Below, one piece after another: positions 1 to 64,000 of a stretch of DNA of 64,000 bases (position 1 is the stretch's first letter; each line of letters opens with the position of its first letter). Source of the stretch: Klenkia marina (GTDB taxonomy: Bacteria > Actinomycetota > Actinomycetes > Mycobacteriales > Geodermatophilaceae). The DNA lies in assembly GCF_900101025.1 (NCBI RefSeq), contig NZ_FMUH01000001.1:248001-312000 (forward strand). Direction: 5' to 3'. The translations under genes and the position numbers were made by a program. The notes below the pieces were generated by a model. The model did no database searches and had not been told where the DNA came from. It saw nothing but the letters and a program-made list of their open reading frames with translations.

Positions 1-38
1 TGATCCCGTTCTCCGTCCTCTTCGGCATCATCGACTGA
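1..38 (+). CDS. C-terminal tail of a protein upstream of sdhA, probably the succinate dehydrogenase cytochrome b subunit (partial)
   Basis: Only the last 11 codons are inside the window, reading [11 protein letters not shown] and then TGA at 36-38. The hydrophobic end and the position 13 bases before the flavoprotein gene fit the membrane anchor subunit of a three-subunit sdhCAB operon. The identity is inferred from context alone, because no family motif is present in this fragment. Confidence 0.5.
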
Positions 39-51
39 CAGGGAAGCTGAC

Positions 52-1997
<1,946 letters not shown>

Positions 1998-1998
<1 letters not shown>

Positions 1999-2753
1999 TG
2001 AAGCTGACCCTGAGGGTCTGGCGCCAGCCCTCCCCGCAGGTCAAGGGGAAGATGGCCAACTACCACCTGACCGACGTCTCCGAGGACATGTCGTTCCTCG
2101 AGATGCTCGACGTGCTCAACGAGCAGCTGATCCTCGACGGCGAGGACCCCATCGCCTTCGACCACGACTGCCGTGAGGGCATCTGCGGCAGCTGCGGGCT
2201 GATGATCAACGGCATCGCGCACGGCCCCGAGCAGACCACCACCTGCCAGCTGCACATGCGGTCCTTCTCCGACGGCGACACCATCGACATCGAGCCGTGG
2301 CGCTCCGGGGGCTTCCCTGTCGTCAAGGACCTCGTCGTCGACCGGTCCGCCTTCGACCGCATCATCTCCGCCGGCGGGTTCATCTCCGCGCCCACCGGCA
2401 CCGCGCCCGATGCGCACGCCAACCCGGTGCCCAAGGTCGACGCCGACGCCGCGTTCGACGCGGCCACCTGCATCGGCTGCGGCGCCTGCGTGGCGGCCTG
2501 CCCCAACGGCTCGGCGATGCTGTTCACCGCCGCCAAGGTCACCCACCTCGGCCTGCTCCCCCAGGGCCAGCCCGAGCGCGACTCCCGGGTCGTGAAGATG
2601 GTGGCCCAGCAGGACGCCGAGGACTTCGGCGGCTGCACCAACATCGGCGAGTGCTCCGCGGTGTGCCCGAAGGGCATCTCCATGGAGACGATCTCGCGGC
2701 TGAACCACGACCTGCTCGGCGCCCTGCGCGCCAACGCGGTGCCCACGAGCTGA
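1998..2753 (+). CDS. sdhB: Succinate dehydrogenase / fumarate reductase iron-sulfur subunit
   Basis: This subunit passes electrons from FAD to the quinone site. The 251-residue protein has the N-terminal ferredoxin fold with the [2Fe-2S] ligands in CREGICGSC and the later TTTC cysteine. A C-terminal domain carries [12 protein letters not shown] and [14 protein letters not shown] for the [4Fe-4S] and [3Fe-4S] clusters. The ATG overlaps the sdhA stop (TGATG), which fixes the start. A strong hairpin directly follows the gene, so the operon ends here. Nothing looks damaged or unusual. Confidence 0.95.
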
Positions 2754-2770
2754 CCGGCTCGGAGGTTCGG

Positions 2771-2804
2771 AAGGGGCGGTGCACCGGCAGGTGCACCGCC
2801 CCTT
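2771..2804. terminator. Hairpin terminator after sdhB
   Basis: A perfect 15-bp inverted repeat (AAGGGGCGGTGCACC and its complement) closes on a GGCA loop 17 bases after the sdhB stop. There is no long T run, as is usual in high-GC actinobacteria. Confidence 0.8.
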
Positions 2805-2897
2805 TCCGTCGTGCGGCAGCCCGAACGCGACGGATTCCGTTCGACGGCGATCGGTGACACCATGGGCGCCGACGACCCCCGCGTGAGGAGACACCCC

Positions 2898-4244
2898 ATG
2901 ACCGACGTGCTGGACCAGACCGGTGTGCAGCAGCGCCGCCAGCTGGTCACCGAGATCCCCGGCCCCCGGTCGGTCGAGCTCATGGCCCGGCGTCAGGCCA
3001 CGGTGTCGGCCGGTGTCGGCACCACGCTGCCGGTGTTCGTGGCCCGCGTCGGGGGCGGGATCGTCGAGGACGTCGACGGCAACAGCCTCATCGACCTCGG
3101 CTCGGGCATCGCCGTCACCAGCGTCGGGGCCAGCGCGCCCCGGGTGGTCGCCGCCGTCCAGGCGCAGGTCGCCGACTTCACCCACACCTGCTTCATGGTC
3201 ACCCCCTACGAGGGCTACGTCGCCGTCTGCGAGGCCCTCGCCGAGCTCACCCCCGGCGACCACGCCAAGAAGAGCGCGCTGTTCAACTCCGGCTCCGAGG
3301 CCGTCGAGAACGCGGTCAAGATCGCCCGCCACGCCACCGGCCGGCAGGGTGTCGTGGCGTTCGACCACGCCTACCACGGGCGCACCAACCTCACGATGGC
3401 CCTGACGGCCAAGAACATGCCCTACAAGCACCGCTTCGGGCCCTTCGCCGGCGAGGTGTACCGGGTGCCGATGAGCTACCCCTACCGCGACGGGCTGACC
3501 GGCGCCGAGGCCGCCGCACGGGCCATCTCGCAGATCGAGGTGCAGGTGGGCGCCGGCAACACCGCTGCGCTGCTCATCGAGCCGGTGCAGGGCGAGGGCG
3601 GGTTCATCGAGCCGGCCCCGGGCTTCCTGCCCGCGCTGCGCGAGTGGTGCACCGCGAACGGCGTCGTGCTCATCGCCGACGAGATCCAGTCCGGGTTCTG
3701 CCGCACCGGGCAGTGGTTCGGCGTCGACGCCGAGGGCGTCGTCCCCGACCTGGTCACCACCGCCAAGGGCATGGCCGGCGGCATGCCGCTGGCCGCGGTC
3801 ACCGGCCGCGCCGAGATCATGGACGCCGTGCACCCCGGCGGGCTGGGCGGCACCTACGGCGGCAACCCGGTGGCCTGCGCCGCGGCCCTGGGCGCCATCG
3901 AGACGATGAAGGCCGACGACCTCGCCGGCGCCGCCCGTGCGATCGGTGAGCGCATGCTGCCCCGGCTGCGGGCGATGGCCGAGCGCTTCCCGGCGATCGG
4001 CGACGTGCGCGGGCGCGGCGCGATGATCGCCGTCGAACTGGTGCGCCCCGGCACCACCGAGCCCGACGCGGCACTGGCCGGCGCCGTGGCCAAGGCCTGC
4101 CACGCGCAGGGCGTCGTCGTCCTCACGGCCGGGTCCTACGGCAACGTGCTGCGGTTCCTGCCGCCGCTGGTCATCGGGCACGACCTCCTCGACGAGGCCC
4201 TCGACGTCGTCGAGGCCGCCTTCGCCGAGGTCACCGGCTCCTGA
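2898..4244 (+). CDS. gabT: 4-aminobutyrate aminotransferase-type class III aminotransferase
   Basis: A PLP enzyme of the class III aminotransferases, probably moving the amino group of 4-aminobutyrate to 2-oxoglutarate to give succinate semialdehyde. The 448-residue protein has the NSGSEAVENAVK cofactor-phosphate segment, AYHGRTNLTMALT, LIADEIQSGFCRTG with the PLP-contacting Asp, and TTAKGMAGGMPL with the Schiff-base lysine. An in-frame ATG at 2862 exists, but the ATG at 2898 has a GAGGAG site eight bases upstream and matches the family's usual length. It follows the sdhB terminator, so it has its own promoter. The exact amine substrate cannot be proved from sequence. Confidence 0.85.
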   Translation: MTDVLDQTGVQQRRQLVTEIPGPRSVELMARRQATVSAGVGTTLPVFVARVGGGIVEDVDGNSLIDLGSGIAVTSVGASAPRVVAAVQAQVADFTHTCFMVTPYEGYVAVCEALAELTPGDHAKKSALFNSGSEAVENAVKIARHATGRQGVVAFDHAYHGRTNLTMALTAKNMPYKHRFGPFAGEVYRVPMSYPYRDGLTGAEAAARAISQIEVQVGAGNTAALLIEPVQGEGGFIEPAPGFLPALREWCTANGVVLIADEIQSGFCRTGQWFGVDAEGVVPDLVTTAKGMAGGMPLAAVTGRAEIMDAVHPGGLGGTYGGNPVACAAALGAIETMKADDLAGAARAIGERMLPRLRAMAERFPAIGDVRGRGAMIAVELVRPGTTEPDAALAGAVAKACHAQGVVVLTAGSYGNVLRFLPPLVIGHDLLDEALDVVEAAFAEVTGS

Positions 4245-4720
4245 TCCGCCGGCTCGACGGGCCCGACTGGGCCCTGCTGCGCGACGTCCGGCTCCGCGCC
4301 CTGCGCGCGGACCCGGACGCCTTCGCGTCCGCCCTCCACGTCGAGGCGGCGCACCCGGACGAGCACTGGCGGGCCGAGGTCGCCGCCGGGGTCTGGTTCC
4401 TGTCCCACCCCCTCGGCCTGGCCCACGGCACCCTCGACGGGTCCGACGCGGTGCTCAGCGCGATGTGGGTCTCCCCCACCGCACGGGGTCACGGCGTCGG
4501 GGTGTCGCTGGTCGGGGCGGTCGTCGACTGGGCGACCGCCGAGGGTGCCGACCGGCTGCTGGCCCGGGTGTTCGACGACGCCCCGCACGCCCGGGCGCTC
4601 TACGGCGGGGCCGGCTTCGTCCCCGAGCCGACGGCGCGGGCGAGCCGGTGGCACCCACCGCGCACGTGGCGCACCTGGGCGCTGCCGCTGCCCGTTGTGG
4701 GGACCGCCCCGGAGTCCTAG
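4241..4720 (+). CDS. GNAT family N-acetyltransferase with a non-standard (CTG or ATC) start
   Basis: A predicted acetyl-CoA-dependent N-acetyltransferase of about 159 residues; the substrate is unknown. The acetyl-CoA-binding region is visible as VSPTARGHGVGVSLVGAVVDWA, and the late strand as ALYGGAGFVPEP. The first ATG/GTG in this frame occurs only about two thirds of the way from the end, yet the upstream codons encode a normal GNAT N-terminus (IRRLDGPDWALLRDVRLRALR). That stretch begins exactly at the gabT stop, where only CTG (4241) or ATC (4244) could start it. I chose CTG, which overlaps the gabT TGA, implying translational coupling. A frameshift or sequencing error near the start is the alternative. 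Confidence 0.7.
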   Translation: MIRRLDGPDWALLRDVRLRALRADPDAFASALHVEAAHPDEHWRAEVAAGVWFLSHPLGLAHGTLDGSDAVLSAMWVSPTARGHGVGVSLVGAVVDWATAEGADRLLARVFDDAPHARALYGGAGFVPEPTARASRWHPPRTWRTWALPLPVVGTAPES

Positions 4721-4723
4721 CGT
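4695..4723 (+). promoter_or_regulatory. Sigma-A type promoter for dhaKLM, predicted leaderless
   Basis: A -35-like TTGTGG (4695-4700) is 17 bases from a -10-like TAGCGT (4718-4723). The dhaK ATG begins six bases after the -10 box, so the transcript would start at or next to the start codon. The -10 box includes the stop codon of the preceding GNAT gene. Confidence 0.6.
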
Positions 4724-4729
4724 CAGGGC

Positions 4730-5721
<992 letters not shown>

Positions 5722-5725
<4 letters not shown>

Positions 5726-6333
5726 ACGCCGCCCAGCTCACTGCCTGGCTCACCCGGTTCGCCGAGCTGGTGCACGCCCAGCGCGACGAGCTGACCGCGC
5801 TCGACTCGGCCATCGGCGACGCCGACCACGGGTCGAACATGGACCGCGGGATGACAGAGGTCGTGGCCGCGTTGGCCGAGGCCCCGCCCGACGACGCCGC
5901 CGCGCTGCTGAAGAGGACCGGCACGACGCTGGTCTCGAAGGTCGGAGGGGCGAGCGGGCCGCTGTACGGCACCCTCTTCCTGCGCATGGCCGGGGCGATC
6001 GGTGACGGCTTCGCCCCCGCCCTGCGGGCCGGGTTCGAGGGCGTGCTGGCCCGCGGCAAGGCCGAGCCGGGCGACAAGACGATGGTCGACGCCCTGGGGC
6101 CGGCCTGCGACGTGCTCGACGCGGGCGGGTCGCTCGCCGAGGCCGCGCAGGCCGCGGCCGACGGGCGCGACGCCACGGTCCCGCTGGTGGCCCGCAAGGG
6201 GCGGGCCAGCTACCTTGGTGAGCGCAGCGCCGGTCACCAGGACCCGGGCGCGACGTCGACCGCGCTGCTGCTGCAGGCCGCTGCCGAGACGCTGGGCGGG
6301 GTCCAGGGGCAGGGCGAGGAGGCGACGCCGTGA
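5722..6333 (+). CDS. dhaL: Dihydroxyacetone kinase, ADP-binding subunit DhaL
   Basis: This subunit holds a tightly bound ADP that is phosphorylated by DhaM and then phosphorylates dihydroxyacetone on DhaK. The 203-residue all-helical protein contains the nucleotide/magnesium motif [15 protein letters not shown] near residue 30, [28 protein letters not shown], and [22 protein letters not shown] near the C-terminus. The GTG start overlaps the dhaK stop (GTGA). Confidence 0.93.
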
Positions 6334-6737
6334 CCGTCGGCATCGTCGTCGTCTCGCACAGCCGAGCGCTGGCCGACGCCGCGGTCGAGCTCGCCCGGCA
6401 GATGCTGCCCGGCCGCGAGCTGTCCGTGGAGGTGGCCGCCGGCACCGAGGACGGCGGGCTGGGCACCGACGCCGCGGCGGTCTCGGCGGCGATCGAGGCG
6501 GCCGACTCGGGCGAGGGCACCGTCGTGCTCATGGACCTGGGCAGCGCAGTGCTGTCGGCGGAGACCGCGCTGGAGTTCCTGGACGACGAGGTGCGGGGGC
6601 GCACGCTGCTCACCGCCGCGCCGCTGGTCGAGGGGCTGGTCGGGGCGGTGGTGGTGGCCGCCGGCGGGGCGTCGAGGGAGCAGGTGGCCGCCGAGGCCGA
6701 GCGGGGCCTCGCGCCGAAGCAGGCCCAGCTCGGCTGA
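6330..6737 (+). CDS. dhaM: Dihydroxyacetone kinase phosphotransfer subunit DhaM (EIIA-like domain only)
   Basis: This protein passes phosphate from HPr of the PTS to the ADP of DhaL. At 135 residues it consists only of the mannose-type EIIA fold: the phosphorylatable histidine is in IVVVSHS (about residue 10), followed by GTDAAAVSAAI and the conserved VLMDLGSAVLSAE. The extra HPr and EI-like domains of enterobacterial DhaM are absent, which is the short form common in Gram-positives. It depends on a general PTS encoded elsewhere. The GTG start overlaps the dhaL stop. Confidence 0.9.
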   Translation: MTVGIVVVSHSRALADAAVELARQMLPGRELSVEVAAGTEDGGLGTDAAAVSAAIEAADSGEGTVVLMDLGSAVLSAETALEFLDDEVRGRTLLTAAPLVEGLVGAVVVAAGGASREQVAAEAERGLAPKQAQLG

Positions 6738-6744
6738 CATGCCC

Positions 6745-6750
6745 TAGCCT
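6745..6750 (+). promoter_or_regulatory. -10 element (TAGCCT) ahead of a mini-ORF and the DUF808 gene
   Basis: TAGCCT lies six bases before a GTG at 6757, so a transcript could begin at that GTG. I see no clear -35 box. Confidence 0.4.
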
Positions 6751-6756
6751 CGCGCT

Positions 6757-6789
6757 GTGACCCTGCTGAGCGTCCCCGGGAGCCGTTGA
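6757..6789 (+). CDS. Possible 10-codon leader peptide coupled to the DUF808 gene
   Basis: A GTG six bases downstream of a TAGCCT box opens a ten-residue frame (VTLLSVPGSR). Its TGA shares bases with the ATG of the DUF808 gene (TGATG at 6787-6791). If the mRNA is leaderless, ribosomes would load on this short frame and reinitiate at the ATG. The peptide itself shows no motif. This may be a chance arrangement. Confidence 0.35.
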   Translation: MTLLSVPGSR

Positions 6790-7745
6790 TGGCCAGTGGC
6801 CTGTTCGCCCTGTTCGACGACGTCGCCGCGATGGTGCGGCTGTCGGCGGCATCGCTCGACGACATCGGTGCCGCTGCCGGGCGGGCCGGGGTCAAGGCCG
6901 CCGGCGTCGTGGTCGACGACGCCGCCGTCACCCCGCGGTACGTGCAGGGGCTCGAGCCCGAGCGCGAGCTGTCGATCATCTGGCGCATCGCCAAGGGGTC
7001 GATCCGCAACAAGCTGCTGATCATCCTGCCGGCGATCCTGCTGCTGTCGCAGTTCCTGCCCTTCCTGCTCACCCCGATCCTGATGGTCGGCGGCGCCTAC
7101 CTCTGCTACGAGGGCGCCGAGAAGCTGTGGGAGAAGGTCACCGGCCACCACCCGGAGGAGACCGCGGCCGCCGAGGACACGGTCACCGAACCTGCCGAGC
7201 ACGAGAAGACCGTGGTCTCCGGTGCCGTGCGCACCGACTTCATCCTGTCCGCCGAGATCATGGTGATCGCGCTCAACGAGGTCGACACCGAGCCGTTCCT
7301 GTCCCGGGCGATCATCCTGGTCGTCGTCGCGGTCCTGATCACCGCGCTGGTCTACGGCGTCGTCGCGCTGATCGTGAAGATGGACGACGCCGGGGTGGCA
7401 CTGGCCGTCAAGCCCTCCAGGGGCGTCGCCGCGTTCGGGCGCGGGCTGGTCAAGGCCATGCCGATCGTGCTGGCGACGCTGGCCACGGTCGGGGTCGCGG
7501 CCATGCTGTGGGTCGGCGGGCACATCCTGCTCGTGGGCGCCGACGAGCTGGGCTGGACCTGGCCCTACGACTTGGTGCACCACGTCGAGGTGGCCGTGCA
7601 CGACGCCACCGGGGCGCTGGGCGGGGTGCTGGGCTGGCTCACCAACACGGCGCTGTCGGCCGTCGTCGGCGTCCTGGTCGGCGCGGTCGTCGTAGTGGTG
7701 CTGCACCTGGTCCCGAAGCGCGGCGGCAAGGCCGCCGCGCACTGA
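6789..7745 (+). CDS. DUF808 family integral membrane protein (YedI-like)
   Basis: A 318-residue inner membrane protein resembling the DUF808/YedI family, whose function is not established. The N-terminus (ASGLFALFDDVAAMVRLSAASLDD) and the KAAGVVVDDAAVTPRYVQG segment are typical of the family. Hydrophobic stretches near residues 75-105, 160-195, 215-245 and 275-310 suggest several membrane spans. The ATG was chosen because it fits the family start; a TTG lies three bases upstream. It ends two bases before a convergent minus-strand gene. Confidence 0.8.
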   Translation: MASGLFALFDDVAAMVRLSAASLDDIGAAAGRAGVKAAGVVVDDAAVTPRYVQGLEPERELSIIWRIAKGSIRNKLLIILPAILLLSQFLPFLLTPILMVGGAYLCYEGAEKLWEKVTGHHPEETAAAEDTVTEPAEHEKTVVSGAVRTDFILSAEIMVIALNEVDTEPFLSRAIILVVVAVLITALVYGVVALIVKMDDAGVALAVKPSRGVAAFGRGLVKAMPIVLATLATVGVAAMLWVGGHILLVGADELGWTWPYDLVHHVEVAVHDATGALGGVLGWLTNTALSAVVGVLVGAVVVVVLHLVPKRGGKAAAH

Positions 7746-7747
7746 CC

Positions 7748-7948
7748 TCAGCCGCCGCGGGCGAACAGCTCCGCGGCCTGGGCGTCGTCCACGAAGGGGT
7801 ACTTGACCTTGAACTGGGCCAGGGCGTCGGCGACCGACAGCACGTGGTTCTCGCGGCGTCCGGCGGCGTCGACGGTCTGCACGGTGACCATGTCGTCGTT
7901 GATCGGCACCCAGTGGGTCTCGGCGTAGTCGGTGAAGACGTTCGGCAC
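7748..7948 (-). CDS. Small conserved-looking hypothetical protein
   Basis: A 66-residue protein starting at GTG (VPNVFTDYAETHWVPINDD) with no membrane segment or recognised motif. It ends DAQAAELFARGG. The composition is balanced and unlike a random antisense frame. The upstream in-frame sequence is arginine-rich shadow, so I placed the start at 7948. It lies just downstream of another small minus-strand gene, so the two may be cotranscribed. Confidence 0.6.
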   Translation of the reverse strand: MPNVFTDYAETHWVPINDDMVTVQTVDAAGRRENHVLSVADALAQFKVKYPFVDDAQAAELFARGG

Positions 7949-7971
7949 GTCCGCGACGGTAGCCCGGCCGG

Positions 7972-8142
7972 TCAGTGCAGGGGCGCGAGCTCCCGGAACA
8001 GCTGTGCCTCGAGCGCCTCGGTGACCGCGGTGGACATCCACCCGGCGGCCAGGAAGAGGTCGGGCTGGCCCTCGGTCGCCGAGGAGAGGGTGGCCGCCAG
8101 GGTCCCGGCGCTGCCCACTGCGTCGCACACGGTCGTCGTCAT
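7972..8142 (-). CDS. Short hypothetical protein, 56 residues
   Basis: A minus-strand frame from ATG (8142) encodes MTTTVCDAVGSAGTLAATLS, then a Glu/Gln/Leu-rich helix-like end (TEALEAQLFRELAPLH). It has no known motif. It is supported by codon use with G or C in nearly all third positions, by plausible protein composition, and because it fills a gap otherwise without a gene. It is 23 bases upstream of the next minus-strand gene. Confidence 0.45.
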   Translation of the reverse strand: MTTTVCDAVGSAGTLAATLSSATEGQPDLFLAAGWMSTAVTEALEAQLFRELAPLH

Positions 8143-8194
8143 GCCCCCCACATCGGCAGGCGACGGCCCCGTCCCGACGTCCCCGCCGGTCGCC

Positions 8195-8200
8195 TAGCCT
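8195..8200 (+). promoter_or_regulatory. -10 element (TAGCCT) for the polysaccharide deacetylase gene
   Basis: TAGCCT ends six bases before the GTG at 8207, suggesting a leaderless mRNA. There is no ribosome-binding site upstream of that GTG, which agrees. The -35 region is not distinct. Confidence 0.45.
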
Positions 8201-8206
8201 CTTCGG

Positions 8207-9022
8207 GTGGACCGCCGCCGATTCCTCGCCCTCTCCCTCGCCGGCGGCGCGGCCCTCGCCGGCTGCCGGGCGACGCCGTCCGCCGACTCACCGGGATCGA
8301 CGACGCAGCCCCCCACGACCGCCCCCGCCACCTCGTCGGCCGCGCCGACGACACCCCCGGCGCCCACCTTCCCGGCGCCCCAGCTGGTCAAGGTGCCCAT
8401 CCCGGCCGGCCGGCTCACCGAGCTGCCCGGTGAGGGCACGCTGCTGGCCTGGACGGTGGACGACGGCGACGACACCACCGTGGTGCGCGACTACACGCAG
8501 TTCTCGAAGGACACCGGCACCCGGCTCACGTTCTTCCTCAACGGCTCCAAGCCCGCCTGGACCGACAACGCGGCCCTGCTCCAGCCGTTGGTGTCCGAGG
8601 GGCGGATCCAGCTGGGGAACCACACCTGGAGCCACGTCGACCTCACGTCGCTCTCGCGGGCAGGGGTGCAGGACGAGCTGCAGCGCAACCACGACTTCGT
8701 GCTGGCCACCTACGGGGTCGACATGCGGCCCTACTACCGGCCGCCCTTCGGGTACCGCAACGCGGCCACCGACGCCGCGGCCGCCGAGATCGGCTACACC
8801 TGCCCGGTGCTCTGGTACGGCTCGCTGTCGGACTCCGGCCTGCTCACCCCGGAGCAGATCGTGGGCTTCGCCGACCAGTGGTTCCTGCCCCAGCACATCG
8901 TGATCGGCCACCTGAACTTCACACCGGTCACGACCGTCTTCCCGCAGCTCACCGGCATCATCGCCAGCCGCGGGCTGACCACCGTCACCCTCGACGACGT
9001 CTTCGTGAAGCCCACCGGCTGA
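8207..9022 (+). CDS. Exported polysaccharide deacetylase (NodB-type), predicted Tat lipoprotein
   Basis: A 271-residue enzyme of the carbohydrate esterase 4 fold, likely removing acetyl groups from a cell-wall or extracellular polysaccharide. The N-terminus MDRRRFLALSLAGGAALAGC combines a twin-arginine signal with a lipobox cysteine near residue 20, so it should be anchored outside the membrane. A Pro/Thr/Ala linker follows to about residue 65. The metal-site motifs are present in the usual order: TVDDGDD, NHTWSH and YYRPPFGYRN. The third acidic/leucine motif is less clear. The GTG start has a -10 box six bases upstream. Confidence 0.85.
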   Translation: MDRRRFLALSLAGGAALAGCRATPSADSPGSTTQPPTTAPATSSAAPTTPPAPTFPAPQLVKVPIPAGRLTELPGEGTLLAWTVDDGDDTTVVRDYTQFSKDTGTRLTFFLNGSKPAWTDNAALLQPLVSEGRIQLGNHTWSHVDLTSLSRAGVQDELQRNHDFVLATYGVDMRPYYRPPFGYRNAATDAAAAEIGYTCPVLWYGSLSDSGLLTPEQIVGFADQWFLPQHIVIGHLNFTPVTTVFPQLTGIIASRGLTTVTLDDVFVKPTG

Positions 9023-9044
9023 GCGACGAGGGGCCGGCCGCCGG

Positions 9045-10118
9045 TCAGACGTTGAAGCGGAACTCCACCACGTCGCCGTCCTGCATGACGTACTCCTTGC
9101 CCTCGATGCGCACCTGGCCCTTGGTCTTGGCCGCAGCCATCGACCCTGCGGTGACCAGGTCGTCGAAGGACACGACCTCGGCCTTGATGAACCCGCGCTG
9201 GAAGTCGGTGTGGATGACCCCGGCGGCCTGGGGGGCGGTGGCGCCGACCGGGATGGTCCAGGCCCGCGACTCCTTGGGGCCGGCGGTCAGGTAGGTCTGC
9301 AGGCCCAGGGTGGCGAAACCGACGCGGGCGAGCTGGTGCAGGCCCGGCTCCTCCTGGCCGACCGCGGCCAGCAGCTCGGCGGCCTCCTCGTCGGGCAGCT
9401 CGGCGAGCTCGGCCTCGGTCTGCGCGTCGAGGACGATCGCCTCGGCCGGGGCCACCAGGGCGCGCAGCTCGTCGAGCAGATCGGTGTTGGTCAGCTCGTC
9501 GCTGTCGACGTTGAACACGTACAGGAAGGGCTTGGTGGTCATCAGGCCCAGCTCGCGCAGCGGCTCGCCGTCCACGCCCGCGCTGAACAGGGTCTGCCCG
9601 CCGTCCAGGATCTTCTGCGCCTCGACCGCGGCGTCGTGCAACGCCTTGCGGTCCTTGTCCTTGCGCATCTCCTTCTCCAGCCGCGGCACGGCCTTCTCGA
9701 GGGTCTGCAGGTCGGCCAGGAGGAGCTCGGTGTTGATGGTCTCGATGTCGTCCTTCGGCGAGACCTTGCCGTCGACGTGCACGACGTCGGGGTCGCTGAA
9801 CACCCGGATGACCTGGCAGATCGCGTCGGACTCGCGGATGTTGGCCAGGAACTTGTTGCCCAGGCCCTGGCCCTCGCTGGCCCCGCGCACGATCCCGGCG
9901 ATGTCGACGAAGGACACCGTCGCCGGGATCTGCTTCTGGCTGCCGAACACCTCGGCCAGCTTCCCGAGCCTCTCGTCGGGGACCCCCACCACGCCGACGT
10001 TCGGCTCGATCGTCGCGAACGGGTAGTTGGCGGCGAGCACGTCGTTCTTGGTCAGGGCGTTGAACAGGGTCGACTTGCCGACGTTGGGCAGGCCGACGAT
10101 CCCGATGGTGAGACTCAC
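9045..10118 (-). CDS. ychF: Obg-like ATPase YchF
   Basis: A 357-residue P-loop protein of the Obg group that prefers ATP and associates with ribosomes. Visible features are the P-loop GLPNVGKST (residues 8-16), switch segment NYPFATIEPNVG, DIAGIVRGASEGQGLGNKFL, the NVDSDEL region in place of the usual NKxD GTP signature, and the C-terminal TGS domain (RAWTIPVGATAPQAAGVIH). The GTG start has TACTCT eight bases upstream, so the mRNA may have almost no leader. The glycosyltransferase gene lies 28 bases upstream on the same strand. Confidence 0.95.
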   Translation of the reverse strand: MSLTIGIVGLPNVGKSTLFNALTKNDVLAANYPFATIEPNVGVVGVPDERLGKLAEVFGSQKQIPATVSFVDIAGIVRGASEGQGLGNKFLANIRESDAICQVIRVFSDPDVVHVDGKVSPKDDIETINTELLLADLQTLEKAVPRLEKEMRKDKDRKALHDAAVEAQKILDGGQTLFSAGVDGEPLRELGLMTTKPFLYVFNVDSDELTNTDLLDELRALVAPAEAIVLDAQTEAELAELPDEEAAELLAAVGQEEPGLHQLARVGFATLGLQTYLTAGPKESRAWTIPVGATAPQAAGVIHTDFQRGFIKAEVVSFDDLVTAGSMAAAKTKGQVRIEGKEYVMQDGDVVEFRFNV

Positions 10119-10146
10119 GTCGGACCAGAGTACGGCCCGGTGGACC

Positions 10147-11220
10147 TCAGCCGACCGCGACCGGGCCCCGCCGCAGCGCGTCCGCGCGGTGCTCGGCGGC
10201 GCGCTCCCAGGCCGCCACCCAGGAGGGGACCGTGTGCTCGGTCAGGTGCCGGTCCAGCACGACCTCGCGCGCCTGCCGGGCCTGCTCGCGGCGCCAGTCG
10301 GCGTCCTGGATGCCCTTGGTCAGGCCCTTGGCCCAGTCCTTGGCGCTCCTGGCCCGCCACCCCAGGCCCAGCCGCTCGTACTCGGGCGTGGCCGACCGCA
10401 CCGCGTAGACCCCGCGCGCGCTGTACTCGAGCACCTTCAGCCAGCTCTTCGCGGCGTTGAACCGGTCGCTGCGCAACGGGGCGATGCCGATGTCGAACAG
10501 CTCCCCGAGGGCCTGGATGTAGCCGTCGACCTGGGGGATCCAGGGCACCTCGACCGGCTCCTCGACCAGGCCCAGTCGCTCCCGGGCATCCCACTTCTGC
10601 CCCAGCACGGTGAACCGGCTCGCGCCACGACCGGCATCCAGCGCCTGGCGCAACCCGGTGCCGATCTCCTGCAGGTCGTAGGGGTGGCCGCCGACGTTGC
10701 CCGCCCAGCCGACCTCGACGACGCCGGGGTCGCGCTCGTAGGCCGGTGGCAGCTCGGCCAACCGGCGCGGCACGGCGTTCGGGACGACGAACGCGCGCCC
10801 GTGCCCGCCGTACTCGGCCTGCAGGGCCGGCGTGGTCACCGTGACCGCATCGGCCTCCCGGGCGCACTCGGCCACCCGCTTGGCCTTCCCGGCCGCCACC
10901 AGGCCGTGGCCGACGTTGCCGAACGGGACCCCGGACAGCAGGTCGTCCACCTCGACGACGACCGCCACCCCGCGCGCCTGCAGGATCCGCATGCACTGCA
11001 GCAGCTCGGTCGTCTTGGGCAGCTGGAGGACGACGACGTCGGCCCCCTGGTCGTCGACGTCGAGCACCACGGGCTCCGCACCCCGGCTCATCGTCGTGGC
11101 GAGCCCGGCGACCACCTGCACCCGGACGCCGACGTCCGCCTCGGCCACGGCCCGGGCAGGCTCGTCGACCCGGTGGTAGCTGACCCCGGTGTACTTGGTC
11201 TTGCAGACGAGGATGTCCAT
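10147..11220 (-). CDS. Glycosyltransferase-like protein (GT4-type C-terminal domain)
   Basis: A 357-residue cytosolic protein resembling glycosyltransferases with the GT-B fold. The C-terminal half has the donor-binding region DIGIAPLRSDRFNAAKSWLK followed by VLEYSARGVYAV, where the conserved glutamate sits. The middle has FVVPNAVPRRLAEL and GWAGNVGGHPYDLQEIG. The substrate is unknown. The start MDILVCKTKYTGVSYHR was chosen because it begins the first beta strand; an in-frame ATG/GTG 42 bases upstream is possible. Neighbours give no pathway clue. Confidence 0.7.
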   Translation of the reverse strand: MDILVCKTKYTGVSYHRVDEPARAVAEADVGVRVQVVAGLATTMSRGAEPVVLDVDDQGADVVVLQLPKTTELLQCMRILQARGVAVVVEVDDLLSGVPFGNVGHGLVAAGKAKRVAECAREADAVTVTTPALQAEYGGHGRAFVVPNAVPRRLAELPPAYERDPGVVEVGWAGNVGGHPYDLQEIGTGLRQALDAGRGASRFTVLGQKWDARERLGLVEEPVEVPWIPQVDGYIQALGELFDIGIAPLRSDRFNAAKSWLKVLEYSARGVYAVRSATPEYERLGLGWRARSAKDWAKGLTKGIQDADWRREQARQAREVVLDRHLTEHTVPSWVAAWERAAEHRADALRRGPVAVG

Positions 11221-11330
11221 GCGCGGGGCCTGACTGTGGGACGACGGTGGCCCCGCTGTCATCGGCGGCCCCGGCCGTCCGCCGGACGGCCATGTCCGAT
11301 TCCCGCCAGAAGGACGGCGGGGCCGCTGGC

Positions 11331-12845
11331 ATGCTCGATCCCGTGACCGAGCTGCTGGAGGGACGCGGGCTGGACCCCGAGCGCTGCTACCGCGCCGTCA
11401 CCAGCCGCGATGCCCGTTTCGACGGCTGGTTCTTCACCGCGGTGCACACCACCGGCATCTACTGCCGCCCCTCGTGCCCGGCGCGCACCCCGTTGCCCGG
11501 CAACGTGAGCTTCCACGCCACCGCGGCCGGGGCCCAGGCAGCCGGGTTCCGGGCCTGCCGGCGGTGCCGTCCGGACGCCGTCCCCGGGTCGCCGGAGTGG
11601 GACGTGCGGGCCGACGTCGTCGCCCGCGCCGTGCGGGCGGTCGCCGACGGCGAGGTCGAGCGCAGCGGCGTCGCCGGGCTGGCCGCCGGGCTGGGCTACA
11701 GCGAGCGGCAGCTGCACCGGCTGGTCGTCGCCGAGCTGGGTGTCGGGCCGCTGGCCCTGGCACGGGCGCAGCGCGCGCAGACCGCGCGGGTGCTGCTGGA
11801 GACCACCGACCTGCGCGTCGCCGACATCGCCTTCGCGGCCGGGTTCGCCAGCGTGCGCCAGTTCAACGACACCGTGCGCGAGGTGTTCGCCACGACCCCC
11901 ACGGGGCTGCGCGGCGCCCGACGGCCGCTGGCCGGGCCGTCGGGGTGGCTCGCCCTGCGGCTGGCCGCCCGCGCCCCGTTCTGCGCCGAGGAGGTGCTGC
12001 TCTTCCTCGGCGGCCACGCCGTCGTCGGCCTCGAGGAGTGGGACGGCGAGACGTTCTCCCGCGTGCTGGACCTCCCGCACGGGCCCGGCGTCGTCCGGCT
12101 CTCCCCCGGCGCCGACGGCGCCTCGGTCACCGCCCGGCTGCAGCTGACCGAGCTGCGCGACCTCGGCGCCGCGGTCGCGCGTTGCCGGCACCTGCTCGAC
12201 CTGGACGCCGACCCCACCGCCGTCGACGACGTCCTGGCCGCCGACCCCGCGCTGACCGGGCTGGTGCGCGCCGCGCCCGGTCGCCGCGTGCCCACCCACC
12301 CCGATGCCGCCGAGGCCGCCGTCCGGGCCGTGCTCGGCCAGCACGTGTCGCTGGCCGGCGCGCGCACCTTCACCGCCCGACTGCTGACCGCCGCCGGGAC
12401 CCCGCTCCCCGAGCCGGTCGGCACGCTGACCCACGCCTTCCCGCGGGCCGGGGCACTGGTCGACGCCGACCTGGGTGCCGTGGGGCTGACCGGCAGCCGG
12501 CGACGCACGGTGCACGGCCTCGCCGCCGCCCTGGCCGCCGGGGACGTCGACCTCGGCCCCGGCGCCGACCGCGCGGAGGCCGGCCGGGCGCTGCTCGCGC
12601 TCCCCGGCATCGGCCCGTGGACGGTCGCCCTGGTGGCTCTGCGCGGTCTCGGCGACCCCGACGTCTGGTTGCCCGGCGACCTGGCCCTGCGCCGGGCCCT
12701 CGCCGCCCTCGGCAGCTCGGACGCCGACGCCGCCACCCGTTGGCGGCCGTGGCGCTCCTACGCCGTGCTGCACCTGTGGGCGATGTCGGCCCCCGCCCTG
12801 TTCACCCGCCACCCTGCCCGATCGCCGACGGAGGCCCAGCCGTGA
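11331..12845 (+). CDS. alkA: Ada-AlkA fusion: methylphosphotriester repair/regulatory domain plus 3-methyladenine DNA glycosylase II
   Basis: A DNA repair protein of about 504 residues that combines sensing and base excision. The N-terminus is an Ada zinc domain with the cysteines in TGIYCRPSCPART and CRRCRPD; the first (about residue 45) is the likely methyl acceptor. An AraC-type helix-turn-helix follows (GLGYSERQLHRLV and FAAGFASVRQFNDTVREVF), then an AlkA domain with the helix-hairpin-helix LLALPGIGPWTVALVALRGL and the catalytic aspartate in WLPGDLALRRAL. Start candidates are ATG 11292, ATG 11331 and GTG 11343; the ribosome site is weak for all. It overlaps the next gene, ogt, by 4 bp, so the pair is an alkylation-damage operon, perhaps self-activated by the Ada part. 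Confidence 0.9.
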   Translation: MLDPVTELLEGRGLDPERCYRAVTSRDARFDGWFFTAVHTTGIYCRPSCPARTPLPGNVSFHATAAGAQAAGFRACRRCRPDAVPGSPEWDVRADVVARAVRAVADGEVERSGVAGLAAGLGYSERQLHRLVVAELGVGPLALARAQRAQTARVLLETTDLRVADIAFAAGFASVRQFNDTVREVFATTPTGLRGARRPLAGPSGWLALRLAARAPFCAEEVLLFLGGHAVVGLEEWDGETFSRVLDLPHGPGVVRLSPGADGASVTARLQLTELRDLGAAVARCRHLLDLDADPTAVDDVLAADPALTGLVRAAPGRRVPTHPDAAEAAVRAVLGQHVSLAGARTFTARLLTAAGTPLPEPVGTLTHAFPRAGALVDADLGAVGLTGSRRRTVHGLAAALAAGDVDLGPGADRAEAGRALLALPGIGPWTVALVALRGLGDPDVWLPGDLALRRALAALGSSDADAATRWRPWRSYAVLHLWAMSAPALFTRHPARSPTEAQP

Positions 12846-13360
12846 CCGCCCAGTACGCCACCACCGCCACCCCGATCGGCCCCTTCACCGTCCTCGTCCA
12901 GGACGACGCCGTGCTCGCCAGCGGCTGGACCGCCGACATCGGTGACCTGCTCCCGGTGGTGCACCGCTCGCTGCGGCCGGCCACCGTGGCCGCCGTCGAC
13001 CGGCTGCCCGTGCTCGAGGTCGTCGACGCCTTCCACGCCGGCGACGTCGCGGCCATCGACCACGTCGTGGTGCGGCAGCGCTCGGGCCCGTTCCTGCAAG
13101 AGGCGTGGGAGGTGCTGCGCACGGTGCCCGCCGGCGAACCGGACAGCTACGCCGCCTTCGCCGCCCGCTGCGGCCGGCCCGCCGCGGTGCGGGCGGCCGC
13201 CGGCGCGTGTGCCCGCAACGCCGCGGCGCTGTTCGTGCCCTGCCACCGGGTGCTGGCCACCGGCGGCGGCCTGGGTGGCTTCCGCTGGGGGACGCCGGTG
13301 AAGCGCTGGCTGCTCGACCACGAGGCCGCCGGCACCCGGGCCGGGGCGGGAATGTCGTAG
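12842..13360 (+). CDS. ogt: Methylated-DNA-[protein]-cysteine S-methyltransferase
   Basis: Transfers the methyl group of O6-methylguanine to its own cysteine, a one-use repair reaction. The 172-residue protein has the DNA-binding region AAVRAAAGACARN, the active-site ALFVPCHRVL (Cys at about residue 134) and GGFRWGTPVKRWLLDHE. The GTG start overlaps the stop of the Ada-AlkA gene (GTGA), so they are translated together. Confidence 0.92.
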   Translation: MTAQYATTATPIGPFTVLVQDDAVLASGWTADIGDLLPVVHRSLRPATVAAVDRLPVLEVVDAFHAGDVAAIDHVVVRQRSGPFLQEAWEVLRTVPAGEPDSYAAFAARCGRPAAVRAAAGACARNAAALFVPCHRVLATGGGLGGFRWGTPVKRWLLDHEAAGTRAGAGMS

Positions 13361-13381
13361 CCCTCGTGCACCCTGCCCGGC

Positions 13382-14491
13382 ATGGACGCGACCTCGTTGC
13401 TGCTGGGCCTCCTCGTCGGCGCGCTGCTGGCCACCGCGGTCACCCTCGCCGCGGTCGCCCTGCTGCGCCGCCGCGCCCCGCAGCCCGACGGTCTGGAGCC
13501 GGTGCACGAGTCGCTCGACCACCTGCACCGGCTGCTCGCCGGCATCGAGCGCGACCGGGCCACCGCGCACGGCGAGCTGCGCGAGCAGGTGGGCACCGTG
13601 GGCCAGACCTCCGCCCTCCTGCGCCAGGAGACCGCGGCGCTGGTCACCGCGCTGCGCACGCCGCACGTGCGCGGCCGGTGGGGCGAGGTGCAGCTGCGCC
13701 GCCTGGTCGAGGTCGCCGGCCTGCTCGAGCACTGCGACTTCGTGCAGCAGCCCTCGGCGGTCAACGACCTGGGCGCCGGGGTGCGCCCCGACCTGGTGGT
13801 CACCCTCGCCGACGGCAAGCAGGTCGTGGTCGACGCCAAGGTGCCCTTCGCCGGGTGGATCGAGGCGGTGCAGGCCACCGACGAGACGGTCCGCCAGCAG
13901 CGGGTCGCCGAGCACGCCCGCCAGCTGCGGGCCCACGTCGAGGCGCTGGCCCTGCGCCGCTACCCCTCGGCCTTCGAGTCCGCCGCGCCCTTCACCGTGC
14001 TGTTCGTGCCGTCCGACGGCTTCCTCACCACCGCGCTCGAGGCCGAGCCCGCCCTGCTCGAGCACGCCTTCTCCCGCGACGTCGTCGTGGCCACGCCGAG
14101 CACCCTGCTGGCCCTGCTGCGCACCGTGGCCTACTCCTGGCGCACCGAGCGGCTGGCCCGCGAGGCGGCGTCGGTGCTCGAGGCCGGCCGGCTCCTGCAC
14201 ACCCGCCTGGGCACGCTGTCGGGCCACCTCACCCGGCTCGGCAGTGCCCTGGGCTCGGCGGTGGGGCGGTTCAACGACACCGTGGGCAGCTACGAGACCT
14301 CGGTGCTCGGTGCCGCGCGGCGCTTCGACGACCTCGGGGTCGCGGCCACCCCCGTGCCGCAGCCGTCCGCGGTCGACGCCGAGGTCAGGGCCCTGCGGCC
14401 GGCCCCCGGCACGGCCCACCCGGTGTCCCCCGACGAGCACGCCGACCACCGTCCCGACCAGCGGGCCGAGGGTGGCCTGCGGTACGGGTGA
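13382..14491 (+). CDS. rmuC: DNA recombination protein RmuC family
   Basis: A 369-residue protein with an N-terminal membrane anchor (SLLLGLLVGALLATAVTLAA), a coiled-coil stretch (about residues 40-95) and the RmuC nuclease-like core. The core includes VRGRWGEVQLRRLVEVAGLL, RPDLVVTLADGKQVVVDAKV, PFTVLFVPSDGF and ATPSTLLALLRTVAYSW. RmuC proteins limit rearrangements at inverted repeats; the exact activity is not settled. The last 50 residues are variable. It begins 21 bases after ogt and may be cotranscribed with the repair genes. Confidence 0.88.
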   Translation: MDATSLLLGLLVGALLATAVTLAAVALLRRRAPQPDGLEPVHESLDHLHRLLAGIERDRATAHGELREQVGTVGQTSALLRQETAALVTALRTPHVRGRWGEVQLRRLVEVAGLLEHCDFVQQPSAVNDLGAGVRPDLVVTLADGKQVVVDAKVPFAGWIEAVQATDETVRQQRVAEHARQLRAHVEALALRRYPSAFESAAPFTVLFVPSDGFLTTALEAEPALLEHAFSRDVVVATPSTLLALLRTVAYSWRTERLAREAASVLEAGRLLHTRLGTLSGHLTRLGSALGSAVGRFNDTVGSYETSVLGAARRFDDLGVAATPVPQPSAVDAEVRALRPAPGTAHPVSPDEHADHRPDQRAEGGLRYG

Positions 14492-14660
14492 GGCGACGCG
14501 TCACAACCCGCCACGCCCCGGGCGTGCGACCTCCAGCCGGTACCCAGGGAGGGCCGTTACCGTGACGTGATCGATCGGCGGGCCACGGACGGTTCTGCCG
14601 GGAGCGAGGAGGTGCACCATCGCACCGGTCAAGGCTGTCGAGTCCAGGCGGGAGAGCGAC
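14492..14660. other. Intergenic region, no gene seen
   Basis: This 169-base gap before the DUF6542 gene holds no convincing frame. It contains short inverted repeats around CCCCGGG and a GGGAGAG ribosome site next to the following GTG. No clear promoter boxes were found. Confidence 0.4.
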
Positions 14661-15263
14661 GTGCAATCCGAGCGCGACCACGCCGACCAGTTCCGGCCCC
14701 CCGTGCCGCGATCCCGGTCGGGGGCACCGGCTCCGCGCAGCCGGGCCACCGGGCGGGCGGCCCGCGACGAGTGGGCCGAGGACGCCGATCCCCGCCACGG
14801 CCGGGAGCCCCGTGCGTCCCGCGACCCGCGCGCCACCCGTGACCGACGCGGCCCTGCGCCGGCCCGCGACCAGGACGGCCGGCGCAGCGCCCGCCGCACC
14901 CCCGCCCCGCAGCGCGGCGTGCGCGGCGCCCTCGGGGTGCTGAGCATGTTCCTGCTCACCCTGGTGGGTGCGGCCGCCGACTCCTGGCTGGGCGTCGGGC
15001 TGGGCACCATCACCACCGTGGCCCTGATCGCCTCGACCGTCGTCGCGGCCCTCGTGGTGCGCAAGCGCGACCTGGCCACCGTCGTCGTCGCCCCGCCGCT
15101 GGTCTACGTCGGCGTCGCGGTGGTCAACATCGTGCTCGCGCCCTCGGCCACGTTCTCGCTGGCCACCATCGCCACGCTGCTCATCCGCGGTTTCCCGGCC
15201 ATGGCCATCGCGGTCGCCGCGGCGCTGGTGCTCACGGTCGTCCGGCTCATCGCCCGCCGCTGA
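14661..15263 (+). CDS. DUF6542-type membrane protein with a charged N-terminal tail
   Basis: A 200-residue protein of unknown function. The first 95 residues are rich in Arg, Asp, Ala and Pro and probably disordered. The rest forms about four hydrophobic segments (for example GVLSMFLLTLVGAAADSWLG and PPLVYVGVAVVNIVLA), resembling the actinobacterial DUF6542 domain. The GTG start has a GGGAGAG site upstream. It converges on ispH with a shared hairpin between them. Confidence 0.75.
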   Translation: MQSERDHADQFRPPVPRSRSGAPAPRSRATGRAARDEWAEDADPRHGREPRASRDPRATRDRRGPAPARDQDGRRSARRTPAPQRGVRGALGVLSMFLLTLVGAAADSWLGVGLGTITTVALIASTVVAALVVRKRDLATVVVAPPLVYVGVAVVNIVLAPSATFSLATIATLLIRGFPAMAIAVAAALVLTVVRLIARR

Positions 15264-15270
15264 CCCGGCC

Positions 15271-15292
15271 GCCCGCCGCGCGTGCGGCGGGC
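15271..15292. terminator. Bidirectional hairpin between the DUF6542 gene and ispH
   Basis: GCCCGCCGC and GCGGCGGGC form a perfect 9-bp stem around a GCGT loop, between two convergent genes. Confidence 0.7.
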
Positions 15293-15299
15293 GGGTGGC

Positions 15300-16277
15300 T
15301 CACTCGGCCGAGGTGTCCACGGTCAGCGCCTCGCGGCGCTGCTTGAGCTCGTGCGGCAGCGCGAACACCAGCCGCTCCTCGGCCGCCTTCACCGTCTCGA
15401 CGTCGGGGTAGCCGCGCTGGCCCAGCCAGTCCAGCAGCTCGCTGACCAGCACCTCGGGCACCGATGCCCCGCTGGTCACGCCCACGGTCTGCACGCCCTC
15501 GAGCCAGGCCTCGTCGACCTCGGCGGCGTAGTCGACCAGGTAGGAGGCCCGGGCGCCGGCCTCGAGCGCCACCTCGACCAGGCGCACCGAGTTCGAGGAG
15601 TTCGTCGAGCCCACCACCAGCACCAGGTCGCACTCGCCGGCCATCTGCTTCACGGCCTGCTGGCGGTTCTGGGTGGCGTAGCAGATGTCGTCGCTGGGCG
15701 GGCTCTGCAGCCCGGGGAAGCGCATCTTCAGCTGGTCCACCGTGGCCAGGGTCTCGTCCACCGACAACGTGGTCTGGGAGAGCCAGACCACCTTCTCCGG
15801 GTCGCGCACCTGCACGTTCGCGACGTCGTCGGGGCCGTCGACGAGCTGGGTGTGGGTGGGCGCCTCACCCATGGTGCCCTCGACCTCCTCGTGCCCGCGG
15901 TGGCCGATCAGCAGGATGTCGTAGTCGTCCTTGGCGAACCGCTGCGCCTCCTTGTGCACCTTGGTCACCAGGGGGCAGGTGGCGTCGATCGTGCGCAGCG
16001 AGCGCTGCGCGGCCTGCTCGTGCACCGCCGGGGAGACCCCGTGCGCGCTGAAGACCACCACCGCGCCCTCGGGCACCTCCTCGGTCTCCTCCACGAAGAC
16101 CGCGCCGCGGCGCTCGAGGGTCGCCACCACGTGCTTGTTGTGCACGATCTGCTTGCGGACGTAGACCGGGGCGCCGTGGATCTCCAGCGCCTTCTCCACG
16201 GCGATCACCGCACGGTCCACCCCGGCGCAGTAGCCCCGGGGGTCGGCGAGCAGGACACGTCCGCGAGCTTCAGGCAT
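15300..16277 (-). CDS. ispH: 4-hydroxy-3-methylbut-2-enyl diphosphate reductase
   Basis: The last enzyme of the MEP isoprenoid pathway, an iron-sulfur protein making isopentenyl and dimethylallyl diphosphate. The 325-residue protein shows the three cluster cysteines in [23 protein letters not shown] and [10 protein letters not shown]. It also has [28 protein letters not shown] and the substrate-site [14 protein letters not shown]. The order ispH, lipid-droplet-like gene, xseA, xseB is also known from mycobacteria. The ATG has TACCGT six bases upstream, so the transcript may be leaderless. Confidence 0.95.
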
Positions 16278-16283
16278 GCCTCC

Positions 16284-16289
16284 ACGGTA
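16284..16289 (-). promoter_or_regulatory. -10 element (TACCGT) for ispH
   Basis: Read on the minus strand, TACCGT ends six bases before the ispH ATG. This spacing implies a leaderless mRNA, in which case the GGAGG between them is not transcribed. No clear -35 box is present. Confidence 0.45.
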
Positions 16290-16343
16290 ACCGCGCAGGC
16301 GTCCGGGAGCGCGGGTCCGCCGCGACTGGGGCACGCTGGTGGC

Positions 16344-17204
16344 ATGGCCCGTGAGATCCCCGAACCCGTCCGCGCCGTCGCCGGGCTGGCTGCCACCCTC
16401 CTCGAGGAGGCGCGCAAGCTGCCCGCCACCCTGCCCGCGCTGCCCGTGCGCGCGATCGGTCTGGCGATGCAGACCACGCTCAAGCTGCAGCAGGAGTACT
16501 CCGGGCTGGTGGCCCGGGGCGACGAGGTGCTCACCGGGCTGCGCGGGGAGTCCGAGCCCGGCCTGGCCACCTTCGACGACGAGGACGACCTCCCCACCCC
16601 GTCCCCCGTCGGCGGCCTGGGCTCGCGCAGCTCGGCGTTCGACCGGGTCGAGGTGGACGAGGACGACGGCTACCTCGTGGACGAGGCGACCGACGAGGCG
16701 ACCGACGACGGGGCCGACGACGGGGCCGACGAGCCGCAGACGCCGCTGCACGTGGTCGACGAGGCCGCCGCGGTGGGTGACGACGACCTCACCGACGAGA
16801 CGCTGGCGCTCGAGGAGCTCACCGCCACGACGCTCACCGCCGACCTGGGCGGCGCCGACCTCACCGACGCCGACGTCGCGGCGCTGCCCGACGACCCGGC
16901 CGCCGACGAGATCACCTCCACCGTCGACGAGCTCGCGGTCAACATGAGCGAGGACGCCGCCGAGGACGACGCGATGATCGCCGCGTCGGAGAAAGCCATC
17001 GAGGCGGTGCACGAGGCCGCCGCCGAGGCCCCCGTCACCGGCTACGACGGCTTCACCGTCGCCCAGCTGCGCGGACGCCTGCGCGGGTACCAGCCGGTCA
17101 CCGTCGACGAGCTGCTGGCCTACGAGCAGGCCCACGAGGCTCGGCCGGCCTTCCTGACGCTGCTGCGCAACCGGCAGGAGAAGCTGGCGCGCGAGCAGGG
17201 CTGA
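16344..17204 (+). CDS. Lipid-droplet-associated-type acidic protein
   Basis: A 286-residue protein matching in arrangement the family placed between ispH and xseA in mycobacteria and rhodococci. The first 65 residues are basic/hydrophobic ([20 protein letters not shown] and [18 protein letters not shown]), suited to lipid binding. Residues 75-220 are very acidic and rich in Asp, Glu, Thr and Ala, with short repeats ([18 protein letters not shown]). The C-terminal 50 residues form a compact helical segment ([20 protein letters not shown]). A direct role in lipid storage is inferred from the family only. It is divergent from ispH across 66 bases. Confidence 0.65.
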
Positions 17205-17249
17205 CCGGCCCGCGCGAGCACCTGGCAGGCTCGCCGTCGTGACCGCACC

Positions 17250-18470
17250 GTGACAGCGCCGTCCTCCCCCGACCAGCCGTGGCCGGTGCGCACCGTCGCC
17301 CGCAAGGTCGCCGAGTGGATCGGCCGGCTCGGCGAGGTCTGGGTCGAGGGCCAGGTCGCCCAGCTCTCGCGCCGCGGTGCGGCCACCGTCTTCCTCACCC
17401 TGCGCGACACCGCGGCCGACCTCTCGGTGCCGGTCACCTGCCCCCGCGACGTCGCCGACCGGCCCGGGCTGGCGCTCACCGAGGGCGCCCGCGTGCTGGT
17501 GCGCGCCCGGCCCGACTACTACGTGGCGCGCGGGTCGTTCTCGCTGCGGGCCACCGAGATCCGGGCGGTGGGGCTGGGCGAGCTGCTGGCGCGCATCGAG
17601 CGCATCCGCTCGCTGCTGGCCGCCGAGGGGCTCTTCGACGCCGCCCGCAAGAAGCCGCTGCCGTTCGCACCGGGCGTCGTCGGGCTGATCACCGGCAAGG
17701 ACAGCGCGGCCGAGCGCGACGTCCTGGTGACCGCGCGCCGCCGCTGGCCAGCCGTCCGGTTCGCCGTGCAGCACTGCCTGGTGCAGGGCCCCTCGGCCGC
17801 CGAGGACGTGATCGGCGCCCTGCAGCGGCTCGACCGCGACCCCGAGGTGGAGGTCGTGGTCCTCGCCCGCGGCGGTGGGTCGGTCGAGGACCTGCTGCCC
17901 TTCTCCGACGAGGGCCTGGTGCGGGCCATCGCGGCCTGCCGCACCCCCGTGGTCACCGCCGTGGGCCACGAGACCGACACGACGCTGGTCGACCACGTCG
18001 CCGACGTCCGGGCCGCCACCCCCACCGACGCCGCGCACCGCGTCGTGCCCGAGATCGGTGAGCAGCGCCGGCTCGTCGAGGGCCTGCGCGCCCGGGCCCG
18101 CGCCCTGCTCGCCGGCCGGCTGGACCAGCAGGAGCGCTGGCTGGACTCGGTGCGCAGCCGCCCCGTGCTGGCCGAGCCCGCCCGGTTGCTGGCCGGTCGG
18201 GACGACGACGTCGCCGCCCTGCGTCGGCGCGGCACCCGCACCCTCGTGCACCGGGTCGACCTCGCCGCCCGCGACCTCGAGCACGCCCGGGCCCGCATCG
18301 CCGCCCTCTCGCCGCAGGCCACGCTCGAGCGCGGCTACGCGCTGGTGCAGACCACCGACGGCGCGCTGGTCCGCGACCCCGTCGAGGTCGCCGTCGGCGA
18401 GGAGCTGGCCGTGCGGGTGGCCGGTGGGCGCATCGCGGTCCGGGTGACCGGGCAGGATGAGCAGCCGTGA
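17250..18470 (+). CDS. xseA: Exodeoxyribonuclease VII large subunit
   Basis: The catalytic subunit of a nuclease that degrades single-stranded DNA from either end. The 406-residue protein has an N-terminal OB-fold ([23 protein letters not shown]) and the nuclease core with [36 protein letters not shown] and [21 protein letters not shown] long helical region and a C-terminal strand ([15 protein letters not shown]) complete it. The GTG at 17250 overlaps the stop of a four-codon frame beginning at 17239. xseB follows with a 4-bp overlap. Confidence 0.95.
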
Positions 18471-18676
18471 GCGAGCCGAGCACCCCCCCGACGCAGAGCT
18501 ACGAGCAGGCCCGCGAGGAGCTCGCCGACGTCGTGCGCAAGCTCGAGGGCGGCGGGCTCACGCTCGAGGAGTCGTTGGCCCTGTGGGAGCGCGGCGAGGA
18601 GCTGGCCGGGATCTGCCAGCACTGGCTGGACGCCGCCCGCGAGCGGCTGGACAGGGTCGGCCCGACGGACGACTGA
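18467..18676 (+). CDS. xseB: Exodeoxyribonuclease VII small subunit
   Basis: A 69-residue helical partner that assembles on XseA. The family pattern [20 protein letters not shown], then [20 protein letters not shown], is intact. The GTG start overlaps the xseA stop. A hairpin begins within its last codons. Confidence 0.93.
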
Positions 18677-18686
18677 CGTCCGTCGG
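18662..18686. terminator. Hairpin at the xseB stop
   Basis: CCGACGGAC and GTCCGTCGG form a 9-bp stem around a seven-base loop that includes the xseB stop codon. Confidence 0.6.
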
Positions 18687-18723
18687 CCTCGTCGCGGGTT
18701 CCCTCGCCAGCGTGCGAGCGGAG

Positions 18724-18742
18724 AGGAGGACGGGGTCCTCCT
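18724..18742. terminator. Second hairpin between xseB and the convergent DUF4245 gene
   Basis: AGGAGGAC and GTCCTCCT form an 8-bp stem with a GGG loop, seven bases from the stop of the minus-strand gene. Confidence 0.5.
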
Positions 18743-18748
18743 GCCGGC

Positions 18749-19363
18749 TCAGGACGAGTAGGGCTGCACCGACGCGGCGAGGGTGCGCAGCTCGTCGTCG
18801 GTCGCGGAGCCGGTGACGACCACGGTGGCGGCACCGTCCTCGAGGCGGAAGGCGGTCTCGCCCCGGGCGGTGGTGAGCTGCTCCCACCGCCGGTCGCCGA
18901 TCTCCACCACCCCGCCGTCGCGGGCACCGTCGACCACCTCGGCGAGGTCCTCGGCCCGCGGGTCGTCGCCGATCACGAAGCCGGCGTACTCCTCGCCCGG
19001 GGTGAACCAGCCGATCGAGAGGGTCACCGGGTCGCCCGCCTCGGTGGCCTGGCCGGCGTCGGTGCGGACGCTGGTGGGCCGCCACCCCGCGGGGAGGTCC
19101 TGCGGCACGAGCACGTCGTAGCCGGCCCGGGCCGCGGCGAGCTGGATGCTCGAGGAGGTCTCGACCTCGCGCACCGGGTCGGCCCCGTTCTGCCGCAGCG
19201 CCACCAGGCCCACGAGCGCCAGCACGATGACCGTCAACGGCAGCAGCGACCGCACCATGTTGGCGGCGGTGAACTTCGCCGCCCGCTCCTGCGACGACGA
19301 ACGGGCGACCGCCGCGGTGACGTCGTCGGGAGCCTGCTGACCGTGCGGTGCGGTGTCGCCCAT
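18749..19363 (-). CDS. DUF4245-type membrane-anchored protein
   Basis: A 204-residue protein of unknown function resembling the actinobacterial DUF4245 family, which often neighbours glpX. After about 35 hydrophilic residues it has one membrane span (VRSLLPLTVIVLALVGLVAL). An extracellular domain of about 145 residues follows, containing DVLVPQDLPAGWRPTSVRTD and WFTPGEEYAGFVIGDD. The ATG is next to divergent glpX, and the two share an 86-base intergenic region. Confidence 0.8.
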   Translation of the reverse strand: MGDTAPHGQQAPDDVTAAVARSSSQERAAKFTAANMVRSLLPLTVIVLALVGLVALRQNGADPVREVETSSSIQLAAARAGYDVLVPQDLPAGWRPTSVRTDAGQATEAGDPVTLSIGWFTPGEEYAGFVIGDDPRAEDLAEVVDGARDGGVVEIGDRRWEQLTTARGETAFRLEDGAATVVVTGSATDDELRTLAASVQPYSS

Positions 19364-19449
19364 GCACCTAGGATCGCAGCAGCGCTCCCCCATCCCGTCG
19401 GCCGGCGGTGCACCCGACGGCGCGGCGGCCGCCCGAGGAGGTCCTCACC

Positions 19450-20505
19450 TTGTCCCTGCCCGTCCCCGACGGTCCGGCGCCGACGTACCACTCCGCGTTC
19501 CACGAGCAGACCCCGCCGACCGGCATCCGCCCCGACCGCAACCTCGCGATGGAGCTGGTCCGGGTCACCGAGGCCGGGGCGATGGCGGCCGGCCGCTGGG
19601 TGGGCCGCGGCGACAAGAACGGCGGCGACGGCGCGGCGGTCGACGCCATGCGGGCGCTGATCCAGACCGTGAGCATGCGCGGCACGGTCGTGATCGGCGA
19701 GGGCGAGAAGGACGAGGCGCCCATGCTGTTCAACGGCGAGGAGGTCGGCGACGGCACCGGCGCCGAGTGCGACGTCGCGGTCGACCCCGTCGACGGCACC
19801 ACGCTGATGGCCAAGGGCATGCCCAACGCGGTCTCGGTGCTCGCCGTGGCCGACCGCGGCGCCATGTACGACCCGTCCGCGGTGTTCTACATGGACAAGA
19901 TCGCCACCGGCCCGATCGCCGCGGACGTCGTGGACATCCGGCTGCCGGTGAAGGAGAACATCCGTCGGGTCGCCAAGGCGAAGAAGGCCTGGCCGGCCGA
20001 CGTCACCGTCGTCATCCTCGACCGCCCGCGGCACGACAAGCTCGCCCAGGAGGTCCGCGACGCCGGGGCACGCATCAAGTTCATCTCCGACGGCGACGTC
20101 GCCGGCGCGATCGCCGCGGCCCGCGAGGGCACCGGCGTGGACCTGCTGCTGGGCATCGGCGGCACACCCGAGGGCATCATCACCGCCTGCGCCCTCAAGT
20201 GCATGGGCGGCGCCCTGCAGGGCCGGCTCATGCCCAAGGACGACGACGAGAAGCAGAAGGCCATCGACGCCGGCCACGACCTGGACCGGGTGCTGGACAT
20301 CGACGACCTGGTGCGCGGCGACGTCTTCTTCGTCGCCACCGGCATCACCGACGGCGAGCTGCTGCGCGGCGTGCAGTACCGCGCCGGTGGCTGCACCACG
20401 CAGTCGCTCGTCATGCGCTCGCGCTCGGGCACCATCCGCGCCATCGAGAGCCTGCACTCGCTGGAGAAGCTGAACCAGTACTCGGCGGCCGGCTCGGAGT
20501 ACTGA
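19450..20505 (+). CDS. glpX: Fructose-1,6-bisphosphatase class II
   Basis: Hydrolyses fructose 1,6-bisphosphate in gluconeogenesis. The 351-residue protein shows [38 protein letters not shown], the metal/phosphate segment [17 protein letters not shown], and [19 protein letters not shown] is the best start: a GAGGAGG site ends eight bases upstream, whereas the GTG at 19408 lies before that site and would add a non-conserved extension. A very strong terminator follows. Confidence 0.93.
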
Positions 20506-20512
20506 GCCACCG

Positions 20513-20556
20513 ACGACGACGGCCGGTCCCCCCGCGGGGGGACCGGCCGTCGTCGT
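20513..20556. terminator. Long bidirectional hairpin between glpX and the YGQ-rich gene
   Basis: A perfect 21-bp inverted repeat (20513-20533 and 20536-20556) contains GGCCGGTCCCC on its left arm. It sits between two convergent genes and is the strongest hairpin I saw in the window. Confidence 0.85.
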
Positions 20557-20566
20557 CAGCGGGAGG

Positions 20567-21346
20567 TCAGTAGGTGGCGCAGTCGAAGACCGAGGAGTCC
20601 TCGGTCCACGGCACGCGACCGCCGCAGCTCTCGGCGTACTTCTCGTAGGGCGACCCCACGTCGGAGTAGGTCCACAGGTCCAGGCAGCCCTCGACCGAGC
20701 CGTCGAAGCAGCTCTGCGCGTACTCGTTGAGCTCCGGGTCGCTGCCCAGGCCGTCGGGGGGCGTCGGGGTGCCCTCGATGATCGTGCCGTAGATGTCCCC
20801 GTCGTCGGTCTCGTCGGAGTCCGACGAGGAGGAGCTCGAGCCCGAGGAGCTTGAGGACGAGCTCGACGACGAGGAGGACGAGGACTGCGACGTCCCGGTG
20901 GGCAGCGTGGTGGTGCCCGGCGACGCCGTGGTCGAGTCGTCGTCCCCGCCGAGGAACACGACCAGGCCGACGACGACCGCCGCGATGACCACGACGGCGC
21001 CGATGGACAGCGCGATGATCGTGTTCTTGTTGTTCTTGGGCGGCTGGCCGTAGGGCGGCTGGCCGTACTGGCCGGGCTGCCCCTGCTGCCCGAACTGCTG
21101 CCCGTACTGGCCCTGCTGGCCGTACTGGTCCTGGCCGTACTGGCCCTGCTGGCCGTACTGCTGGCCGTACTGGTCCTGCCCGTACTGGGGCTGGCCGTAC
21201 TGGGGGCCCTGCCCGTACTGGGAGCCCTGCCCGTACGGCTGACCGGGCTGCTGCTGCCCGTACTGGCCCTGCTGGCCGTACTGACCCGACTGGTCGCCGC
21301 CCCAGGGCTGCTGCCCGTCGTTCGGCGGATAAGGGGGCTGAGACAT
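20567..21346 (-). CDS. Membrane-anchored protein with a YGQ-rich low-complexity N-terminus and serine-rich linker
   Basis: A 259-residue protein of unknown function. Residues 1-105 are almost only Tyr, Gly, Gln and Pro, with many YGQ repeats ([19 protein letters not shown]). After KNNKN comes a single membrane span ([20 protein letters not shown]). Then follow an acidic/threonine segment, about 30 residues that are mostly serine, and a C-terminal domain with four cysteines ([21 protein letters not shown] and FDCATY). The repeats face the cytoplasm if the span is a simple anchor, with the cysteine domain outside. The start has a GAGGAG site. It is divergent from fumC. Confidence 0.75.
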
Positions 21347-21490
21347 GCGTGGACTCCTCGGTTCCGGACCCTGGCGGACGGATCCTAAGGATCACCGGCG
21401 CACCGGGCCACTCGCCGTGACCGGGAGGTGACCCGGGAGGGTCGGACGGCGGCCTCCCGGGGCCGCCGGAGGGCCGGTGCACCGGTTGTC

Positions 21491-21496
21491 TAGGGT
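21491..21496 (+). promoter_or_regulatory. Possible -10 element (TAGGGT) for fumC
   Basis: TAGGGT is 37 bases before the fumC GTG, leaving room for a leader that includes the CGGGAG ribosome site. The 187-base intergenic region also has a GATCC-TAA-GGATC palindrome near 21382. No -35 box is convincing. Confidence 0.3.
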
Positions 21497-21533
21497 CGGG
21501 TCCCAACCGACCGACCACCCCCGGGAGCGCAGC

Positions 21534-22928
21534 GTGGCCACCGAGCAGGACTTCCGCATCGAGCACGACTCCATGGGCGAGGTCCGGGTGCCCGCGCACG
21601 CCAAGTGGCGCGCGCAGACCCAGCGGGCCGTCGAGAACTTCCCGATCAGCGGCACCCCCATCGAGCGGGAGCTGATCGGCGCGCTGGCGGCCATCAAGGG
21701 CGCCGCCGCCACCGTGAACGCCGAGCTCGGCGTCCTGGACGGCGACGTCGCGCGCGCCATCTCCGCCGCCGCGCAGGAGGTCGCCCGCGGCGACTGGGAC
21801 GAGCACTTCCCGATCGACGTCTTCCAGACCGGGTCGGGCACCTCGTCGAACATGAACACCAACGAGGTCATCGCCACGCTGGCCTCGGACGCCTCCGGCC
21901 TCGCGGTGCACCCCAACGACCACGTGAACGCCTCGCAGTCCTCCAACGACGTGTTCCCCTCGGCCATCCACATCGCCACCACGCGCGCCGTCGTCGCCGT
22001 CCTGGTGCCGGCGCTGGATCACCTGGCCGCCAGCCTCGAGCGCAAGGCCACCGAGTTCGCCACCGTGGTGAAGAGCGGGCGCACCCACCTGATGGACGCC
22101 ACGCCGGTCACCCTCGGCCAGGAGTTCGGCGGGTACGCCGCGGCGATCCGCTACGGCGTCGAACGGCTGCAGGCCTCGCTCCCCCGCATCGGCGAGCTGC
22201 CCCTGGGCGGCACGGCCGTGGGCACCGGCATCAACACCCCGCCCGGGTTCGCCTCGAAGATCATCTCGACGCTGGCCGCGGACATGCAGCTGCCGCTCAC
22301 CGAGGCCCGCGACCACTTCGAGGCGCAGAGCTCGCGCGACGGCCTGGTCGAGGCGTCGGGCCAGCTCAAGACCATCGCGGTCGGTCTGGTGAAGATCTGC
22401 AACGACCTGCGCTGGATGGGCTCGGGGCCGCGCACCGGCCTGGGCGAGATCTACCTGCCCGACCTGCAGCCCGGTTCCTCGATCATGCCCGGCAAGGTGA
22501 ACCCGGTGCTGCCCGAGGCCGCGATCCAGGTCGCCGCCCAGGTCATCGGCAACGACGCCGCCGTCACCTTCGCCGGCACCACGGGCTCCTTCGAGCTGAA
22601 CGTGACCCTGCCGCTCATGGCCCGCAACGTGCTCGAGTCGATCCGGCTGCTGGCCAACGTCTCGCGCCTGCTGGCCGACCGCTGCGTCGACGGCATCACG
22701 GCGAACGAGGAGCAGTGCCGCTCCTACGCCGAGAGCTCGCCGTCGATCGTGACGCCGCTGAACAAGTACATCGGCTACGAGGAGGCCGCGGTCGTGGCCA
22801 AGACCTCGCTCAAGGAGCAGAAGACCATCCGCCAGGTCGTGGTCGAGCGCGGGTACGTCGAGCAGGGCAAGCTCACCGAGGCCCAGCTCGACGCCGCCCT
22901 CGACGTGCTCTCGATGACCCACCCCTGA
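21534..22928 (+). CDS. fumC: Fumarate hydratase class II
   Basis: Interconverts fumarate and malate in the citric acid cycle. The 464-residue protein belongs to the aspartase/fumarase superfamily. It has [16 protein letters not shown], the [17 protein letters not shown] substrate site, [20 protein letters not shown] and the signature [11 protein letters not shown]. The GTG start is preceded by CGGGAG. Together with sdhAB and gltA it places three citric acid cycle steps in this window. Confidence 0.95.
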
Positions 22929-22939
22929 TCCCGCCGGGG

Positions 22940-22970
22940 CGGTTCGGGTGGCGCCCGCTCACCCGAACCG
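22940..22970. terminator. Hairpin at the convergent end of fumC and the FAD oxidoreductase gene
   Basis: CGGTTCGGGTG and CACCCGAACCG form an 11-bp stem with a nine-base loop. The right arm includes the last codons of the minus-strand gene. Confidence 0.65.
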
Positions 22971-24350
22971 CTCGGCCAGGGCCAATCCCTGCACCACCTG
23001 GTCGGCCAGCGAGTTCAGCCCCGTCCCGAGCAGCCCCCCGGTGGGGACCGCACCGGCGCCGAGGAGCTCGTCCCGGGACCGCCGGTCCGCGGCGACCGAG
23101 GCCGCCGTCGGCACGGCGAGCGCCCGCGGGGCACGGAGCAACCGCAGAACGCGGACGTCGGGGTGGCCGGTTCCGCCGGCACCGGGGTCGGCGTGCGGCA
23201 GGCCCAGCAACCCGACCAGGTCCTCGACCAGCCGCCGGGCCAGATCGCCCCCCGAGTCGGCCAGCCGTTGCCCGGCCGCGCCGGCCTCCACGGTCACCCG
23301 GCGCCAGGCCCGGTCCCGCCCGGCCTGGGCGTCCTGGTCGGTGACCCGGTAGGCGACGACCGCGGGGTCGACGACGAGCAGGCAGCCCGCGGGGTCGCGG
23401 ACGGCGTCGGCCCGGACCAGGCAGCACAGCACGGCGACCGGGGCGGCCGACCCGACCGGCACGGGAGGCAGCCCGAGCAGCTCGCGGGCCCGGTCCCGCG
23501 GCAGCCCGACCGCCGGCGCGGGGTGGTCGTGCACCGCACCGTCGGTGTGCACCCGCAGTGCGTCGCCCTCGCGGCGCACCGACCGGACGGGGCCGTGGTC
23601 GAGGGTCACCAGCGGATGGGCGGCGAGCTCGGCGTGCAGCCCGGTGACCACCTGGGCGACCAGGCCGGAGTCCGTCGTCCAGAAGGCGTGCTCCGGGACC
23701 GGTGTCGGCCGGTGGTCGGTGGCGGCGGCCACGGTGGCCGGCCAGTACAGCGGCAGCCAGGCGGACCGGTGGTGACGGGCCAGCAGGTGCTCGGCGGCCG
23801 ACCCCAGGACGGAGTCCAGGAACGGGTCCACCAGCCGGGCCTGCACGTCGGGGCCGTGGTTGGCCCGTGCCGCCTCCCGGTAGGGCAGCTCGTCGTAGGC
23901 CTTGCCCGTCGTCTTGTCCGCCGCGTGCCTGGGGTCCGCGCGGTCCAGCAGCGGCGCGGGGGGTTCGGCCCCGGCGAGCACGTCGAGCCGGTCGGTCATC
24001 AGGTGGTCCGGGTGCCGTCGCCCCGCCACCAGGACCTGCGGCGTCGGGGTGCGGCGCAGCTCCACCCGACCCGCCTGCCAGCGGTCGACGGCGGCGGCGT
24101 AGCGGGTCCAGTCGTAGCGCCGGTCCGGGTCGTAACCGGACAGCGCAGGCACCGGCTGCGCCCCGGACGCCGGCCGCTCCAGGGTGACCATTCCGGTGTC
24201 GAACGCGACCCCGTCGACGACCAGCCCGGCGAAGTGGCCGCCGGGGGGCCGGCCGTCGGTGAGCAGGGTGACCCGCTGGCCGGCCGCGGCGAGCTCGCCC
24301 GCGGCCACGAGGGCGGCCAGGTTCGCCCCGACCAGGAGCGCGTCAGGCAT
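22959..24350 (-). CDS. FAD/NAD(P)-binding oxidoreductase of the sugar island
   Basis: A 463-residue protein with an N-terminal dinucleotide fold (PDALLVGANLAALVAAGELA) and a flavoprotein-like segment (GGHFAGLVVDGVAFDTGMVT). It resembles the amine-oxidase/UDP-galactopyranose-mutase type of flavoenzymes sometimes found in surface polysaccharide loci. I cannot assign a substrate. The ATG overlaps the upstream methyltransferase gene by 8 bp, so it is the last gene of a three-gene minus-strand operon. Its position beside sugar-nucleotide genes suggests a role in making or modifying a glycan. Confidence 0.6.
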   Translation of the reverse strand: MPDALLVGANLAALVAAGELAAAGQRVTLLTDGRPPGGHFAGLVVDGVAFDTGMVTLERPASGAQPVPALSGYDPDRRYDWTRYAAAVDRWQAGRVELRRTPTPQVLVAGRRHPDHLMTDRLDVLAGAEPPAPLLDRADPRHAADKTTGKAYDELPYREAARANHGPDVQARLVDPFLDSVLGSAAEHLLARHHRSAWLPLYWPATVAAATDHRPTPVPEHAFWTTDSGLVAQVVTGLHAELAAHPLVTLDHGPVRSVRREGDALRVHTDGAVHDHPAPAVGLPRDRARELLGLPPVPVGSAAPVAVLCCLVRADAVRDPAGCLLVVDPAVVAYRVTDQDAQAGRDRAWRRVTVEAGAAGQRLADSGGDLARRLVEDLVGLLGLPHADPGAGGTGHPDVRVLRLLRAPRALAVPTAASVAADRRSRDELLGAGAVPTGGLLGTGLNSLADQVVQGLALAERFG

Positions 24351-25095
24351 CGACCGGCTCGGCGTCCACCCAGATCTCCGACCCCAGACCGGGCAGCTCG
24401 ACGGCCAGCCGGTCCAGCCCGTCGAGCATCTCGGCGGTGAGGAACCCGCTGTCCACCAGTCGCTGCATCTGGGCGTGCGTGAACGGCTTGACCAGCAGGC
24501 TCCCCCGGTCGCGCACCCGCAACCCGGCGGCGGCCAGCTCGGCCTCCAACCGGGGGGCGTCGTAGACCGCACGCTGCTGGAGCACGCGCTGGTTCTCCGA
24601 CTCGGTGTCCGGCGTCGGGATCAACCCCATGGCCACGGCCAGCAGACGGTGCAGGGACCGGGCGTTGGGCACGCTGACGTGGACCACCCCACCGGGCGCG
24701 CAAGCCGCCCGGGCGGCGCCCAGCAGCCGGGCCGGGTCGGGGACCTCGTGCAGCAGACCGGCGACCACCACCAGGTCGCACGGCCCGCCCAGCTCGTCGA
24801 GGCGCACCTCCTCGAGCAGGCCGGGCACCACCAGGACGTCCGTGCGGTCGGCGGCCTCGGCCCGGGCCCGTGCGACGAAGGCCTCCGTCGGCTCCACCAC
24901 CACGTGCCGCGGGCCGCGGACGTCGACGAAGAGCGGGCGGTCGGCGCACCCGACCTCCAGGACGCGGGCCGGACGGAGGGCGCCGACCCGGGCCAGCACC
25001 AACCGTCGCCGGTAGGCCGCCTGCACCGGTTCGAAGGGCAGCAGTCGGTACTGCTCGGAGTAGTCCTGCAGGTCGCGCGCACCCGGGTCGGTCAC
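24343..25095 (-). CDS. Class I SAM-dependent methyltransferase
   Basis: A 250-residue predicted methyltransferase. The SAM site is visible as ARVLEVGCADRPLFVDV, with the second acidic strand HVVVEPTEAFVARARAEA and DLVVVAGLLHEVPDPARLL, then the PGGVVHVSVPNARSLHRLL strand. The target could be a sugar hydroxyl or a carrier-linked glycan, judging from neighbours. The GTG start overlaps the stop of the FemAB-like gene by 4 bp. Confidence 0.75.
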   Translation of the reverse strand: MTDPGARDLQDYSEQYRLLPFEPVQAAYRRRLVLARVGALRPARVLEVGCADRPLFVDVRGPRHVVVEPTEAFVARARAEAADRTDVLVVPGLLEEVRLDELGGPCDLVVVAGLLHEVPDPARLLGAARAACAPGGVVHVSVPNARSLHRLLAVAMGLIPTPDTESENQRVLQQRAVYDAPRLEAELAAAGLRVRDRGSLLVKPFTHAQMQRLVDSGFLTAEMLDGLDRLAVELPGLGSEIWVDAEPVDA

Positions 25096-26009
25096 AGGCG
25101 TGCCGCCAGCACCTTGCGGGTCCCGGGGACGGCGCCCACGGCACGCTTGAACGCGAGCAGGCCGGTGTTCGGGGTGCCGTCCTTCTCACTCGAGGGCCCC
25201 AGGTCCAGCAGGCGCAGACCGGCGGCCAGGGCCCGCCCCACGAGCAGGTGCGCCAGCAGGTCCATCGGCGAGCGGGCCAGGTCGTGCTCGGCGTCGCCCC
25301 AGGCGACGAGCAGGTCGACGTCGTCGAGCACCCGGTAGACCACGGCCGCGGCGACCGGTCGGCCCCCGACCCGCAGGAGCAGCAGCCGCACCCGGTCCGG
25401 GAACGCCTCGCGCGCCGACGCCAGGTAGTCCCGGCCGAGCCCCGGCGGGCGTCCGTGCGCCGCACGGTTGGTGGCCAGCAGGCGGTGCAGGGTCGACAGG
25501 TCCTCCCCGCCGGTCACCTCCTGCAGGTCGTGCGGCTCGCGCAGCGCGGCCCGCACCGAGGACCGCTTGCGCCGCAGCAGCGTGAGCGGGTCCTGGCCGG
25601 CGTGCATCGGCGCCAGGTCCACGTGCTGGTTGACGTCGCAGTGCGCGAGCTGGAAACCCCGGTTGAGCAGCACGTACTCCAGCAGCGGCTCGGCGGCCGA
25701 GTAGACCGGCGGGCGCGCCTGGATGCGGATGCCCCTCAGCCCGGCCGCACGAGCCGCGGCGAGCGCGCCGTCGACGAGGTCCAGCACGTCCTCCACCGGG
25801 GGGTCGGCCCGCACGAGGTCGGGGCCGCCGAAGGGTGCGCTGTGCCCGGACCGGAGCACGCCGTCGACGACCACCCCCTCGAGGACGCCGACCAGCCGTC
25901 CTCCCCGCCGCTGCTCGTGCCGCCACCGGTCGGCCGCCGGCACCCCGTTCAGGTCGTGGAAGCGCGGGTCGGTGAACAACGCGCCCCCGCCCAGCAGACC
26001 CTCGCGCAC
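25092..26009 (-). CDS. FemAB/GNAT-like acyltransferase
   Basis: A 305-residue protein resembling the FemAB-type GNAT proteins of polysaccharide loci. Recognisable parts are SGHSAPFGGPDLVRADPPVE, the RRKRSSVRAALREPHDL region, and a C-terminal acetyl-CoA-binding-like segment with DLLVAWGDAEHDLARSPMDL and LLDLGPSSEKDGTPNTGLLA, GFKR-like ending. An obvious role is acylating the amino group made by the neighbouring aminotransferase; this is inference. The GTG at 26009 has only a weak ribosome site. It is divergent from the ketoisomerase gene across 78 bases. Confidence 0.6.
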   Translation of the reverse strand: MREGLLGGGALFTDPRFHDLNGVPAADRWRHEQRRGGRLVGVLEGVVVDGVLRSGHSAPFGGPDLVRADPPVEDVLDLVDGALAAARAAGLRGIRIQARPPVYSAAEPLLEYVLLNRGFQLAHCDVNQHVDLAPMHAGQDPLTLLRRKRSSVRAALREPHDLQEVTGGEDLSTLHRLLATNRAAHGRPPGLGRDYLASAREAFPDRVRLLLLRVGGRPVAAAVVYRVLDDVDLLVAWGDAEHDLARSPMDLLAHLLVGRALAAGLRLLDLGPSSEKDGTPNTGLLAFKRAVGAVPGTRKVLAARL

Positions 26010-26051
26010 GGCGCACCCCCCGTCCCCGGCCCGGGCGGTCCCCGCGGGCGG

Positions 26052-26079
26052 TCCCCCTGATCCTCCCGGCTGCCGATGG
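26052..26079 (+). promoter_or_regulatory. Possible sigma-28-type promoter of the sugar island
   Basis: GCCGATGG (26072-26079) is followed after eight bases by the GTG at 26088 in the context GCGTGACC, as at fliM, fliA and flhA. The -35 position, with a 16-base spacer, reads TCCC within GGTCCCC, against GGTCACG or GGTCAGG at the flagellar genes. The -35 is therefore imperfect. Confidence 0.45.
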
Positions 26080-26087
26080 AGAGGTGC

Positions 26088-26603
26088 GTGACCCTCCTCG
26101 ACCGGCGCGCCTCCACGCCCGGCCGCCGAGTGGCCGACTGGAACCCCGAGCAGTCCGGGTCGGGCGCCGGGTGCCGCCTGGTCCCCCTGCCGCGGATCAC
26201 CGACCCCCGGGGCAACCTCACCGCGATCGAGGGCGGCGACCACGTCCCCTTCGACGTCGCCCGGGTCTACTGGCTCTACGACGTCCCGGGCGGCGAGTCC
26301 CGCGGCGGGCACGCCCACCGCGAGCTCCAGCAGCTCATCGTGGCCGTGGCCGGGAGCTTCGACGTCGTCGTCGACGACGGCACCGAGACCGCCCGCTTCC
26401 ACCTCAACCGGTCCTACGTCGGCCTCTACGTCCCCCGGATGACGTGGCGGGAGCTGGGCAACTTCTCCTCCGGCAGCGTGTGCCTGGTTCTCGCGTCCCT
26501 GCACTACGCCGAGGACGACTACCACCGGGAGCACGAGGCCTTCCTGCGGCACCGCCGGGCCGAGGACGCCGCCGCTGCGTCCCCCCGACCCGGTGCTGCG
26601 TGA
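26088..26603 (+). CDS. FdtA/QdtA (WxcM-like) sugar 3,4-ketoisomerase
   Basis: A 171-residue single-domain cupin of the WxcM-like family. FdtA and QdtA convert dTDP-4-keto-6-deoxyglucose to a 3-keto sugar. The family core is well preserved: RGNLTAIEGGDHVPFDVARV, SRGGHAHRELQQLIVAVAGS, VDDGTETARFHLN, SYVGLYVPRMTWREL and the C-terminal CLVLASLHYAEDDYHREHEA. The histidines in GGHAHR are the expected catalytic pair. An in-frame ATG at 26076 is possible, but GTG 26088 matches the promoter spacing. Product stereochemistry (galacto or gluco) cannot be read from sequence. Confidence 0.8.
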   Translation: MTLLDRRASTPGRRVADWNPEQSGSGAGCRLVPLPRITDPRGNLTAIEGGDHVPFDVARVYWLYDVPGGESRGGHAHRELQQLIVAVAGSFDVVVDDGTETARFHLNRSYVGLYVPRMTWRELGNFSSGSVCLVLASLHYAEDDYHREHEAFLRHRRAEDAAAASPRPGAA

Positions 26604-27727
26604 ACCCGTCCCCGACCGCACGCCCCGACGTCCCGTTCCTGGACGTGCGCGCCCAGCACGCCGAGCTCGCCGCCGAGCTGGACGCGGCCGCGCTGCGGGT
26701 GCTGCACAGCGACCGGCTGGTGCTCGGCCCGGAGGTCAAGGCCTTCGAGGCGGCGTGGGCCGCGCAGGTCGGGGCCCGGCACGCCGTCGGGGTCGCCAGC
26801 GGCCTGGACGCGCTCACCCTCGCGCTGCGCGCCGTCGGGGTGCGGCCCGGTGACGAGGTGGTCGTGCCCGCGCACACCTTCGTCGCGACGTGGCTGTCGG
26901 TGGTGCACGCCGGGGCCCTCCCGGTGCCGGTGGACGTCGACGGCGAGACCGGGGCGTGGCCGGTGCCGGCGGTCGCGGCCGCCCTCACCCCCCGGACCAC
27001 CGCGATCGTCCCCGTCCACCTGTACGGGCACCCGGTCGACCTGGAGCCCCTGCTGGAGCTCGCCCAGCGGCACGGCCTGGCCGTGGTGGACGACGCCGCG
27101 CAGGCCCACGGAGCGCGCCGGGCCGGCCGCCCCGTCGGTGCCCGCGGGCACGCGAGCGCCTGGAGCTTCTACCCGGGCAAGAACCTGGGGGCCGTCGGGG
27201 ACGCCGGTGCCGTGACCACGTCGGACGCCGCCGTCGCCGACCGGTTGCGCTCGCTGCGCAACTACGGCTCGACGGAGAAGTACCGGCACGACGAGATCGG
27301 TTGGAACAGCCGGCTCGACGAGCTGCAGGCTGCCCTGCTCGGCGTGAAGCTGGGCCGCCTCGACGAGTGGAACGCCCGCCGACGGCGCGTGGCGGCCCGG
27401 TACGGGGACGCGTTGGCCGACCTGCCCGACCTGCAGCTGCCCGGCGCGGCGGCCGGTACCGACCCCGCCTGGCACCTGTACGTCGTGCGGTCCCCGCGGC
27501 GTGACGCGCTGCGGGCGCACCTGGCCCGGGCCGGGGTGCAGACCGTCGTGCACTACCCGGTCCCCCCGCACCGGCAGCCGGCGTTCGCCGGCACCCCTGC
27601 CGCGGCGGCGGACCTGCCGGGCGCCGACCGGCTGTCCGCCGAGGTGCTCAGCCTGCCCCTCGGGCCCCATCTGCCCCGTCCCGACCAGGACCGGGTCATC
27701 GACGCACTCCGGGAGTTCTACCTGTGA
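26600..27727 (+). CDS. DegT/DnrJ/EryC1-type sugar 3-aminotransferase (FdtB/QdtB-like)
   Basis: A 375-residue PLP-dependent aminotransferase that would aminate the 3-keto sugar made by the preceding enzyme. It shows HAVGVASGLDALTLALRAVG, DEVVVPAHTFVATWLSVVHA, VVDDAAQAHGA with the PLP aspartate, and the Schiff-base lysine in SFYPGKNLGAVGDAGAV (about residue 194). Also present are RNYGSTEKYRHDEIGWNSRL and VVHYPVPPHRQPAF. The GTG start overlaps the ketoisomerase stop by 4 bp, so the two steps are coupled. The genes for dTDP-glucose synthesis are not in the window. Confidence 0.85.
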   Translation: MNPSPTARPDVPFLDVRAQHAELAAELDAAALRVLHSDRLVLGPEVKAFEAAWAAQVGARHAVGVASGLDALTLALRAVGVRPGDEVVVPAHTFVATWLSVVHAGALPVPVDVDGETGAWPVPAVAAALTPRTTAIVPVHLYGHPVDLEPLLELAQRHGLAVVDDAAQAHGARRAGRPVGARGHASAWSFYPGKNLGAVGDAGAVTTSDAAVADRLRSLRNYGSTEKYRHDEIGWNSRLDELQAALLGVKLGRLDEWNARRRRVAARYGDALADLPDLQLPGAAAGTDPAWHLYVVRSPRRDALRAHLARAGVQTVVHYPVPPHRQPAFAGTPAAAADLPGADRLSAEVLSLPLGPHLPRPDQDRVIDALREFYL

Positions 27728-28779
27728 CCGAGCCCTTGGTCAGCGTGCTGGTGCCGACCTACAACGGCGAGCGCTTCCTGCGCCCGGCGTTGAGGTCGGC
27801 CCTCGAGCAGAGCCACCGCACCATCGAGGTGCTGGTCGGCGACGACGGGTCCACGGACCGGACGCCGGAGATCCTGGCCGCGGCGGCCGCCGCCGACCCC
27901 CGGGTGCGGGTGATCCGGCACGAGGAGAACCTGGGGGCCTTCGAGAACCCGCTGGCGTTGCTGGCCGCCGCCCGCGGGGAGTACGTGAAGTTCCTGCTGC
28001 ACGACGACGTCCTGGCCCGGGACTGCGTGCGGGTCCTCGTGCGGGGCATGGAGGCTGCCCCGGAGGCGACGCTGGCGTTCTCCCGGCGCACCGTGGTCGA
28101 CGTCGAGGGCCGCCCGACCCCCGGGGGCGTGCTCAGTCCGCTGCGCGACCGGGCCGGCCTGTGGGACGGCCACGAGCTCGGCGATGCCTGCCTGACCGCC
28201 GGGCAGAACCTGATCGGCGAGATGACCACCGTGCTCTACCGACGGACCGCGGTCGAGCTCGAGGACTACTGGCAGGTCGACGGCGAGCGGCTCGAGGTCC
28301 TCGGCGACCTCGGCCTGTGGCTGCGTCTGCTGGCCACGGGGCCGGCGTTCTACAGCCCCGACGCGCTCAGCCGCTTCCGGGTCCACGGCGAGCAGCGGTC
28401 GGCCGACCACGACCTGGCCACCCGCGGTGTCCTGGACTGGCCCCGCCTGGTCGACTGGGCCGAACGGGCCGGTTTCCTCCACGATCCCGCTGCCCGCCGG
28501 GCCGCCTACGCCGGCATCCTGCACGGGTGCGCCGGACGGGTCGTGGGACTCGGCGGGGCGCCGGGCTCGGGGGCGGCGCTCGAGGCCAGCTTCCTGGCCC
28601 TGGTCCGCTTGGCCGAGCTGGACCGACGGCCCACCGACGACCCGGGGCCCCCGGCACCGCTCGCCGTCCGGGCCCACTCCCCCGCCGAGCTGGCCCACCT
28701 CCGGCACGGTCTGCACCTCACCCCGGACGCGCCGGGCAGCCGACCGCGCCCCGGGCTCGTGGACTCGGTAGCGTCCTGA
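27724..28779 (+). CDS. Family 2 glycosyltransferase
   Basis: A 351-residue cytosolic glycosyltransferase with a GT-A fold. The nucleotide-sugar region reads VSVLVPTYNGERFLRPALRS and VLVGDDGSTDRTPEILA. The metal-binding segment appears as FLLHDDVLARDCVRVL, and a later GDLGLWLRLLATGPAFY segment is typical. It overlaps the aminotransferase gene by 4 bp, so it probably uses the amino sugar made by this operon. The acceptor is unknown; flagellin or a surface polymer are candidates. Confidence 0.8.
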   Translation: MTEPLVSVLVPTYNGERFLRPALRSALEQSHRTIEVLVGDDGSTDRTPEILAAAAAADPRVRVIRHEENLGAFENPLALLAAARGEYVKFLLHDDVLARDCVRVLVRGMEAAPEATLAFSRRTVVDVEGRPTPGGVLSPLRDRAGLWDGHELGDACLTAGQNLIGEMTTVLYRRTAVELEDYWQVDGERLEVLGDLGLWLRLLATGPAFYSPDALSRFRVHGEQRSADHDLATRGVLDWPRLVDWAERAGFLHDPAARRAAYAGILHGCAGRVVGLGGAPGSGAALEASFLALVRLAELDRRPTDDPGPPAPLAVRAHSPAELAHLRHGLHLTPDAPGSRPRPGLVDSVAS

Positions 28780-28783
28780 CCTG

Positions 28784-30094
<1,311 letters not shown>

Positions 30095-30119
30095 GCGCAC
30101 CCGTTCGCCGCACCACCAC

Positions 30120-30155
30120 CGGAGCCCCGTCGTCCCCAGGGACGGCGGGGCTCCG
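30120..30155. terminator. Hairpin terminator after gltA
   Basis: CGGAGCCCCGTCGTCCC pairs with GGGACGGCGGGGCTCCG apart from one G-T wobble, around a two-base loop, 25 bases after the gltA stop. Confidence 0.8.
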
Positions 30156-30166
30156 TCGTCGCCGCG

Positions 30167-30193
30167 TACGGTGCCAGCCGTGATCACGGCTGG
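30167..30193 (+). promoter_or_regulatory. -10 box and perfect 20-bp palindrome at a leaderless start
   Basis: TACGGT (30167-30172) is seven bases before the GTG at 30180. Overlapping the predicted transcription and translation start is CCAGCCGTGATCACGGCTGG (30174-30193), which equals its own reverse complement. A dimeric repressor site is one explanation; a chance palindrome within coding sequence is another. Confidence 0.5.
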
Positions 30194-30386
30194 GGACCCG
30201 GACGACGGCGACACCTTCCGCGTGCCCCCGGTGCCGCTGGCCTCCGGCACCCGCCTGGGCGGGAGCGAGGGGGGCCGGGTCACCGCCGTCGAGCTCGTCG
30301 TCACCACCGAGGACGGCGCGACCACGCGGATCCCGTTGCGGGCGCAGCACGGCGCATGGTGGGCCCCGGATCCCCCGGAGGGGTGA
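30180..30386 (+). CDS. Small hypothetical protein
   Basis: A 68-residue protein starting MITAGDPDDGDTFRVPPVP and containing RVTAVELVVTTEDGATTRIP, a beta-rich pattern with no known motif. The GTG at 30180 suits a leaderless mRNA from the TACGGT box; a second GTG at 30171 is possible. It is flanked by the gltA terminator and the flagellar region. Confidence 0.55.
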   Translation: MITAGDPDDGDTFRVPPVPLASGTRLGGSEGGRVTAVELVVTTEDGATTRIPLRAQHGAWWAPDPPEG

Positions 30387-30414
30387 GCGCGCACCCCCGG
30401 TCGGGGTGAGCGCC

Positions 30415-30442
30415 TCAACCGGGCCGGGCGGGGTCCCGATGC
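30415..30442 (+). promoter_or_regulatory. Possible sigma-28-type promoter for the NlpC/P60-VanY gene
   Basis: CTCAA with TCAA at 30415-30418 and a 16-base spacer to CCCGATGC (30435-30442), which differs from GCCGATGN at one position. It would leave a 60-base leader before the GTG at 30512. Confidence 0.4.
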
Positions 30443-30511
30443 CGTGGGTGGACACCGGTCGACCGGCTGCCCGCCACCGGCGCGGGCGCGACCCGTGCCG
30501 GGGGGAGATCC

Positions 30512-32389
30512 GTGCCGCCGCGCTCGCCTGCCCCCGCCCGCCCCGCACAGCGGCCGGTGCGCGGCGCCCCGCCCCGCGTGCGCACGCCCGAGGAGGTCGC
30601 GCGCGCCCGCGCGCGTGCCTCCTCGACCGCCGCCCGCCGGGCGGCCGTCCAGCAGCTGCGCACCGAGCGCGCGGCCCGGGTCCGCGCCCGGCGGCGTGCT
30701 GCCCTGCGCCGCTGGACCCACCGCGCCGGGGCGGTGGGCGCCGCGCTGGTCGTCGTCCTGCTCGGCGCCGTCCTCGTCTCGGGGGTGCAGCCCGAGACGC
30801 CCGCCGCGGCCTCCGTCGCGCTGGACCTCACTGCGCGCGCGACCCAGCTGCGCGACCAGCTCACCGCCACCACCACCGACCTGCAGACCGCGCGCACCTC
30901 CGTCGCCGCGGCCGAGGCCGACCTGACCGCCGCCCAGGACGCGCTCGACGCGGCGCAGGCGACCCTCGCCGCCGCCCGCGCCACCGTGGGCACCGGCGCC
31001 GACGACCTGTACCGCGCCGGCCCCGCCGACCGGGCGGTCGCCGCCGGCTACCCGGCCGGCACCGACCCGGCGGTGTCCGGCAGCCTCGCCGTGGCCGCCG
31101 AGCGCGCCCGTGAGCAGCTGGCCGGGGCGACCGTCACCGCGCAGTCCGCCGCCCGCGCCACCGACCTCGCCGCCGTCCGGGTGGACACCGCGGCCGCCGT
31201 GCTCGCCGACGCCCGAGCACGGGTCGTCCAGGTGACCGACGCCGCCCGCGACCGCGCCGGTGCGCTCGAGCCCGGCGTGGCGATCGCGCTCACCGGCCTT
31301 GCCGGCGGACCGTCCGCCCCCGACCAGCAGGGCGTGGACGACGCCGCCCGCGCCGGCTGGCAGGCCCGGCTGACCGCCATCGCGGCCGCCGGTGTCACCC
31401 TGCCCACCGCCGAGCAGCTGCGCACCGGACAGCTGCCCGCCGGGCTGACCCCCGCACGCGACGCCGCAGGCGCCGAGGTACCGGGGGTGGCCGCCGGCGT
31501 GGTCGGCGGCACCGTCGTGACCATCCCGTCGGCCGAGGCGGCCGCCGCCGTCAGCTACGCCTTCGCCCAGCTGGGCACCCCCTTCGTGCCCGGGGGCACC
31601 ACCCCGGCCGGCGTCGACTGCACCGGGCTGGCCGCCGTGGTCTGGACCGCCGCCGGCACCGCCCTGGGCACCGGGCTGCTGGACCAGTGGGTCGCCGGCG
31701 TCGTCGTCCCGCCCGGCCAGCTGCAGGCCGGTGACCTCGTGTTCGGCGTCGACCCGTTGGCCGGCCTCGACGACGTCGGGGTCTACACCGGCGACGGCTC
31801 GGTCGTCACGGCCTCGGCCCAGCGCCACCAGGTCGTCGTCGGCCCGCTGCCCCCCGGGGCCACCGGCATCCGGGTGACCGTGCCCGCCGAGAGCCCGAAC
31901 GCGGCTCCCCCGGGCACCGGCACGCTGCCGGTCACCTGCGGGGTGCCGGCCGCGCAGGTGACCGTCGCGGCCGTCGACCCGGCGTGGGGCGGCTACGCCA
32001 ACGGCCGCGTCCCGGTCTCGGCCCTGTGCCCGATCGGGGGTGGCCACCTGCTGCGGTGCGACGCCGCGGGGGCCTACACCGCCCTGGCGCAGGCCTTCCA
32101 GCTGCAGTTCGGCACCCCCTTGTGCATCACCGACTCCTACCGGTCCTTCGCCGCGCAGCAGGACGCCCATGCGCGCAAGCCCCGCATCACCGCGGTGCCG
32201 GGCACCTCGAACCACGGCTGGGCCCTGGCGGTCGACCTCTGCGGCGGGGTGAACGTCTTCGGCTCGGCCCAGCACGACTGGATGGACACCTACGCGGGCT
32301 GGTTCGGCTGGGTGCACCCGGACTGGGCCCAGCGGACCGGGGAGAACCCCGAACCCTGGCACTGGGAGTTCGGGAACCTGCGGAGCTGA
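30512..32389 (+). CDS. Membrane-anchored cell-wall protein: NlpC/P60 domain (probably inactive) plus VanY-type D-Ala-D-Ala carboxypeptidase domain
   Basis: A 625-residue protein. Residues 1-75 are basic and are followed by one membrane span (AVGAALVVVLLGAVLVSG). A long Ala-rich coiled coil extends to about residue 250. An NlpC/P60-like domain follows (AVSYAFAQLGTPFVPGGTTP) with the nucleophile in GVDCTGLAAV (Cys about 370). The expected catalytic His of the HVG motif is Asp (LDDVGVY, about residue 421). The C-terminal peptidase M15 domain is intact, with SYRSFAAQQ, SNHGWALAVDL (His about 568) and EPWHWEF (His about 617). It probably trims peptidoglycan stem peptides outside the cell. The GTG has a GGGGGAG site. 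Position and promoter suggest a link to flagellar assembly. Confidence 0.8.
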   Translation: MPPRSPAPARPAQRPVRGAPPRVRTPEEVARARARASSTAARRAAVQQLRTERAARVRARRRAALRRWTHRAGAVGAALVVVLLGAVLVSGVQPETPAAASVALDLTARATQLRDQLTATTTDLQTARTSVAAAEADLTAAQDALDAAQATLAAARATVGTGADDLYRAGPADRAVAAGYPAGTDPAVSGSLAVAAERAREQLAGATVTAQSAARATDLAAVRVDTAAAVLADARARVVQVTDAARDRAGALEPGVAIALTGLAGGPSAPDQQGVDDAARAGWQARLTAIAAAGVTLPTAEQLRTGQLPAGLTPARDAAGAEVPGVAAGVVGGTVVTIPSAEAAAAVSYAFAQLGTPFVPGGTTPAGVDCTGLAAVVWTAAGTALGTGLLDQWVAGVVVPPGQLQAGDLVFGVDPLAGLDDVGVYTGDGSVVTASAQRHQVVVGPLPPGATGIRVTVPAESPNAAPPGTGTLPVTCGVPAAQVTVAAVDPAWGGYANGRVPVSALCPIGGGHLLRCDAAGAYTALAQAFQLQFGTPLCITDSYRSFAAQQDAHARKPRITAVPGTSNHGWALAVDLCGGVNVFGSAQHDWMDTYAGWFGWVHPDWAQRTGENPEPWHWEFGNLRS

Positions 32390-32390
32390 T

Positions 32391-32456
32391 GGAACTGCCC
32401 CGTCCCCGGGGACCGCGGCGTGCGGAGCACGTCGTGGGGTGGGACGGGGTCCTTCC
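32391..32456. repeat. 66-bp dispersed hairpin element, copy A
   Basis: The sequence GCCCCGTCCC and its partner GGGACGGGGT flank an inner imperfect stem around GTGCGGAGCACG. The same 66 bases recur inverted at 57308-57373 with six differences. Here it lies between convergent genes, one base after the VanY-domain gene and touching the stop of the next minus-strand gene, so it probably ends transcription both ways. Confidence 0.75.
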
Positions 32457-33227
32457 TCAGGCCCAGGGCAGGTCGGCGACCTCGCGCCAGGGGAGCACGG
32501 CGCACGGCTCGGAGGTCTCCCCGGCCAGCCGGCCCGACACGCCGCGGTTGGCCCACGCCACCGGGCGGCCCGGGGTGATGACCACGCTGCCGTCGCCCAG
32601 CGGGAGCCCCAGCGCCGCGGCGCGGGCCAGCACCTGCTCGGGCGCGGCCAGTGCGGCGGTGGCCAGATGCGGTTCGTCGGCGTCCAGCAGGAGCACCGGG
32701 CCCTCGACGGTGCAGCGCACGACGACGTCGGCCGCCCGGGCCCAGGCAGCGGCGCGGGTGGCGAGCACGTCCCCGGCGGAGGTGAAGGGGTGCGGCGCCC
32801 AGGCCACGAGGCCGGTCGCGCGGCGCACCGCCACCTGCCAGGTCAGCCGGTCATCGGCGACCGGGGACCAGGCGAGCACGGCGATGCCGCGGCGGGCCGC
32901 CTCGGCGTCGGTCACCGGGCGCTCGTCGAGCCAGCCCCGCAGGGCGGCGGCGAGGTCGTCGGGTCCGGTGCCGGTCCGGCTGCCGGCGATGACCTGGGCC
33001 AGCTCCAGCAGGTCGACGGAGCACGAGCGCTCGTCCTCCTCGACCCGCAGGGTCGGGTGGCGCGGGTCGTCCTCGTCGAGGACCAGGTGCACCCCGGCCG
33101 GGCCGGTGGCGCAGAGGTCACGGGCCGCCTCGACGAGGTCCTCGACGTCGAGGACCCGGCGGGGCAGCAGGCGCAGGGCCGTCCCGAGCGGGGTCACCGG
33201 GGGACGGTGGTCAGGCGCTGCGGCCAC
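32457..33227 (-). CDS. Hypothetical protein of the flagellar locus
   Basis: A 256-residue soluble protein with no motif I recognise. It has acidic N-terminal segments (VHLVLDEDDPRHPTLRVEED) and a C-terminal half with RLTWQVAVRRATGLVAWAPH, EGPVLLLDADEPHLATA and PLGDGSVVITPGRPVAWANR, which look like beta strands. The GTG at 33227 overlaps the upstream gene's stop by 17 bp; an in-frame GTG at 33197 is the alternative. It is the last gene of a minus-strand set that includes a sigma-like gene. Confidence 0.6.
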   Translation of the reverse strand: MAAAPDHRPPVTPLGTALRLLPRRVLDVEDLVEAARDLCATGPAGVHLVLDEDDPRHPTLRVEEDERSCSVDLLELAQVIAGSRTGTGPDDLAAALRGWLDERPVTDAEAARRGIAVLAWSPVADDRLTWQVAVRRATGLVAWAPHPFTSAGDVLATRAAAWARAADVVVRCTVEGPVLLLDADEPHLATAALAAPEQVLARAAALGLPLGDGSVVITPGRPVAWANRGVSGRLAGETSEPCAVLPWREVADLPWA

Positions 33228-33555
33228 CGGTGAGCGCAGCGCGCACCGGTGCCGGGAGCTCGGGCAGGCTCAGCGCGCACGCGAGCTCCATGGCCGAGAG
33301 GCGGACGGGCAGAGTGTCGGGGTCCCACCCGGTGACCAGCCGCACGCGGGCGGCCGAGGACGGCCAGACCACGTCGCGGGCCCGGGCCACGTGCAGCTCG
33401 GTCAGGACGTCGAGCAGGCGGTCGGCCGTGGCGGCCGGGAGGTCCTCGCGGGTGAGGGCGGACTCGAGGGCGGCGGCGAGGCCGTCGCGGTCGGCGGCGG
33501 ACAGCCAGTGCGGCACCAGGACCACTCGGGTCTGCTGCTCGTAGGCCATCGTCAT
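33211..33555 (-). CDS. Hypothetical protein of the flagellar locus
   Basis: A 114-residue protein starting MTMAYEQQTRVVLVPHWLSA and continuing with helices (DRLLDVLTELHVARARDVVW). There is no membrane segment or known motif. The ATG at 33555 has a GGGGAG site about ten bases upstream. Between it and the sigma-like gene is a 98-base gap holding GCCGATAC on the minus strand (33628-33621), but without a matching -35. It overlaps the next gene by 17 bp, so the two are coupled. Confidence 0.6.
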   Translation of the reverse strand: MTMAYEQQTRVVLVPHWLSAADRDGLAAALESALTREDLPAATADRLLDVLTELHVARARDVVWPSSAARVRLVTGWDPDTLPVRLSAMELACALSLPELPAPVRAALTGGRSA

Positions 33556-33653
33556 CGTCGACACGCTCCCCTGGGGTCGAGGGACGGCCCCGTACGGCTC
33601 ATCCGTCCCACTGACCTCATGTATCGGCAGCGCGAGGGCCTCATCCATCCGAG

Positions 33654-34721
33654 TCAGCCGGCGAGTTCGAGCAGGCGGTCCTTGAGCACCCGCTCGGCCC
33701 GGTCGGCGTGCACGTTCATGTTGCGCACCGAGGTGCCCAGGTCGGCCGACAGCTGGGTCTTGGTCTGCCCGCCCCACGTGGTCAGGTACCAGGTGACCCA
33801 CCCGAGCACGTTGGGCTGGCCGGCGCGCTGGTCGGCGCGAGCGGTCAGGTCGGGCGCGCACGCCGCGGTCAGCGCGTGCGAGAGCAGCGTCTGCTCGGCC
33901 TCGCCGAGGATCTCGTCGGGGGCCTGTGCCGTGTCGGGCAGCAGGTGGTCGGCGCCGTCGGGCACGCCGTCCAGGGACTGCAGGTTGCGCAGGCCGTTGA
34001 GGGTCGCGACGGACTGCGCGTTCTTGCGCAGGACGGCCACGCTCTGCCCCAGCAGGTCGGCCAGCTCGCGCTCGGTGGGCCGGCGCTGGTGCTCGGTGAC
34101 GAACGCCGCGATCGCCTTCTGCTGCTTGTTCTCCGTGTCGGTGGCGGTGCGCCCGAAGGCGGCGCGCCCGAGGTCGTGCACCCACTTGGACAGCTGGGTG
34201 GCCAGGAAGGCCCCGAAGGGCACGCCCTTGGTCTCGTCGTACTGCGCGACGGCCTTGAGCACCCACTCGCTCACCTGCTGCACGACGTCGTCGTTGTCCG
34301 GGATGTGCAGCCGGATCGTGCTCATGTTGCGCTGCAGACGCTTGAGGCTGACCGGCCCGTAGTGCCGGCACAGGTCGGCCAGGAACTGCGGGGGCAGGTC
34401 GCGCGGTGCCCGCCGTCGCACGCCGCTCTCGGCCCGCAGGCCCACGGTGCGGTGGTCGTGCGCGGCGCACCAGTTCTTCACCAGCGCCGACAGGGACGCC
34501 GCCTGCCCGGAGTCGCCGTCGACCCGGTAGAGGCCCTCGCCCTCGTCGAGGGTGACCGTGACGCCCCCGGGCATCGCCGCGCGGAACTCGGCCAGCGGCA
34601 GCTCGCGCTCGGTGCGGAAGTGCACGCGGTCCCGCAGCGTGATCGGGGTGCAGGCCCAGGCCTCGGCCTCGGTCATGCCGCCGAACACCAGCGGTGGGTG
34701 GGACCTGCGGGGTTCGGACAC
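33654..34721 (-). CDS. Divergent sigma-70-like protein with an extra N-terminal region
   Basis: A 355-residue protein. Residues 1-125 have no match I recognise (EAWACTPITLRDRVHFRTER). Residues 130-205 look like sigma region 2 (IPDNDDVVQQVSEWVLKAVA and AQYDETKGVPFGAFLATQLS). Residues 205-245 look like region 3 (AIAAFVTEHQRRPTERELAD and LLGQSVAVLRKNAQSVATLN). The C-terminus has a helix-turn-helix-like GGQTKTQLSADLGTSVRNMN in the position of region 4. The GTG start has an AGGAG site seven bases upstream. It differs clearly from the FliA-type sigma nearby. Its being a working sigma factor is inference. Confidence 0.6.
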   Translation of the reverse strand: MSEPRRSHPPLVFGGMTEAEAWACTPITLRDRVHFRTERELPLAEFRAAMPGGVTVTLDEGEGLYRVDGDSGQAASLSALVKNWCAAHDHRTVGLRAESGVRRRAPRDLPPQFLADLCRHYGPVSLKRLQRNMSTIRLHIPDNDDVVQQVSEWVLKAVAQYDETKGVPFGAFLATQLSKWVHDLGRAAFGRTATDTENKQQKAIAAFVTEHQRRPTERELADLLGQSVAVLRKNAQSVATLNGLRNLQSLDGVPDGADHLLPDTAQAPDEILGEAEQTLLSHALTAACAPDLTARADQRAGQPNVLGWVTWYLTTWGGQTKTQLSADLGTSVRNMNVHADRAERVLKDRLLELAG

Positions 34722-34901
34722 CGGGTGACTCCTGTCGTCGGGTCGGGATCTCGGGGGAAGACGGACGGCCGGGTGGCCGGCGGTCCGCGGGATCGCGTCT
34801 CGGCGGAGCACGAGGTGCGACGGTGACGCGGTGGGTGCTGCGGTGGGTGCTGCGGTGGGTGCTGCGGTGGTGCCGCCGTGGTCGGGCGCGGGACCGAGGG
34901 G
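34722..34901. other. 180-base intergenic region upstream of the sigma-like gene
   Basis: No gene is evident. It holds the tandem 12-bp repeats described separately and, on the minus strand, GCCGAGAC (34804-34797), whose upstream spacing does not fit the other motility promoters. Confidence 0.4.
34828..34871. repeat. Tandem 12-bp repeats
   Basis: GCGGTGGGTGCT occurs three times in a row (34828-34839, 34840-34851, 34852-34863) and partly a fourth time. It lies about 110 bases upstream of the sigma-like gene, in its presumed leader or promoter region. Confidence 0.85.
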
Positions 34902-35393
34902 TCAGGCGCTGACGGCGCCGTGGACCTCGTCCTGCCAGACGGGCGCGACGGCCCAGCCGACCTGCTCGCCCGAGCGGAGGAACGGCGCCACGGCGGCGCT
35001 CTCCTCGGCGGTGGGCTCGGTGGCGTAGACCGGCATGTGGTCGTAGAGCACCGTGAACAGGTCGGAGACGAACCCGTAGGCGGCCTGGGCGGCCGGGGAG
35101 AACCGGGCCACCTCGAGGCGGGGGCCGAGGTCGACGGCGACGGTGATGCGCAGGACCCGGTCGTCCTTGCTCAGCCCGGCGAGCGCGACGGGCACGCCCG
35201 AGTGCTCGGTGGCCAGCTGCGCGAGCGCCACGAGGCACTTGCGTGCGGCAGCGCGCCGCGGCCGCAGCTGGACGTGCACCACCAGATGGTCGGCGGCGGC
35301 ACGGTCGGCGGCACCGTCGATGCCGCCCTCGATGACGGCCATCTCGGCGCCGGCGTCGGTCCGGTGCGTCGTGTCGGTAGCGCTGTGTCGCAT
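34902..35393 (-). CDS. Hypothetical protein of the flagellar locus
   Basis: A 163-residue soluble protein of unknown function. The central part alternates strands and helices (HLVVHVQLRPRRAAARKCLV, VLRITVAVDLGPRLEVARFS) and continues with AAYGFVSDLFTVLYDHMPVY; it ends with an acidic tail. The ATG has a GGGGGCAACGAAG leader. Upstream on the minus strand CTCAAG (35454-35449) could be a -35, but the -10 region is poor. It lies between csrA and the sigma-like gene, so a regulatory role is possible but unproved. Confidence 0.6.
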   Translation of the reverse strand: MRHSATDTTHRTDAGAEMAVIEGGIDGAADRAAADHLVVHVQLRPRRAAARKCLVALAQLATEHSGVPVALAGLSKDDRVLRITVAVDLGPRLEVARFSPAAQAAYGFVSDLFTVLYDHMPVYATEPTAEESAAVAPFLRSGEQVGWAVAPVWQDEVHGAVSA

Positions 35394-35502
35394 CTTCGTT
35401 GCCCCCTGTCACGTGCTTGGGGCAAGGATGGCGTACCGGAGGGGCCGACTTGAGCGGAAACGGTGTTCGTGTCGCCCAACTACCGACGAACTCGTGGGCA
35501 GA
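35394..35502. other. Intergenic region between csrA and a hypothetical gene
   Basis: No gene is evident. On the minus strand it contains a TCAA (35453-35450) similar to the motility -35 elements, with only a degenerate GCCATCC near the -10 position. Confidence 0.3.
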
Positions 35503-35787
35503 TCATGCCGAGGCGCGCTCCGCCGTGTCGCCGTCGGGAACGGGGGTCGAGGTGCCACGGGTGCCACCGAGGGCAGCGGTCAGCGCGTTGACCGCGTCGG
35601 CGGCCACCCGGACGGCGAGGCGACGAGCCGCCGCGATCTGCTCGTAGACCTCCTCGCGGTGGATGGACACCTCGCGGGGGGCCTTGAAGCCGAGCCGGAC
35701 GGTGTTGCCGCGGACCTCGACGACGTGCACCTCGATGTCGTCGCCGATGCGGATGGTCTCGCCGATCGTGCGGGTGAGCGTGAGCAC
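35503..35787 (-). CDS. csrA: Carbon storage regulator CsrA, translational regulator
   Basis: A small RNA-binding protein that usually represses translation by covering GGA motifs near start codons, often of flagellin. The 94-residue protein starts MLTLTRTIGETIRIGDDIEV and has VRGNTVRLGFKAPREVSIHR with the RNA-contacting region EVSIHREEVYEQI. It has about 30 extra C-terminal residues. The GTG follows a GGAGGGG site. The usual antagonist gene, fliW, is not in this window. Confidence 0.92.
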   Translation of the reverse strand: MLTLTRTIGETIRIGDDIEVHVVEVRGNTVRLGFKAPREVSIHREEVYEQIAAARRLAVRVAADAVNALTAALGGTRGTSTPVPDGDTAERASA

Positions 35788-35930
35788 CTGTACCCCTCCA
35801 TGGGTGTCGGTGGCCGGGCGGCGTCCTCGTCGCCCCGGTCGGGTGGTCCCGCCCCCATGATCGGCAGTCGCGCAACCCCTCCGGTGATCACCGGTGCGGG
35901 AGCGCCCCCCGGGGCGGCTGGGACGGGTGA
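35788..35930. other. Intergenic region between flgL and csrA
   Basis: No gene is evident. On the minus strand it holds GCCGATCA (35865-35858) and, 18 bases further upstream, TCAC within the palindrome GGTGATCACC. The spacing differs from the other motility promoters, so I do not call a promoter with confidence. Confidence 0.3.
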
Positions 35931-36815
35931 TCAGCGGATGAAGTCCACCAGCGACGTCTGCACCGACTGCGCGCTGATGTTCAGGGCCGCCTCGTAGGAG
36001 TTCTGCCGCAGCTTGAGCTCCAGGTAGGCCTTGGCGGTGTCGATGCCCTCGACATCGCCCAGCTGGGAGTTCAGCGAGAGCGCGACGTCGGCGTTGACGG
36101 CCTTGACGGTGTCCAGCCGGTTCACCCGGACCCCGACCTCGGTGCGTGCCGTGGTCAACCGGCGCAGCGCGGTGTCGACGTCGGCGATCGAGGCGTGCAG
36201 GTCGTCGGGCGAGGACACCATCTCCCCCGCGATCCGCGACACGAGCGCGAACAGGTTGTCCGGGTCCGCGCCGAAGGCACCCGGGCCGTCGACATCGGTG
36301 CGCACCGTCTCCGAGGAGGACACGCGCACCTCCTGGGCGATGCCCGAGCGGCCGGTGAACGCACCGCTGGTGGGGTCGTAGGCCTGGATGCCCGACGTGG
36401 CCCCGCCGAACACCGGCCGGCCGTCGACGGTGCGGTTGGCCATGGCCAGCAGCCCGTCGCGCAGGCCGGCCACCTCGACCGACAGCGCCTTGCGCGACTC
36501 GGCGCTCTGCGCGCCGGTGTTGGCGCCCTGCGTGGTGAGGTCGCGGACCTTGCGCAGCAGGTCGCCCATGGTCGCCAACGCACCGTCGGCCGCGGCCAGC
36601 GCGGTGCTGGCCTGCGAGATGTTGGCGGTGTGCTGGTCGTTGGTGGCCAGCTCGTCGCGGGTCCGCATGGCGGTCGCGGTACCGCTGGGCGAGTCCGAGG
36701 GCCGGGTGATCGCCTTGCCCGACGAGATCTGGTCGTTGAGCTTGGCCACGGCCGCCAGGTTGGCGCCCATGTTGCGGATGTTGTTGTCCGCCAGGGTCCG
36801 CTGCGTGATGCGCAT
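35931..36815 (-). CDS. flgL: Flagellar hook-associated protein 3
   Basis: The junction protein between hook-filament adaptor FlgK and the filament. The 294-residue protein shows the flagellin-like N-terminus (MRITQRTLADNNIRNMGANL and LNDQISSGKAITRPSDSPSG) and a C-terminal coiled coil (AYLELKLRQNSYEAALNISA). It lies four bases after flgK in the same minus-strand operon. Confidence 0.92.
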   Translation of the reverse strand: MRITQRTLADNNIRNMGANLAAVAKLNDQISSGKAITRPSDSPSGTATAMRTRDELATNDQHTANISQASTALAAADGALATMGDLLRKVRDLTTQGANTGAQSAESRKALSVEVAGLRDGLLAMANRTVDGRPVFGGATSGIQAYDPTSGAFTGRSGIAQEVRVSSSETVRTDVDGPGAFGADPDNLFALVSRIAGEMVSSPDDLHASIADVDTALRRLTTARTEVGVRVNRLDTVKAVNADVALSLNSQLGDVEGIDTAKAYLELKLRQNSYEAALNISAQSVQTSLVDFIR

Positions 36816-36819
36816 CAGG

Positions 36820-38226
36820 TCACCTTCCGACCAGTCCGGTGCGGTTGATCAGGACGTCGAGCATCTCGTCGAGAGCGGTCACCACGCGGGCCGCTGCCGC
36901 GTAGGACTGCTTGAACACGACGAGGTTGGTCATCTCCTCGTCCAGGGACACGCCGCTGACCGACAAGCGGTCGGCGTCGACCTGGCCGAGGACGGTGGAG
37001 GCGGTGGCGCTGGCGCTGGCCGCGCTGCGCGAGGCGATGCCCAGGCCGGTGATCATCTGGCGGTAGGTGGCATCGGGACCCGTGGGGGTCTTCCCCAGCT
37101 GGGCGATCCGGTCGGCCACGGCACCGTCGGCCGAGGGGTCGGTGCGCGTGCCGACGACCAGCGGGGGGTTCGCGGCGACCGCGAGCCTGGCCGGGTCGGT
37201 CATCACCACGGCGATGTCCCGGGCAGAGGTGCCCGCGAACAGCGGCGCCCCAGGGGTCGAGCCCGCCTGGTCGTACCCGGTGGCCAGGACGTCGTTCACG
37301 TCCTGCACCAGGTCGGCGACCGTGTCCAGCTGCGCCTGGTAGCCGGGCAGGACGACGTTCAGGGCGTCGATCCGGCCGGCGACGCCGCCGCCCACCCGCA
37401 GCACCGAGCCGCCGGGGACGACGGCCAGCCGCACCGGGTCCGTGGTCGCGGCCGTGGGGTCGGTGGCCCCGCGCAGCGCCAGCTTCGAGGCCCCCGTGCC
37501 CGAGACGAGGCTGGTGCCGTCGACGACGACGTCCACCATGCCGTCGGTCGTGTCCACCGACGTCGCACCCAGGGACTGCGCCAGCGTCGCCACGAGCACG
37601 TCGCGCTGGTCCTGGAGCTCGTTGGCCGGGTTCCCGGTCAGCTGCGCGTCGCGGATGGACTTGTTGAGGTCCGCGATCTGGGCCAGCGTGGCGTTGGCCT
37701 CGGCCACCACGTCGGTGGTGGCGCCCAGCGTGTTCGTCCACTGCCGGTCGACCGATGCCGAGACGGTGCGCAGGCCCTTGGCCAGGGCGTCGGCCGAGGA
37801 GAGCACGGCGATGCGCGAGGAGGTGTCGGTGGGGCGGGTCGACAGCTGGCTCCAGGCGGTGGACACCGCCGAGAGCAGGCTCTGCACACCGGTGCTGCCC
37901 GGCTCACCGGAGGAGGTCTCCAGCTGGTCGTAGGTGGCCGCGGTCGCGGCCGCGCGAGCTGCGTTGCCGACCTCCTGCTGGGCGCGCAGCTCCAGGAAGG
38001 CGTCCCGCACGCGGATGACCTTCTCGGCGCTGACCCCGTTGCCGGTGCTGTCCTCGCGGGACTGCAGGCCGTAGGCCGAGACGCTGGCCAGCGACTGCAT
38101 CTCGACCCGCTGGCGGGTGTAGCCGCGGGTGTTGGCGTTGGCCACGTTCTGGCCCGTGACGTCGATGGCCCGCTGCTGGGCGGCCAGCGCCCGGGCGGCC
38201 ACGTTCAGGGAGGAGAAGCCGCTCAC
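36820..38226 (-). CDS. flgK: Flagellar hook-associated protein 1
   Basis: Caps the hook and joins it to FlgL and the filament. The 468-residue protein has the rod/hook N-terminal signature (AIDVTGQNVANANTRGYTRQ), a variable middle, and the C-terminal helix found in axial proteins (EEMTNLVVFKQSYAAAARVV then TALDEMLDVLINRTG). The GTG start overlaps the flgN stop by 4 bp. Confidence 0.93.
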   Translation of the reverse strand: MSGFSSLNVAARALAAQQRAIDVTGQNVANANTRGYTRQRVEMQSLASVSAYGLQSREDSTGNGVSAEKVIRVRDAFLELRAQQEVGNAARAAATAATYDQLETSSGEPGSTGVQSLLSAVSTAWSQLSTRPTDTSSRIAVLSSADALAKGLRTVSASVDRQWTNTLGATTDVVAEANATLAQIADLNKSIRDAQLTGNPANELQDQRDVLVATLAQSLGATSVDTTDGMVDVVVDGTSLVSGTGASKLALRGATDPTAATTDPVRLAVVPGGSVLRVGGGVAGRIDALNVVLPGYQAQLDTVADLVQDVNDVLATGYDQAGSTPGAPLFAGTSARDIAVVMTDPARLAVAANPPLVVGTRTDPSADGAVADRIAQLGKTPTGPDATYRQMITGLGIASRSAASASATASTVLGQVDADRLSVSGVSLDEEMTNLVVFKQSYAAAARVVTALDEMLDVLINRTGLVGR

Positions 38227-38708
38227 AGCGCGCCGTCCAAGGTCACCGAGCGGTTGGCGCCGGACTGGGCGCGGCCGGCCGCGGAGTAGGTGCGCACCGA
38301 GTCCGGCCGCACGCTCAGCAGCGCCTCGTCGATGGCGGCCAGGCCATTGGCGATCAGGTCGCGGTTGGCGTCGGAGAGCCCGCGCAGCTCGCTGACCAGG
38401 ACCAGGAGCGCCTCGTGGTGCCGGACGAGCAGGTCGTCCCAGGGGGCGCCGGCGTGCTCGGCGAGCACCCGCAGCGACGGGTTGGCCGGGAGCCCCAGCT
38501 GCTCGGCGATGACCTCGGCGACCGCGGCGCGCTCGACCTCGAGCGTACGCAGCTGCTCGAGCACGACCTCGATCTCGTGGGCGATGCGCGGCAGCCACCG
38601 GTTCTTGCCGGTGACGATGAGGTACTGCTTCTCCTCCGCCTTGAACAGGAGCAGGTCCAGGAGTTCCTGCTCCCGCCAGAGCAGGGTCGACAGGTGCTGG
38701 TAGTCCAC
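38223..38708 (-). CDS. flgN: FlgN-type export chaperone for FlgK and FlgL
   Basis: A 161-residue helical protein (LSTLLWREQELLDLLLFKAE, EIEVVLEQLRTLEVERAAVA) that matches the FlgN family in size, helical pattern and position before flgK and flgL. It would hold those proteins unfolded for export. The GTG has a GAGAGGAG site upstream. It is the first gene of a minus-strand operon with a sigma-28-type promoter. Confidence 0.82.
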   Translation of the reverse strand: MDYQHLSTLLWREQELLDLLLFKAEEKQYLIVTGKNRWLPRIAHEIEVVLEQLRTLEVERAAVAEVIAEQLGLPANPSLRVLAEHAGAPWDDLLVRHHEALLVLVSELRGLSDANRDLIANGLAAIDEALLSVRPDSVRTYSAAGRAQSGANRSVTLDGAL

Positions 38709-38783
38709 CGGGTGCTCCTCTCGTCGTCGGGTCCGTGCCGGTGACGGTGCTGCTGGGCTGCCGTCCACCGGTCTCGGGGGCTG

Positions 38784-38810
38784 TCTTCGGCACATCACGA
38801 CGACGGTTGA
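38784..38810 (-). promoter_or_regulatory. Sigma-28-type promoter of flgN-flgK-flgL
   Basis: On the minus strand, TCAA (38810-38807) is separated by 15 bases from GCCGAAGA (38791-38784). The predicted leader is about 68 bases. Its -35 lies nine bases from the -35 of the divergent fliA promoter, and the two form the inverted repeat TTGAGC/GCTCAA. Confidence 0.65.
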
Positions 38811-38819
38811 GCCGAGCGC

Positions 38820-38847
38820 TCAAGTTCGGTGACGGAGTTGCCGAGGA
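38820..38847 (+). promoter_or_regulatory. Sigma-28-type promoter P1 of the fliA-type gene
   Basis: TCAA (38820-38823), a 16-base spacer, then GCCGAGGA (38840-38847). It would give a leader of about 30 bases. Confidence 0.55.
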
Positions 38848-38850
38848 GGG

Positions 38851-38878
38851 TCAGGTGTGACTCGTGGTGCGCCGAGAT
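38851..38878 (+). promoter_or_regulatory. Sigma-28-type promoter P2 of the fliA-type gene, leaderless
   Basis: TCAG within GGTCAGG (38851-38854), a 16-base spacer, then GCCGAGAT (38871-38878). The GTG start follows after seven bases in the context GCGTGAAC, so the mRNA is predicted to be leaderless. Confidence 0.5.
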
Positions 38879-38885
38879 AGGGGGC

Positions 38886-39836
38886 GTGAACCCGTCCCGC
38901 CCGTCGCCTCCCCAGGCGGGCCCCTCCCGACCCGGCCGGACCGCCCCCGCGGCCCCGGTCGGCACCGGTGTGGACGCACTGGTCACCGAGCACCTCGCGC
39001 TCGCCCAGTACGCCGTCAACGCCGTGGCCGCCCGGATCTCCCTGCCGGCACACGTCAGCCGCGAGGACCTCCTCTCCTGTGCACAGGTCGCCCTCGTGGA
39101 GGTGGCCCGGCGCTTCGACGCGACCGCCGGCGCCACGTTCGCCACCTATGCTCTACCCCGCCTCCAGGGCGCCGTGCTCGACGAGCTCCGCTCGGGCGAC
39201 TGGGCCAGCCGCTCGGTGCGGGCCGCTGCCCGGCGCAGCGACGCCGCCGCCGACGCCCTGGCCGTGCGGCTGGGTCGTCCCCCGACGCGCGTCGAGCTGG
39301 CCGCCGAGCTGCAGGTCTCCCCCGCCGAGCTGTCCTCCCTGCAGGTGGACGTGCACCGCGCGGTCATGGTGAGCATCGACGCCAGCACCGGCGAGGACGG
39401 CACCGGGTTCGACGTGCCCTCCACCGGCGACTCCCCCGAACGCACCCTGGTCAAGCGCGAGCGGGCCCGCCATCTGCACGAAGCGGTGCTGGCGCTGCCC
39501 GACCGTCTGGGTGAGGTCGTCGAGCGCAGTTTCTTCGGTGACGAATCGCTGACCGACATAGCGGCCGACCTCGGCGTGACGCTCTCGCGGGTCTCCCAGA
39601 TGCGCGCTCGCGCCCTGACCCTGCTGCACGCGGCCATGAGCGAGGCGTGGGAGGAACGGGCGGTCGCGCCCCAGGGCGGCGTCCGGGCCCGGACGCAGCA
39701 GAGCGGGTACGTGGCCCAGGTGGTGCAGCGGACCGCCGGGGTGTCACGGCCGCAGCTGGTCGGCTCCCGCGCGCTCTACCCCCCGCCGCCGCGCAGCTCG
39801 GCCGCGGTGCGGCGGGCCTTCGGCCAACCCGCCTGA
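38886..39836 (+). CDS. fliA: FliA/WhiG-type motility sigma factor
   Basis: A 316-residue RNA polymerase sigma factor that should direct flagellar genes. Region 2 is visible as LAQYAVNAVAARISLPAHVS, then SREDLLSCAQVALVEVARRF and GATFATYALPRLQGAVLDEL. Region 3 follows as DALAVRLGRPPTRVELAAEL, and region 4 as VLALPDRLGEVVERSFFGDE and SLTDIAADLGVTLSRVSQMR. About 70 residues of proline- and glutamine-containing tail extend the C-terminus beyond typical FliA. The GTG at 38886 fits the P2 spacing. The TCAN-GCCGAT promoters around it suggest it controls itself and the rest of the locus. Confidence 0.88.
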   Translation: MNPSRPSPPQAGPSRPGRTAPAAPVGTGVDALVTEHLALAQYAVNAVAARISLPAHVSREDLLSCAQVALVEVARRFDATAGATFATYALPRLQGAVLDELRSGDWASRSVRAAARRSDAAADALAVRLGRPPTRVELAAELQVSPAELSSLQVDVHRAVMVSIDASTGEDGTGFDVPSTGDSPERTLVKRERARHLHEAVLALPDRLGEVVERSFFGDESLTDIAADLGVTLSRVSQMRARALTLLHAAMSEAWEERAVAPQGGVRARTQQSGYVAQVVQRTAGVSRPQLVGSRALYPPPPRSSAAVRRAFGQPA

Positions 39837-39876
39837 CCCGGGTGGGGGGGCCGCGGAAATTCCTGCGCGGTTCCGC

Positions 39877-39904
39877 TCAAGCTCCACCCGGTCCCAGCCG
39901 TAAA
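39877..39904 (+). promoter_or_regulatory. Sigma-28-type promoter of flagellin
   Basis: TCAA within CGCTCAAG (39877-39880), a 16-base spacer, then GCCGTAAA (39897-39904). The leader to the ATG would be about 65 bases. Confidence 0.6.
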
Positions 39905-39924
39905 CACCTCCGTACCACCCGCAG

Positions 39925-39971
39925 CACGGATGCAGCGGGAACCACCCAGCACAGCCTTTATCCAGGAGGAT
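39925..39971 (+). promoter_or_regulatory. Possible CsrA-binding sites in the flagellin leader
   Basis: The leader holds CACGGATG (39925-39932) and the ribosome site CAGGAGGAT (39963-39971). Both are of the ANGGA/GGA type bound by CsrA, and one covers the Shine-Dalgarno sequence. A two-site arrangement is known at hag of Bacillus subtilis. Because csrA is encoded 4 kb away, this control is plausible here, but no folding was done. Confidence 0.45.
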
Positions 39972-39975
39972 CACC

Positions 39976-41094
39976 ATGGGCATGCGCATCAACACCAACA
40001 CCGCGGCGATGAACGCCTACCGCAACCTGTCGGTCAACGACTCGGCGATGAGCAAGTCGCTCGAGAAGCTGTCCTCGGGTCTCCGCATCAACCGCGCTGC
40101 GGACGACGCGGCGGGTCTGGCCATCTCCGAGGGCCTGAAGTCCCAGATCGGTGGCCTCAAGGTCGCCACCCGCAACACGCAGGACGGCATCAGCGTCGTG
40201 CAGACCGCTGAAGGTGCGCTGGCCACCACCCAGAACATCCTCCAGCGCATGCGCGACCTCGCCGTGCAGGCCGCGAACGACAGCAACGACGGCAGCGCTC
40301 GCACCTCGATCGCCAACGAGGTCACCTCGCTGCGCGACGAGCTGAGCCGGATCGCCGACTCCACCAACTTCAACGGCAAGAAGCTGCTGGACGGCACCAC
40401 CGCGTCGCTCGACTTCCAGGTCGGTGCCAACGGCGACACGGCCAGCAAGATCACCGTGAACCTCGCCACGGCCAACGTCAGCACCATCGCCACCACGCTG
40501 ACCAGCGGCGGTGCCGGCACCTCGTTCGCCGTCGACACGCCCACGGCGGTCACCGGCAACCTGGCGTTCATCGCCGACGGCAACACGACCACCGTCGCCA
40601 TGGGTGCCGCCGGCACCTACAAGACGGTCCAGTCGGTCGCCGACAAGCTGAACTCGGACGCCTCGTTCCAGCAGCGGTTCACCGCCTCGGTGGACAAGGA
40701 CAACAAGCTGCAGGTCGTCGCCCGCACCGGCTCGGCCCTCACCGTGACGGCGCCGGGTACCGGTGTCGCTGCGGGTACCGCCAACACCGGTGGCCTCAGC
40801 TTCGCCGACGCGGCGTCCGCCCGGACGTCGATCACCACCATCAACACCCAGATCGGCCTGGTCTCCACCGCCCGGGCCGCCCTCGGTGCGATCCAGAACC
40901 GCTTCGAGTCCACCATCGCCAACCTGAACATCGCGGTGGAGAACCTCTCGGCGTCGAACTCGCGCATCGTCGACGTCGACATGGCCTCGGAGATGACCGA
41001 GTTCAGCAAGAACCAGATCCTGGTCCAGGCCGGCACCTCCATGCTGGCCCAGGCCAACCAGTCCTCGCAGTCGGTCCTCAAGCTCCTGCAGTGA
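39976..41094 (+). CDS. fliC: Flagellin
   Basis: The filament subunit. The 372-residue protein has the conserved N-terminal D0/D1 helices (MRINTNTAAMNAYRNLSVND, LSSGLRINRAADDAAGLAIS, TEGALATTQNILQRMRDLAV) and C-terminal helices (ENLSASNSRIVDVDMASEMT then FSKNQILVQAGTSMLAQANQ). Residues about 145-270 are the exposed, Thr/Ser/Ala-rich variable part that usually carries O-linked sugars. A strong AGGAGGA site is five bases upstream. The codons are somewhat less GC-rich at third positions than in neighbours, as expected for a highly expressed gene. Its own terminator makes it a single-gene unit. Confidence 0.96.
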   Translation: MGMRINTNTAAMNAYRNLSVNDSAMSKSLEKLSSGLRINRAADDAAGLAISEGLKSQIGGLKVATRNTQDGISVVQTAEGALATTQNILQRMRDLAVQAANDSNDGSARTSIANEVTSLRDELSRIADSTNFNGKKLLDGTTASLDFQVGANGDTASKITVNLATANVSTIATTLTSGGAGTSFAVDTPTAVTGNLAFIADGNTTTVAMGAAGTYKTVQSVADKLNSDASFQQRFTASVDKDNKLQVVARTGSALTVTAPGTGVAAGTANTGGLSFADAASARTSITTINTQIGLVSTARAALGAIQNRFESTIANLNIAVENLSASNSRIVDVDMASEMTEFSKNQILVQAGTSMLAQANQSSQSVLKLLQ

Positions 41095-41134
41095 GCTGAG
41101 GCGGGAGGAACACCCGCAGCACAGCACTCCCGGT

Positions 41135-41164
41135 GAGGGGGGCGGCCACCCGGCCGCCCCCCTC
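41135..41164 (+). terminator. Flagellin terminator
   Basis: GAGGGGGGCGGCC and GGCCGCCCCCCTC form a perfect 13-bp stem with an ACCC loop, followed by TTC. Confidence 0.8.
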
Positions 41165-41209
41165 TTCGGCGTCCGGGTCCCCCGGACGAGGTGGGCGCCG
41201 CCGCTCGGC

Positions 41210-41236
41210 TCAACTCCCCGCCGCGACCGCCGATGT
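41210..41236 (+). promoter_or_regulatory. Sigma-28-type promoter of fliD-fliS
   Basis: TCAA within GCTCAAC (41210-41213), a 15-base spacer, then GCCGATGT (41229-41236). The leader to the fliD ATG is about 40 bases and includes a GAGGAGG site. Confidence 0.7.
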
Positions 41237-41282
41237 AGAGGGAGCGCCGACCGGCGCTCGGATCCACGAGGAGGACAGCGCC

Positions 41283-42689
41283 ATGGTGAACCTGGGAATC
41301 GACGGACTGGCCTCCGGGCTGGACACGACGTCGATCATCGCGAACCTGATGAAGATCGAGGCCCGACCGCAGGACCTGCTCAAGACGCAGCTGACCGACA
41401 CCCAGGCCAAGGCCGCCGCCTACCGCGCGGTCAACACCCGCCTCGACGCGGTCCGCTCGGCCGCCGAGGCGCTGACCACCGCCGGGCTGGCCGCGGCCCG
41501 CAGCGCGTCGAGCTCGAGCTCGACGGTCACCGCGAGCGCCTCCGCCGCGGCGGCCACCGGGGCCACCGTCCGGTTCGACGTGGTCTCGCTGGCCACGGCG
41601 CACACCGTGGTCCTGGGCCAGGACTTCACCTCGACCACGGCCCCGCTGCCGTCACCGAGCGTGCCGGCGTTCCCCATCGAGGTGCGCAGCACCGACGGCA
41701 CCAAGGTCGGCCGCATCGCGCTGCCGGCCAACGCGAGCCTGCTCGACGCGGTGTCGGCGGTGAACGCCAGCTCGTACGGCCTCAACGCCACCATCATCCA
41801 GGTGGAGCCGGGCCACTACCGCCTCCAGGTGAGCGCCAAGGAGACCGGCGCCGCCAACGCCTTCACCATCACCCAGGACGACGGCAGCGGCAGCACCCAG
41901 GTCGCCCTGGACGACGTCGCCGTGGTCGTGCAGGGCGGTGACGCCGAGCTCGACCTGGGCCTGGGCGACGGCACGCGCGCCCGGTCGGCCACCAACACCT
42001 TCACCGACCTGGTGCCCGGCACCAGCATCACGGTCTCGAAGAAGGAGTCCGGCGTCACCGTGTCGGTCGGGACCGACAACTCGGCCGTGACCGCCAAGGT
42101 GAAGGCGCTCGTCGACGCCGCCAACGGCGCGCTCTCGGCCATCAAGGTCTACAGCACCTCGACCGCCGGCACGACGAAGGCGACGCTGCAGGGCGACAGC
42201 ACCCTCGTGCGGCTCTCCGGCGAGCTGCTCAGCACGATCTCCTCCGCGGTCGGCGGCGGGAGCGCCAGCTCGATCGGCCTGCAGCTGTCCAAGGACGGCA
42301 CCATCTCCTTCGACCCCGCGGTCTTCTCGGCCACCCTGGCCAAGGACCCCGCAACCGTCGCGAGGCTGGTCTCGGGTACCGCCGCCAGCACGGTGGGCGG
42401 GGTCACCACGCCCGCCGTCACGGGCATCGCCGGGGCGTTCGCCGCGCTGGCCCGAGCCGCGAGCGACCCGTCGACGGGGTCCCTGACGATGCTGGCCAGC
42501 GGTCGCGACACCCTCGCCGACACGCTCCAGGACCGCATCGACGCCCTGGACATCCGGCTCGACGCCCGCCGTGCGGCACTCACCAAGCAGTTCACCACGC
42601 TCGAGACCGCACTGGGCACGATCAAGAACCAGTCGGCGTGGCTGAGCTCGCAGATCGGCCAGCTGTACAGCCCCAACAAGTCGTCCTGA
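41283..42689 (+). CDS. fliD: Flagellar filament cap protein
   Basis: The cap under which flagellin folds. The 468-residue protein begins with the FliD signature (LGIDGLASGLDTTSIIANLM). It has a variable Ala/Ser/Thr-rich centre and ends with a coiled coil (TLQDRIDALDIRLDARRAAL and KQFTTLETALGTIKNQSAWL). The ATG follows a GAGGAGG site. fliS lies 37 bases downstream. Confidence 0.93.
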   Translation: MVNLGIDGLASGLDTTSIIANLMKIEARPQDLLKTQLTDTQAKAAAYRAVNTRLDAVRSAAEALTTAGLAAARSASSSSSTVTASASAAAATGATVRFDVVSLATAHTVVLGQDFTSTTAPLPSPSVPAFPIEVRSTDGTKVGRIALPANASLLDAVSAVNASSYGLNATIIQVEPGHYRLQVSAKETGAANAFTITQDDGSGSTQVALDDVAVVVQGGDAELDLGLGDGTRARSATNTFTDLVPGTSITVSKKESGVTVSVGTDNSAVTAKVKALVDAANGALSAIKVYSTSTAGTTKATLQGDSTLVRLSGELLSTISSAVGGGSASSIGLQLSKDGTISFDPAVFSATLAKDPATVARLVSGTAASTVGGVTTPAVTGIAGAFAALARAASDPSTGSLTMLASGRDTLADTLQDRIDALDIRLDARRAALTKQFTTLETALGTIKNQSAWLSSQIGQLYSPNKSS

Positions 42690-42726
42690 CGCCCCCGCTC
42701 CCCCGAAAAGCCCAGGAGATCCCCCG

Positions 42727-43110
42727 ATGACCGCCGCGCTGCGTTCCCGCTACCAGTCCTCCGCCGTCGAGACGGCGTCCCCGCAGCGACTGCTGGTGAT
42801 GCTGTACGACCGGCTCGCGCTCGACCTGGTCCGCGCCGAGGCCGCCCTCACCGACGGGGACCGCGTGGAGGCGAGCGCCCAGCTCATGCACGCCCAGGAC
42901 ATCGTCCTGGAGCTGCACAGCACGCTGAACCCCGAGGTGTGGGAGGGCGCGGGCGCGCTCAGCTCGCTGTACACCTGGCTGTACGGCGAGATGGTGCTGG
43001 CCAACGTCAAGGGCGATGCCCGTCGGGTCGCCGACTGCCGCACCGTCGTCGAGCCGCTCCGCGACGCCTGGGCCGAGGCCGCGGCGATCCTGGGCCAGGG
43101 CAACGGGTGA
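42727..43110 (+). CDS. fliS: Flagellin export chaperone
   Basis: Binds the C-terminus of flagellin before export. The 127-residue helical protein has the FliS pattern SPQRLLVMLYDRLALDLVRA, HAQDIVLELHSTLNPEVWEG and LYTWLYGEMVLANVKGDARR. An AGGAGAT site precedes the ATG. Confidence 0.92.
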   Translation: MTAALRSRYQSSAVETASPQRLLVMLYDRLALDLVRAEAALTDGDRVEASAQLMHAQDIVLELHSTLNPEVWEGAGALSSLYTWLYGEMVLANVKGDARRVADCRTVVEPLRDAWAEAAAILGQGNG

Positions 43111-43532
43111 GCCTGCCCGGCCTCCGGGCCATCGGCTCAGCGGACCCCTGGCCGGCCACCGCACCGAACCCCGCCCAGGACCACCCGGGCGGCCGGCGCC
43201 GCCGGTCGGACACCCCGCCCCGCACCTGGGGCGAGGCACTCGACGACCTCGAGCACGACACGCGGTCGGCCGAGCGCACGCTGGCGGGTGCCTCGGCCGA
43301 GGAGATCGCGGCGTGGGGCCGCCGGTCCACCGACTGGGTGCCCCCCGCCGGGCTGGGGCCGCTGCCCGACGACCTGCGCGAGCGGGCCGCCCGGTTGCTG
43401 CAGCACCAGCTGGCCGTGGCCGAGGCCCTCGTCGAGGGCATCGTGCAGTCCCGGCGCCAGCGGGACGTCGCGGCGCGCATGTCCCAGTCGCCGGCCCGAC
43501 CTGCGTCCTCCTTCATCGACCGGCCGGTCTGA
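43107..43532 (+). CDS. Small hypothetical protein in the fliT position
   Basis: A 141-residue protein whose GTG overlaps the fliS stop by 4 bp. The first 40 residues are proline- and arginine-rich. The remainder has helices (EALDDLEHDTRSAERTLAGA and ERAARLLQHQLAVAEALVEG) ending IVQSRRQRDVAARM. Its location after fliS suggests a FliT-like secretion chaperone, but sequence similarity is not clear. A terminator follows. Confidence 0.6.
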   Translation: MSLPGLRAIGSADPWPATAPNPAQDHPGGRRRRSDTPPRTWGEALDDLEHDTRSAERTLAGASAEEIAAWGRRSTDWVPPAGLGPLPDDLRERAARLLQHQLAVAEALVEGIVQSRRQRDVAARMSQSPARPASSFIDRPV

Positions 43533-43556
43533 CCAGCAGCCAGCAGAACCCCACAG

Positions 43557-43592
43557 GACCCCCCACCCGACCTTCGATCGGGCTGGGGGGTC
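43557..43592 (+). terminator. Terminator after the fliD-fliS unit
   Basis: A stem of GACCCCCCACCCGA with TCGGGCTGGGGGGTC, interrupted by one small internal loop, is followed by TTGG. Confidence 0.75.
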
Positions 43593-43624
43593 TTGGCGTT
43601 GCATGCCAGATCGATGGTCACAAC

Positions 43625-43651
43625 TCAACATCCGAGGCGGCGCGCCGATGA
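43625..43651 (+). promoter_or_regulatory. Sigma-28-type promoter P1 of the flgB operon
   Basis: TCAA within ACTCAAC (43625-43628), a 15-base spacer, then GCCGATGA (43644-43651). Confidence 0.65.
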
Positions 43652-43725
43652 TGTGCTCGACACCCCAGCCACCTCCACCGCCCGTCCCGCCCCGGTCGTC
43701 ACACGCGTCGCCACGGCCACGATGG

Positions 43726-43753
43726 TCACGATGGGCCCGCGCACTGCCGATGA
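43726..43753 (+). promoter_or_regulatory. Sigma-28-type promoter P2 of the flgB operon
   Basis: TCAC within GGTCACG (43726-43729), a 16-base spacer, then GCCGATGA (43746-43753). It lies about 100 bases downstream of P1 and about 93 bases before flgB. Confidence 0.6.
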
Positions 43754-43811
43754 ACGGTGCACACGACGGACCTGCCTTCCCGAGGGTCCGCCGAGGCACC
43801 CGGAGGTAGTG

Positions 43812-43850
43812 ATGGAGCGCGTGACGCCCGGACGGACCGTCGTCCGTTGA
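43812..43850 (+). CDS. 12-codon leader peptide coupled to flgB
   Basis: An ATG with a CGGAGGT site four bases upstream opens the frame MERVTPGRTVVR. Its TGA (43848-43850) overlaps the TTG start of flgB (43847-43849). flgB itself has no good ribosome site, so ribosomes ending here probably start flgB. Confidence 0.55.
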   Translation: MERVTPGRTVVR

Positions 43851-44200
43851 TCGGCATCGGCGACACCACGACGACCGCGTTGCACGCCGCCCTCTCGGGG
43901 CTGGCGCAGCGGCAGCGGGTCAGCGCGGACAACATCGCGAACGTCAACACCCCGGGGTTCCTGGCCGGGCGGACCGACTTCGAGTCCAACCTGCGCTCGG
44001 AGCTCAGCTCCGGCGACAGCCCCGCCATCACCGGCGGCTCGGTGCACCGGTCGCTGGCGGCCACCCGCACCGACGGCAACAACGTCGACCTGGACTCCGA
44101 GACCGTCATCGCCACCGAGACCGGCCTGCGCTACTCGCTCGCGCTGCAGGCCCTCAACGGCAAGTACGACCTCCTGAGCGCCGCCATGAGGACCCAGTGA
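43847..44200 (+). CDS. flgB: Flagellar proximal rod protein
   Basis: Part of the rod through the cell wall. The 117-residue protein starts at TTG (IGIGDTTTTALHAALSGLAQ) and contains the rod signature RVSADNIANVNTPGFLAGRT and the C-terminal ALQALNGKYDLLSAAMR. The GTG at 43757 would add 30 non-conserved residues, so I prefer TTG despite its weak ribosome site; a leader peptide can supply ribosomes. It is the first gene of a long operon to flgE. Confidence 0.9.
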   Translation: MIGIGDTTTTALHAALSGLAQRQRVSADNIANVNTPGFLAGRTDFESNLRSELSSGDSPAITGGSVHRSLAATRTDGNNVDLDSETVIATETGLRYSLALQALNGKYDLLSAAMRTQ

Positions 44201-44604
44201 GCGCCTTCGACGCCCTCCGGATCGCCGGCTCGGGCATGACGCTGCACCGCAAGTTCCTCGACGCCGTCTCGGACAACGTCGCCAACATCAACACCGCGGC
44301 GGCGCCCGGCCAGGAGGCGTTCAAGGAGCGCTTCATCGTGGCCCAGGCCAACGACTACGGGTCGGGCACCGGCGGCGTCCGGGTCGCCGGGGCGGCGTTC
44401 GGCAGCGGCGAGGGCAAGCTCGTCTACTCCCCCGACAACCCGATGGCCGACGAGGGTGGCTACGTCCGCATGCCCGACATCGACCTCGGCACGCAGATGA
44501 CCAACATGCTCATCGCCCAGCGCGGCTACCAGGCCAACATCAGCGCGATCTCGCGCGCCACCGACGCCTACCAGGCGGCCCTCTCGCTCGGGAAGAACCT
44601 GTGA
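44197..44604 (+). CDS. flgC: Flagellar proximal rod protein
   Basis: The 135-residue rod subunit has the N-terminal LDAVSDNVANINTAAAPGQE, the EGGYVRMPDIDLGTQMTNML segment and the C-terminal AQRGYQANISAISRATDAYQ helix. The GTG overlaps the flgB stop. Confidence 0.93.
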   Translation: MSAFDALRIAGSGMTLHRKFLDAVSDNVANINTAAAPGQEAFKERFIVAQANDYGSGTGGVRVAGAAFGSGEGKLVYSPDNPMADEGGYVRMPDIDLGTQMTNMLIAQRGYQANISAISRATDAYQAALSLGKNL

Positions 44605-45014
44605 CCGTCAACCCGCTCGCCCTGACCACCGGCTACGGGGTGGGTGTCAGCTCCGGCTACCGCAACAACGGCGTCAGCAACAGCATCCCGGCCGGGGACA
44701 TCAGCGGCATGCTGACCAGCGGCATCTCCTCCACCGGCACGGTCGGTGCGGTCGGCACCCCGGGCACCGGGCAGGTCGCCCGCACCGCCGACGGCAGCAC
44801 GTTCGCCGACATCCTCACCGGCTCGATCGGCCAGCTGCAGGGTCTGCAGAGCACCGCCGACGGCTACGCGAAGCAGGCCGCCACCGGCGACCTGCAGGAC
44901 GTCCACGACTACATGATCGCCGCGTCCGAGGCCAAGCTCGCCACCACCGCCGTCGTGACCATCAAGAACAAGGCCGTCGAGGCGTTCAACGACATCATGC
45001 GGATGCCGGTCTGA
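44601..45014 (+). CDS. fliE: Flagellar hook-basal body adaptor
   Basis: Joins the MS ring to the rod. The 137-residue protein has a Gly/Ser/Thr-rich N-terminal half. The FliE helices TFADILTGSIGQLQGLQSTA and ATGDLQDVHDYMIAASEAKL, then NKAVEAFNDIMRMPV, form the C-terminal half. The GTG overlaps flgC by 4 bp; the stop overlaps the fliF ATG by one base. Confidence 0.9.
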   Translation: MTVNPLALTTGYGVGVSSGYRNNGVSNSIPAGDISGMLTSGISSTGTVGAVGTPGTGQVARTADGSTFADILTGSIGQLQGLQSTADGYAKQAATGDLQDVHDYMIAASEAKLATTAVVTIKNKAVEAFNDIMRMPV

Positions 45015-46582
45015 TGCCCGCCGCCCTGACCGCGCAGCTGGACCGGTTGCGCACCACGCTCGCCACGATGACCTTCCAGCAGAAGGCAGTGGCTGCGGCC
45101 CTCGTGCTCGGCCTGGCGATGGGCGCCTTCTTCTTCGTGCGGTGGGTGACCACGCCGACCTACGAGCCGCTGTTCACCAACCTCTCGCAGACCGACGCCG
45201 CCGCGATCAGCGACGAGCTGACCGCCGAGGGCGTCGACTTCCAGCTGCAGGGCACCAGCACCATCCTGGTGCCCAAGGACCAGGTCAACAGCCTGCGGCT
45301 GACCGTCGCCGGCAAGGGCCTCACCCCCCAGGCCGGCAGCGACTCGGGCTACGCGCTGCTGGACCAGCAGGGCATCACCACCAGCGAGTTCGAGCAGCAG
45401 ACGACCTACCAGCGGGCGCTCGAGGGCGAGCTGAACAACACCCTGGAGACGATGGACGGCGTCACGACCGCCGCCGTGCACATCGCCATGCCCAAGGACG
45501 AGGTCTTCGTGACCGACACCAGCAACCCCACCGCCTCGGTGCTGCTGGACCTCAAGCCGGGCACCGAGCTGTCGGGCGAGCAGGTGCAGACGGTGGTCAA
45601 CCTGGTCGCCGGCAGCATCGCCGGGATGAAGCCGTCCGACGTGTCGGTCAGCGACACCACCGGCCGGGTGCTGTCGACCACCGGCGGCGGCAACACCACC
45701 AGCCAGACCGACGCCACGGCCACCTTCCAGAACACGCTGCAGGCCAACGCACAGCAGCTGCTGGACCGCGTGCTCGGCCCCGGCAACGCCATCGTCACCG
45801 TCGCGGCGACCATGGACTTCGACCAGAGCCAGAGCACCTCGACGACCTACTCCTACCCGGCCCAGCTGCCGGCGACGTCGGAGCAGTCGAACACCGAGAC
45901 CTACACGGGCACCGGCAACGGCACCGGCGGCGTGCTGGGCACCGACGGCACCAACGGTGCGACCACGGGCGGGGGCGACGGCACCTACAACAAGGAGTCG
46001 ACGACCACCAACAACCCGATCAACACCACGGTCGAGAACACCATCAACGCCCCGGGCCAGGTCGAGCGCCTGACCGTGGCCGTCGCCCTGAACACCGCCG
46101 ACGGCGTCACCGCCGTGCCCGGCACCATCCAGGACCTCGTGAGCCAGGCCGTGTCGCTGGACCCGGCCCGCGGCGACACCATCACCGTGGCCTCCCTCGG
46201 GTTCAGCACCGCCGCCGCCGAGGCCGCCCAGGCCGGCATCGCCGAGGCCCAGGCCGCCGAGGCCAGCGCCCAGATGTGGTCGCTGGTGAAGACCGGCGCG
46301 ATCGTCGGCGGCCTGCTGATCCTGGTGCTGCTGGTCTGGCTCAAGAACCGCAAGAGGAAGGGTGACCTCGAGGACGACTACGAGGAGTTCGACGAGTACG
46401 ACGACGTCGACGCGCTCCAGGTCGCCAGCACCCGCGACGCCGGCCTGCAGGCGCGCACCTCCGCCGCCGTCGAGGCCCTCGAGCGTCAGCGGCTGCGCGG
46501 TGAGATCACGTCCATGATCGAGACGCAGCCCGACGCCGTCGCGTCGACCCTGCGCGGCTGGTTGGCCGAGAGCCGGACATGA
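45014..46582 (+). CDS. fliF: Flagellar MS-ring protein
   Basis: The membrane ring on which the flagellum is built. The 522-residue protein has a first span (AVAAALVLGLAMGAFFFVRW), periplasmic-type ring domains (YEPLFTNLSQTDAAAISDEL, TSEFEQQTTYQRALEGELNN), a Gly/Thr-rich insertion near residues 300-340, a second span (VKTGAIVGGLLILVLLVWLK) and a cytoplasmic tail (GEITSMIETQPDAVASTLRG) that binds FliG. Confidence 0.95.
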   Translation: MPAALTAQLDRLRTTLATMTFQQKAVAAALVLGLAMGAFFFVRWVTTPTYEPLFTNLSQTDAAAISDELTAEGVDFQLQGTSTILVPKDQVNSLRLTVAGKGLTPQAGSDSGYALLDQQGITTSEFEQQTTYQRALEGELNNTLETMDGVTTAAVHIAMPKDEVFVTDTSNPTASVLLDLKPGTELSGEQVQTVVNLVAGSIAGMKPSDVSVSDTTGRVLSTTGGGNTTSQTDATATFQNTLQANAQQLLDRVLGPGNAIVTVAATMDFDQSQSTSTTYSYPAQLPATSEQSNTETYTGTGNGTGGVLGTDGTNGATTGGGDGTYNKESTTTNNPINTTVENTINAPGQVERLTVAVALNTADGVTAVPGTIQDLVSQAVSLDPARGDTITVASLGFSTAAAEAAQAGIAEAQAAEASAQMWSLVKTGAIVGGLLILVLLVWLKNRKRKGDLEDDYEEFDEYDDVDALQVASTRDAGLQARTSAAVEALERQRLRGEITSMIETQPDAVASTLRGWLAESRT

Positions 46583-47661
46583 CCCTCGCGTCCGTCGAGC
46601 AGATGGTGGGGCTGGAGCCCGCGGTCGACCCCGACCGGGCTCCCGTCCGCCTACCCCGACGCGACCTCTCCGGACTGCGCAAGGCGGCTCTCTTCCTCGC
46701 GCAGATGACCAGGGAGGAAGCGGGCGCGGTCATGGCCCAGCTCTCCTCCGAGGAGATCGACGCCCTCACCGGCGAGCTCATGCGCCTCAAGAACGTGGAC
46801 CCCACCGACATCGAGGACGTCCTCTTCGAGTTCCACGACCGCATGGTGAACGCCACGGCGATCGGCTCCGGCGGTGTGGAGTTCGCCCGGCAGGCCCTCG
46901 CGGCCGGTCTCGGCGACGCCGAGGCCGCCGCCGTGCTCGGCCGGCTGCAGGTGGCGTACGAGGAGCCGCCGTTCACCTCGCTGCGCAACGCCGACACGCG
47001 CCAGCTGCTGTCCTTCGTGCGCGAGGAGCACCCGCAGATCATCGCGCTGGTGCTGGCCCACCTGCCCGCCCCGCAGTCGGCGGAGCTGATGAGCCGACTG
47101 GAGCCCGCGCGCCAGGCCGACGTGGCCCTGCGCATCGCGATGATGGACCGGACGACCCCGGAGGTCGTGCGGCTCGTCGAGGACGAGATCGGACGCCGGA
47201 TGGGCTCGCTGCTGTCCTCCCCCGACCTGCCGGCCGCCGGCGGCGTCGAGACCCTGGTGGAGATCATCAACCGGGCGTCGCGGCCGACCGAGAAGTCGAT
47301 CCTGGAGGGACTGGCCTCCACCGACCCGGAGCTGGCCGACAAGGTGCGCTCGCAGATGTTCGTCTTCGAGGACATCGTCATCGTCGACGACCGGTCCATG
47401 CAGCTCGTGCTCCGCGAGGTCTCCCCGGCCGACCTGGCTGCGGCCCTCAAGGGTGTCCGCGACGACGTCCGCGAGAAGGTCATGCGCAACCTCTCCGAGC
47501 GCGCGGCCCTGGACCTCACCGACGAGATCGAGCTGCTCGGCCCGGTGCGTGCCGCCGCCGTCGGCGAGGCCCAGGCCCGGGTGGTCGCGGTGCTGCGCAC
47601 CATGGAGGAGTCCGGTCAGATCGTGATCGACCGGGGGGGTGACGACGATCTCATCGCCTGA
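46579..47661 (+). CDS. fliG: Flagellar motor switch protein
   Basis: The C-ring protein that meets the stator and turns the motor. The 360-residue protein has the N-terminal FliF-binding part (LSGLRKAALFLAQMTREEAG), the middle EEHPQIIALVLAHLPAPQSA, and the C-terminal torque helix region RSQMFVFEDIVIVDDRSMQL with ALKGVRDDVREKVMRNLSER. The ATG overlaps fliF by 4 bp. Confidence 0.95.
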   Translation: MTLASVEQMVGLEPAVDPDRAPVRLPRRDLSGLRKAALFLAQMTREEAGAVMAQLSSEEIDALTGELMRLKNVDPTDIEDVLFEFHDRMVNATAIGSGGVEFARQALAAGLGDAEAAAVLGRLQVAYEEPPFTSLRNADTRQLLSFVREEHPQIIALVLAHLPAPQSAELMSRLEPARQADVALRIAMMDRTTPEVVRLVEDEIGRRMGSLLSSPDLPAAGGVETLVEIINRASRPTEKSILEGLASTDPELADKVRSQMFVFEDIVIVDDRSMQLVLREVSPADLAAALKGVRDDVREKVMRNLSERAALDLTDEIELLGPVRAAAVGEAQARVVAVLRTMEESGQIVIDRGGDDDLIA

Positions 47662-48487
47662 GGGAGCCGTGCTGCGCGGGGCCTCGGCCGCGCGCGCCGT
47701 GGTCTGGGACCGGTCCGCCGGCTCGACCACCCGCACCGTCCGCGAGGCCCCCACCCGGGTCGAGCGGCCGGTGCTGTCCCGGGTCGGCGCGGCCGTCGAC
47801 ACCCCGTCGACGGTGCTGCGCGGCGAGGCCGCGGCCGACGTCGTCCCCTTCGTCGCCGACCGGCGCTCGGGTGACCGGGCCGGACGACGGTCCGGCGACC
47901 GGCCCACCCCCCGTCTCGAGGACGTCTACGCCGCCGAGCTGGCGCGGCTGCGCGAGCTGGCCCGCACCGAGGGCTGGGCGGCCGGGCACGCCGAGGGCCT
48001 GGCCGAGGCGGCCACCACCGTGGCGCGCGTCGAGGCCGAGGCCGAGGCGCGGCTGCTGGCCGTGCAGCAGCGGTGGGAGGCTCGAGTGGCCTCCACCGTC
48101 GCCGCGCTGACCGCCGCCTGCGCCCAGGTGGACGCCACCCCGCCCGTGGGCGGGGAGACCTTCGACCAGCTGGTGCTCGGCGCCACCCTCGGTCTCGTCG
48201 AGGAGGTGCTCGGGCGCGAGCTCGCCGTCGCCGCCGACCCCGGTGCCGACGCGCTGCGCCGGGCGCTCGCGCTCAGCCCCGAGGACGGTCCCACGGTCGT
48301 GCGGCTGCACCCCGACGACCTGGGCCGCATCGACGGGGCCGTGCTCGCCGGGCTGCCGCTGTCGGTGCGGCTGGTCGGGGACCCGGGCGTGGAACCCGCC
48401 GGCGCGGTCGCCGAGACCGGCGTGCACCGGGTCGACGCCCAGGTGGGCCCGGCGCTGCAGCGGGTGCGGGACGTGCTGGGGGCATGA
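47639..48487 (+). CDS. fliH: Flagellar export ATPase regulator
   Basis: A 282-residue protein that links the export ATPase to the C-ring. The first 90 residues are low in pattern. A helical stalk follows (AELARLRELARTEGWAAGHA and EGLAEAATTVARVEAEAEAR), with the FliH C-terminal domain (VLGATLGLVEEVLGRELAVA and PEDGPTVVRLHPDDLGRI). The GTG at 47639 overlaps the end of fliG by 23 bp. Confidence 0.85.
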   Translation: MTTISSPEGAVLRGASAARAVVWDRSAGSTTRTVREAPTRVERPVLSRVGAAVDTPSTVLRGEAAADVVPFVADRRSGDRAGRRSGDRPTPRLEDVYAAELARLRELARTEGWAAGHAEGLAEAATTVARVEAEAEARLLAVQQRWEARVASTVAALTAACAQVDATPPVGGETFDQLVLGATLGLVEEVLGRELAVAADPGADALRRALALSPEDGPTVVRLHPDDLGRIDGAVLAGLPLSVRLVGDPGVEPAGAVAETGVHRVDAQVGPALQRVRDVLGA

Positions 48488-49803
48488 GCGTCGCCGACGT
48501 CCTCGAGCGGGCCCGCGCGGCTGCCCGCCCCCTGTGCACCGGCACCGTCACCGGCGCCATGGGCCTGACCATCTCCGTCGACGGCGTCACCGCGGCGGTG
48601 GGCGACATCGTCGAGATCGGCGGCGACCCACGGCACCGGGTCGACCCGTTGCGCGCCGAGGTCGTGGCCCTGCACCGCGACCGGCTCACCTGCATGCCGC
48701 TGGGCGAGATGACCGGGGTGCACGTGGGCTCCCGCGTGCGGCCGACCGGCCGCCCGCTGCAGGTGCCGGTCGGCAACGCGCTGCTCGGCCGGGTGCTCGA
48801 CGGCCTGGGCCGGCCGGTGGACGGCGGCCCCCCGCTGGCCGGCCGCGCCCGCTGGGTGGACCTGGCCACGCAGACCCCGCACGCGCTGGCCCGCACCCGG
48901 GTGCAGCACCCGCTGTCCTTCGGCGTCCGGGCACTGGACACCCTGGTGCCGGCCGGCCGGGGCCAGCGGCTGGGCATCTTCGCCGGCTCCGGGGTCGGCA
49001 AGTCCACCCTGCTGGCCCAGATCACCCGCGGCACCGACGCCGACGTGCGGGTCATCGGGCTGATCGGCGAGCGTGGTCGCGAGGTCCGCGAGTTCCTCGA
49101 GGAGAACCTCGGGGCCGAGGGCATGGCCAACACCGTCGTCGTCGTCGCCACCTCCGACGAGCCACCGCTGGTGCGCCTGCGGGCGGCCTTCGTGGCCACC
49201 CGGATCGCCGAGGAGTTCCGCGACCAGGGCCGCGACGTGCTGCTGCTCATGGACTCGATCACCCGCACCGCCATGGCCCAGCGCGAGGTGGGGCTCTCGG
49301 CCGGCGAGCCCCCGGCCACCCGCGGCTACCCGCCGAGCGTCTTCGCGATGATGCCCAAGCTGCTGGAGAAGGCCGGCACCGGCGCGGTCGGCTCCATCAC
49401 CGGGCTCTACACGGTGCTGGTCGAGGGCGACGACCACAACGAGCCCATCGCCGACACCGCGCGCTCCATCCTCGACGGGCACGTCGTGCTCACCCGGCAG
49501 ATGGCCACCGCCGGCCACTTCCCCGCCATCGACGTCCTGGAGTCCATCTCGCGCGTGGCCTCCTCGGTCACCGCCCCGCACCGCATGGCCGACGCCCGCG
49601 AGGCCCGCCGGCTGCTGGGGGCGCTGCGCGACGCCCGGGAGCTCATCGAGATCGGCGCGTACACCGAGGGCAGCGACCCGCTGGTCGACCGCGCACGGGT
49701 GCTCGAGCCGCAGCTCACCGGGTTCCTGCGCCAGTCGGTCGAGGACACCACCTCGCCCGAGGACGCGTGGGAGCAGCTGCACCGCATCGTGGCCGGTTCG
49801 TGA
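48484..49803 (+). CDS. fliI: Flagellar type III export ATPase
   Basis: Energises and sorts export substrates. The 439-residue protein resembles the F1 beta subunit, with Walker A GIFAGSGVGKSTLL (about residues 164-177), LIGERGREVREFLEENLG, Walker B VLLLMDSITRTAMAQREV, and GEPPATRGYPPSVFAMMPKL. The ATG overlaps fliH by 4 bp. Confidence 0.95.
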   Translation: MSVADVLERARAAARPLCTGTVTGAMGLTISVDGVTAAVGDIVEIGGDPRHRVDPLRAEVVALHRDRLTCMPLGEMTGVHVGSRVRPTGRPLQVPVGNALLGRVLDGLGRPVDGGPPLAGRARWVDLATQTPHALARTRVQHPLSFGVRALDTLVPAGRGQRLGIFAGSGVGKSTLLAQITRGTDADVRVIGLIGERGREVREFLEENLGAEGMANTVVVVATSDEPPLVRLRAAFVATRIAEEFRDQGRDVLLLMDSITRTAMAQREVGLSAGEPPATRGYPPSVFAMMPKLLEKAGTGAVGSITGLYTVLVEGDDHNEPIADTARSILDGHVVLTRQMATAGHFPAIDVLESISRVASSVTAPHRMADAREARRLLGALRDARELIEIGAYTEGSDPLVDRARVLEPQLTGFLRQSVEDTTSPEDAWEQLHRIVAGS

Positions 49804-50249
49804 AGAAGGCAGGTTTCCGCCTCCAACCGGTGCTCGAGCTGCGCCGGGCGCAGGAGCGCACCGCCGCGCTCGCCGCCGTGCAGGCCGCCGCCGCCGCGGC
49901 CCGGCACGAGCAGCAGGCCGTCGAGGTGGCCGCTGCGCTGAGCTCGGCGGCGGTGCCCCGGCAGCTGGACGGCGCGACCTTCGTGGCGACCATGGTCGGG
50001 TTGCGCGCCCTGGCCGCCGATGAGGTGGATGCCCGGGCGACCGCCCGGGCCACCGCCGAGCAGGCCGAGGCGGTGCGCGCCGGCTGGACCGCAGCCGCCC
50101 AGGCCACCAAGGCCCTGGAGCGGTTGGCCGAACGCCACCGGCTGGCCGCGGCCCGCGCCGAGCTGGCCGCCGAGGAGCGCGCCGCCGACGACGTCGTCAC
50201 CGGCCGGTACCGCACGAGCCGCAGGGAGGAGGACGCGTGGAGGGACTGA
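49800..50249 (+). CDS. fliJ: Flagellar export stalk protein FliJ
   Basis: A 149-residue coiled coil that sits in the ATPase ring. It starts [20 protein letters not shown], typical of FliJ, and is nearly all Ala-rich helix to the end. The GTG overlaps the fliI stop. The gene after it overlaps by 13 bp. Confidence 0.85.
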
Positions 50250-51193
50250 CCGCCGTCCAGAGCCGGATCACCGAGATCCAGAGCCGCATGGCGACCTTCT
50301 CCGGCCGCACCCCGAACGCCGCGTGGCTGTCCGCCGCCTCGGCCGCCGGGCTCATGGGCACGGGCAGCACGACGGCGACCACGACCACCACCGCCGCGGC
50401 CGGCGCCACCGCCGAGACCGCCGTCGTCCAGGCCGCCCAGAAGTACCTCGGCGTGCCCTACCTGTGGGGCGGCACCGACCCGGCGAAGGGGCTGGACTGC
50501 TCGGGCTTCACCCAGCGGGTGTACGCCGACCTGGGCATCACCATCCCGCGGACCTCCAGCCAGCAGGCCACCGCCGGCACCGCCGTCGCGGGTCTCGCCG
50601 ACGCCCGCCCCGGTGACCTCGTCTTCTTCGACAACAGCTCCGCCCGCGCCGGCATCGACCACGTGGGCATCTACCTCGGGAACGGGAAGATGATCGCCGC
50701 ACCGCAGGAGGGCGACGTCGTGAAGGTCCAGGACGTCGGCAACCCCACCGTCATCCGCCGGGTGCTGCCCACCAGCAGCGCCGCGACCGGCTCGGCCCCC
50801 ACGGGTTCGCTGTCCGGCGTCCCCTACAGCGACCTGTTCACCGCCGCCGCGGCCAAGCACGGCGTCCCCGCCTCGCTGCTGGCCGGCGTCGCGAAGGTGG
50901 AGTCCGGCTTCGACCCGGCCGCGGTCAGCCCCGCCGGCGCGCAGGGCCTCATGCAGTTCATGCCGGCCACCGCGGCCGGCCTCGGGGTGCGGCCGATGGA
51001 CCCCGCCTCGGCCGTCGACGGCGCCGCGAAGTACCTCGCCCAGCTGACCCGCCAGTTCGGGTCCACCGACCTGGCCCTGGCCGCCTACAACGCCGGGCCC
51101 ACCGCCGTGACCAACGCCGGCGGCATCCCGCCGTACGCCGAGACCCAGGCCTACGTCCGCAAGGTCACCGCTGCCGCAGCGGCGTACGCGTGA
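50237..51193 (+). CDS. Flagellar-locus peptidoglycan hydrolase: NlpC/P60 endopeptidase fused to lytic transglycosylase
   Basis: A 318-residue protein that probably opens the wall for the rod, the job of FlgJ elsewhere. Residues 1-55 have a Thr/Ala-rich linker and no signal peptide, so export through the flagellar apparatus is likely. The NlpC/P60 domain has its nucleophile in [12 protein letters not shown] (Cys about 88) and histidine in [12 protein letters not shown] (His about 142). The C-terminal SLT domain has the catalytic glutamate in [20 protein letters not shown] (about 222), [10 protein letters not shown] and [11 protein letters not shown]. Both active sites look complete. It lies between fliJ and fliK. 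Confidence 0.85.
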
Positions 51194-52914
51194 CCGCCGC
51201 ACTGGGCGCCGCGGTCGTCGTCGCGCCGTCCGGCCCCGCCCGCACCGGATCCGCCCCCGCCGACCCCGAGAGCGCGGCGGCCTTCGCCGGCCTGCTGCAC
51301 GGCGAGGTCACCGCGCAGCGAGAGCGCCCCGGTGACCAGCCGGGCACCGAGACCGGGACCGCCGCGACGGACACGGCCGCGGACACCGCGACGGACGCCG
51401 TCCTCGACCCGGCCGCCGTCGTCGTGGCCCCGCCGGCGTGGTTCCTGGTCGCCCTCGGGACGGCGACCCCGGCCGCCGCTCCCCCGACCACCGAGGCCGC
51501 CCCGGGAACGGCCGGGGTGGCTGCGGTCGGCACGGCCGGCGTCGGCACGCCCGGCGCGGGCACGGCTGGCGCGGGCACGGCTGGCGCGGGCACGGCCGGC
51601 GCGGGCAGGGCGGCGGTGGGCACCGGCCCCGCACAGCCGGCCACCGCACTCCCGCCCACCGCACCCTCGACCACCGGGGCCGGGGGGACCGGCGGCTCAG
51701 CCCCGACCGGCGCCGTCCCCGCGTTCCCGGACCACCCCACCGTCGACGGCTCCGCCGGCCCGGTGCCCACCGCGGCCGGACCGACCGTCGCCCCCGGCAC
51801 CGCGGCGCCGACCGGGGAGACCGGTCCGGCCGGCCCCGTCGGCGTCACCACCTCCGCCGCTCCCGGCGACCCGGCCAGGGGCGCCGTGCCGACGCACGGC
51901 GTGCCGGGCGCCCCCGCAGGTCGCCTTTCCGCCGGGCCGGCCGCACCGGGGTCGGTGCCCGCGACGGGCGCCCCGTCCCCGACGGACGCGGCCACCCCGG
52001 CACCGGGCGCCCCTGCGGTGCCCGGCGCCGACCAGCCGGGCACCGCAGCCGGCACCCTGCCAGGTGCCGCGCCCTCCGCCGAGGCGTCGGCTGCCGCAGC
52101 GGCCGCGCCGGCGGTCGCGACGCCACCGGCCACGGCCTCGGCCCCGCCGGCCGGCCCGCTCGCGGCGCCCACCGCGACCGGCCTGCAGACCGGCGCCCCG
52201 GTGCCGGCCGGTGACCCGGTCACGGCCGGCGACCCGTCACCGGAGGCCACGACCGCGCCGGCCTCCGGCGCGCCGGCCGGCACCGCCGCGGTCGACACCG
52301 CAGCGATCGGCACCTCAGCCGCCGACACCTCCGCCGCCGACACCTCGGCCGACACCTCCGCCGACACCGCGTCCGACGGCGTCCCCGTGGCTGTGGTCCC
52401 GGGGCAGCCGGCCGCAGCCGCGCCCGTGACACCGACCGGCCCGGCGGCCGCGGGCCCGGCCCCGGCCGACCCGCCGGTGGCCGCCCAGCTCGCCGCGCCC
52501 ATCACCTCGCTGGCCAGCGTCGACGGGAGCCACTCGGTGACGATGGTGCTGGCGCCGGAGTCCCTCGGTGAGGTGCACGTGCACCTCACCGTCTCCGGTG
52601 ACCAGGTGACGCTCGCGCTCGCCGCCGGTCACGAGGGCAGCCGGGCGGCGCTGGCCGAGGCCGTCCCCGAGCTGCGCCGCGAGCTCGCCGCCGCCGGCCT
52701 GGTGCTCACCGACGCCCAGGTGTCGACGGGCACCGGTTCGTCGGCGGGCGGTCAGGGCTGGTCGCAGGGCACCGACCCGCGGTCGGCACCCACCACCCGC
52801 TGGGGGCAGGTACCGACCGGTTCCGCGGCTGCCGATGAGGACAGCAGCACCACCGGCACCACCCGTCACACCCGTGGCGGCACGACGTCGACCGGCGTCG
52901 ACGTCCGCGTCTGA
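51190..52914 (+). CDS. fliK: Flagellar hook-length control protein
   Basis: Measures hook length and switches export specificity. The 574-residue protein is low-complexity Ala/Pro/Gly/Thr for about 430 residues, probably extended as a ruler, with short internal repeats (GAGTAGAGTAGAGTAGAG near residue 120; [18 protein letters not shown] near 377). The C-terminal domain is the conserved FliK switch domain ([20 protein letters not shown], then [19 protein letters not shown]). The GTG overlaps the hydrolase stop. Confidence 0.88.
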
Positions 52915-52926
52915 GCAGGAGACCCC

Positions 52927-53349
52927 ATGACCGTGACCGCCACCTCCGGCACCTCGCCGCTCGCCGGGATGGCCGGCGCGGCCAGCACCTCGGTGGGCAG
53001 CACCGGGATGGACAAGGACACCTTCCTCAAGCTCCTGGTCGCCCAGATGAAGTACCAGGACCCGCAGGCGCCGACCGACTCGAGCGCCCTGGTCTCCCAG
53101 ACCGCGACGTACTCGCAGGTGGAGGCGCTGCAGAAGTTGACCGAGCAGAACTCCACGATGCTGGCGATGCAGCGGGCGTCCAGCGCCGGGGCCCTGGTCG
53201 GCAAGACCGCCACCTACGTGGGCGAGGACGGCCTCGCCGCCACCGGCCAGGTGACCTCGGTCATCCTCGGCAACGACACGACGGACGCCACGGCCGTCAT
53301 CGGCGGCAAGACGATCGCCGTCGGCCGCATCACCGCCTTCTCCGCCTGA
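52927..53349 (+). CDS. flgD: Flagellar hook assembly scaffold
   Basis: Caps the growing hook. The 140-residue protein has the family core MDKDTFLKLLVAQMKYQDPQ and SALVSQTATYSQVEALQKLT, and a C-terminal strand region. It is short, lacking the longer fibronectin-like C-terminus of some FlgD proteins. An AGGAGAC site precedes the ATG. Confidence 0.92.
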   Translation: MTVTATSGTSPLAGMAGAASTSVGSTGMDKDTFLKLLVAQMKYQDPQAPTDSSALVSQTATYSQVEALQKLTEQNSTMLAMQRASSAGALVGKTATYVGEDGLAATGQVTSVILGNDTTDATAVIGGKTIAVGRITAFSA

Positions 53350-53388
53350 CCCGGCGCTCCCCCGCCCACCCCACCCCAGGAGTCCCCC

Positions 53389-54678
53389 GTGCTGCGTTCG
53401 ATGTTCTCGGCCATCTCCGGCCTGCGCGCCCACCAGACCAAGATGGACACCGTCGCGAACAACATCGCGAACGTGAACACCGTCGGGTTCAAGACCCAGA
53501 ACACGGTCTTCGAGACCACGCTGACCCAGGTGCTGCGCACCGGTCGCGGTCCCGACGACACCGAGGGCGGCACCAACCCCGCCCAGGTCGGCCTGGGCGT
53601 GAAGCTCGCCGCCATCACCACCGACTTCGGCCAGGGCAAGACCCAGAACACCGGCCGCGCGCTGGACTTCATGATCCAGGGCGACGGGTTCTTCGTGACC
53701 AAGTCCGGCGGCCAGCAGCTGTTCACCCGCGCCGGCTCGTTCACCTTCGACGGCGCCGGCAAGCTCATCACCGCCGACGGCAACCGGGTGCAGGGCTGGA
53801 TGGCCGACGCCGACGGGAAGATCGACAGCGGCGGCACCATGGAGGACCTGCAGGTGCAGTACGGCGCCGCGCTGCCGCCCAAGGCCACCACCTCGGTGAC
53901 GATGAGCCGCAACGTCATGATCGACCCCACGGCCGCGGCGGGGGCCAACGTGCGCGTCGCCAAGGCCGTCGTCTACAACCAGGCAGGCGTCGAGCAGCGC
54001 CTCAACCTGACCTGGACCCAGCAGTCCACCGACCCGGGCAACGGCGACAGCTACTGGGTGCTCAGCATCGACGACGAGGGCGCCGTCGCCCCGAGCGCCA
54101 CCGCGCAGACCTACGGCGCGAAGTTCACCGCCGGCGGGAAGCCGGTCTTCACCGCCGAGGGCGCGACGACCTCCACCCCGGCCAGCACGTTCCTCGCCGG
54201 CAACTCCATCCCCGTGACCGGGTGGGGTTCCCCCACCGGTGCGACCTTCGACTTCGGCCAGGTCACCGCCCAGGCTGCGGGCACCGCCATCCAGGCCGTC
54301 GACCAGAACGGCTACACCGCCGGCTCCCTGTCCAGCTTCTCGCTGTCCGAGGACGGCACGATGACCGGCGTCTACACCAACAACGAGCGCCGCGCGATCG
54401 GCAAGCTGGCCATGGCCACCTTCGACAACCCGTCGGGCCTGATCAACATGGGCAACACCAGCTACGCCATCGGTGACAACTCCGGCGTCGCCCTGATCGG
54501 CGAGGCCGGCACCGGCTCGCTGGGCACCCTGACCTCGGGCGCCCTGGAGATGAGCAACGTGGACCTCTCCGAGGAGTTCACCGGCCTGATCATCGCCCAG
54601 CGCGGCTTCCAGGCGAACAGCCGCGTGATCACCGCCTCCGACGAGCTGCTGCAGGACCTGGTCAACCTCAAGCGCTGA
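53389..54678 (+). CDS. flgE: Flagellar hook protein
   Basis: Builds the hook. The 429-residue protein has the N-terminal axial signature (MFSAISGLRAHQTKMDTVAN, NIANVNTVGFKTQNTVFET), FMIQGDGFFVTKSGGQQLFT, and the C-terminal ALEMSNVDLSEEFTGLIIAQ and RGFQANSRVITASDELLQDL. The GTG start has a CAGGAG site. A terminator follows directly, so this ends the flgB unit. Confidence 0.93.
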   Translation: MLRSMFSAISGLRAHQTKMDTVANNIANVNTVGFKTQNTVFETTLTQVLRTGRGPDDTEGGTNPAQVGLGVKLAAITTDFGQGKTQNTGRALDFMIQGDGFFVTKSGGQQLFTRAGSFTFDGAGKLITADGNRVQGWMADADGKIDSGGTMEDLQVQYGAALPPKATTSVTMSRNVMIDPTAAAGANVRVAKAVVYNQAGVEQRLNLTWTQQSTDPGNGDSYWVLSIDDEGAVAPSATAQTYGAKFTAGGKPVFTAEGATTSTPASTFLAGNSIPVTGWGSPTGATFDFGQVTAQAAGTAIQAVDQNGYTAGSLSSFSLSEDGTMTGVYTNNERRAIGKLAMATFDNPSGLINMGNTSYAIGDNSGVALIGEAGTGSLGTLTSGALEMSNVDLSEEFTGLIIAQRGFQANSRVITASDELLQDLVNLKR

Positions 54679-54697
54679 CCTGGGTCAACCGGTAGGC

Positions 54698-54728
54698 GGC
54701 CCGGTCACCCCAACGGGGTGACCGGGCC
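54698..54728. terminator. Terminator after flgE
   Basis: GGCCCGGTCACCCC and GGGGTGACCGGGCC form a perfect 14-bp stem around AAC, followed by GTTCCCC. Confidence 0.8.
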
Positions 54729-54736
54729 GTTCCCCT

Positions 54737-54763
54737 TCAGAGACCCCGCCGGCGCGCCGAAGA
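54737..54763 (+). promoter_or_regulatory. Sigma-28-type promoter of flbD-motA-motB-fliL
   Basis: TCAG within CTTCAGA (54737-54740), a 15-base spacer, then GCCGAAGA (54756-54763). The leader to the flbD GTG is about 33 bases. Confidence 0.6.
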
Positions 54764-54802
54764 GATGTGTGCGCCACCCACGACGACGACCTGGAGACAC
54801 CG

Positions 54803-55114
54803 GTGATCTGCCTGACCCGCCTGAACGGGGAGCCGTTCGCGCTCAACCCCGATCTGATCGAGCGGGTCGAGGCGCACCCCGACACCGTCATCTCCCTCAG
54901 CGACGGCGGCGTCCGCTTCCTGGTGCGCGAGAGCCTGCACGAGGTGCTCACCGCCATCCGCGACTGCCGCGCCGACGTCCTGGCCACCGCCTACGCCATG
55001 GACCGGGGGGCCCACCCCCGCCCCCTGATCACCGTCGTCGCCGACGACGACTGCTACCCCACCGAGGACGGCGACCACGCCGTCCTGCCCTTCCCCCACC
55101 GCGAGGAGCGCTGA
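54803..55114 (+). CDS. flbD: FlbD-type flagellar protein
   Basis: A 103-residue protein with the FlbD core (ICLTRLNGEPFALNPDLIER then VEAHPDTVISLSDGGVRFLV), found before motA in many Gram-positive loci; its molecular role is unclear. The 40-residue C-terminal extension is unusual. The GTG at 54803 has GGAG six bases upstream and fits the family start better than 54767. Confidence 0.88.
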   Translation: MICLTRLNGEPFALNPDLIERVEAHPDTVISLSDGGVRFLVRESLHEVLTAIRDCRADVLATAYAMDRGAHPRPLITVVADDDCYPTEDGDHAVLPFPHREER

Positions 55115-55115
55115 C

Positions 55116-55895
55116 ATGGATCCGGCAACCCTGATCGGCGTCGCCGTGGCCCTGGTGGCCATCCTGGTCTCGATGATCCTCGAGGGCTCCTCGCCCATGG
55201 CGATCATCCTGATCCCGCCGATCATCCTGGTCTTCGTCGGCACCTTCGGCGCCGCCGTCGCCGGCTCCACCATGGCCGACGTCAAGAAGATGGGCGCCTG
55301 GATGAAGCAGGGCTTCATGCCCGCCGCCGTCCCGCCCGCCGCCGACAAGATCGCCGAGCTGGTGACCCTGGCCGAGAAGGCCCGCAAGGAGGGCCTGCTG
55401 GCCCTCGAGGGCCCGATCAAGAACATCGAGGACCCGTTCCTGCAGCGCGGGCTGCAGATGGCCGTCGACGGCACCGACCCCGAGGACCTCCGCACCGTGC
55501 TGGAGGCCGAGATCTCGGCGAAGAAGGCCGAGGACAAGGTCGCCGCCAAGTTCTTCACCGCCATGGGCGGCTACGCGCCGACCATCGGCATCATCGGCAC
55601 CGTCATCGGGCTCATCCACGTGCTGGAGAACCTCAACCAGCCCGACAAGCTCGGCCACCTCATCGCCGCCGCGTTCGTCGCCACCCTCTGGGGTGTGCTC
55701 TCGGCCAACGTGCTGTGGCTGCCCGCCGGCGCCAAGATCACCCGCACCAGCGACCTGCAGGCCGCCCAGATGAAGCTGCTCGTCGAGGGCATCTCCGAGA
55801 TCCAGGCCGGCACCAGCCCGCGCACCGTGCGCCAGAAGCTCACCTCCCTCGTGCCGCCCAGCGAGGCCGCGGCCATGGCCAAGGCCGCCGCATGA
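55116..55895 (+). CDS. motA: Flagellar stator protein MotA
   Basis: The stator subunit that contacts FliG. The 259-residue protein has four membrane segments (LIGVAVALVAILVSMILEGS, AIILIPPIILVFVGTFGAAV, MGGYAPTIGIIGTVIGLIHV, LIAAAFVATLWGVLSANVLW) with the large cytoplasmic loop between the second and third. The family's proline/threonine segment PTIGIIGTVIG is intact. The ATG is one base after the flbD stop. Confidence 0.94.
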   Translation: MDPATLIGVAVALVAILVSMILEGSSPMAIILIPPIILVFVGTFGAAVAGSTMADVKKMGAWMKQGFMPAAVPPAADKIAELVTLAEKARKEGLLALEGPIKNIEDPFLQRGLQMAVDGTDPEDLRTVLEAEISAKKAEDKVAAKFFTAMGGYAPTIGIIGTVIGLIHVLENLNQPDKLGHLIAAAFVATLWGVLSANVLWLPAGAKITRTSDLQAAQMKLLVEGISEIQAGTSPRTVRQKLTSLVPPSEAAAMAKAAA

Positions 55896-56827
55896 GCAAG
55901 CACGACTCCGGCGGCAAGGGCCGCCGCCGGCACGAGGAGCACGAGGAGGAGGAGCACGAGAACCACGAACGGTGGCTGGTGTCCTTCGCCGACATGATGA
56001 CGCTGCTGACCGCCGTGTTCATCGTGCTGTACTCGATCAGCCAGGTCGACCAGCTCAAGTTCGCCGCGTTCGCCGAGGGCCTGTCCGAGAGCTTCGGCGC
56101 CCCGACCTCGATCCTCGAGGACGGCTCGGTCACCACCCAGACCAGCGTGCTCGACGAGCTCAACTCGCCGATGCAGGTGGACAACCAGACCGACCCCACC
56201 CAGCAGGTCGACGGCACCACGATGGCCGCCGCGCAGGCCGCAGCCCTCGCCCAGCAGTCGGCGGAGACCCAGGCCGAGGCCCAGGCCCAGTACGACCAGC
56301 TGGCCGCGGCGCAGGCGGCGATCACCGCCGCGTTGACCGCCGCCGGGGACGCCGGCGCCGCCACGTTCCAGATCACGAAGGACGGCCTGGTCGTGCACAT
56401 CGTCGCCGACCAGGTGCTCTTCGGGGCGGAGGAGGCCGACCTGCGCGGGGAGGGCAAGACCGTGCTGGACGCGATCGCACCCACCTTGGCCGGGCTGCCC
56501 AACCAGCTGCAGATCGAGGGGCACACCAACTCGCTGCCGGTGACCCCGGGCGGGCGGTACGGCTCCAACTGGGAGCTGTCCTCGGCGCGGGCGACCAACG
56601 TGCTGCGCTACCTGGTGGAGACCGACGGTCTCGACCAGAACCGGGTGCAGGCCGCCGCGTTCGCAGCGACGCGCCCGCTCCTGCCCGACTCCGACCCGGC
56701 TTCGGTGTCGGTCAACCGCCGGGTCGACGTCGTCGTCCTGTCCACCGCCTCCGCCGAGGCCAGTGCCCTGCTGCCCGGGCTCGCGTCGCAAGCCGCGGCC
56801 ACCACCCCCGAGGAGACCACCCCGTGA
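55892..56827 (+). CDS. motB: Flagellar stator protein MotB
   Basis: Anchors the stator to the wall and carries the ion-binding aspartate. The 311-residue protein starts with a charged His/Glu tail, then one span with the aspartate in RWLVSFADMMTLLTAVFIVL. It has a long Gln/Ala helix and the OmpA-like peptidoglycan-binding domain (LQIEGHTNSLPVTPGGRYGS and WELSSARATNVLRYLVETDG). The ion used, H+ or Na+, cannot be read with certainty. The ATG overlaps motA by 4 bp. Confidence 0.93.
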   Translation: MSKHDSGGKGRRRHEEHEEEEHENHERWLVSFADMMTLLTAVFIVLYSISQVDQLKFAAFAEGLSESFGAPTSILEDGSVTTQTSVLDELNSPMQVDNQTDPTQQVDGTTMAAAQAAALAQQSAETQAEAQAQYDQLAAAQAAITAALTAAGDAGAATFQITKDGLVVHIVADQVLFGAEEADLRGEGKTVLDAIAPTLAGLPNQLQIEGHTNSLPVTPGGRYGSNWELSSARATNVLRYLVETDGLDQNRVQAAAFAATRPLLPDSDPASVSVNRRVDVVVLSTASAEASALLPGLASQAAATTPEETTP

Positions 56828-57306
56828 GCGCACCGACCAAGGAACGCCCCGCCAAGGGCAAGGAGATCAAGGACGCCGAGGACGGCGAGGAGAAGAAGGG
56901 CGGCAAGCTCAAGCTGATCATCGTCGCCGTCGTGGCGCTGCTCGCGATCGGTGCCGGGCTCTACTTCTTCGTGTTCTCCGGCGGCGGCGAGGACGCCGAG
57001 CCCGCGCCGGTCGCCGGCATCGAGCTGCCGCTGGACGACGTGACCATCAACCTCGCCGGCGGGGGGTACCTCAAGATCGGGGTCACCCTGCAGCTGACCG
57101 AGGAGGCCGGCGAGACCGCCCCGGGCACCGCCAAGGCCACCGACATCATCATCGACATGTTCTCCGAGGCCCAGCCCACCGACGTCACCGGCAACCGCGA
57201 CGCCATGAAGGCCGAGCTCGAGAAGCGCCTCGAGGAGGCCTACAACACCGAGGAGGCCGGGGACATCGTGATGGGGGTGTACTACACCTCCTACGTCACG
57301 CAGTAG
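56824..57306 (+). CDS. fliL: Flagellar basal body-associated protein FliL
   Basis: A 160-residue stator-associated protein with a Lys/Glu-rich N-terminus, a membrane span (LIIVAVVALLAIGAGLYFFV) and the FliL domain (LDDVTINLAGGGYLKIGVTL, with DIIIDMFSEAQPTDVTGNRD). The GTG overlaps motB. The 66-bp hairpin element begins two bases after the stop. Confidence 0.88.
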   Translation: MSAPTKERPAKGKEIKDAEDGEEKKGGKLKLIIVAVVALLAIGAGLYFFVFSGGGEDAEPAPVAGIELPLDDVTINLAGGGYLKIGVTLQLTEEAGETAPGTAKATDIIIDMFSEAQPTDVTGNRDAMKAELEKRLEEAYNTEEAGDIVMGVYYTSYVTQ

Positions 57307-57307
57307 C

Positions 57308-57373
57308 AGAAGGACCCCGTCCCACCCCACGACGCGCTCCGCACGTCGCGGGCCCCTGGGACGGGGCCGTTCC
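57308..57373. repeat. 66-bp dispersed hairpin element, copy B (inverted relative to copy A)
   Basis: Its reverse complement matches 32391-32456 at 60 of 66 positions. GGACCCCGTCCC and GGGACGGGGCC are the arms. Here it separates fliL from fliM on the same strand and probably ends the flbD-fliL unit. Confidence 0.75.
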
Positions 57374-57388
57374 ATCACCTCGCCACGG

Positions 57389-57416
57389 TCAGGGAGACCA
57401 CCCGGGCCGCCGATGA
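57389..57416 (+). promoter_or_regulatory. Sigma-28-type promoter of fliM-flhB, leaderless
   Basis: TCAG within GGTCAGG (57389-57392), a 16-base spacer, then GCCGATGA (57409-57416). The fliM GTG follows seven bases later in the context GCGTGACC. Confidence 0.6.
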
Positions 57417-57423
57417 GGGAGGC

Positions 57424-58392
57424 GTGACCCTCGCCGACGCCGTTCCCGCATCGCGCGGGGCGGCGTTGATGGCGTCCCGGCGCCGGCGCGGTGAACCGCG
57501 CAGCTACGACTTCCGCCGCCCCACCAAGCTCTCGCGCGACCACGTGCGGGTGCTGCAGAACCTGCTGGAGACCTTCACCCGGCAGACCGCCACCAACCTG
57601 ACCCAGGCACTGCGCACCGAGGTCAAGATGGAGCTGGGCGGGATCGACCAGTTCGCCTACGACGACTACATCGCGCACCTGGACAACCCGGTGTTCATGT
57701 CGGTCGTCACCTTCGAGCCGCTGCGCGGGCGCGGACTCATGACGTGGTCGATGGACATCGCCATGGCGATGATCGACCTCCTGCTGGGTGGATCGGGCGC
57801 GGCCGAGCAGCCGCAGCGCCCGATGACCGGCATGGAGACCCGCCTGGCCAAGTACCCGGTCGAGCGGGTGCTCCACGAGCTGGGCACGGCCCTGCGCCCC
57901 ATCGTCCGCGTGGACTTCGGCCTCGAGGGGTTCGAGTACCAGCCGAACCTGGCCCAGTTGGCGGTCAGCTCGGAGACCGTCGTGGTCTGCTCCTTCTCCC
58001 TCACCCTCGGTGAGCGCGAGACCGAGGCCACGCTCATGCTGCCCTTCGCGCCCTTCGCCCCGGCGCTGCACGGCGCGACCTCCCCCCAGCTCTCGGCGCA
58101 CGCCCTGCGCGAGCGGCAGCAGGCCGCCGACGCGTTGTCCGACCGGCTCGGCGCCGTCCCGGTCGAGGTCAACGCCCGCTTCCGGCCGATCACCGTGCCC
58201 AGCGCCGACCTGCTGTCCCTGGCCGTCGGCGACGTCCTGCTGCTGCGGCACCCGCGGGACAGCCCGCTGGAGGTCACCACCAACGACGTCGTCTTCGCCC
58301 ACGCCGTGGCCAGCAACCACCGACGGCGGCTGGCCGCCGAGATCGTCGCCACCCCGCCCGGTTCCACCAGCACCACGAGGGACGCCCAGTGA
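57424..58392 (+). CDS. fliM: Flagellar motor switch protein FliM
   Basis: The C-ring protein that normally receives CheY-phosphate. The 322-residue protein has YDFRRPTKLSRDHVRVLQNL, the middle CheC-like domain (IAMAMIDLLLGGSGAAEQPQ, PMTGMETRLAKYPVERVLHE) and a C-terminal SpoA domain (PVEVNARFRPITVPSADLLS). The N-terminal CheY-binding peptide is poorly conserved (LADAVPASRGAALMASRRRR). The GTG start fits a leaderless mRNA, although an AGGGAGG lies just upstream. Confidence 0.93.
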   Translation: MTLADAVPASRGAALMASRRRRGEPRSYDFRRPTKLSRDHVRVLQNLLETFTRQTATNLTQALRTEVKMELGGIDQFAYDDYIAHLDNPVFMSVVTFEPLRGRGLMTWSMDIAMAMIDLLLGGSGAAEQPQRPMTGMETRLAKYPVERVLHELGTALRPIVRVDFGLEGFEYQPNLAQLAVSSETVVVCSFSLTLGERETEATLMLPFAPFAPALHGATSPQLSAHALRERQQAADALSDRLGAVPVEVNARFRPITVPSADLLSLAVGDVLLLRHPRDSPLEVTTNDVVFAHAVASNHRRRLAAEIVATPPGSTSTTRDAQ

Positions 58393-59141
58393 GCACCAGC
58401 ACCGCCGGCCGCAACGACGACGCCGCCACCATCTCCGCCGCCGTGGTCGCCGCGGCGGAGGCCGCCGGGGCGCTGCTCCCGGCCCCGTCCGCGCTCAGCA
58501 CCGGCACCCCCGTCGACGACCCCGACATCGCCCCGCTGCCCGGCGACGCCCCCGCGGCCATCACCGCACGGCTGTCCGGCGAGGTCAGCGGCGACGTCGT
58601 CCTGGTCGTCGCCGGATCCGTCGTCGAGGCCCTGGCGAACTCCCCGGTCGGCAAGCTGGACGTCGCCGCCGCGATGCGCCCCGCGCTGGAGGCCGCCGCC
58701 AGCGTCCTCGGTCGGGTGACGGTCACCAGCGAGCGCATGGAGGAGCCCGAGGCGGCTCTGGACGGGCTGCGCGACAAGGGCGTCTTCCTCGCCGTCCCGC
58801 TGCTGGCCGGCGGCGAGCACCAGGCCACCCTCGCGCTGCAGGTCACGCTCCCCCGCGCGCAGGCCACCCAGCGCGGCAGCCTCGAGCTGCTGCGCAACGT
58901 GGCCATGGAGGTCACCGTCGAGATCGGCCGCACCCGCATGACGGTGCAGGAGCTGCTCTCGCTCTACCCGGGCGAGATCGTCGAGCTGGACCGTGCGGCC
59001 AGCGCCCCGGCCGACCTGCTGGTCAACGGCACCCTCATCGCGCGCGGCGAGGTGGTCGTGGTCGACGAGGAGTTCGGCCTGCGGATCACCGAGGTGGTCA
59101 CCGACGCCGCGGCCGCCGAGCTCGGGCAGGCCTCGGCATGA
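58389..59141 (+). CDS. fliN: Flagellar motor switch protein FliN, long (FliY-like) form
   Basis: A 250-residue C-ring protein. The last 80 residues are the SpoA domain (LLRNVAMEVTVEIGRTRMTV and LLSLYPGEIVELDRAASAPA, then DLLVNGTLIARGEVVVVDEE). The first 165 residues resemble a diverged CheC/FliM-middle-type domain, as in FliY, but the phosphatase motifs of active CheC/FliY are not visible. The GTG overlaps fliM by 4 bp. Confidence 0.9.
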   Translation: MSTSTAGRNDDAATISAAVVAAAEAAGALLPAPSALSTGTPVDDPDIAPLPGDAPAAITARLSGEVSGDVVLVVAGSVVEALANSPVGKLDVAAAMRPALEAAASVLGRVTVTSERMEEPEAALDGLRDKGVFLAVPLLAGGEHQATLALQVTLPRAQATQRGSLELLRNVAMEVTVEIGRTRMTVQELLSLYPGEIVELDRAASAPADLLVNGTLIARGEVVVVDEEFGLRITEVVTDAAAAELGQASA

Positions 59142-59686
59142 CCTGGATGGTCATCCGGCTGATCCTGTCGCTGGCCTTCGTGGGTGGCGTCCTGTGGTTC
59201 GCCGCCCGCGTGGCGAAGAAGCGCGGGCTCGGGATGGGCAACGGGCTGATCGAGGTCGTCGCGCGGCAGCGGATGGGCCGCAGCAGCACCGTCAGCGTGC
59301 TGCGGGTCGCCGACCGCGTGCTCGTGGTCGGCAGCACCGAGGAGAACGTCACGCTGCTGGCCGAGATGGACGCCGAGGTCGTCGAGGAGGTGCTGGCCGA
59401 GGCCGAGCAGGAGCGCCTGGCCGTGCAGGAGGCCCGCCGGGTCGCCGTCGCCGCCCGTCGCACCACCCCCCAGCTGGAGGGGGCCGACGACCTCGAGCCC
59501 ACCGACCCGCCCACCACCCGCATCGCCCTGCCCCCCATCCCCGGCCGGCCCGGCGCCCGGCGTCCCGTGCCGGCTGCCCGCCACGGCCACGGACCGACGG
59601 CCGGGCTCACCGCCGGCTCGGTGTTCGACCGTGCCGCGTGGACCCAGCTGGTCGAGGGGCTGCGGGAGCGGACGGTGCGCCGCTGA
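59138..59686 (+). CDS. fliO: Flagellar biosynthesis protein FliO
   Basis: A 182-residue protein that helps assemble the FliP ring. It has one N-terminal span (MVIRLILSLAFVGGVLWFAA), a short strand-rich domain (VVARQRMGRSSTVSVLRVAD, VLVVGSTEENVTLLAEMDAE) and a Pro/Arg-rich tail of about 65 residues. The ATG overlaps fliN by 4 bp. Confidence 0.85.
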   Translation: MTWMVIRLILSLAFVGGVLWFAARVAKKRGLGMGNGLIEVVARQRMGRSSTVSVLRVADRVLVVGSTEENVTLLAEMDAEVVEEVLAEAEQERLAVQEARRVAVAARRTTPQLEGADDLEPTDPPTTRIALPPIPGRPGARRPVPAARHGHGPTAGLTAGSVFDRAAWTQLVEGLRERTVRR

Positions 59687-60510
59687 TGCCCGCGCTCCTG
59701 CGGGAGCGCGCCGGTCGCTGGGCCACCCGGGTGGGGGTGGTCGCCGCCGTCGGCGCCACGCTCCTCTGCCTGACCGCGACCGCCGCCCTGGCGGTCGACG
59801 ACCCCACCGCTCCGGTCGACCCCACCGTCCCGGTGGTCGACGGCGGCGGACTGGACATCAACATCGGGGGCGACAGCCCCTCCAGCGCCATCACCCTGAT
59901 CCTGGCCATCACGGTGCTGTCCGTCGCGCCGTCGCTGCTGCTGCTGGTGACCTCGTTCACCAAGATCGTCGTGGTGCTGTCGTTGACCCGCAACGCCCTG
60001 GGTCTGCAGAACTCCCCGCCCAACCAGGTGCTCACCGGGCTGGCGTTCTTCCTGACCCTGTTCGTGATGGGGCCGGTGATCGCCGACATCAACCACCTGG
60101 CCATCCAGCCCTACCTCGACGGGCAGCTGTCGGTCGGGCAGGCCTACGACGCCGGAGTCGAACCGCTCAAGCACTTCCTGCTGGCCAACACCCGCGGCGA
60201 CGAGCTCAAGCTCATGGTCGGGCTGAGCGGTGAGGACATGCCCGCCGACCCCGAGGCCGTGAGCATGCTGACGCTGGTGCCGGCCTTCGTGCTCAGCGAG
60301 CTCAAGAGCGCGTTCATCATCGGCCTGGTCGTCTTCATCCCGTTCCTGGTGCTGGACATGCTGGTCAGCGCCGCGCTCATGGCGATGGGCATGATGATGG
60401 TGCCGCCGGTGATCGTGTCGCTGCCGTTCAAGCTGCTGCTGTTCGTCGTCGTCGACGGCTGGGCCCTCATCACCACCGCGCTGGTGGGTTCCTACGGGAG
60501 CTACGGCTAG
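59686..60510 (+). CDS. fliP: Flagellar export gate protein FliP
   Basis: A pore-forming subunit of the export gate. The 274-residue protein has an N-terminal signal-like segment (VGVVAAVGATLLCLTATAAL), then the core with LLLVTSFTKIVVVLSLTRNA, PNQVLTGLAFFLTLFVMGPV, FVLSELKSAFIIGLVVFIPF and MGMMMVPPVIVSLPFKLLLF. The ATG shares one base with the fliO stop. Confidence 0.95.
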   Translation: MPALLRERAGRWATRVGVVAAVGATLLCLTATAALAVDDPTAPVDPTVPVVDGGGLDINIGGDSPSSAITLILAITVLSVAPSLLLLVTSFTKIVVVLSLTRNALGLQNSPPNQVLTGLAFFLTLFVMGPVIADINHLAIQPYLDGQLSVGQAYDAGVEPLKHFLLANTRGDELKLMVGLSGEDMPADPEAVSMLTLVPAFVLSELKSAFIIGLVVFIPFLVLDMLVSAALMAMGMMMVPPVIVSLPFKLLLFVVVDGWALITTALVGSYGSYG

Positions 60511-60785
60511 TGAGCGACGCGCAGATCACCGACATCGCGGTGCAGACCATGGTCGTCGCGGCCAAGGTCTCGGCACCGATCCTCCTGACCGCGCTGCTGG
60601 TCGGCTTCGCGATCTCGCTGTTCCAAGCGGCGACCCAGATCCAGGAGCAGACCCTCTCCTTCGTGCCCAAGCTGGTCGCGGTGGCCATCGCCCTGGTCAT
60701 CACCGGGAACTGGGTGCTGTCGGAGCTGGTCTCCTTCACCCACCACCTCTTCGACGCACTGCCGGCGCTGCTCGGCCGGAGCTGA
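60510..60785 (+). CDS. fliQ: Flagellar export gate protein FliQ
   Basis: A 91-residue gate subunit with two membrane helices (VAAKVSAPILLTALLVGFAI and VAVAIALVITGNWVLSELVS) and the family segment ISLFQAATQIQEQTLSFVPK. The GTG shares one base with the fliP stop. Confidence 0.93.
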   Translation: MSDAQITDIAVQTMVVAAKVSAPILLTALLVGFAISLFQAATQIQEQTLSFVPKLVAVAIALVITGNWVLSELVSFTHHLFDALPALLGRS

Positions 60786-60789
60786 CGGC

Positions 60790-61554
60790 GTGGACCTCGA
60801 CGTCTCCGAGGCCACCCTCGCAGCCCTGCTGCTGGCCACCGCGCGCACCGCCGGCTTCGTGCTGCTGGCCCCGCCGTTCAACTCCAAGGCCATCCCGGGA
60901 GCCGTGAAGGGCGCGCTCTCGGTGTGCCTGGCCCTCGTGGTGTTCCACCAGGTCGAGAGCCAGCTCGGCGTCCTGTCCGCGGGCTACCTCGTGCTCACCG
61001 CGCTGACCGAGGTGGTCATCGGCGCCGCGCTGGGGTTCGTCGTCCAGCTGTTCTTCGCCGCGATCCAGCTCGCCGGCGACATCCTCGACGTCACCGGCGG
61101 CTTCTCCCTGCAGCCCGCCTACGACCCGCTGTCGATGAGCACCGCCTCGACCATCGGCCGCCTGCAGAACCTGCTGGCCACCGCGCTGCTGTTCACCAGC
61201 GGAGGGCACCTGCTGCTCGTGCGCGGGCTGTTCACCTCCTACGAGGGGCTGCCACTCGGCGCGGTGCTGCCCGGCGACCAGGTGGGGCAGGTCGTCGTCC
61301 ACGCGATGTCGACGATGTTCCTGGCCGCGCTGCAGATCGCCGGGCCGCTGGTCGCGGTGCTGCTGCTGGCCGACGTCGCCCTGGGCCTGGTGTCCCGGGC
61401 GTCGCCGCAGATGAACATCTTCGCCCTGGGCTTCCCGGTCAAGATCATGCTCACGCTGGTCATGCTCGGGCTGACCTTCCCGCTGCTGCCCACCGCGCTG
61501 GACACGCTGATGGACACCGCGACCCGCGCCATGCTCTCGTTCCGGGCGGGCTGA
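60790..61554 (+). CDS. fliR: Flagellar export gate protein FliR
   Basis: A 254-residue integral membrane gate subunit with about six hydrophobic segments. Recognisable parts are ARTAGFVLLAPPFNSKAIPG, VIGAALGFVVQLFFAAIQLA, GFSLQPAYDPLSMSTASTIG and LVSRASPQMNIFALGFPVKI. The GTG is four bases after fliQ. Confidence 0.93.
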   Translation: MDLDVSEATLAALLLATARTAGFVLLAPPFNSKAIPGAVKGALSVCLALVVFHQVESQLGVLSAGYLVLTALTEVVIGAALGFVVQLFFAAIQLAGDILDVTGGFSLQPAYDPLSMSTASTIGRLQNLLATALLFTSGGHLLLVRGLFTSYEGLPLGAVLPGDQVGQVVVHAMSTMFLAALQIAGPLVAVLLLADVALGLVSRASPQMNIFALGFPVKIMLTLVMLGLTFPLLPTALDTLMDTATRAMLSFRAG

Positions 61555-61558
61555 CGCC

Positions 61559-62743
61559 GTGGCCGACTCCCCGGGTGGTGAGAAGACCGAGAAGCCGACT
61601 CCCCAGCGCCTGAAGAAGGCGCGCGGAGAAGGCCAGATCCCACGGACGCAGGAGCTCGGCACCTGGATGGGTGCGGTGGCGGCGAGCTTCCTGCTGCCCA
61701 TGATGGCCAGCTCGTCGTTCGAGGCGGCGGGTCAGCTGTTCGGCCAGATCGGGCAGATCGCCCGCACCCCCGACGTGTCCGCGATCGAGCACCTGCTCGG
61801 CGAGGCGCTCTCCTCGTTCCTCGGTGCGGCGTTGCCGCTGGCCGCCGGCGTCCTGGTCGTGGGGGTGATGTCCTCGGCCGTCCAGGGCGGTGTCGTGTTC
61901 GCCAGCAAGCCGGTGAAGCCGTCGTTCAGCAAGATCAACCCGTTCCCGGGCCTCAAGCGCATGTTCGGCGGGCACGGGCTCTGGGAGGTCACCAAGGCGC
62001 TGCTGAAGACCATCGCCATCGCCGTGGCGATCCTGCTCACCGTCTCCGACGTGAAGGCCCTCGTGGCGTCGTCGGGGTCGATGCCCCTGTCGGTCGTCGC
62101 CGGCGTCTTCACCGACTCGGCGCTGATGATGATCCGGGTCGCCGCCCTCACCGGGCTGGTGCTCGCGGTCGCCGACTACGCCGTCGTGCGCTTCCAGCAG
62201 ATGAAGAAGCTCAAGATGAGCCACTACGAGATCAAGCAGGAGCACAAGCAGCAGGAGGGTGACCCGCACGTGAAGGGCCACCGCCGCGCCGTCGCGCTCG
62301 CCCAGGCGCGCAACCGCATGATGACCGACGTCACCACGGCCGACGTCCTGCTCACCAACCCCACCCACGTCGCCGTGGCGCTGAAGTACTCCCCCGCGTT
62401 CGGGGCACCGAAGGTCGTGGCCAAGGGGTCGGGCGAGGTCGCCCGGCGACTGCGCGAGCTGGCCGCCGAGCACGGCGTCCCGCAGGTGCGCGACATCCCG
62501 CTCGCCCGTGCGCTGCACGGCAGCTGCGACATCGGCCAGGAGATCCCCCCGCAGCTGTTCACCGCCGTGGCCCGGGTGCTCGCCTTCGTCATGCAGCTGG
62601 GCCTCAAGGGCGTGAAGGGCGGGGTGCACCAGCCCGGCTTCACCCCGCCGGACACCGAGGGCCTGCCGGTCGCCGGCCGCCGGCGCGCGACACCGGTCGC
62701 CGGCGGGGGCACCGGCGCCGTGGGCGGCGTCGCCGCGGCGTGA
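61559..62743 (+). CDS. flhB: Flagellar export switch protein FlhB
   Basis: Controls the switch from hook to filament export after self-cleavage. The 394-residue protein starts EKTEKPTPQRLKKARGEGQI, has four membrane segments and the INPFPGLKRMFGGHGLWEVTK linker in between, and carries the self-cleavage site LTNPTHVAVALKYSP with the NPTH motif. The last 40 residues are a variable Gly/Ala/Pro tail. The GTG is four bases after fliR. Confidence 0.94.
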   Translation: MADSPGGEKTEKPTPQRLKKARGEGQIPRTQELGTWMGAVAASFLLPMMASSSFEAAGQLFGQIGQIARTPDVSAIEHLLGEALSSFLGAALPLAAGVLVVGVMSSAVQGGVVFASKPVKPSFSKINPFPGLKRMFGGHGLWEVTKALLKTIAIAVAILLTVSDVKALVASSGSMPLSVVAGVFTDSALMMIRVAALTGLVLAVADYAVVRFQQMKKLKMSHYEIKQEHKQQEGDPHVKGHRRAVALAQARNRMMTDVTTADVLLTNPTHVAVALKYSPAFGAPKVVAKGSGEVARRLRELAAEHGVPQVRDIPLARALHGSCDIGQEIPPQLFTAVARVLAFVMQLGLKGVKGGVHQPGFTPPDTEGLPVAGRRRATPVAGGGTGAVGGVAAA

Positions 62744-62771
62744 TCTGCGCGGCCGGTCCGTGACGGGGCGG

Positions 62772-62799
62772 TCACGGCCACCGGGCCGCCTGCCGATGT
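62772..62799 (+). promoter_or_regulatory. Sigma-28-type promoter of flhA, leaderless
   Basis: TCAC within GGTCACGG (62772-62775), a 16-base spacer, then GCCGATGT (62792-62799). The flhA GTG follows eight bases later in the context GCGTGAAG. No ribosome site is present, which supports a leaderless mRNA. Confidence 0.6.
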
Positions 62800-62807
62800 A
62801 GACCTGC

Positions 62808-64000
62808 GTGAAGTGGACGACGGCAGCCGTGCCCATCGGCGTGGTGGCGATCGTCCTCATGCTCGTGGTGCCGATGCCGGCGATGCTGCTGGACCTGCTC
62901 ATCGGCATCAACATCGCGGCCTCGCTGCTGATCCTGCTGGTCGCGATGTCGATCAAGCGCCCGCTGGACTTCGCCGTCTTCCCCTCGGCCATCCTCATCG
63001 CCACCCTGCTGCGGTTGGCGCTCAACGTCTCCTCGACCCGGCTGGTGCTCTCCGACGGCTACGCCGGCGCCGTCATCGAGGCGTTCGGCCACTTCGTCAT
63101 CGGCGGCTCGCTGGTCGTCGGCCTGGTCGTCTTCCTGATCCTCGTGGTCATCCAGTTCGTGGTCATCACCAAGGGCGCCGAGCGCGTGGCCGAGGTCGGC
63201 GCCCGCTTCACCCTCGACGCGATGCCGGGCAAGCAGATGGCCATCGACGCCGACCTCAACGCCGGCCTCATCACCGAGGCCGAGGCCCGCAAGCGCCGGG
63301 CCGACGTCACCGCCGAGGCCGACTTCTACGGCTCGATGGACGGTGCCAGCAAGTTCGTCAAGGGCGACGCGATCGCCGCGATCATCATCGTGCTGGTCAA
63401 CCTCATCGGTGGGCTGATCATCGGCATGGTCCAGGGCGGGATGAGCGCCGGGGACGCCGTCAGCACCTACTCGCTGCTGGCCGTCGGCGACGGCCTGGTC
63501 TCGATGGTGCCGGCGCTGCTGCTGTCCACCGCCACCGGCATCGTCGTCACCCGCTCGGCCGCCGACGGCGAGCTGGGCCAGGACATGATCGCCCAGCTCG
63601 GCCGCAGGAAGCAGCCGCTGCGCATCGCCGGCGGCGCCCTGCTGGCCCTCGGGCTCATCCCCGGCCTGCCGAAGCTGCCCTTCCTGCTGACGGGCGCGAT
63701 CTTCCTGTTCCTGGCCTCCCGGGTGGACGAGAACCCCCCGGTCGAGGACGAGGCGCCGACCCCCGGTGCCGACGCCCCCTCCCCCGACTCGCCCGAGGCG
63801 ATCGCCGAGAAGATGCGGGTCGACCCGCTCGAGCTCGAGGTGGCCTTCGACCTGGTCGAGCTGGTCGACAGCGCCCGCGGCGGCGACCTGCTCGACCGCG
63901 TGAAGGCACTGCGCCGCAAGGTGGCGATGGACACCGGCCTGGTCATCCCGCTGGTGCGCACCCGCGACAACCTCGACCTGCCCGCCTCCCAGTACGTGGT
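62808..64000 (+). CDS. flhA: Flagellar export gate protein FlhA (cut by the window end)
   Basis: The large gate protein that docks substrates. The 397 residues present cover the membrane part: PMPAMLLDLLIGINIAASLL, RPLDFAVFPSAILIATLLRL, LNVSSTRLVLSDGYAGAVIE and the cytoplasmic loop RFTLDAMPGKQMAIDADLNA then EARKRRADVTAEADFYGSMD, GASKFVKGDAIAAI. The start of the cytoplasmic domain follows. The GTG has no Shine-Dalgarno sequence and fits the leaderless promoter. The gene continues past 64000. Confidence 0.95.
   Translation, partial: MKWTTAAVPIGVVAIVLMLVVPMPAMLLDLLIGINIAASLLILLVAMSIKRPLDFAVFPSAILIATLLRLALNVSSTRLVLSDGYAGAVIEAFGHFVIGGSLVVGLVVFLILVVIQFVVITKGAERVAEVGARFTLDAMPGKQMAIDADLNAGLITEAEARKRRADVTAEADFYGSMDGASKFVKGDAIAAIIIVLVNLIGGLIIGMVQGGMSAGDAVSTYSLLAVGDGLVSMVPALLLSTATGIVVTRSAADGELGQDMIAQLGRRKQPLRIAGGALLALGLIPGLPKLPFLLTGAIFLFLASRVDENPPVEDEAPTPGADAPSPDSPEAIAEKMRVDPLELEVAFDLVELVDSARGGDLLDRVKALRRKVAMDTGLVIPLVRTRDNLDLPASQYV

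Follow-up and report, generated by a model that had tools for sequence, protein, structure and literature searches.

The flagellar cluster of Klenkia marina (Geodermatophilaceae) raises the question of which sigma factor reads its promoters, and whether its transcription units are read together or in stages. An initial annotation of a 64,000-nt stretch of this genome (the window; site coordinates are window positions) proposed one sigma-28-type promoter sequence, described as a high-GC variant, before nearly all flagellar units, and a flat hierarchy driven by a FliA-type sigma.

Promoter sites in the flagellar cluster

All ten annotated sites, of the form TCAN-N15/16-GCCG[A/T], were located, and the observation of sigma-28-like sites in front of flagellar transcription units is confirmed. 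They were said to be intergenic and occupy every one of the eight strand-specific cluster gaps examined, early genes (fliM, flhA and flgB) carrying them as well as late ones. On the minus strand, the flgN(-flgK-flgL) promoter (38784-38810, TCAA-N15-GCCGAAGA, late-type as defined below) is divergent from fliA P1 (38820-38847, TCAA-N16-GCCGAGGA, late-type). This and the remaining sites are on the plus strand, namely fliA P2 (38851-38878, GG-TCAG-N16-GCCGAGAT, early-like, with a GTG 7 bases downstream), the fliC promoter (39877-39904, TCAA-N16-GCCGTAAA, late-type), the fliD promoter (41210-41236, TCAA-N15-GCCGATGT, late-type), flgB P1 (43625-43651, TCAA-N15-GCCGATGA, late-type), flgB P2 (43726-43753, GG-TCAC-N16-GCCGATGA, early-type), the flbD-motA-motB-fliL promoter (54737-54763, CT-TCAG-N15-GCCGAAGA, mixed type), the fliM operon promoter (57389-57416, GG-TCAG-N16-GCCGATGA, early-type) and the flhA promoter (62772-62799, GG-TCAC-N16-GCCGATGT, early-type, with a GTG at 62808).

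As annotated, the -35 is TCAA, TCAG or TCAC, not TAAA, and the spacer is 15 or 16, within the sigma-28-type range of 14-16, at all ten sites. The octamer starts with GCCGA at nine sites and GCCGT at fliC, and none ends in TAA. Relative to the sigma-28 (FliA/SigD/WhiG) consensus TAAA / GCCGATAA, as summarized in PMC8325347, the GCCGA core, the 15-16 spacer, the association with flagellar and chemotaxis units and the FliA-type sigma in the cluster are alike. However, the TCA-type -35, the octamers without a TAA end, the inclusion of early genes and the two sub-classes are not.

Using 2000 dinucleotide shuffles per gap, 0.13 sites were expected in the eight gaps, whose ranges were fixed after inspection of the data. 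Eleven further intergenic gaps within window positions 1-35000, 1199 bases in all, had no match on the plus or the minus strand. As the pattern was derived from the cluster sites themselves, independent testing rests on orthologous regions in other genera.

Across the window there are 24 matches to TCAN-N15/16-GCCGA, nine of them sites of the initial annotation, which had suggested a genome scan. The stricter TCAV-N15/16-GCCGAWRW gave 35 matches genome-wide against five in a reversed control. Seven of these lie inside the flagellar cluster and, of the 28 outside, 22 are within genes and six are not (using a crude gene caller). Because strict matches are mostly in genes and the density of TCAV-N15/16-GCCGATGA is similar in genomes without fliM, a bare genome scan is not specific. 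The location of those 22 matches would fit a codon-bias artefact, in which chance produces the sites because coding DNA rich in GC often contains GCCGA. Such an artefact is made exceedingly improbable by the intergenic placement of the cluster sites, the shuffles, the recurrence across genera and beyond the family, and the cheB operon (see below). TAAA-N14/16-GCCGA is absent genome-wide, which cannot distinguish sigmas because the reversed control also gave 0.

Recurrence of the sites and the two promoter classes

In orthologous regions from other genera of the family, a site was found in 57 of 88 against 1.28 expected. Outside Klenkia, sites precede fliC (10/10), fliM (13/13), cheB (13/13), flgB (12/13) and flbD (9/13), and were found in none of the 13 fliD or 13 flhA regions. 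The fliD site is kept in six Klenkia genomes and the flhA promoter in seven, and flgB P1 was seen in two. All 17 fliC sites kept, from seven genera, are TCAA-N16-GCCG, and the fliM octamer is GCCGATGA in 21 of 21 genomes from nine genera. At flgB P2, TCA is preceded by G and followed by a 16-base spacer after the fourth -35 base in all 19 sites from the family; a further genome has GG-TAAG-N16-GCCGATGA. With a relaxed -35, flgN has a site in 13 of 14 genomes among those listed, 11 of these with TTGA. The cheB operon is on another contig than the cluster and played no part in making the pattern. TCAA-N15/16-GCCG lies 40-70 bases upstream of it in 20 of 21 family genomes, and 144 bases upstream in the other.

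Using one genome per genus, mean identity at the free box positions (the fourth -35 base and the last three octamer bases) was 1.00 for fliM, 0.71 for cheB, 0.63 for fliC and 0.56 for flgB, compared with 0.48, 0.39, 0.47 and 0.46, respectively, for the spacers. As sites were chosen by TCA and GCCG, those letters are conserved by construction and box conservation values are inflated. At flgB, the free box positions are barely more conserved than the spacer.

The family sites are not all of one form. G precedes TCA in 47 of 47 sites of early units (fliM, flgB P2 and flhA), with a spacer of 16, and C in 39 of 43 sites of late units (fliC, fliD and cheB); the fourth -35 base is A in three of the 47 and in all 43. 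The split was noticed in the same data, and because a unit's state is passed on within the family, the effective sample is the units (about ten), not the sites. The early form is mostly GGTCA[G/C]-N16-GCCGATGA, with fliA P2 looser (outside Klenkia, GGTGC[C/G] or GGTCCG replaces TCA). The late form, C-TCAA-N15/16-GCCG in most cases and with an octamer that ends differently, is found at fliC, fliD, cheB, fliA P1, K. marina flgN and non-Klenkia flbD. When an early/late log-odds matrix trained on other genera was applied to the Klenkia sites, all fliM (8), flgB P2 (7) and flhA (7) sites scored early, and all fliC (7), fliD (6) and cheB (8) sites scored late. In K. marina, flgN (-7.3) and fliA P1 (-3.3) are on the late side, cheB is weakly late (-2.3) and flbD weakly early (+1.6). 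The flbD site switches class, being of mixed type (CT-TCAG) in Klenkia and GC-TCAA in the eight sites kept from other genera. In Geodermatophilaceae, neither a single promoter sequence nor a flat hierarchy is supported as stated, as early and late units differ in -35, flank and octamer end. This suggests an ordered assembly programme rather than one flat switch.

At fliM (GTG at 57424-57426, plus strand), flhA and fliA P2, a GTG lies 7-8 bases past the octamer, and leaderless mRNAs are therefore predicted. The GTG is in frame at this distance at fliM in 21 of 21 genomes, and lies 7-8 bases past the GCCGAG octamer of fliA P2 in 18 of 19. The 5' ends predicted by the initial annotation, 6-9 bases past the octamer, would fit these conserved codons.

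Flagellar genes of Escherichia coli follow a class 2/class 3 hierarchy. The Klenkia early/late partition resembles it, as does fliA with two promoters, one of each type. However, FlgM was not detected in the Klenkia genome and both tiers have sigma-28-like boxes. FlgM is also missing in the later actinobacterial classes, according to a published survey.

Sigma-28-related proteins

The fliA gene (38886-39836, plus strand) encodes a 316 aa FliA-type sigma-28. Against TIGR02479 it scored 144 bits over positions 1-223 of 224, under the 189.6 cut-off, and it is FliA-like by genomic place and best PDB matches (WhiG and FliA). Its recognition helix differs: alignable FliA sequences have SRVSQ-x-R or SRISQ-x-R in place of the Q-x-H found in WhiG and in FliA of E. 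coli. As the TCA-type -35 accompanies this changed residue, a high-GC cause is unnecessary; what stands of the proposed variant is that the sites look like sigma-28-type promoters with an altered -35.

Besides FliA, the genome encodes WhiG, the anti-sigma RsiG and, elsewhere in the window, a divergent protein resembling sigma-28, all of them beyond the reach of the initial annotation. WhiG (C10:356340) scored 394.7 bits against NF004935, above the equivalog cut-off of 343, and retains the K, G and R that contact c-di-GMP in the solved complex. The cluster FliA is without WhiG's K57 and G61, either in the alignment or with a two-residue gap shifted, and its R62 equivalent depends on where that gap is placed. 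A single RsiG protein holds both copies, EVDLSYTRRLLQGRLD and ERGLSERRRGVQQVMD, of the motif E(X)3S(X)2R(X)3[Q/H](X)3D, and it matches 6pfj chain T (RsiG-WhiG complex; E 3.8e-23). Geodermatophilaceae were previously listed as RsiG carriers (16/16 species). Klenkia resembles the known RsiG-WhiG system in having WhiG and a twin-motif RsiG. However, that system gates sporulation or type IV pili, and the Klenkia FliA is without K57 and G61. In Actinoplanes missouriensis, flagellar genes are reportedly transcribed by WhiG-like flagellar sigmas (PMC8325347), and three FliA-family sigmas are described in one genome (PMC13293333). Klenkia would be alike in sigma type, but Actinoplanes lacks RsiG according to PMC8325347.

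The divergent protein (33654-34721, minus strand; 355 aa, including an additional N-terminal domain) scored 27.3 bits against TIGR02479, far under the cut-off, and was under the Pfam Sigma70_r2 cut-off. Among PDB sequences, sigma factors (E 0.21-0.48) ranked below an unrelated designed repeat protein, and hhalign gave a 4 % probability for FliA and 74 % for WhiG. The seven Foldseek matches with E <= 0.001 (6e-5 to 9e-4) were an RpsD (SigD) model, sigma-28 and WhiG, with TM-scores of 0.21-0.27 and a mean pLDDT of 64 for the model. It may bind no promoters at all. All 16 relatives examined carry it in the cluster (74-95 % identity) and, outside Klenkia, it is 75-77 % identical compared with 55-62 % for FliM. 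Its region-4 helix, TSVRNMNV, is invariant across 17 sequences, and its region 2.3-2.4 is unlike that of FliA or WhiG.

Which sigma reads which class

Ten genomes from other families have FliA as the sole sigma-28 detected. TCAN-N15/16-GCCGA was found at flgB or fliM in eight, at a late unit in nine and at both in seven, so the cluster FliA is the likely reader, as first proposed. In these genomes, 27 of 59 regions have a site (0.70 expected), with none at fliA (0/10) or fliD (0/9). The remaining other-family genomes have 22 of 49 (0.57 expected). All 47 non-fliA sites in other families have C before TCA, 45 with a spacer of 15.

We consider it probable that Geodermatophilaceae flagellar promoters are of sigma-28 type, are read by FliA and are split into early and late classes, an account whose late-class part is shared with the second-sigma and WhiG readings below, so that their probabilities overlap. 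RNA polymerase with the cluster FliA would read the sites, region 4 contacting a TCA-type -35 in place of the TAAA that WhiG and E. coli FliA use, and region 2 reading GCCG(A/T), with transcription starting about 7-8 bases past the octamer. The early class (fliM, flgB and flhA operons and fliA P2) would serve the basal body, C-ring, export and fliA, and the late class (fliC, fliD, cheB, fliA P1, K. marina flgN and non-Klenkia flbD-mot) the filament, caps, motor and chemotaxis. The classes would fire at different times, and fliA, switched on alongside the early units, would next amplify its own expression and that of the late ones. A FlgM checkpoint was not found. Both classes are most probably read by FliA, with unequal strength.

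If FliA read all sites equally, the classes would have no timing meaning. The presence of a site in every cluster gap would fit this, as would the FliA-only genomes sampled, where the C-before-TCA, spacer-15 form precedes early and late units alike. However, in the family the split is near complete, tracks assembly stage and, for fliM and cheB, extends over nine genera, and fliA P2 and fliM have a common early, GTG-close layout, leaving an equal reading unlikely. The divergent protein could instead read the early class in a two-sigma cascade with FliA below. In the genomes sampled, the early class was seen only in Geodermatophilaceae, as was this protein among the matches listed (80 of 89 relatives), and its retention in the cluster at identities above FliM's, its invariant region-4 helix and the early-like promoter of fliA itself are in favour. 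This too seems improbable, as GCCGA is common to both classes yet region 2.3-2.4 is unlike FliA and WhiG, the TIGR02479, Sigma70_r2, PDB and FliA hhalign matches and the model pLDDT are poor, and early units read outside the family were few.

WhiG, gated by RsiG and c-di-GMP as with Streptomyces sporulation genes, is a decidedly unlikely reader of the early class. Of the 96 family genomes with a completeness of 90 % or more, FliM and RsiG occur together in 92 and are both missing from four, which also lack a WhiG above the cut-off, and the twin-motif RsiG and the c-di-GMP contacts of WhiG are in place. However, the co-absence rests on few lineages, the WhiG -35 helix is of the TAAA-reader type whereas the early class has GGTCA, and G257, the sole further-sigma genome elsewhere in which flgB and fliM sites were read, has C before TCA at both. 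A broader reading, tentative and somewhat doubtful, places the Geodermatophilaceae flagellum on a cascade of sigma-28 relatives alone, with the divergent protein or c-di-GMP-gated WhiG on top. The top sigma would fire GGTCA[G/C]-N16-GCCGATGA early promoters, several leaderless and fliA included, FliA would then fire TCAA late promoters, and order would come from promoter and sigma divergence, not FlhDC and FlgM.

The timing of flagellar assembly in actinobacteria without FlgM is apparently unsettled in the literature. Stage-split promoters, in a genome with a c-di-GMP anti-sigma and three proteins related to sigma-28, make it directly testable, and the -35 change paired with one recognition-helix residue offers a clean candidate case of co-evolution between sigma and promoter.

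A possible further site (33621-33647, minus strand; TGGA-N15-GCCGATAC) precedes the gene pair 33211-33564 / 32457-33197. Before the same gene, five of 16 relatives have T[TC]GA-N15-GCCGATA, a pattern with no match there in the other 11.

Promoter-like sites and their recurrence

The window lies on contig C7 of the 4.2 Mb K. marina genome (G000). All ten promoter-like sites named in the initial annotation, which read TCAN-N15/16-GCCG[A/T] and precede flgN, fliA (P1 and P2), fliC, fliD, flgB (P1 and P2), flbD, fliM and flhA, were confirmed in the window sequence. The eight strand-specific flagellar gaps contain 10 sites versus 0.13 expected from 2000 dinucleotide shuffles per gap, and no site of this form was found in eleven other intergenic gaps of window positions 1-35000. 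It is well supported that every flagellar unit with an examined gap is preceded by a sigma-28-type promoter. A 12-codon reading frame at 43812-43850 (+), preceded by a Shine-Dalgarno-like GGAGG, overlaps the TTG start of flgB at its end, as if translation were coupled.

Flagellar clusters were compared from 20 genomes of the family, 7 from Klenkia and 13 from eight other genera, using the same pattern out of sample, with either A or T allowed as the base that follows GCCG (as at fliC) and no more than 200 bases upstream. Outside Klenkia, 57 of 88 regions contained it versus 1.28 expected, namely fliC 10/10, fliM 13/13, cheB 13/13, flgB 12/13 and flbD 9/13. No fliD or flhA region outside Klenkia did (0/13 each), and these two sites are therefore seen only in Klenkia. 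The strict TCA search missed flgN sites in other genera, since most -35 elements at those sites read TTGA. As the TCA and GCCG letters served to pick the sites, they are fixed by construction, and earlier box-conservation values, which were inflated by the search pattern, are replaced here by those for the free positions (fourth base of the -35 and last three of the octamer; one genome per genus). Identity at these positions was 1.00 for fliM, 0.71 for cheB, 0.63 for fliC and 0.56 for flgB, and spacer identity in the same sets was 0.48, 0.39, 0.47 and 0.46, respectively.

The cheB operon is located on contig C8, where CheB and CheX were identified by family search and the remaining che genes were named by reading alone. 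TCAA-N15/16-GCCG is found 40-70 bases 5' of cheB in 20 of 21 family genomes from nine genera, the exception being G047, with a site 144 bases upstream. In the fetched stretch of C8 (L090), the late-type site before cheB is at L090:7864-7891, and a weaker late-type candidate, TCAA-N16-GCCGAACC, is at L090:11696-11723, 48 bases 5' of a chemoreceptor-like gene in the same locus.

A genome scan had been proposed as a check on the motif. There were 35 strict matches in the whole genome versus 5 for the reversed control, 7 in the flagellar cluster and 28 elsewhere, and a simple codon-composition gene caller placed 22 of the 28 within genes and 6 not, one of the latter being the cheB site. The density of TCAV-N15/16-GCCGATGA was similar in genomes that lack fliM (7 matches in G073 and 13 in G075, compared with 12 in K. 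marina). Because of this similarity, and because 22 of the 28 outside matches are in genes, the scan was rejected as proof of a wider regulon. The regulon is defined by position and recurrence, not by the motif alone. An intergenic TCAC-N15-GCCGATGA was seen at L051:1986-2012 in another fetched stretch, 40 bases 5' of a 204-residue reading frame.

Early and late forms of the site

Two forms of the site were distinguished in the family post hoc, and the sites counted for any one unit are not independent. Early sites (21 fliM, 19 flgB P2 and 7 flhA) have G before TCA and a spacer of 16 in 47/47, with A as the fourth -35 base in only 3/47; two flgB P1 rows with a gap over 150 were removed from this group, and early sites without TCA, such as GG-TAAG at flgB in G111, are uncounted. 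Late sites (17 fliC, 20 cheB and 6 fliD) have C before TCA in 39/43 (3 G, 1 T) and A as the fourth base in 43/43, the cheB tally being limited to TCAA rows, with one overlapping TCAT row (G024) dropped. The flgN and fliA rows are outside both totals, as is the mixed flbD, which reads CT-TCAG in 7 Klenkia sites and GC-TCAA in 8 sites retained from other genera after one overlapping row (G107) was dropped. The fliM octamer is GCCGATGA in 21/21 genomes.

With a class matrix trained on other genera (fliM and flgB versus fliC and cheB), log2(early/late) for the K. marina sites was positive for fliM (+12.8), flgB P2 (+10.5), flhA (+7.2), fliA P2 (+1.8) and flbD (+1.6), and negative for cheB (-2.3), fliA P1 (-3.3), flgB P1 (-4.5), fliD (-5.6), flgN (-7.3) and fliC (-20.3). 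This partition resembles that of the class 2 and class 3 genes of Escherichia coli.

Several transcripts are predicted to be leaderless. An in-frame GTG with no intervening stop lies 7 or 8 bases past the fliM octamer in 21/21 genomes, and such a GTG lies 7 or 8 bases past a GCCGAG octamer before fliA in 18/19, the single miss being G047, whose stretch starts close to the gene; a second candidate in G109, a TTG, was left uncounted. For flhA in the window, the GTG is 8 bases past the octamer. Outside Klenkia, the -35 of fliA P2 reads GGTGC[C/G] or GGTCCG, with the spacer fixed at 16, and thus keeps GGT rather than TCA.

The initial annotation had suggested, from one promoter sequence shared by early and late units, a flat hierarchy. 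A sigma-28-type site does precede early and late units alike, but it has two sequence forms in Geodermatophilaceae, and a flat hierarchy is doubtful in this family, while being plausible in the FliA-only genomes sampled. No published early/late promoter split in Geodermatophilaceae was found among the titles and abstracts of the matches listed from the open-licence literature, and the part of PMC10733313 available contains nothing on such promoters.

Candidate readers of the two forms

The FliA encoded in the cluster (38886-39836) scores 145 bits, and an orthodox WhiG, encoded at C10:356340 on another contig, scores 280 bits. The whiG gene adjoins one that reads like a tyrosine recombinase gene. 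FlgM was undetected in the K. marina genome by a search whose control recovers FlgM of E. coli, Bacillus subtilis and Thermotoga, and its absence from later actinobacterial classes is reported in the part of PMC10746217 available.

From a class-wide sample of 393 genomes, 20 of other families were chosen among those with a FliA-type match, of which 10 have one match at E <= 1e-16 and the other 10 more than one, and sites were counted from -60 to 125 bases. This search would be expected to reveal a WhiG, as that of K. marina scores 6.7e-27 in it. In the single-match group, 27/59 regions had a site versus 0.70 expected (flgN 6/10, fliA 0/10, fliC 5/9, fliD 0/9, flgB 8/9, flbD 4/4, fliM 1/2, cheB 3/6), and in the multi-match group 22/49 versus 0.57 (flgN 8/10, fliA 2/10, fliC 6/10, fliD 1/5, flgB 1/2, flbD 1/2, fliM 1/2, cheB 2/8). 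Of the single-match genomes, eight carry a site at flgB or fliM and nine carry one at another unit, with seven carrying both, and FliA alone can therefore accompany a TCA-type set that covers early and late units. This comparison of sequences supports FliA as the probable reader of flagellar promoters. Apart from two fliA rows (T before TCA, spacer 16), the sites in other families have C before TCA in 47/47 and a spacer of 15 in 45/47. On this sampling, the G-type early class seems to be a derived feature of Geodermatophilaceae.

The recognition helix has Arg in the alignable FliA sequences versus His in WhiG and E. coli FliA, and a change from T-E-S-R to T-L-S-R is confined to Geodermatophilaceae in the sample, in which G401 did not align. 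The family FliA also has RLQGA in region 2 versus RIRGA in E. coli FliA and WhiG, and a C-terminal extension past region 4.

For WhiG, a search for a TAAA-type promoter set in the K. marina genome found none, a weak result as the reversed control was also 0. Using WhiG presence in other families to predict the early class was given up, as the stretches obtained from them contain too few early units. Its anti-sigma factor RsiG, already known in Geodermatophilaceae according to the part of PMC8325347 available, is represented at C8:668945-669496 by a protein that carries the E(X)3S(X)2R(X)3Q(X)3D motif twice and matches chain T of 6pfj, the Streptomyces venezuelae RsiG-WhiG complex (E 3.8e-23). 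FliM and RsiG are both present in 92 of 96 family genomes that are at least 90 % complete, and the four without fliM (G071, G073, G074 and G075) have neither RsiG nor a WhiG above the cut-off. As FliM, WhiG and RsiG are absent together, loss of WhiG or RsiG is uninformative for telling the sigmas apart. WhiG residues K57 and G61 are not kept in the cluster FliA, and RsiG is therefore unlikely to hold this FliA in the way that it holds WhiG. According to the part of PMC9686282 available, every genome sequence contains flagellar and chemotaxis genes, yet none of the strains studied was motile, a pattern that would be compatible with tight gating of the program.

A third relative, of 355 residues, is encoded at 33654-34721 (-), following flgN-flgK-flgL-csrA. 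About the first 105 residues form an extra alpha/beta domain, and the remainder is sigma-like. It scores 27 bits with TIGR02479 and falls below the cut-off for Pfam Sigma70_r2, and among PDB sequences an unrelated designed repeat protein ranks above the sigma factors, whose E values are 0.21-0.48. Foldseek gave seven matches at E <= 0.001, to sigma-28, WhiG and a SigD model, and their TM-scores are low. The protein resembles sigma factors in region 2.2 but not in regions 2.3-2.4, and its recognition helix, TSVRNMNV, shows no variation. The protein is kept in 16/16 flagellar clusters of relatives examined, and its identity outside Klenkia (75-77 %) is above that of FliM (55-62 %). No sigma-28-type site was found before its gene in the window or among the matches listed for the 16 relatives, and no such third sigma in Geodermatophilaceae appeared among the titles and abstracts of the matches listed from the open-licence literature. 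This protein is our boldest candidate for reading the early class; alternatively, it may modulate FliA.

A search of 84,980 species genomes confirmed 89 relatives of this protein, though remote ones could be missed because the search patterns were family peptides; in 20 genomes of other families, all matches were weak and, where compared, lay at the FliA position. The 80 relatives listed are all from Geodermatophilaceae records except one, labelled 'Bacillus sp. AZ43, UNVERIFIED_ORG' (L234). The protein in that record is 77 % identical, and the genome is probably mislabelled.
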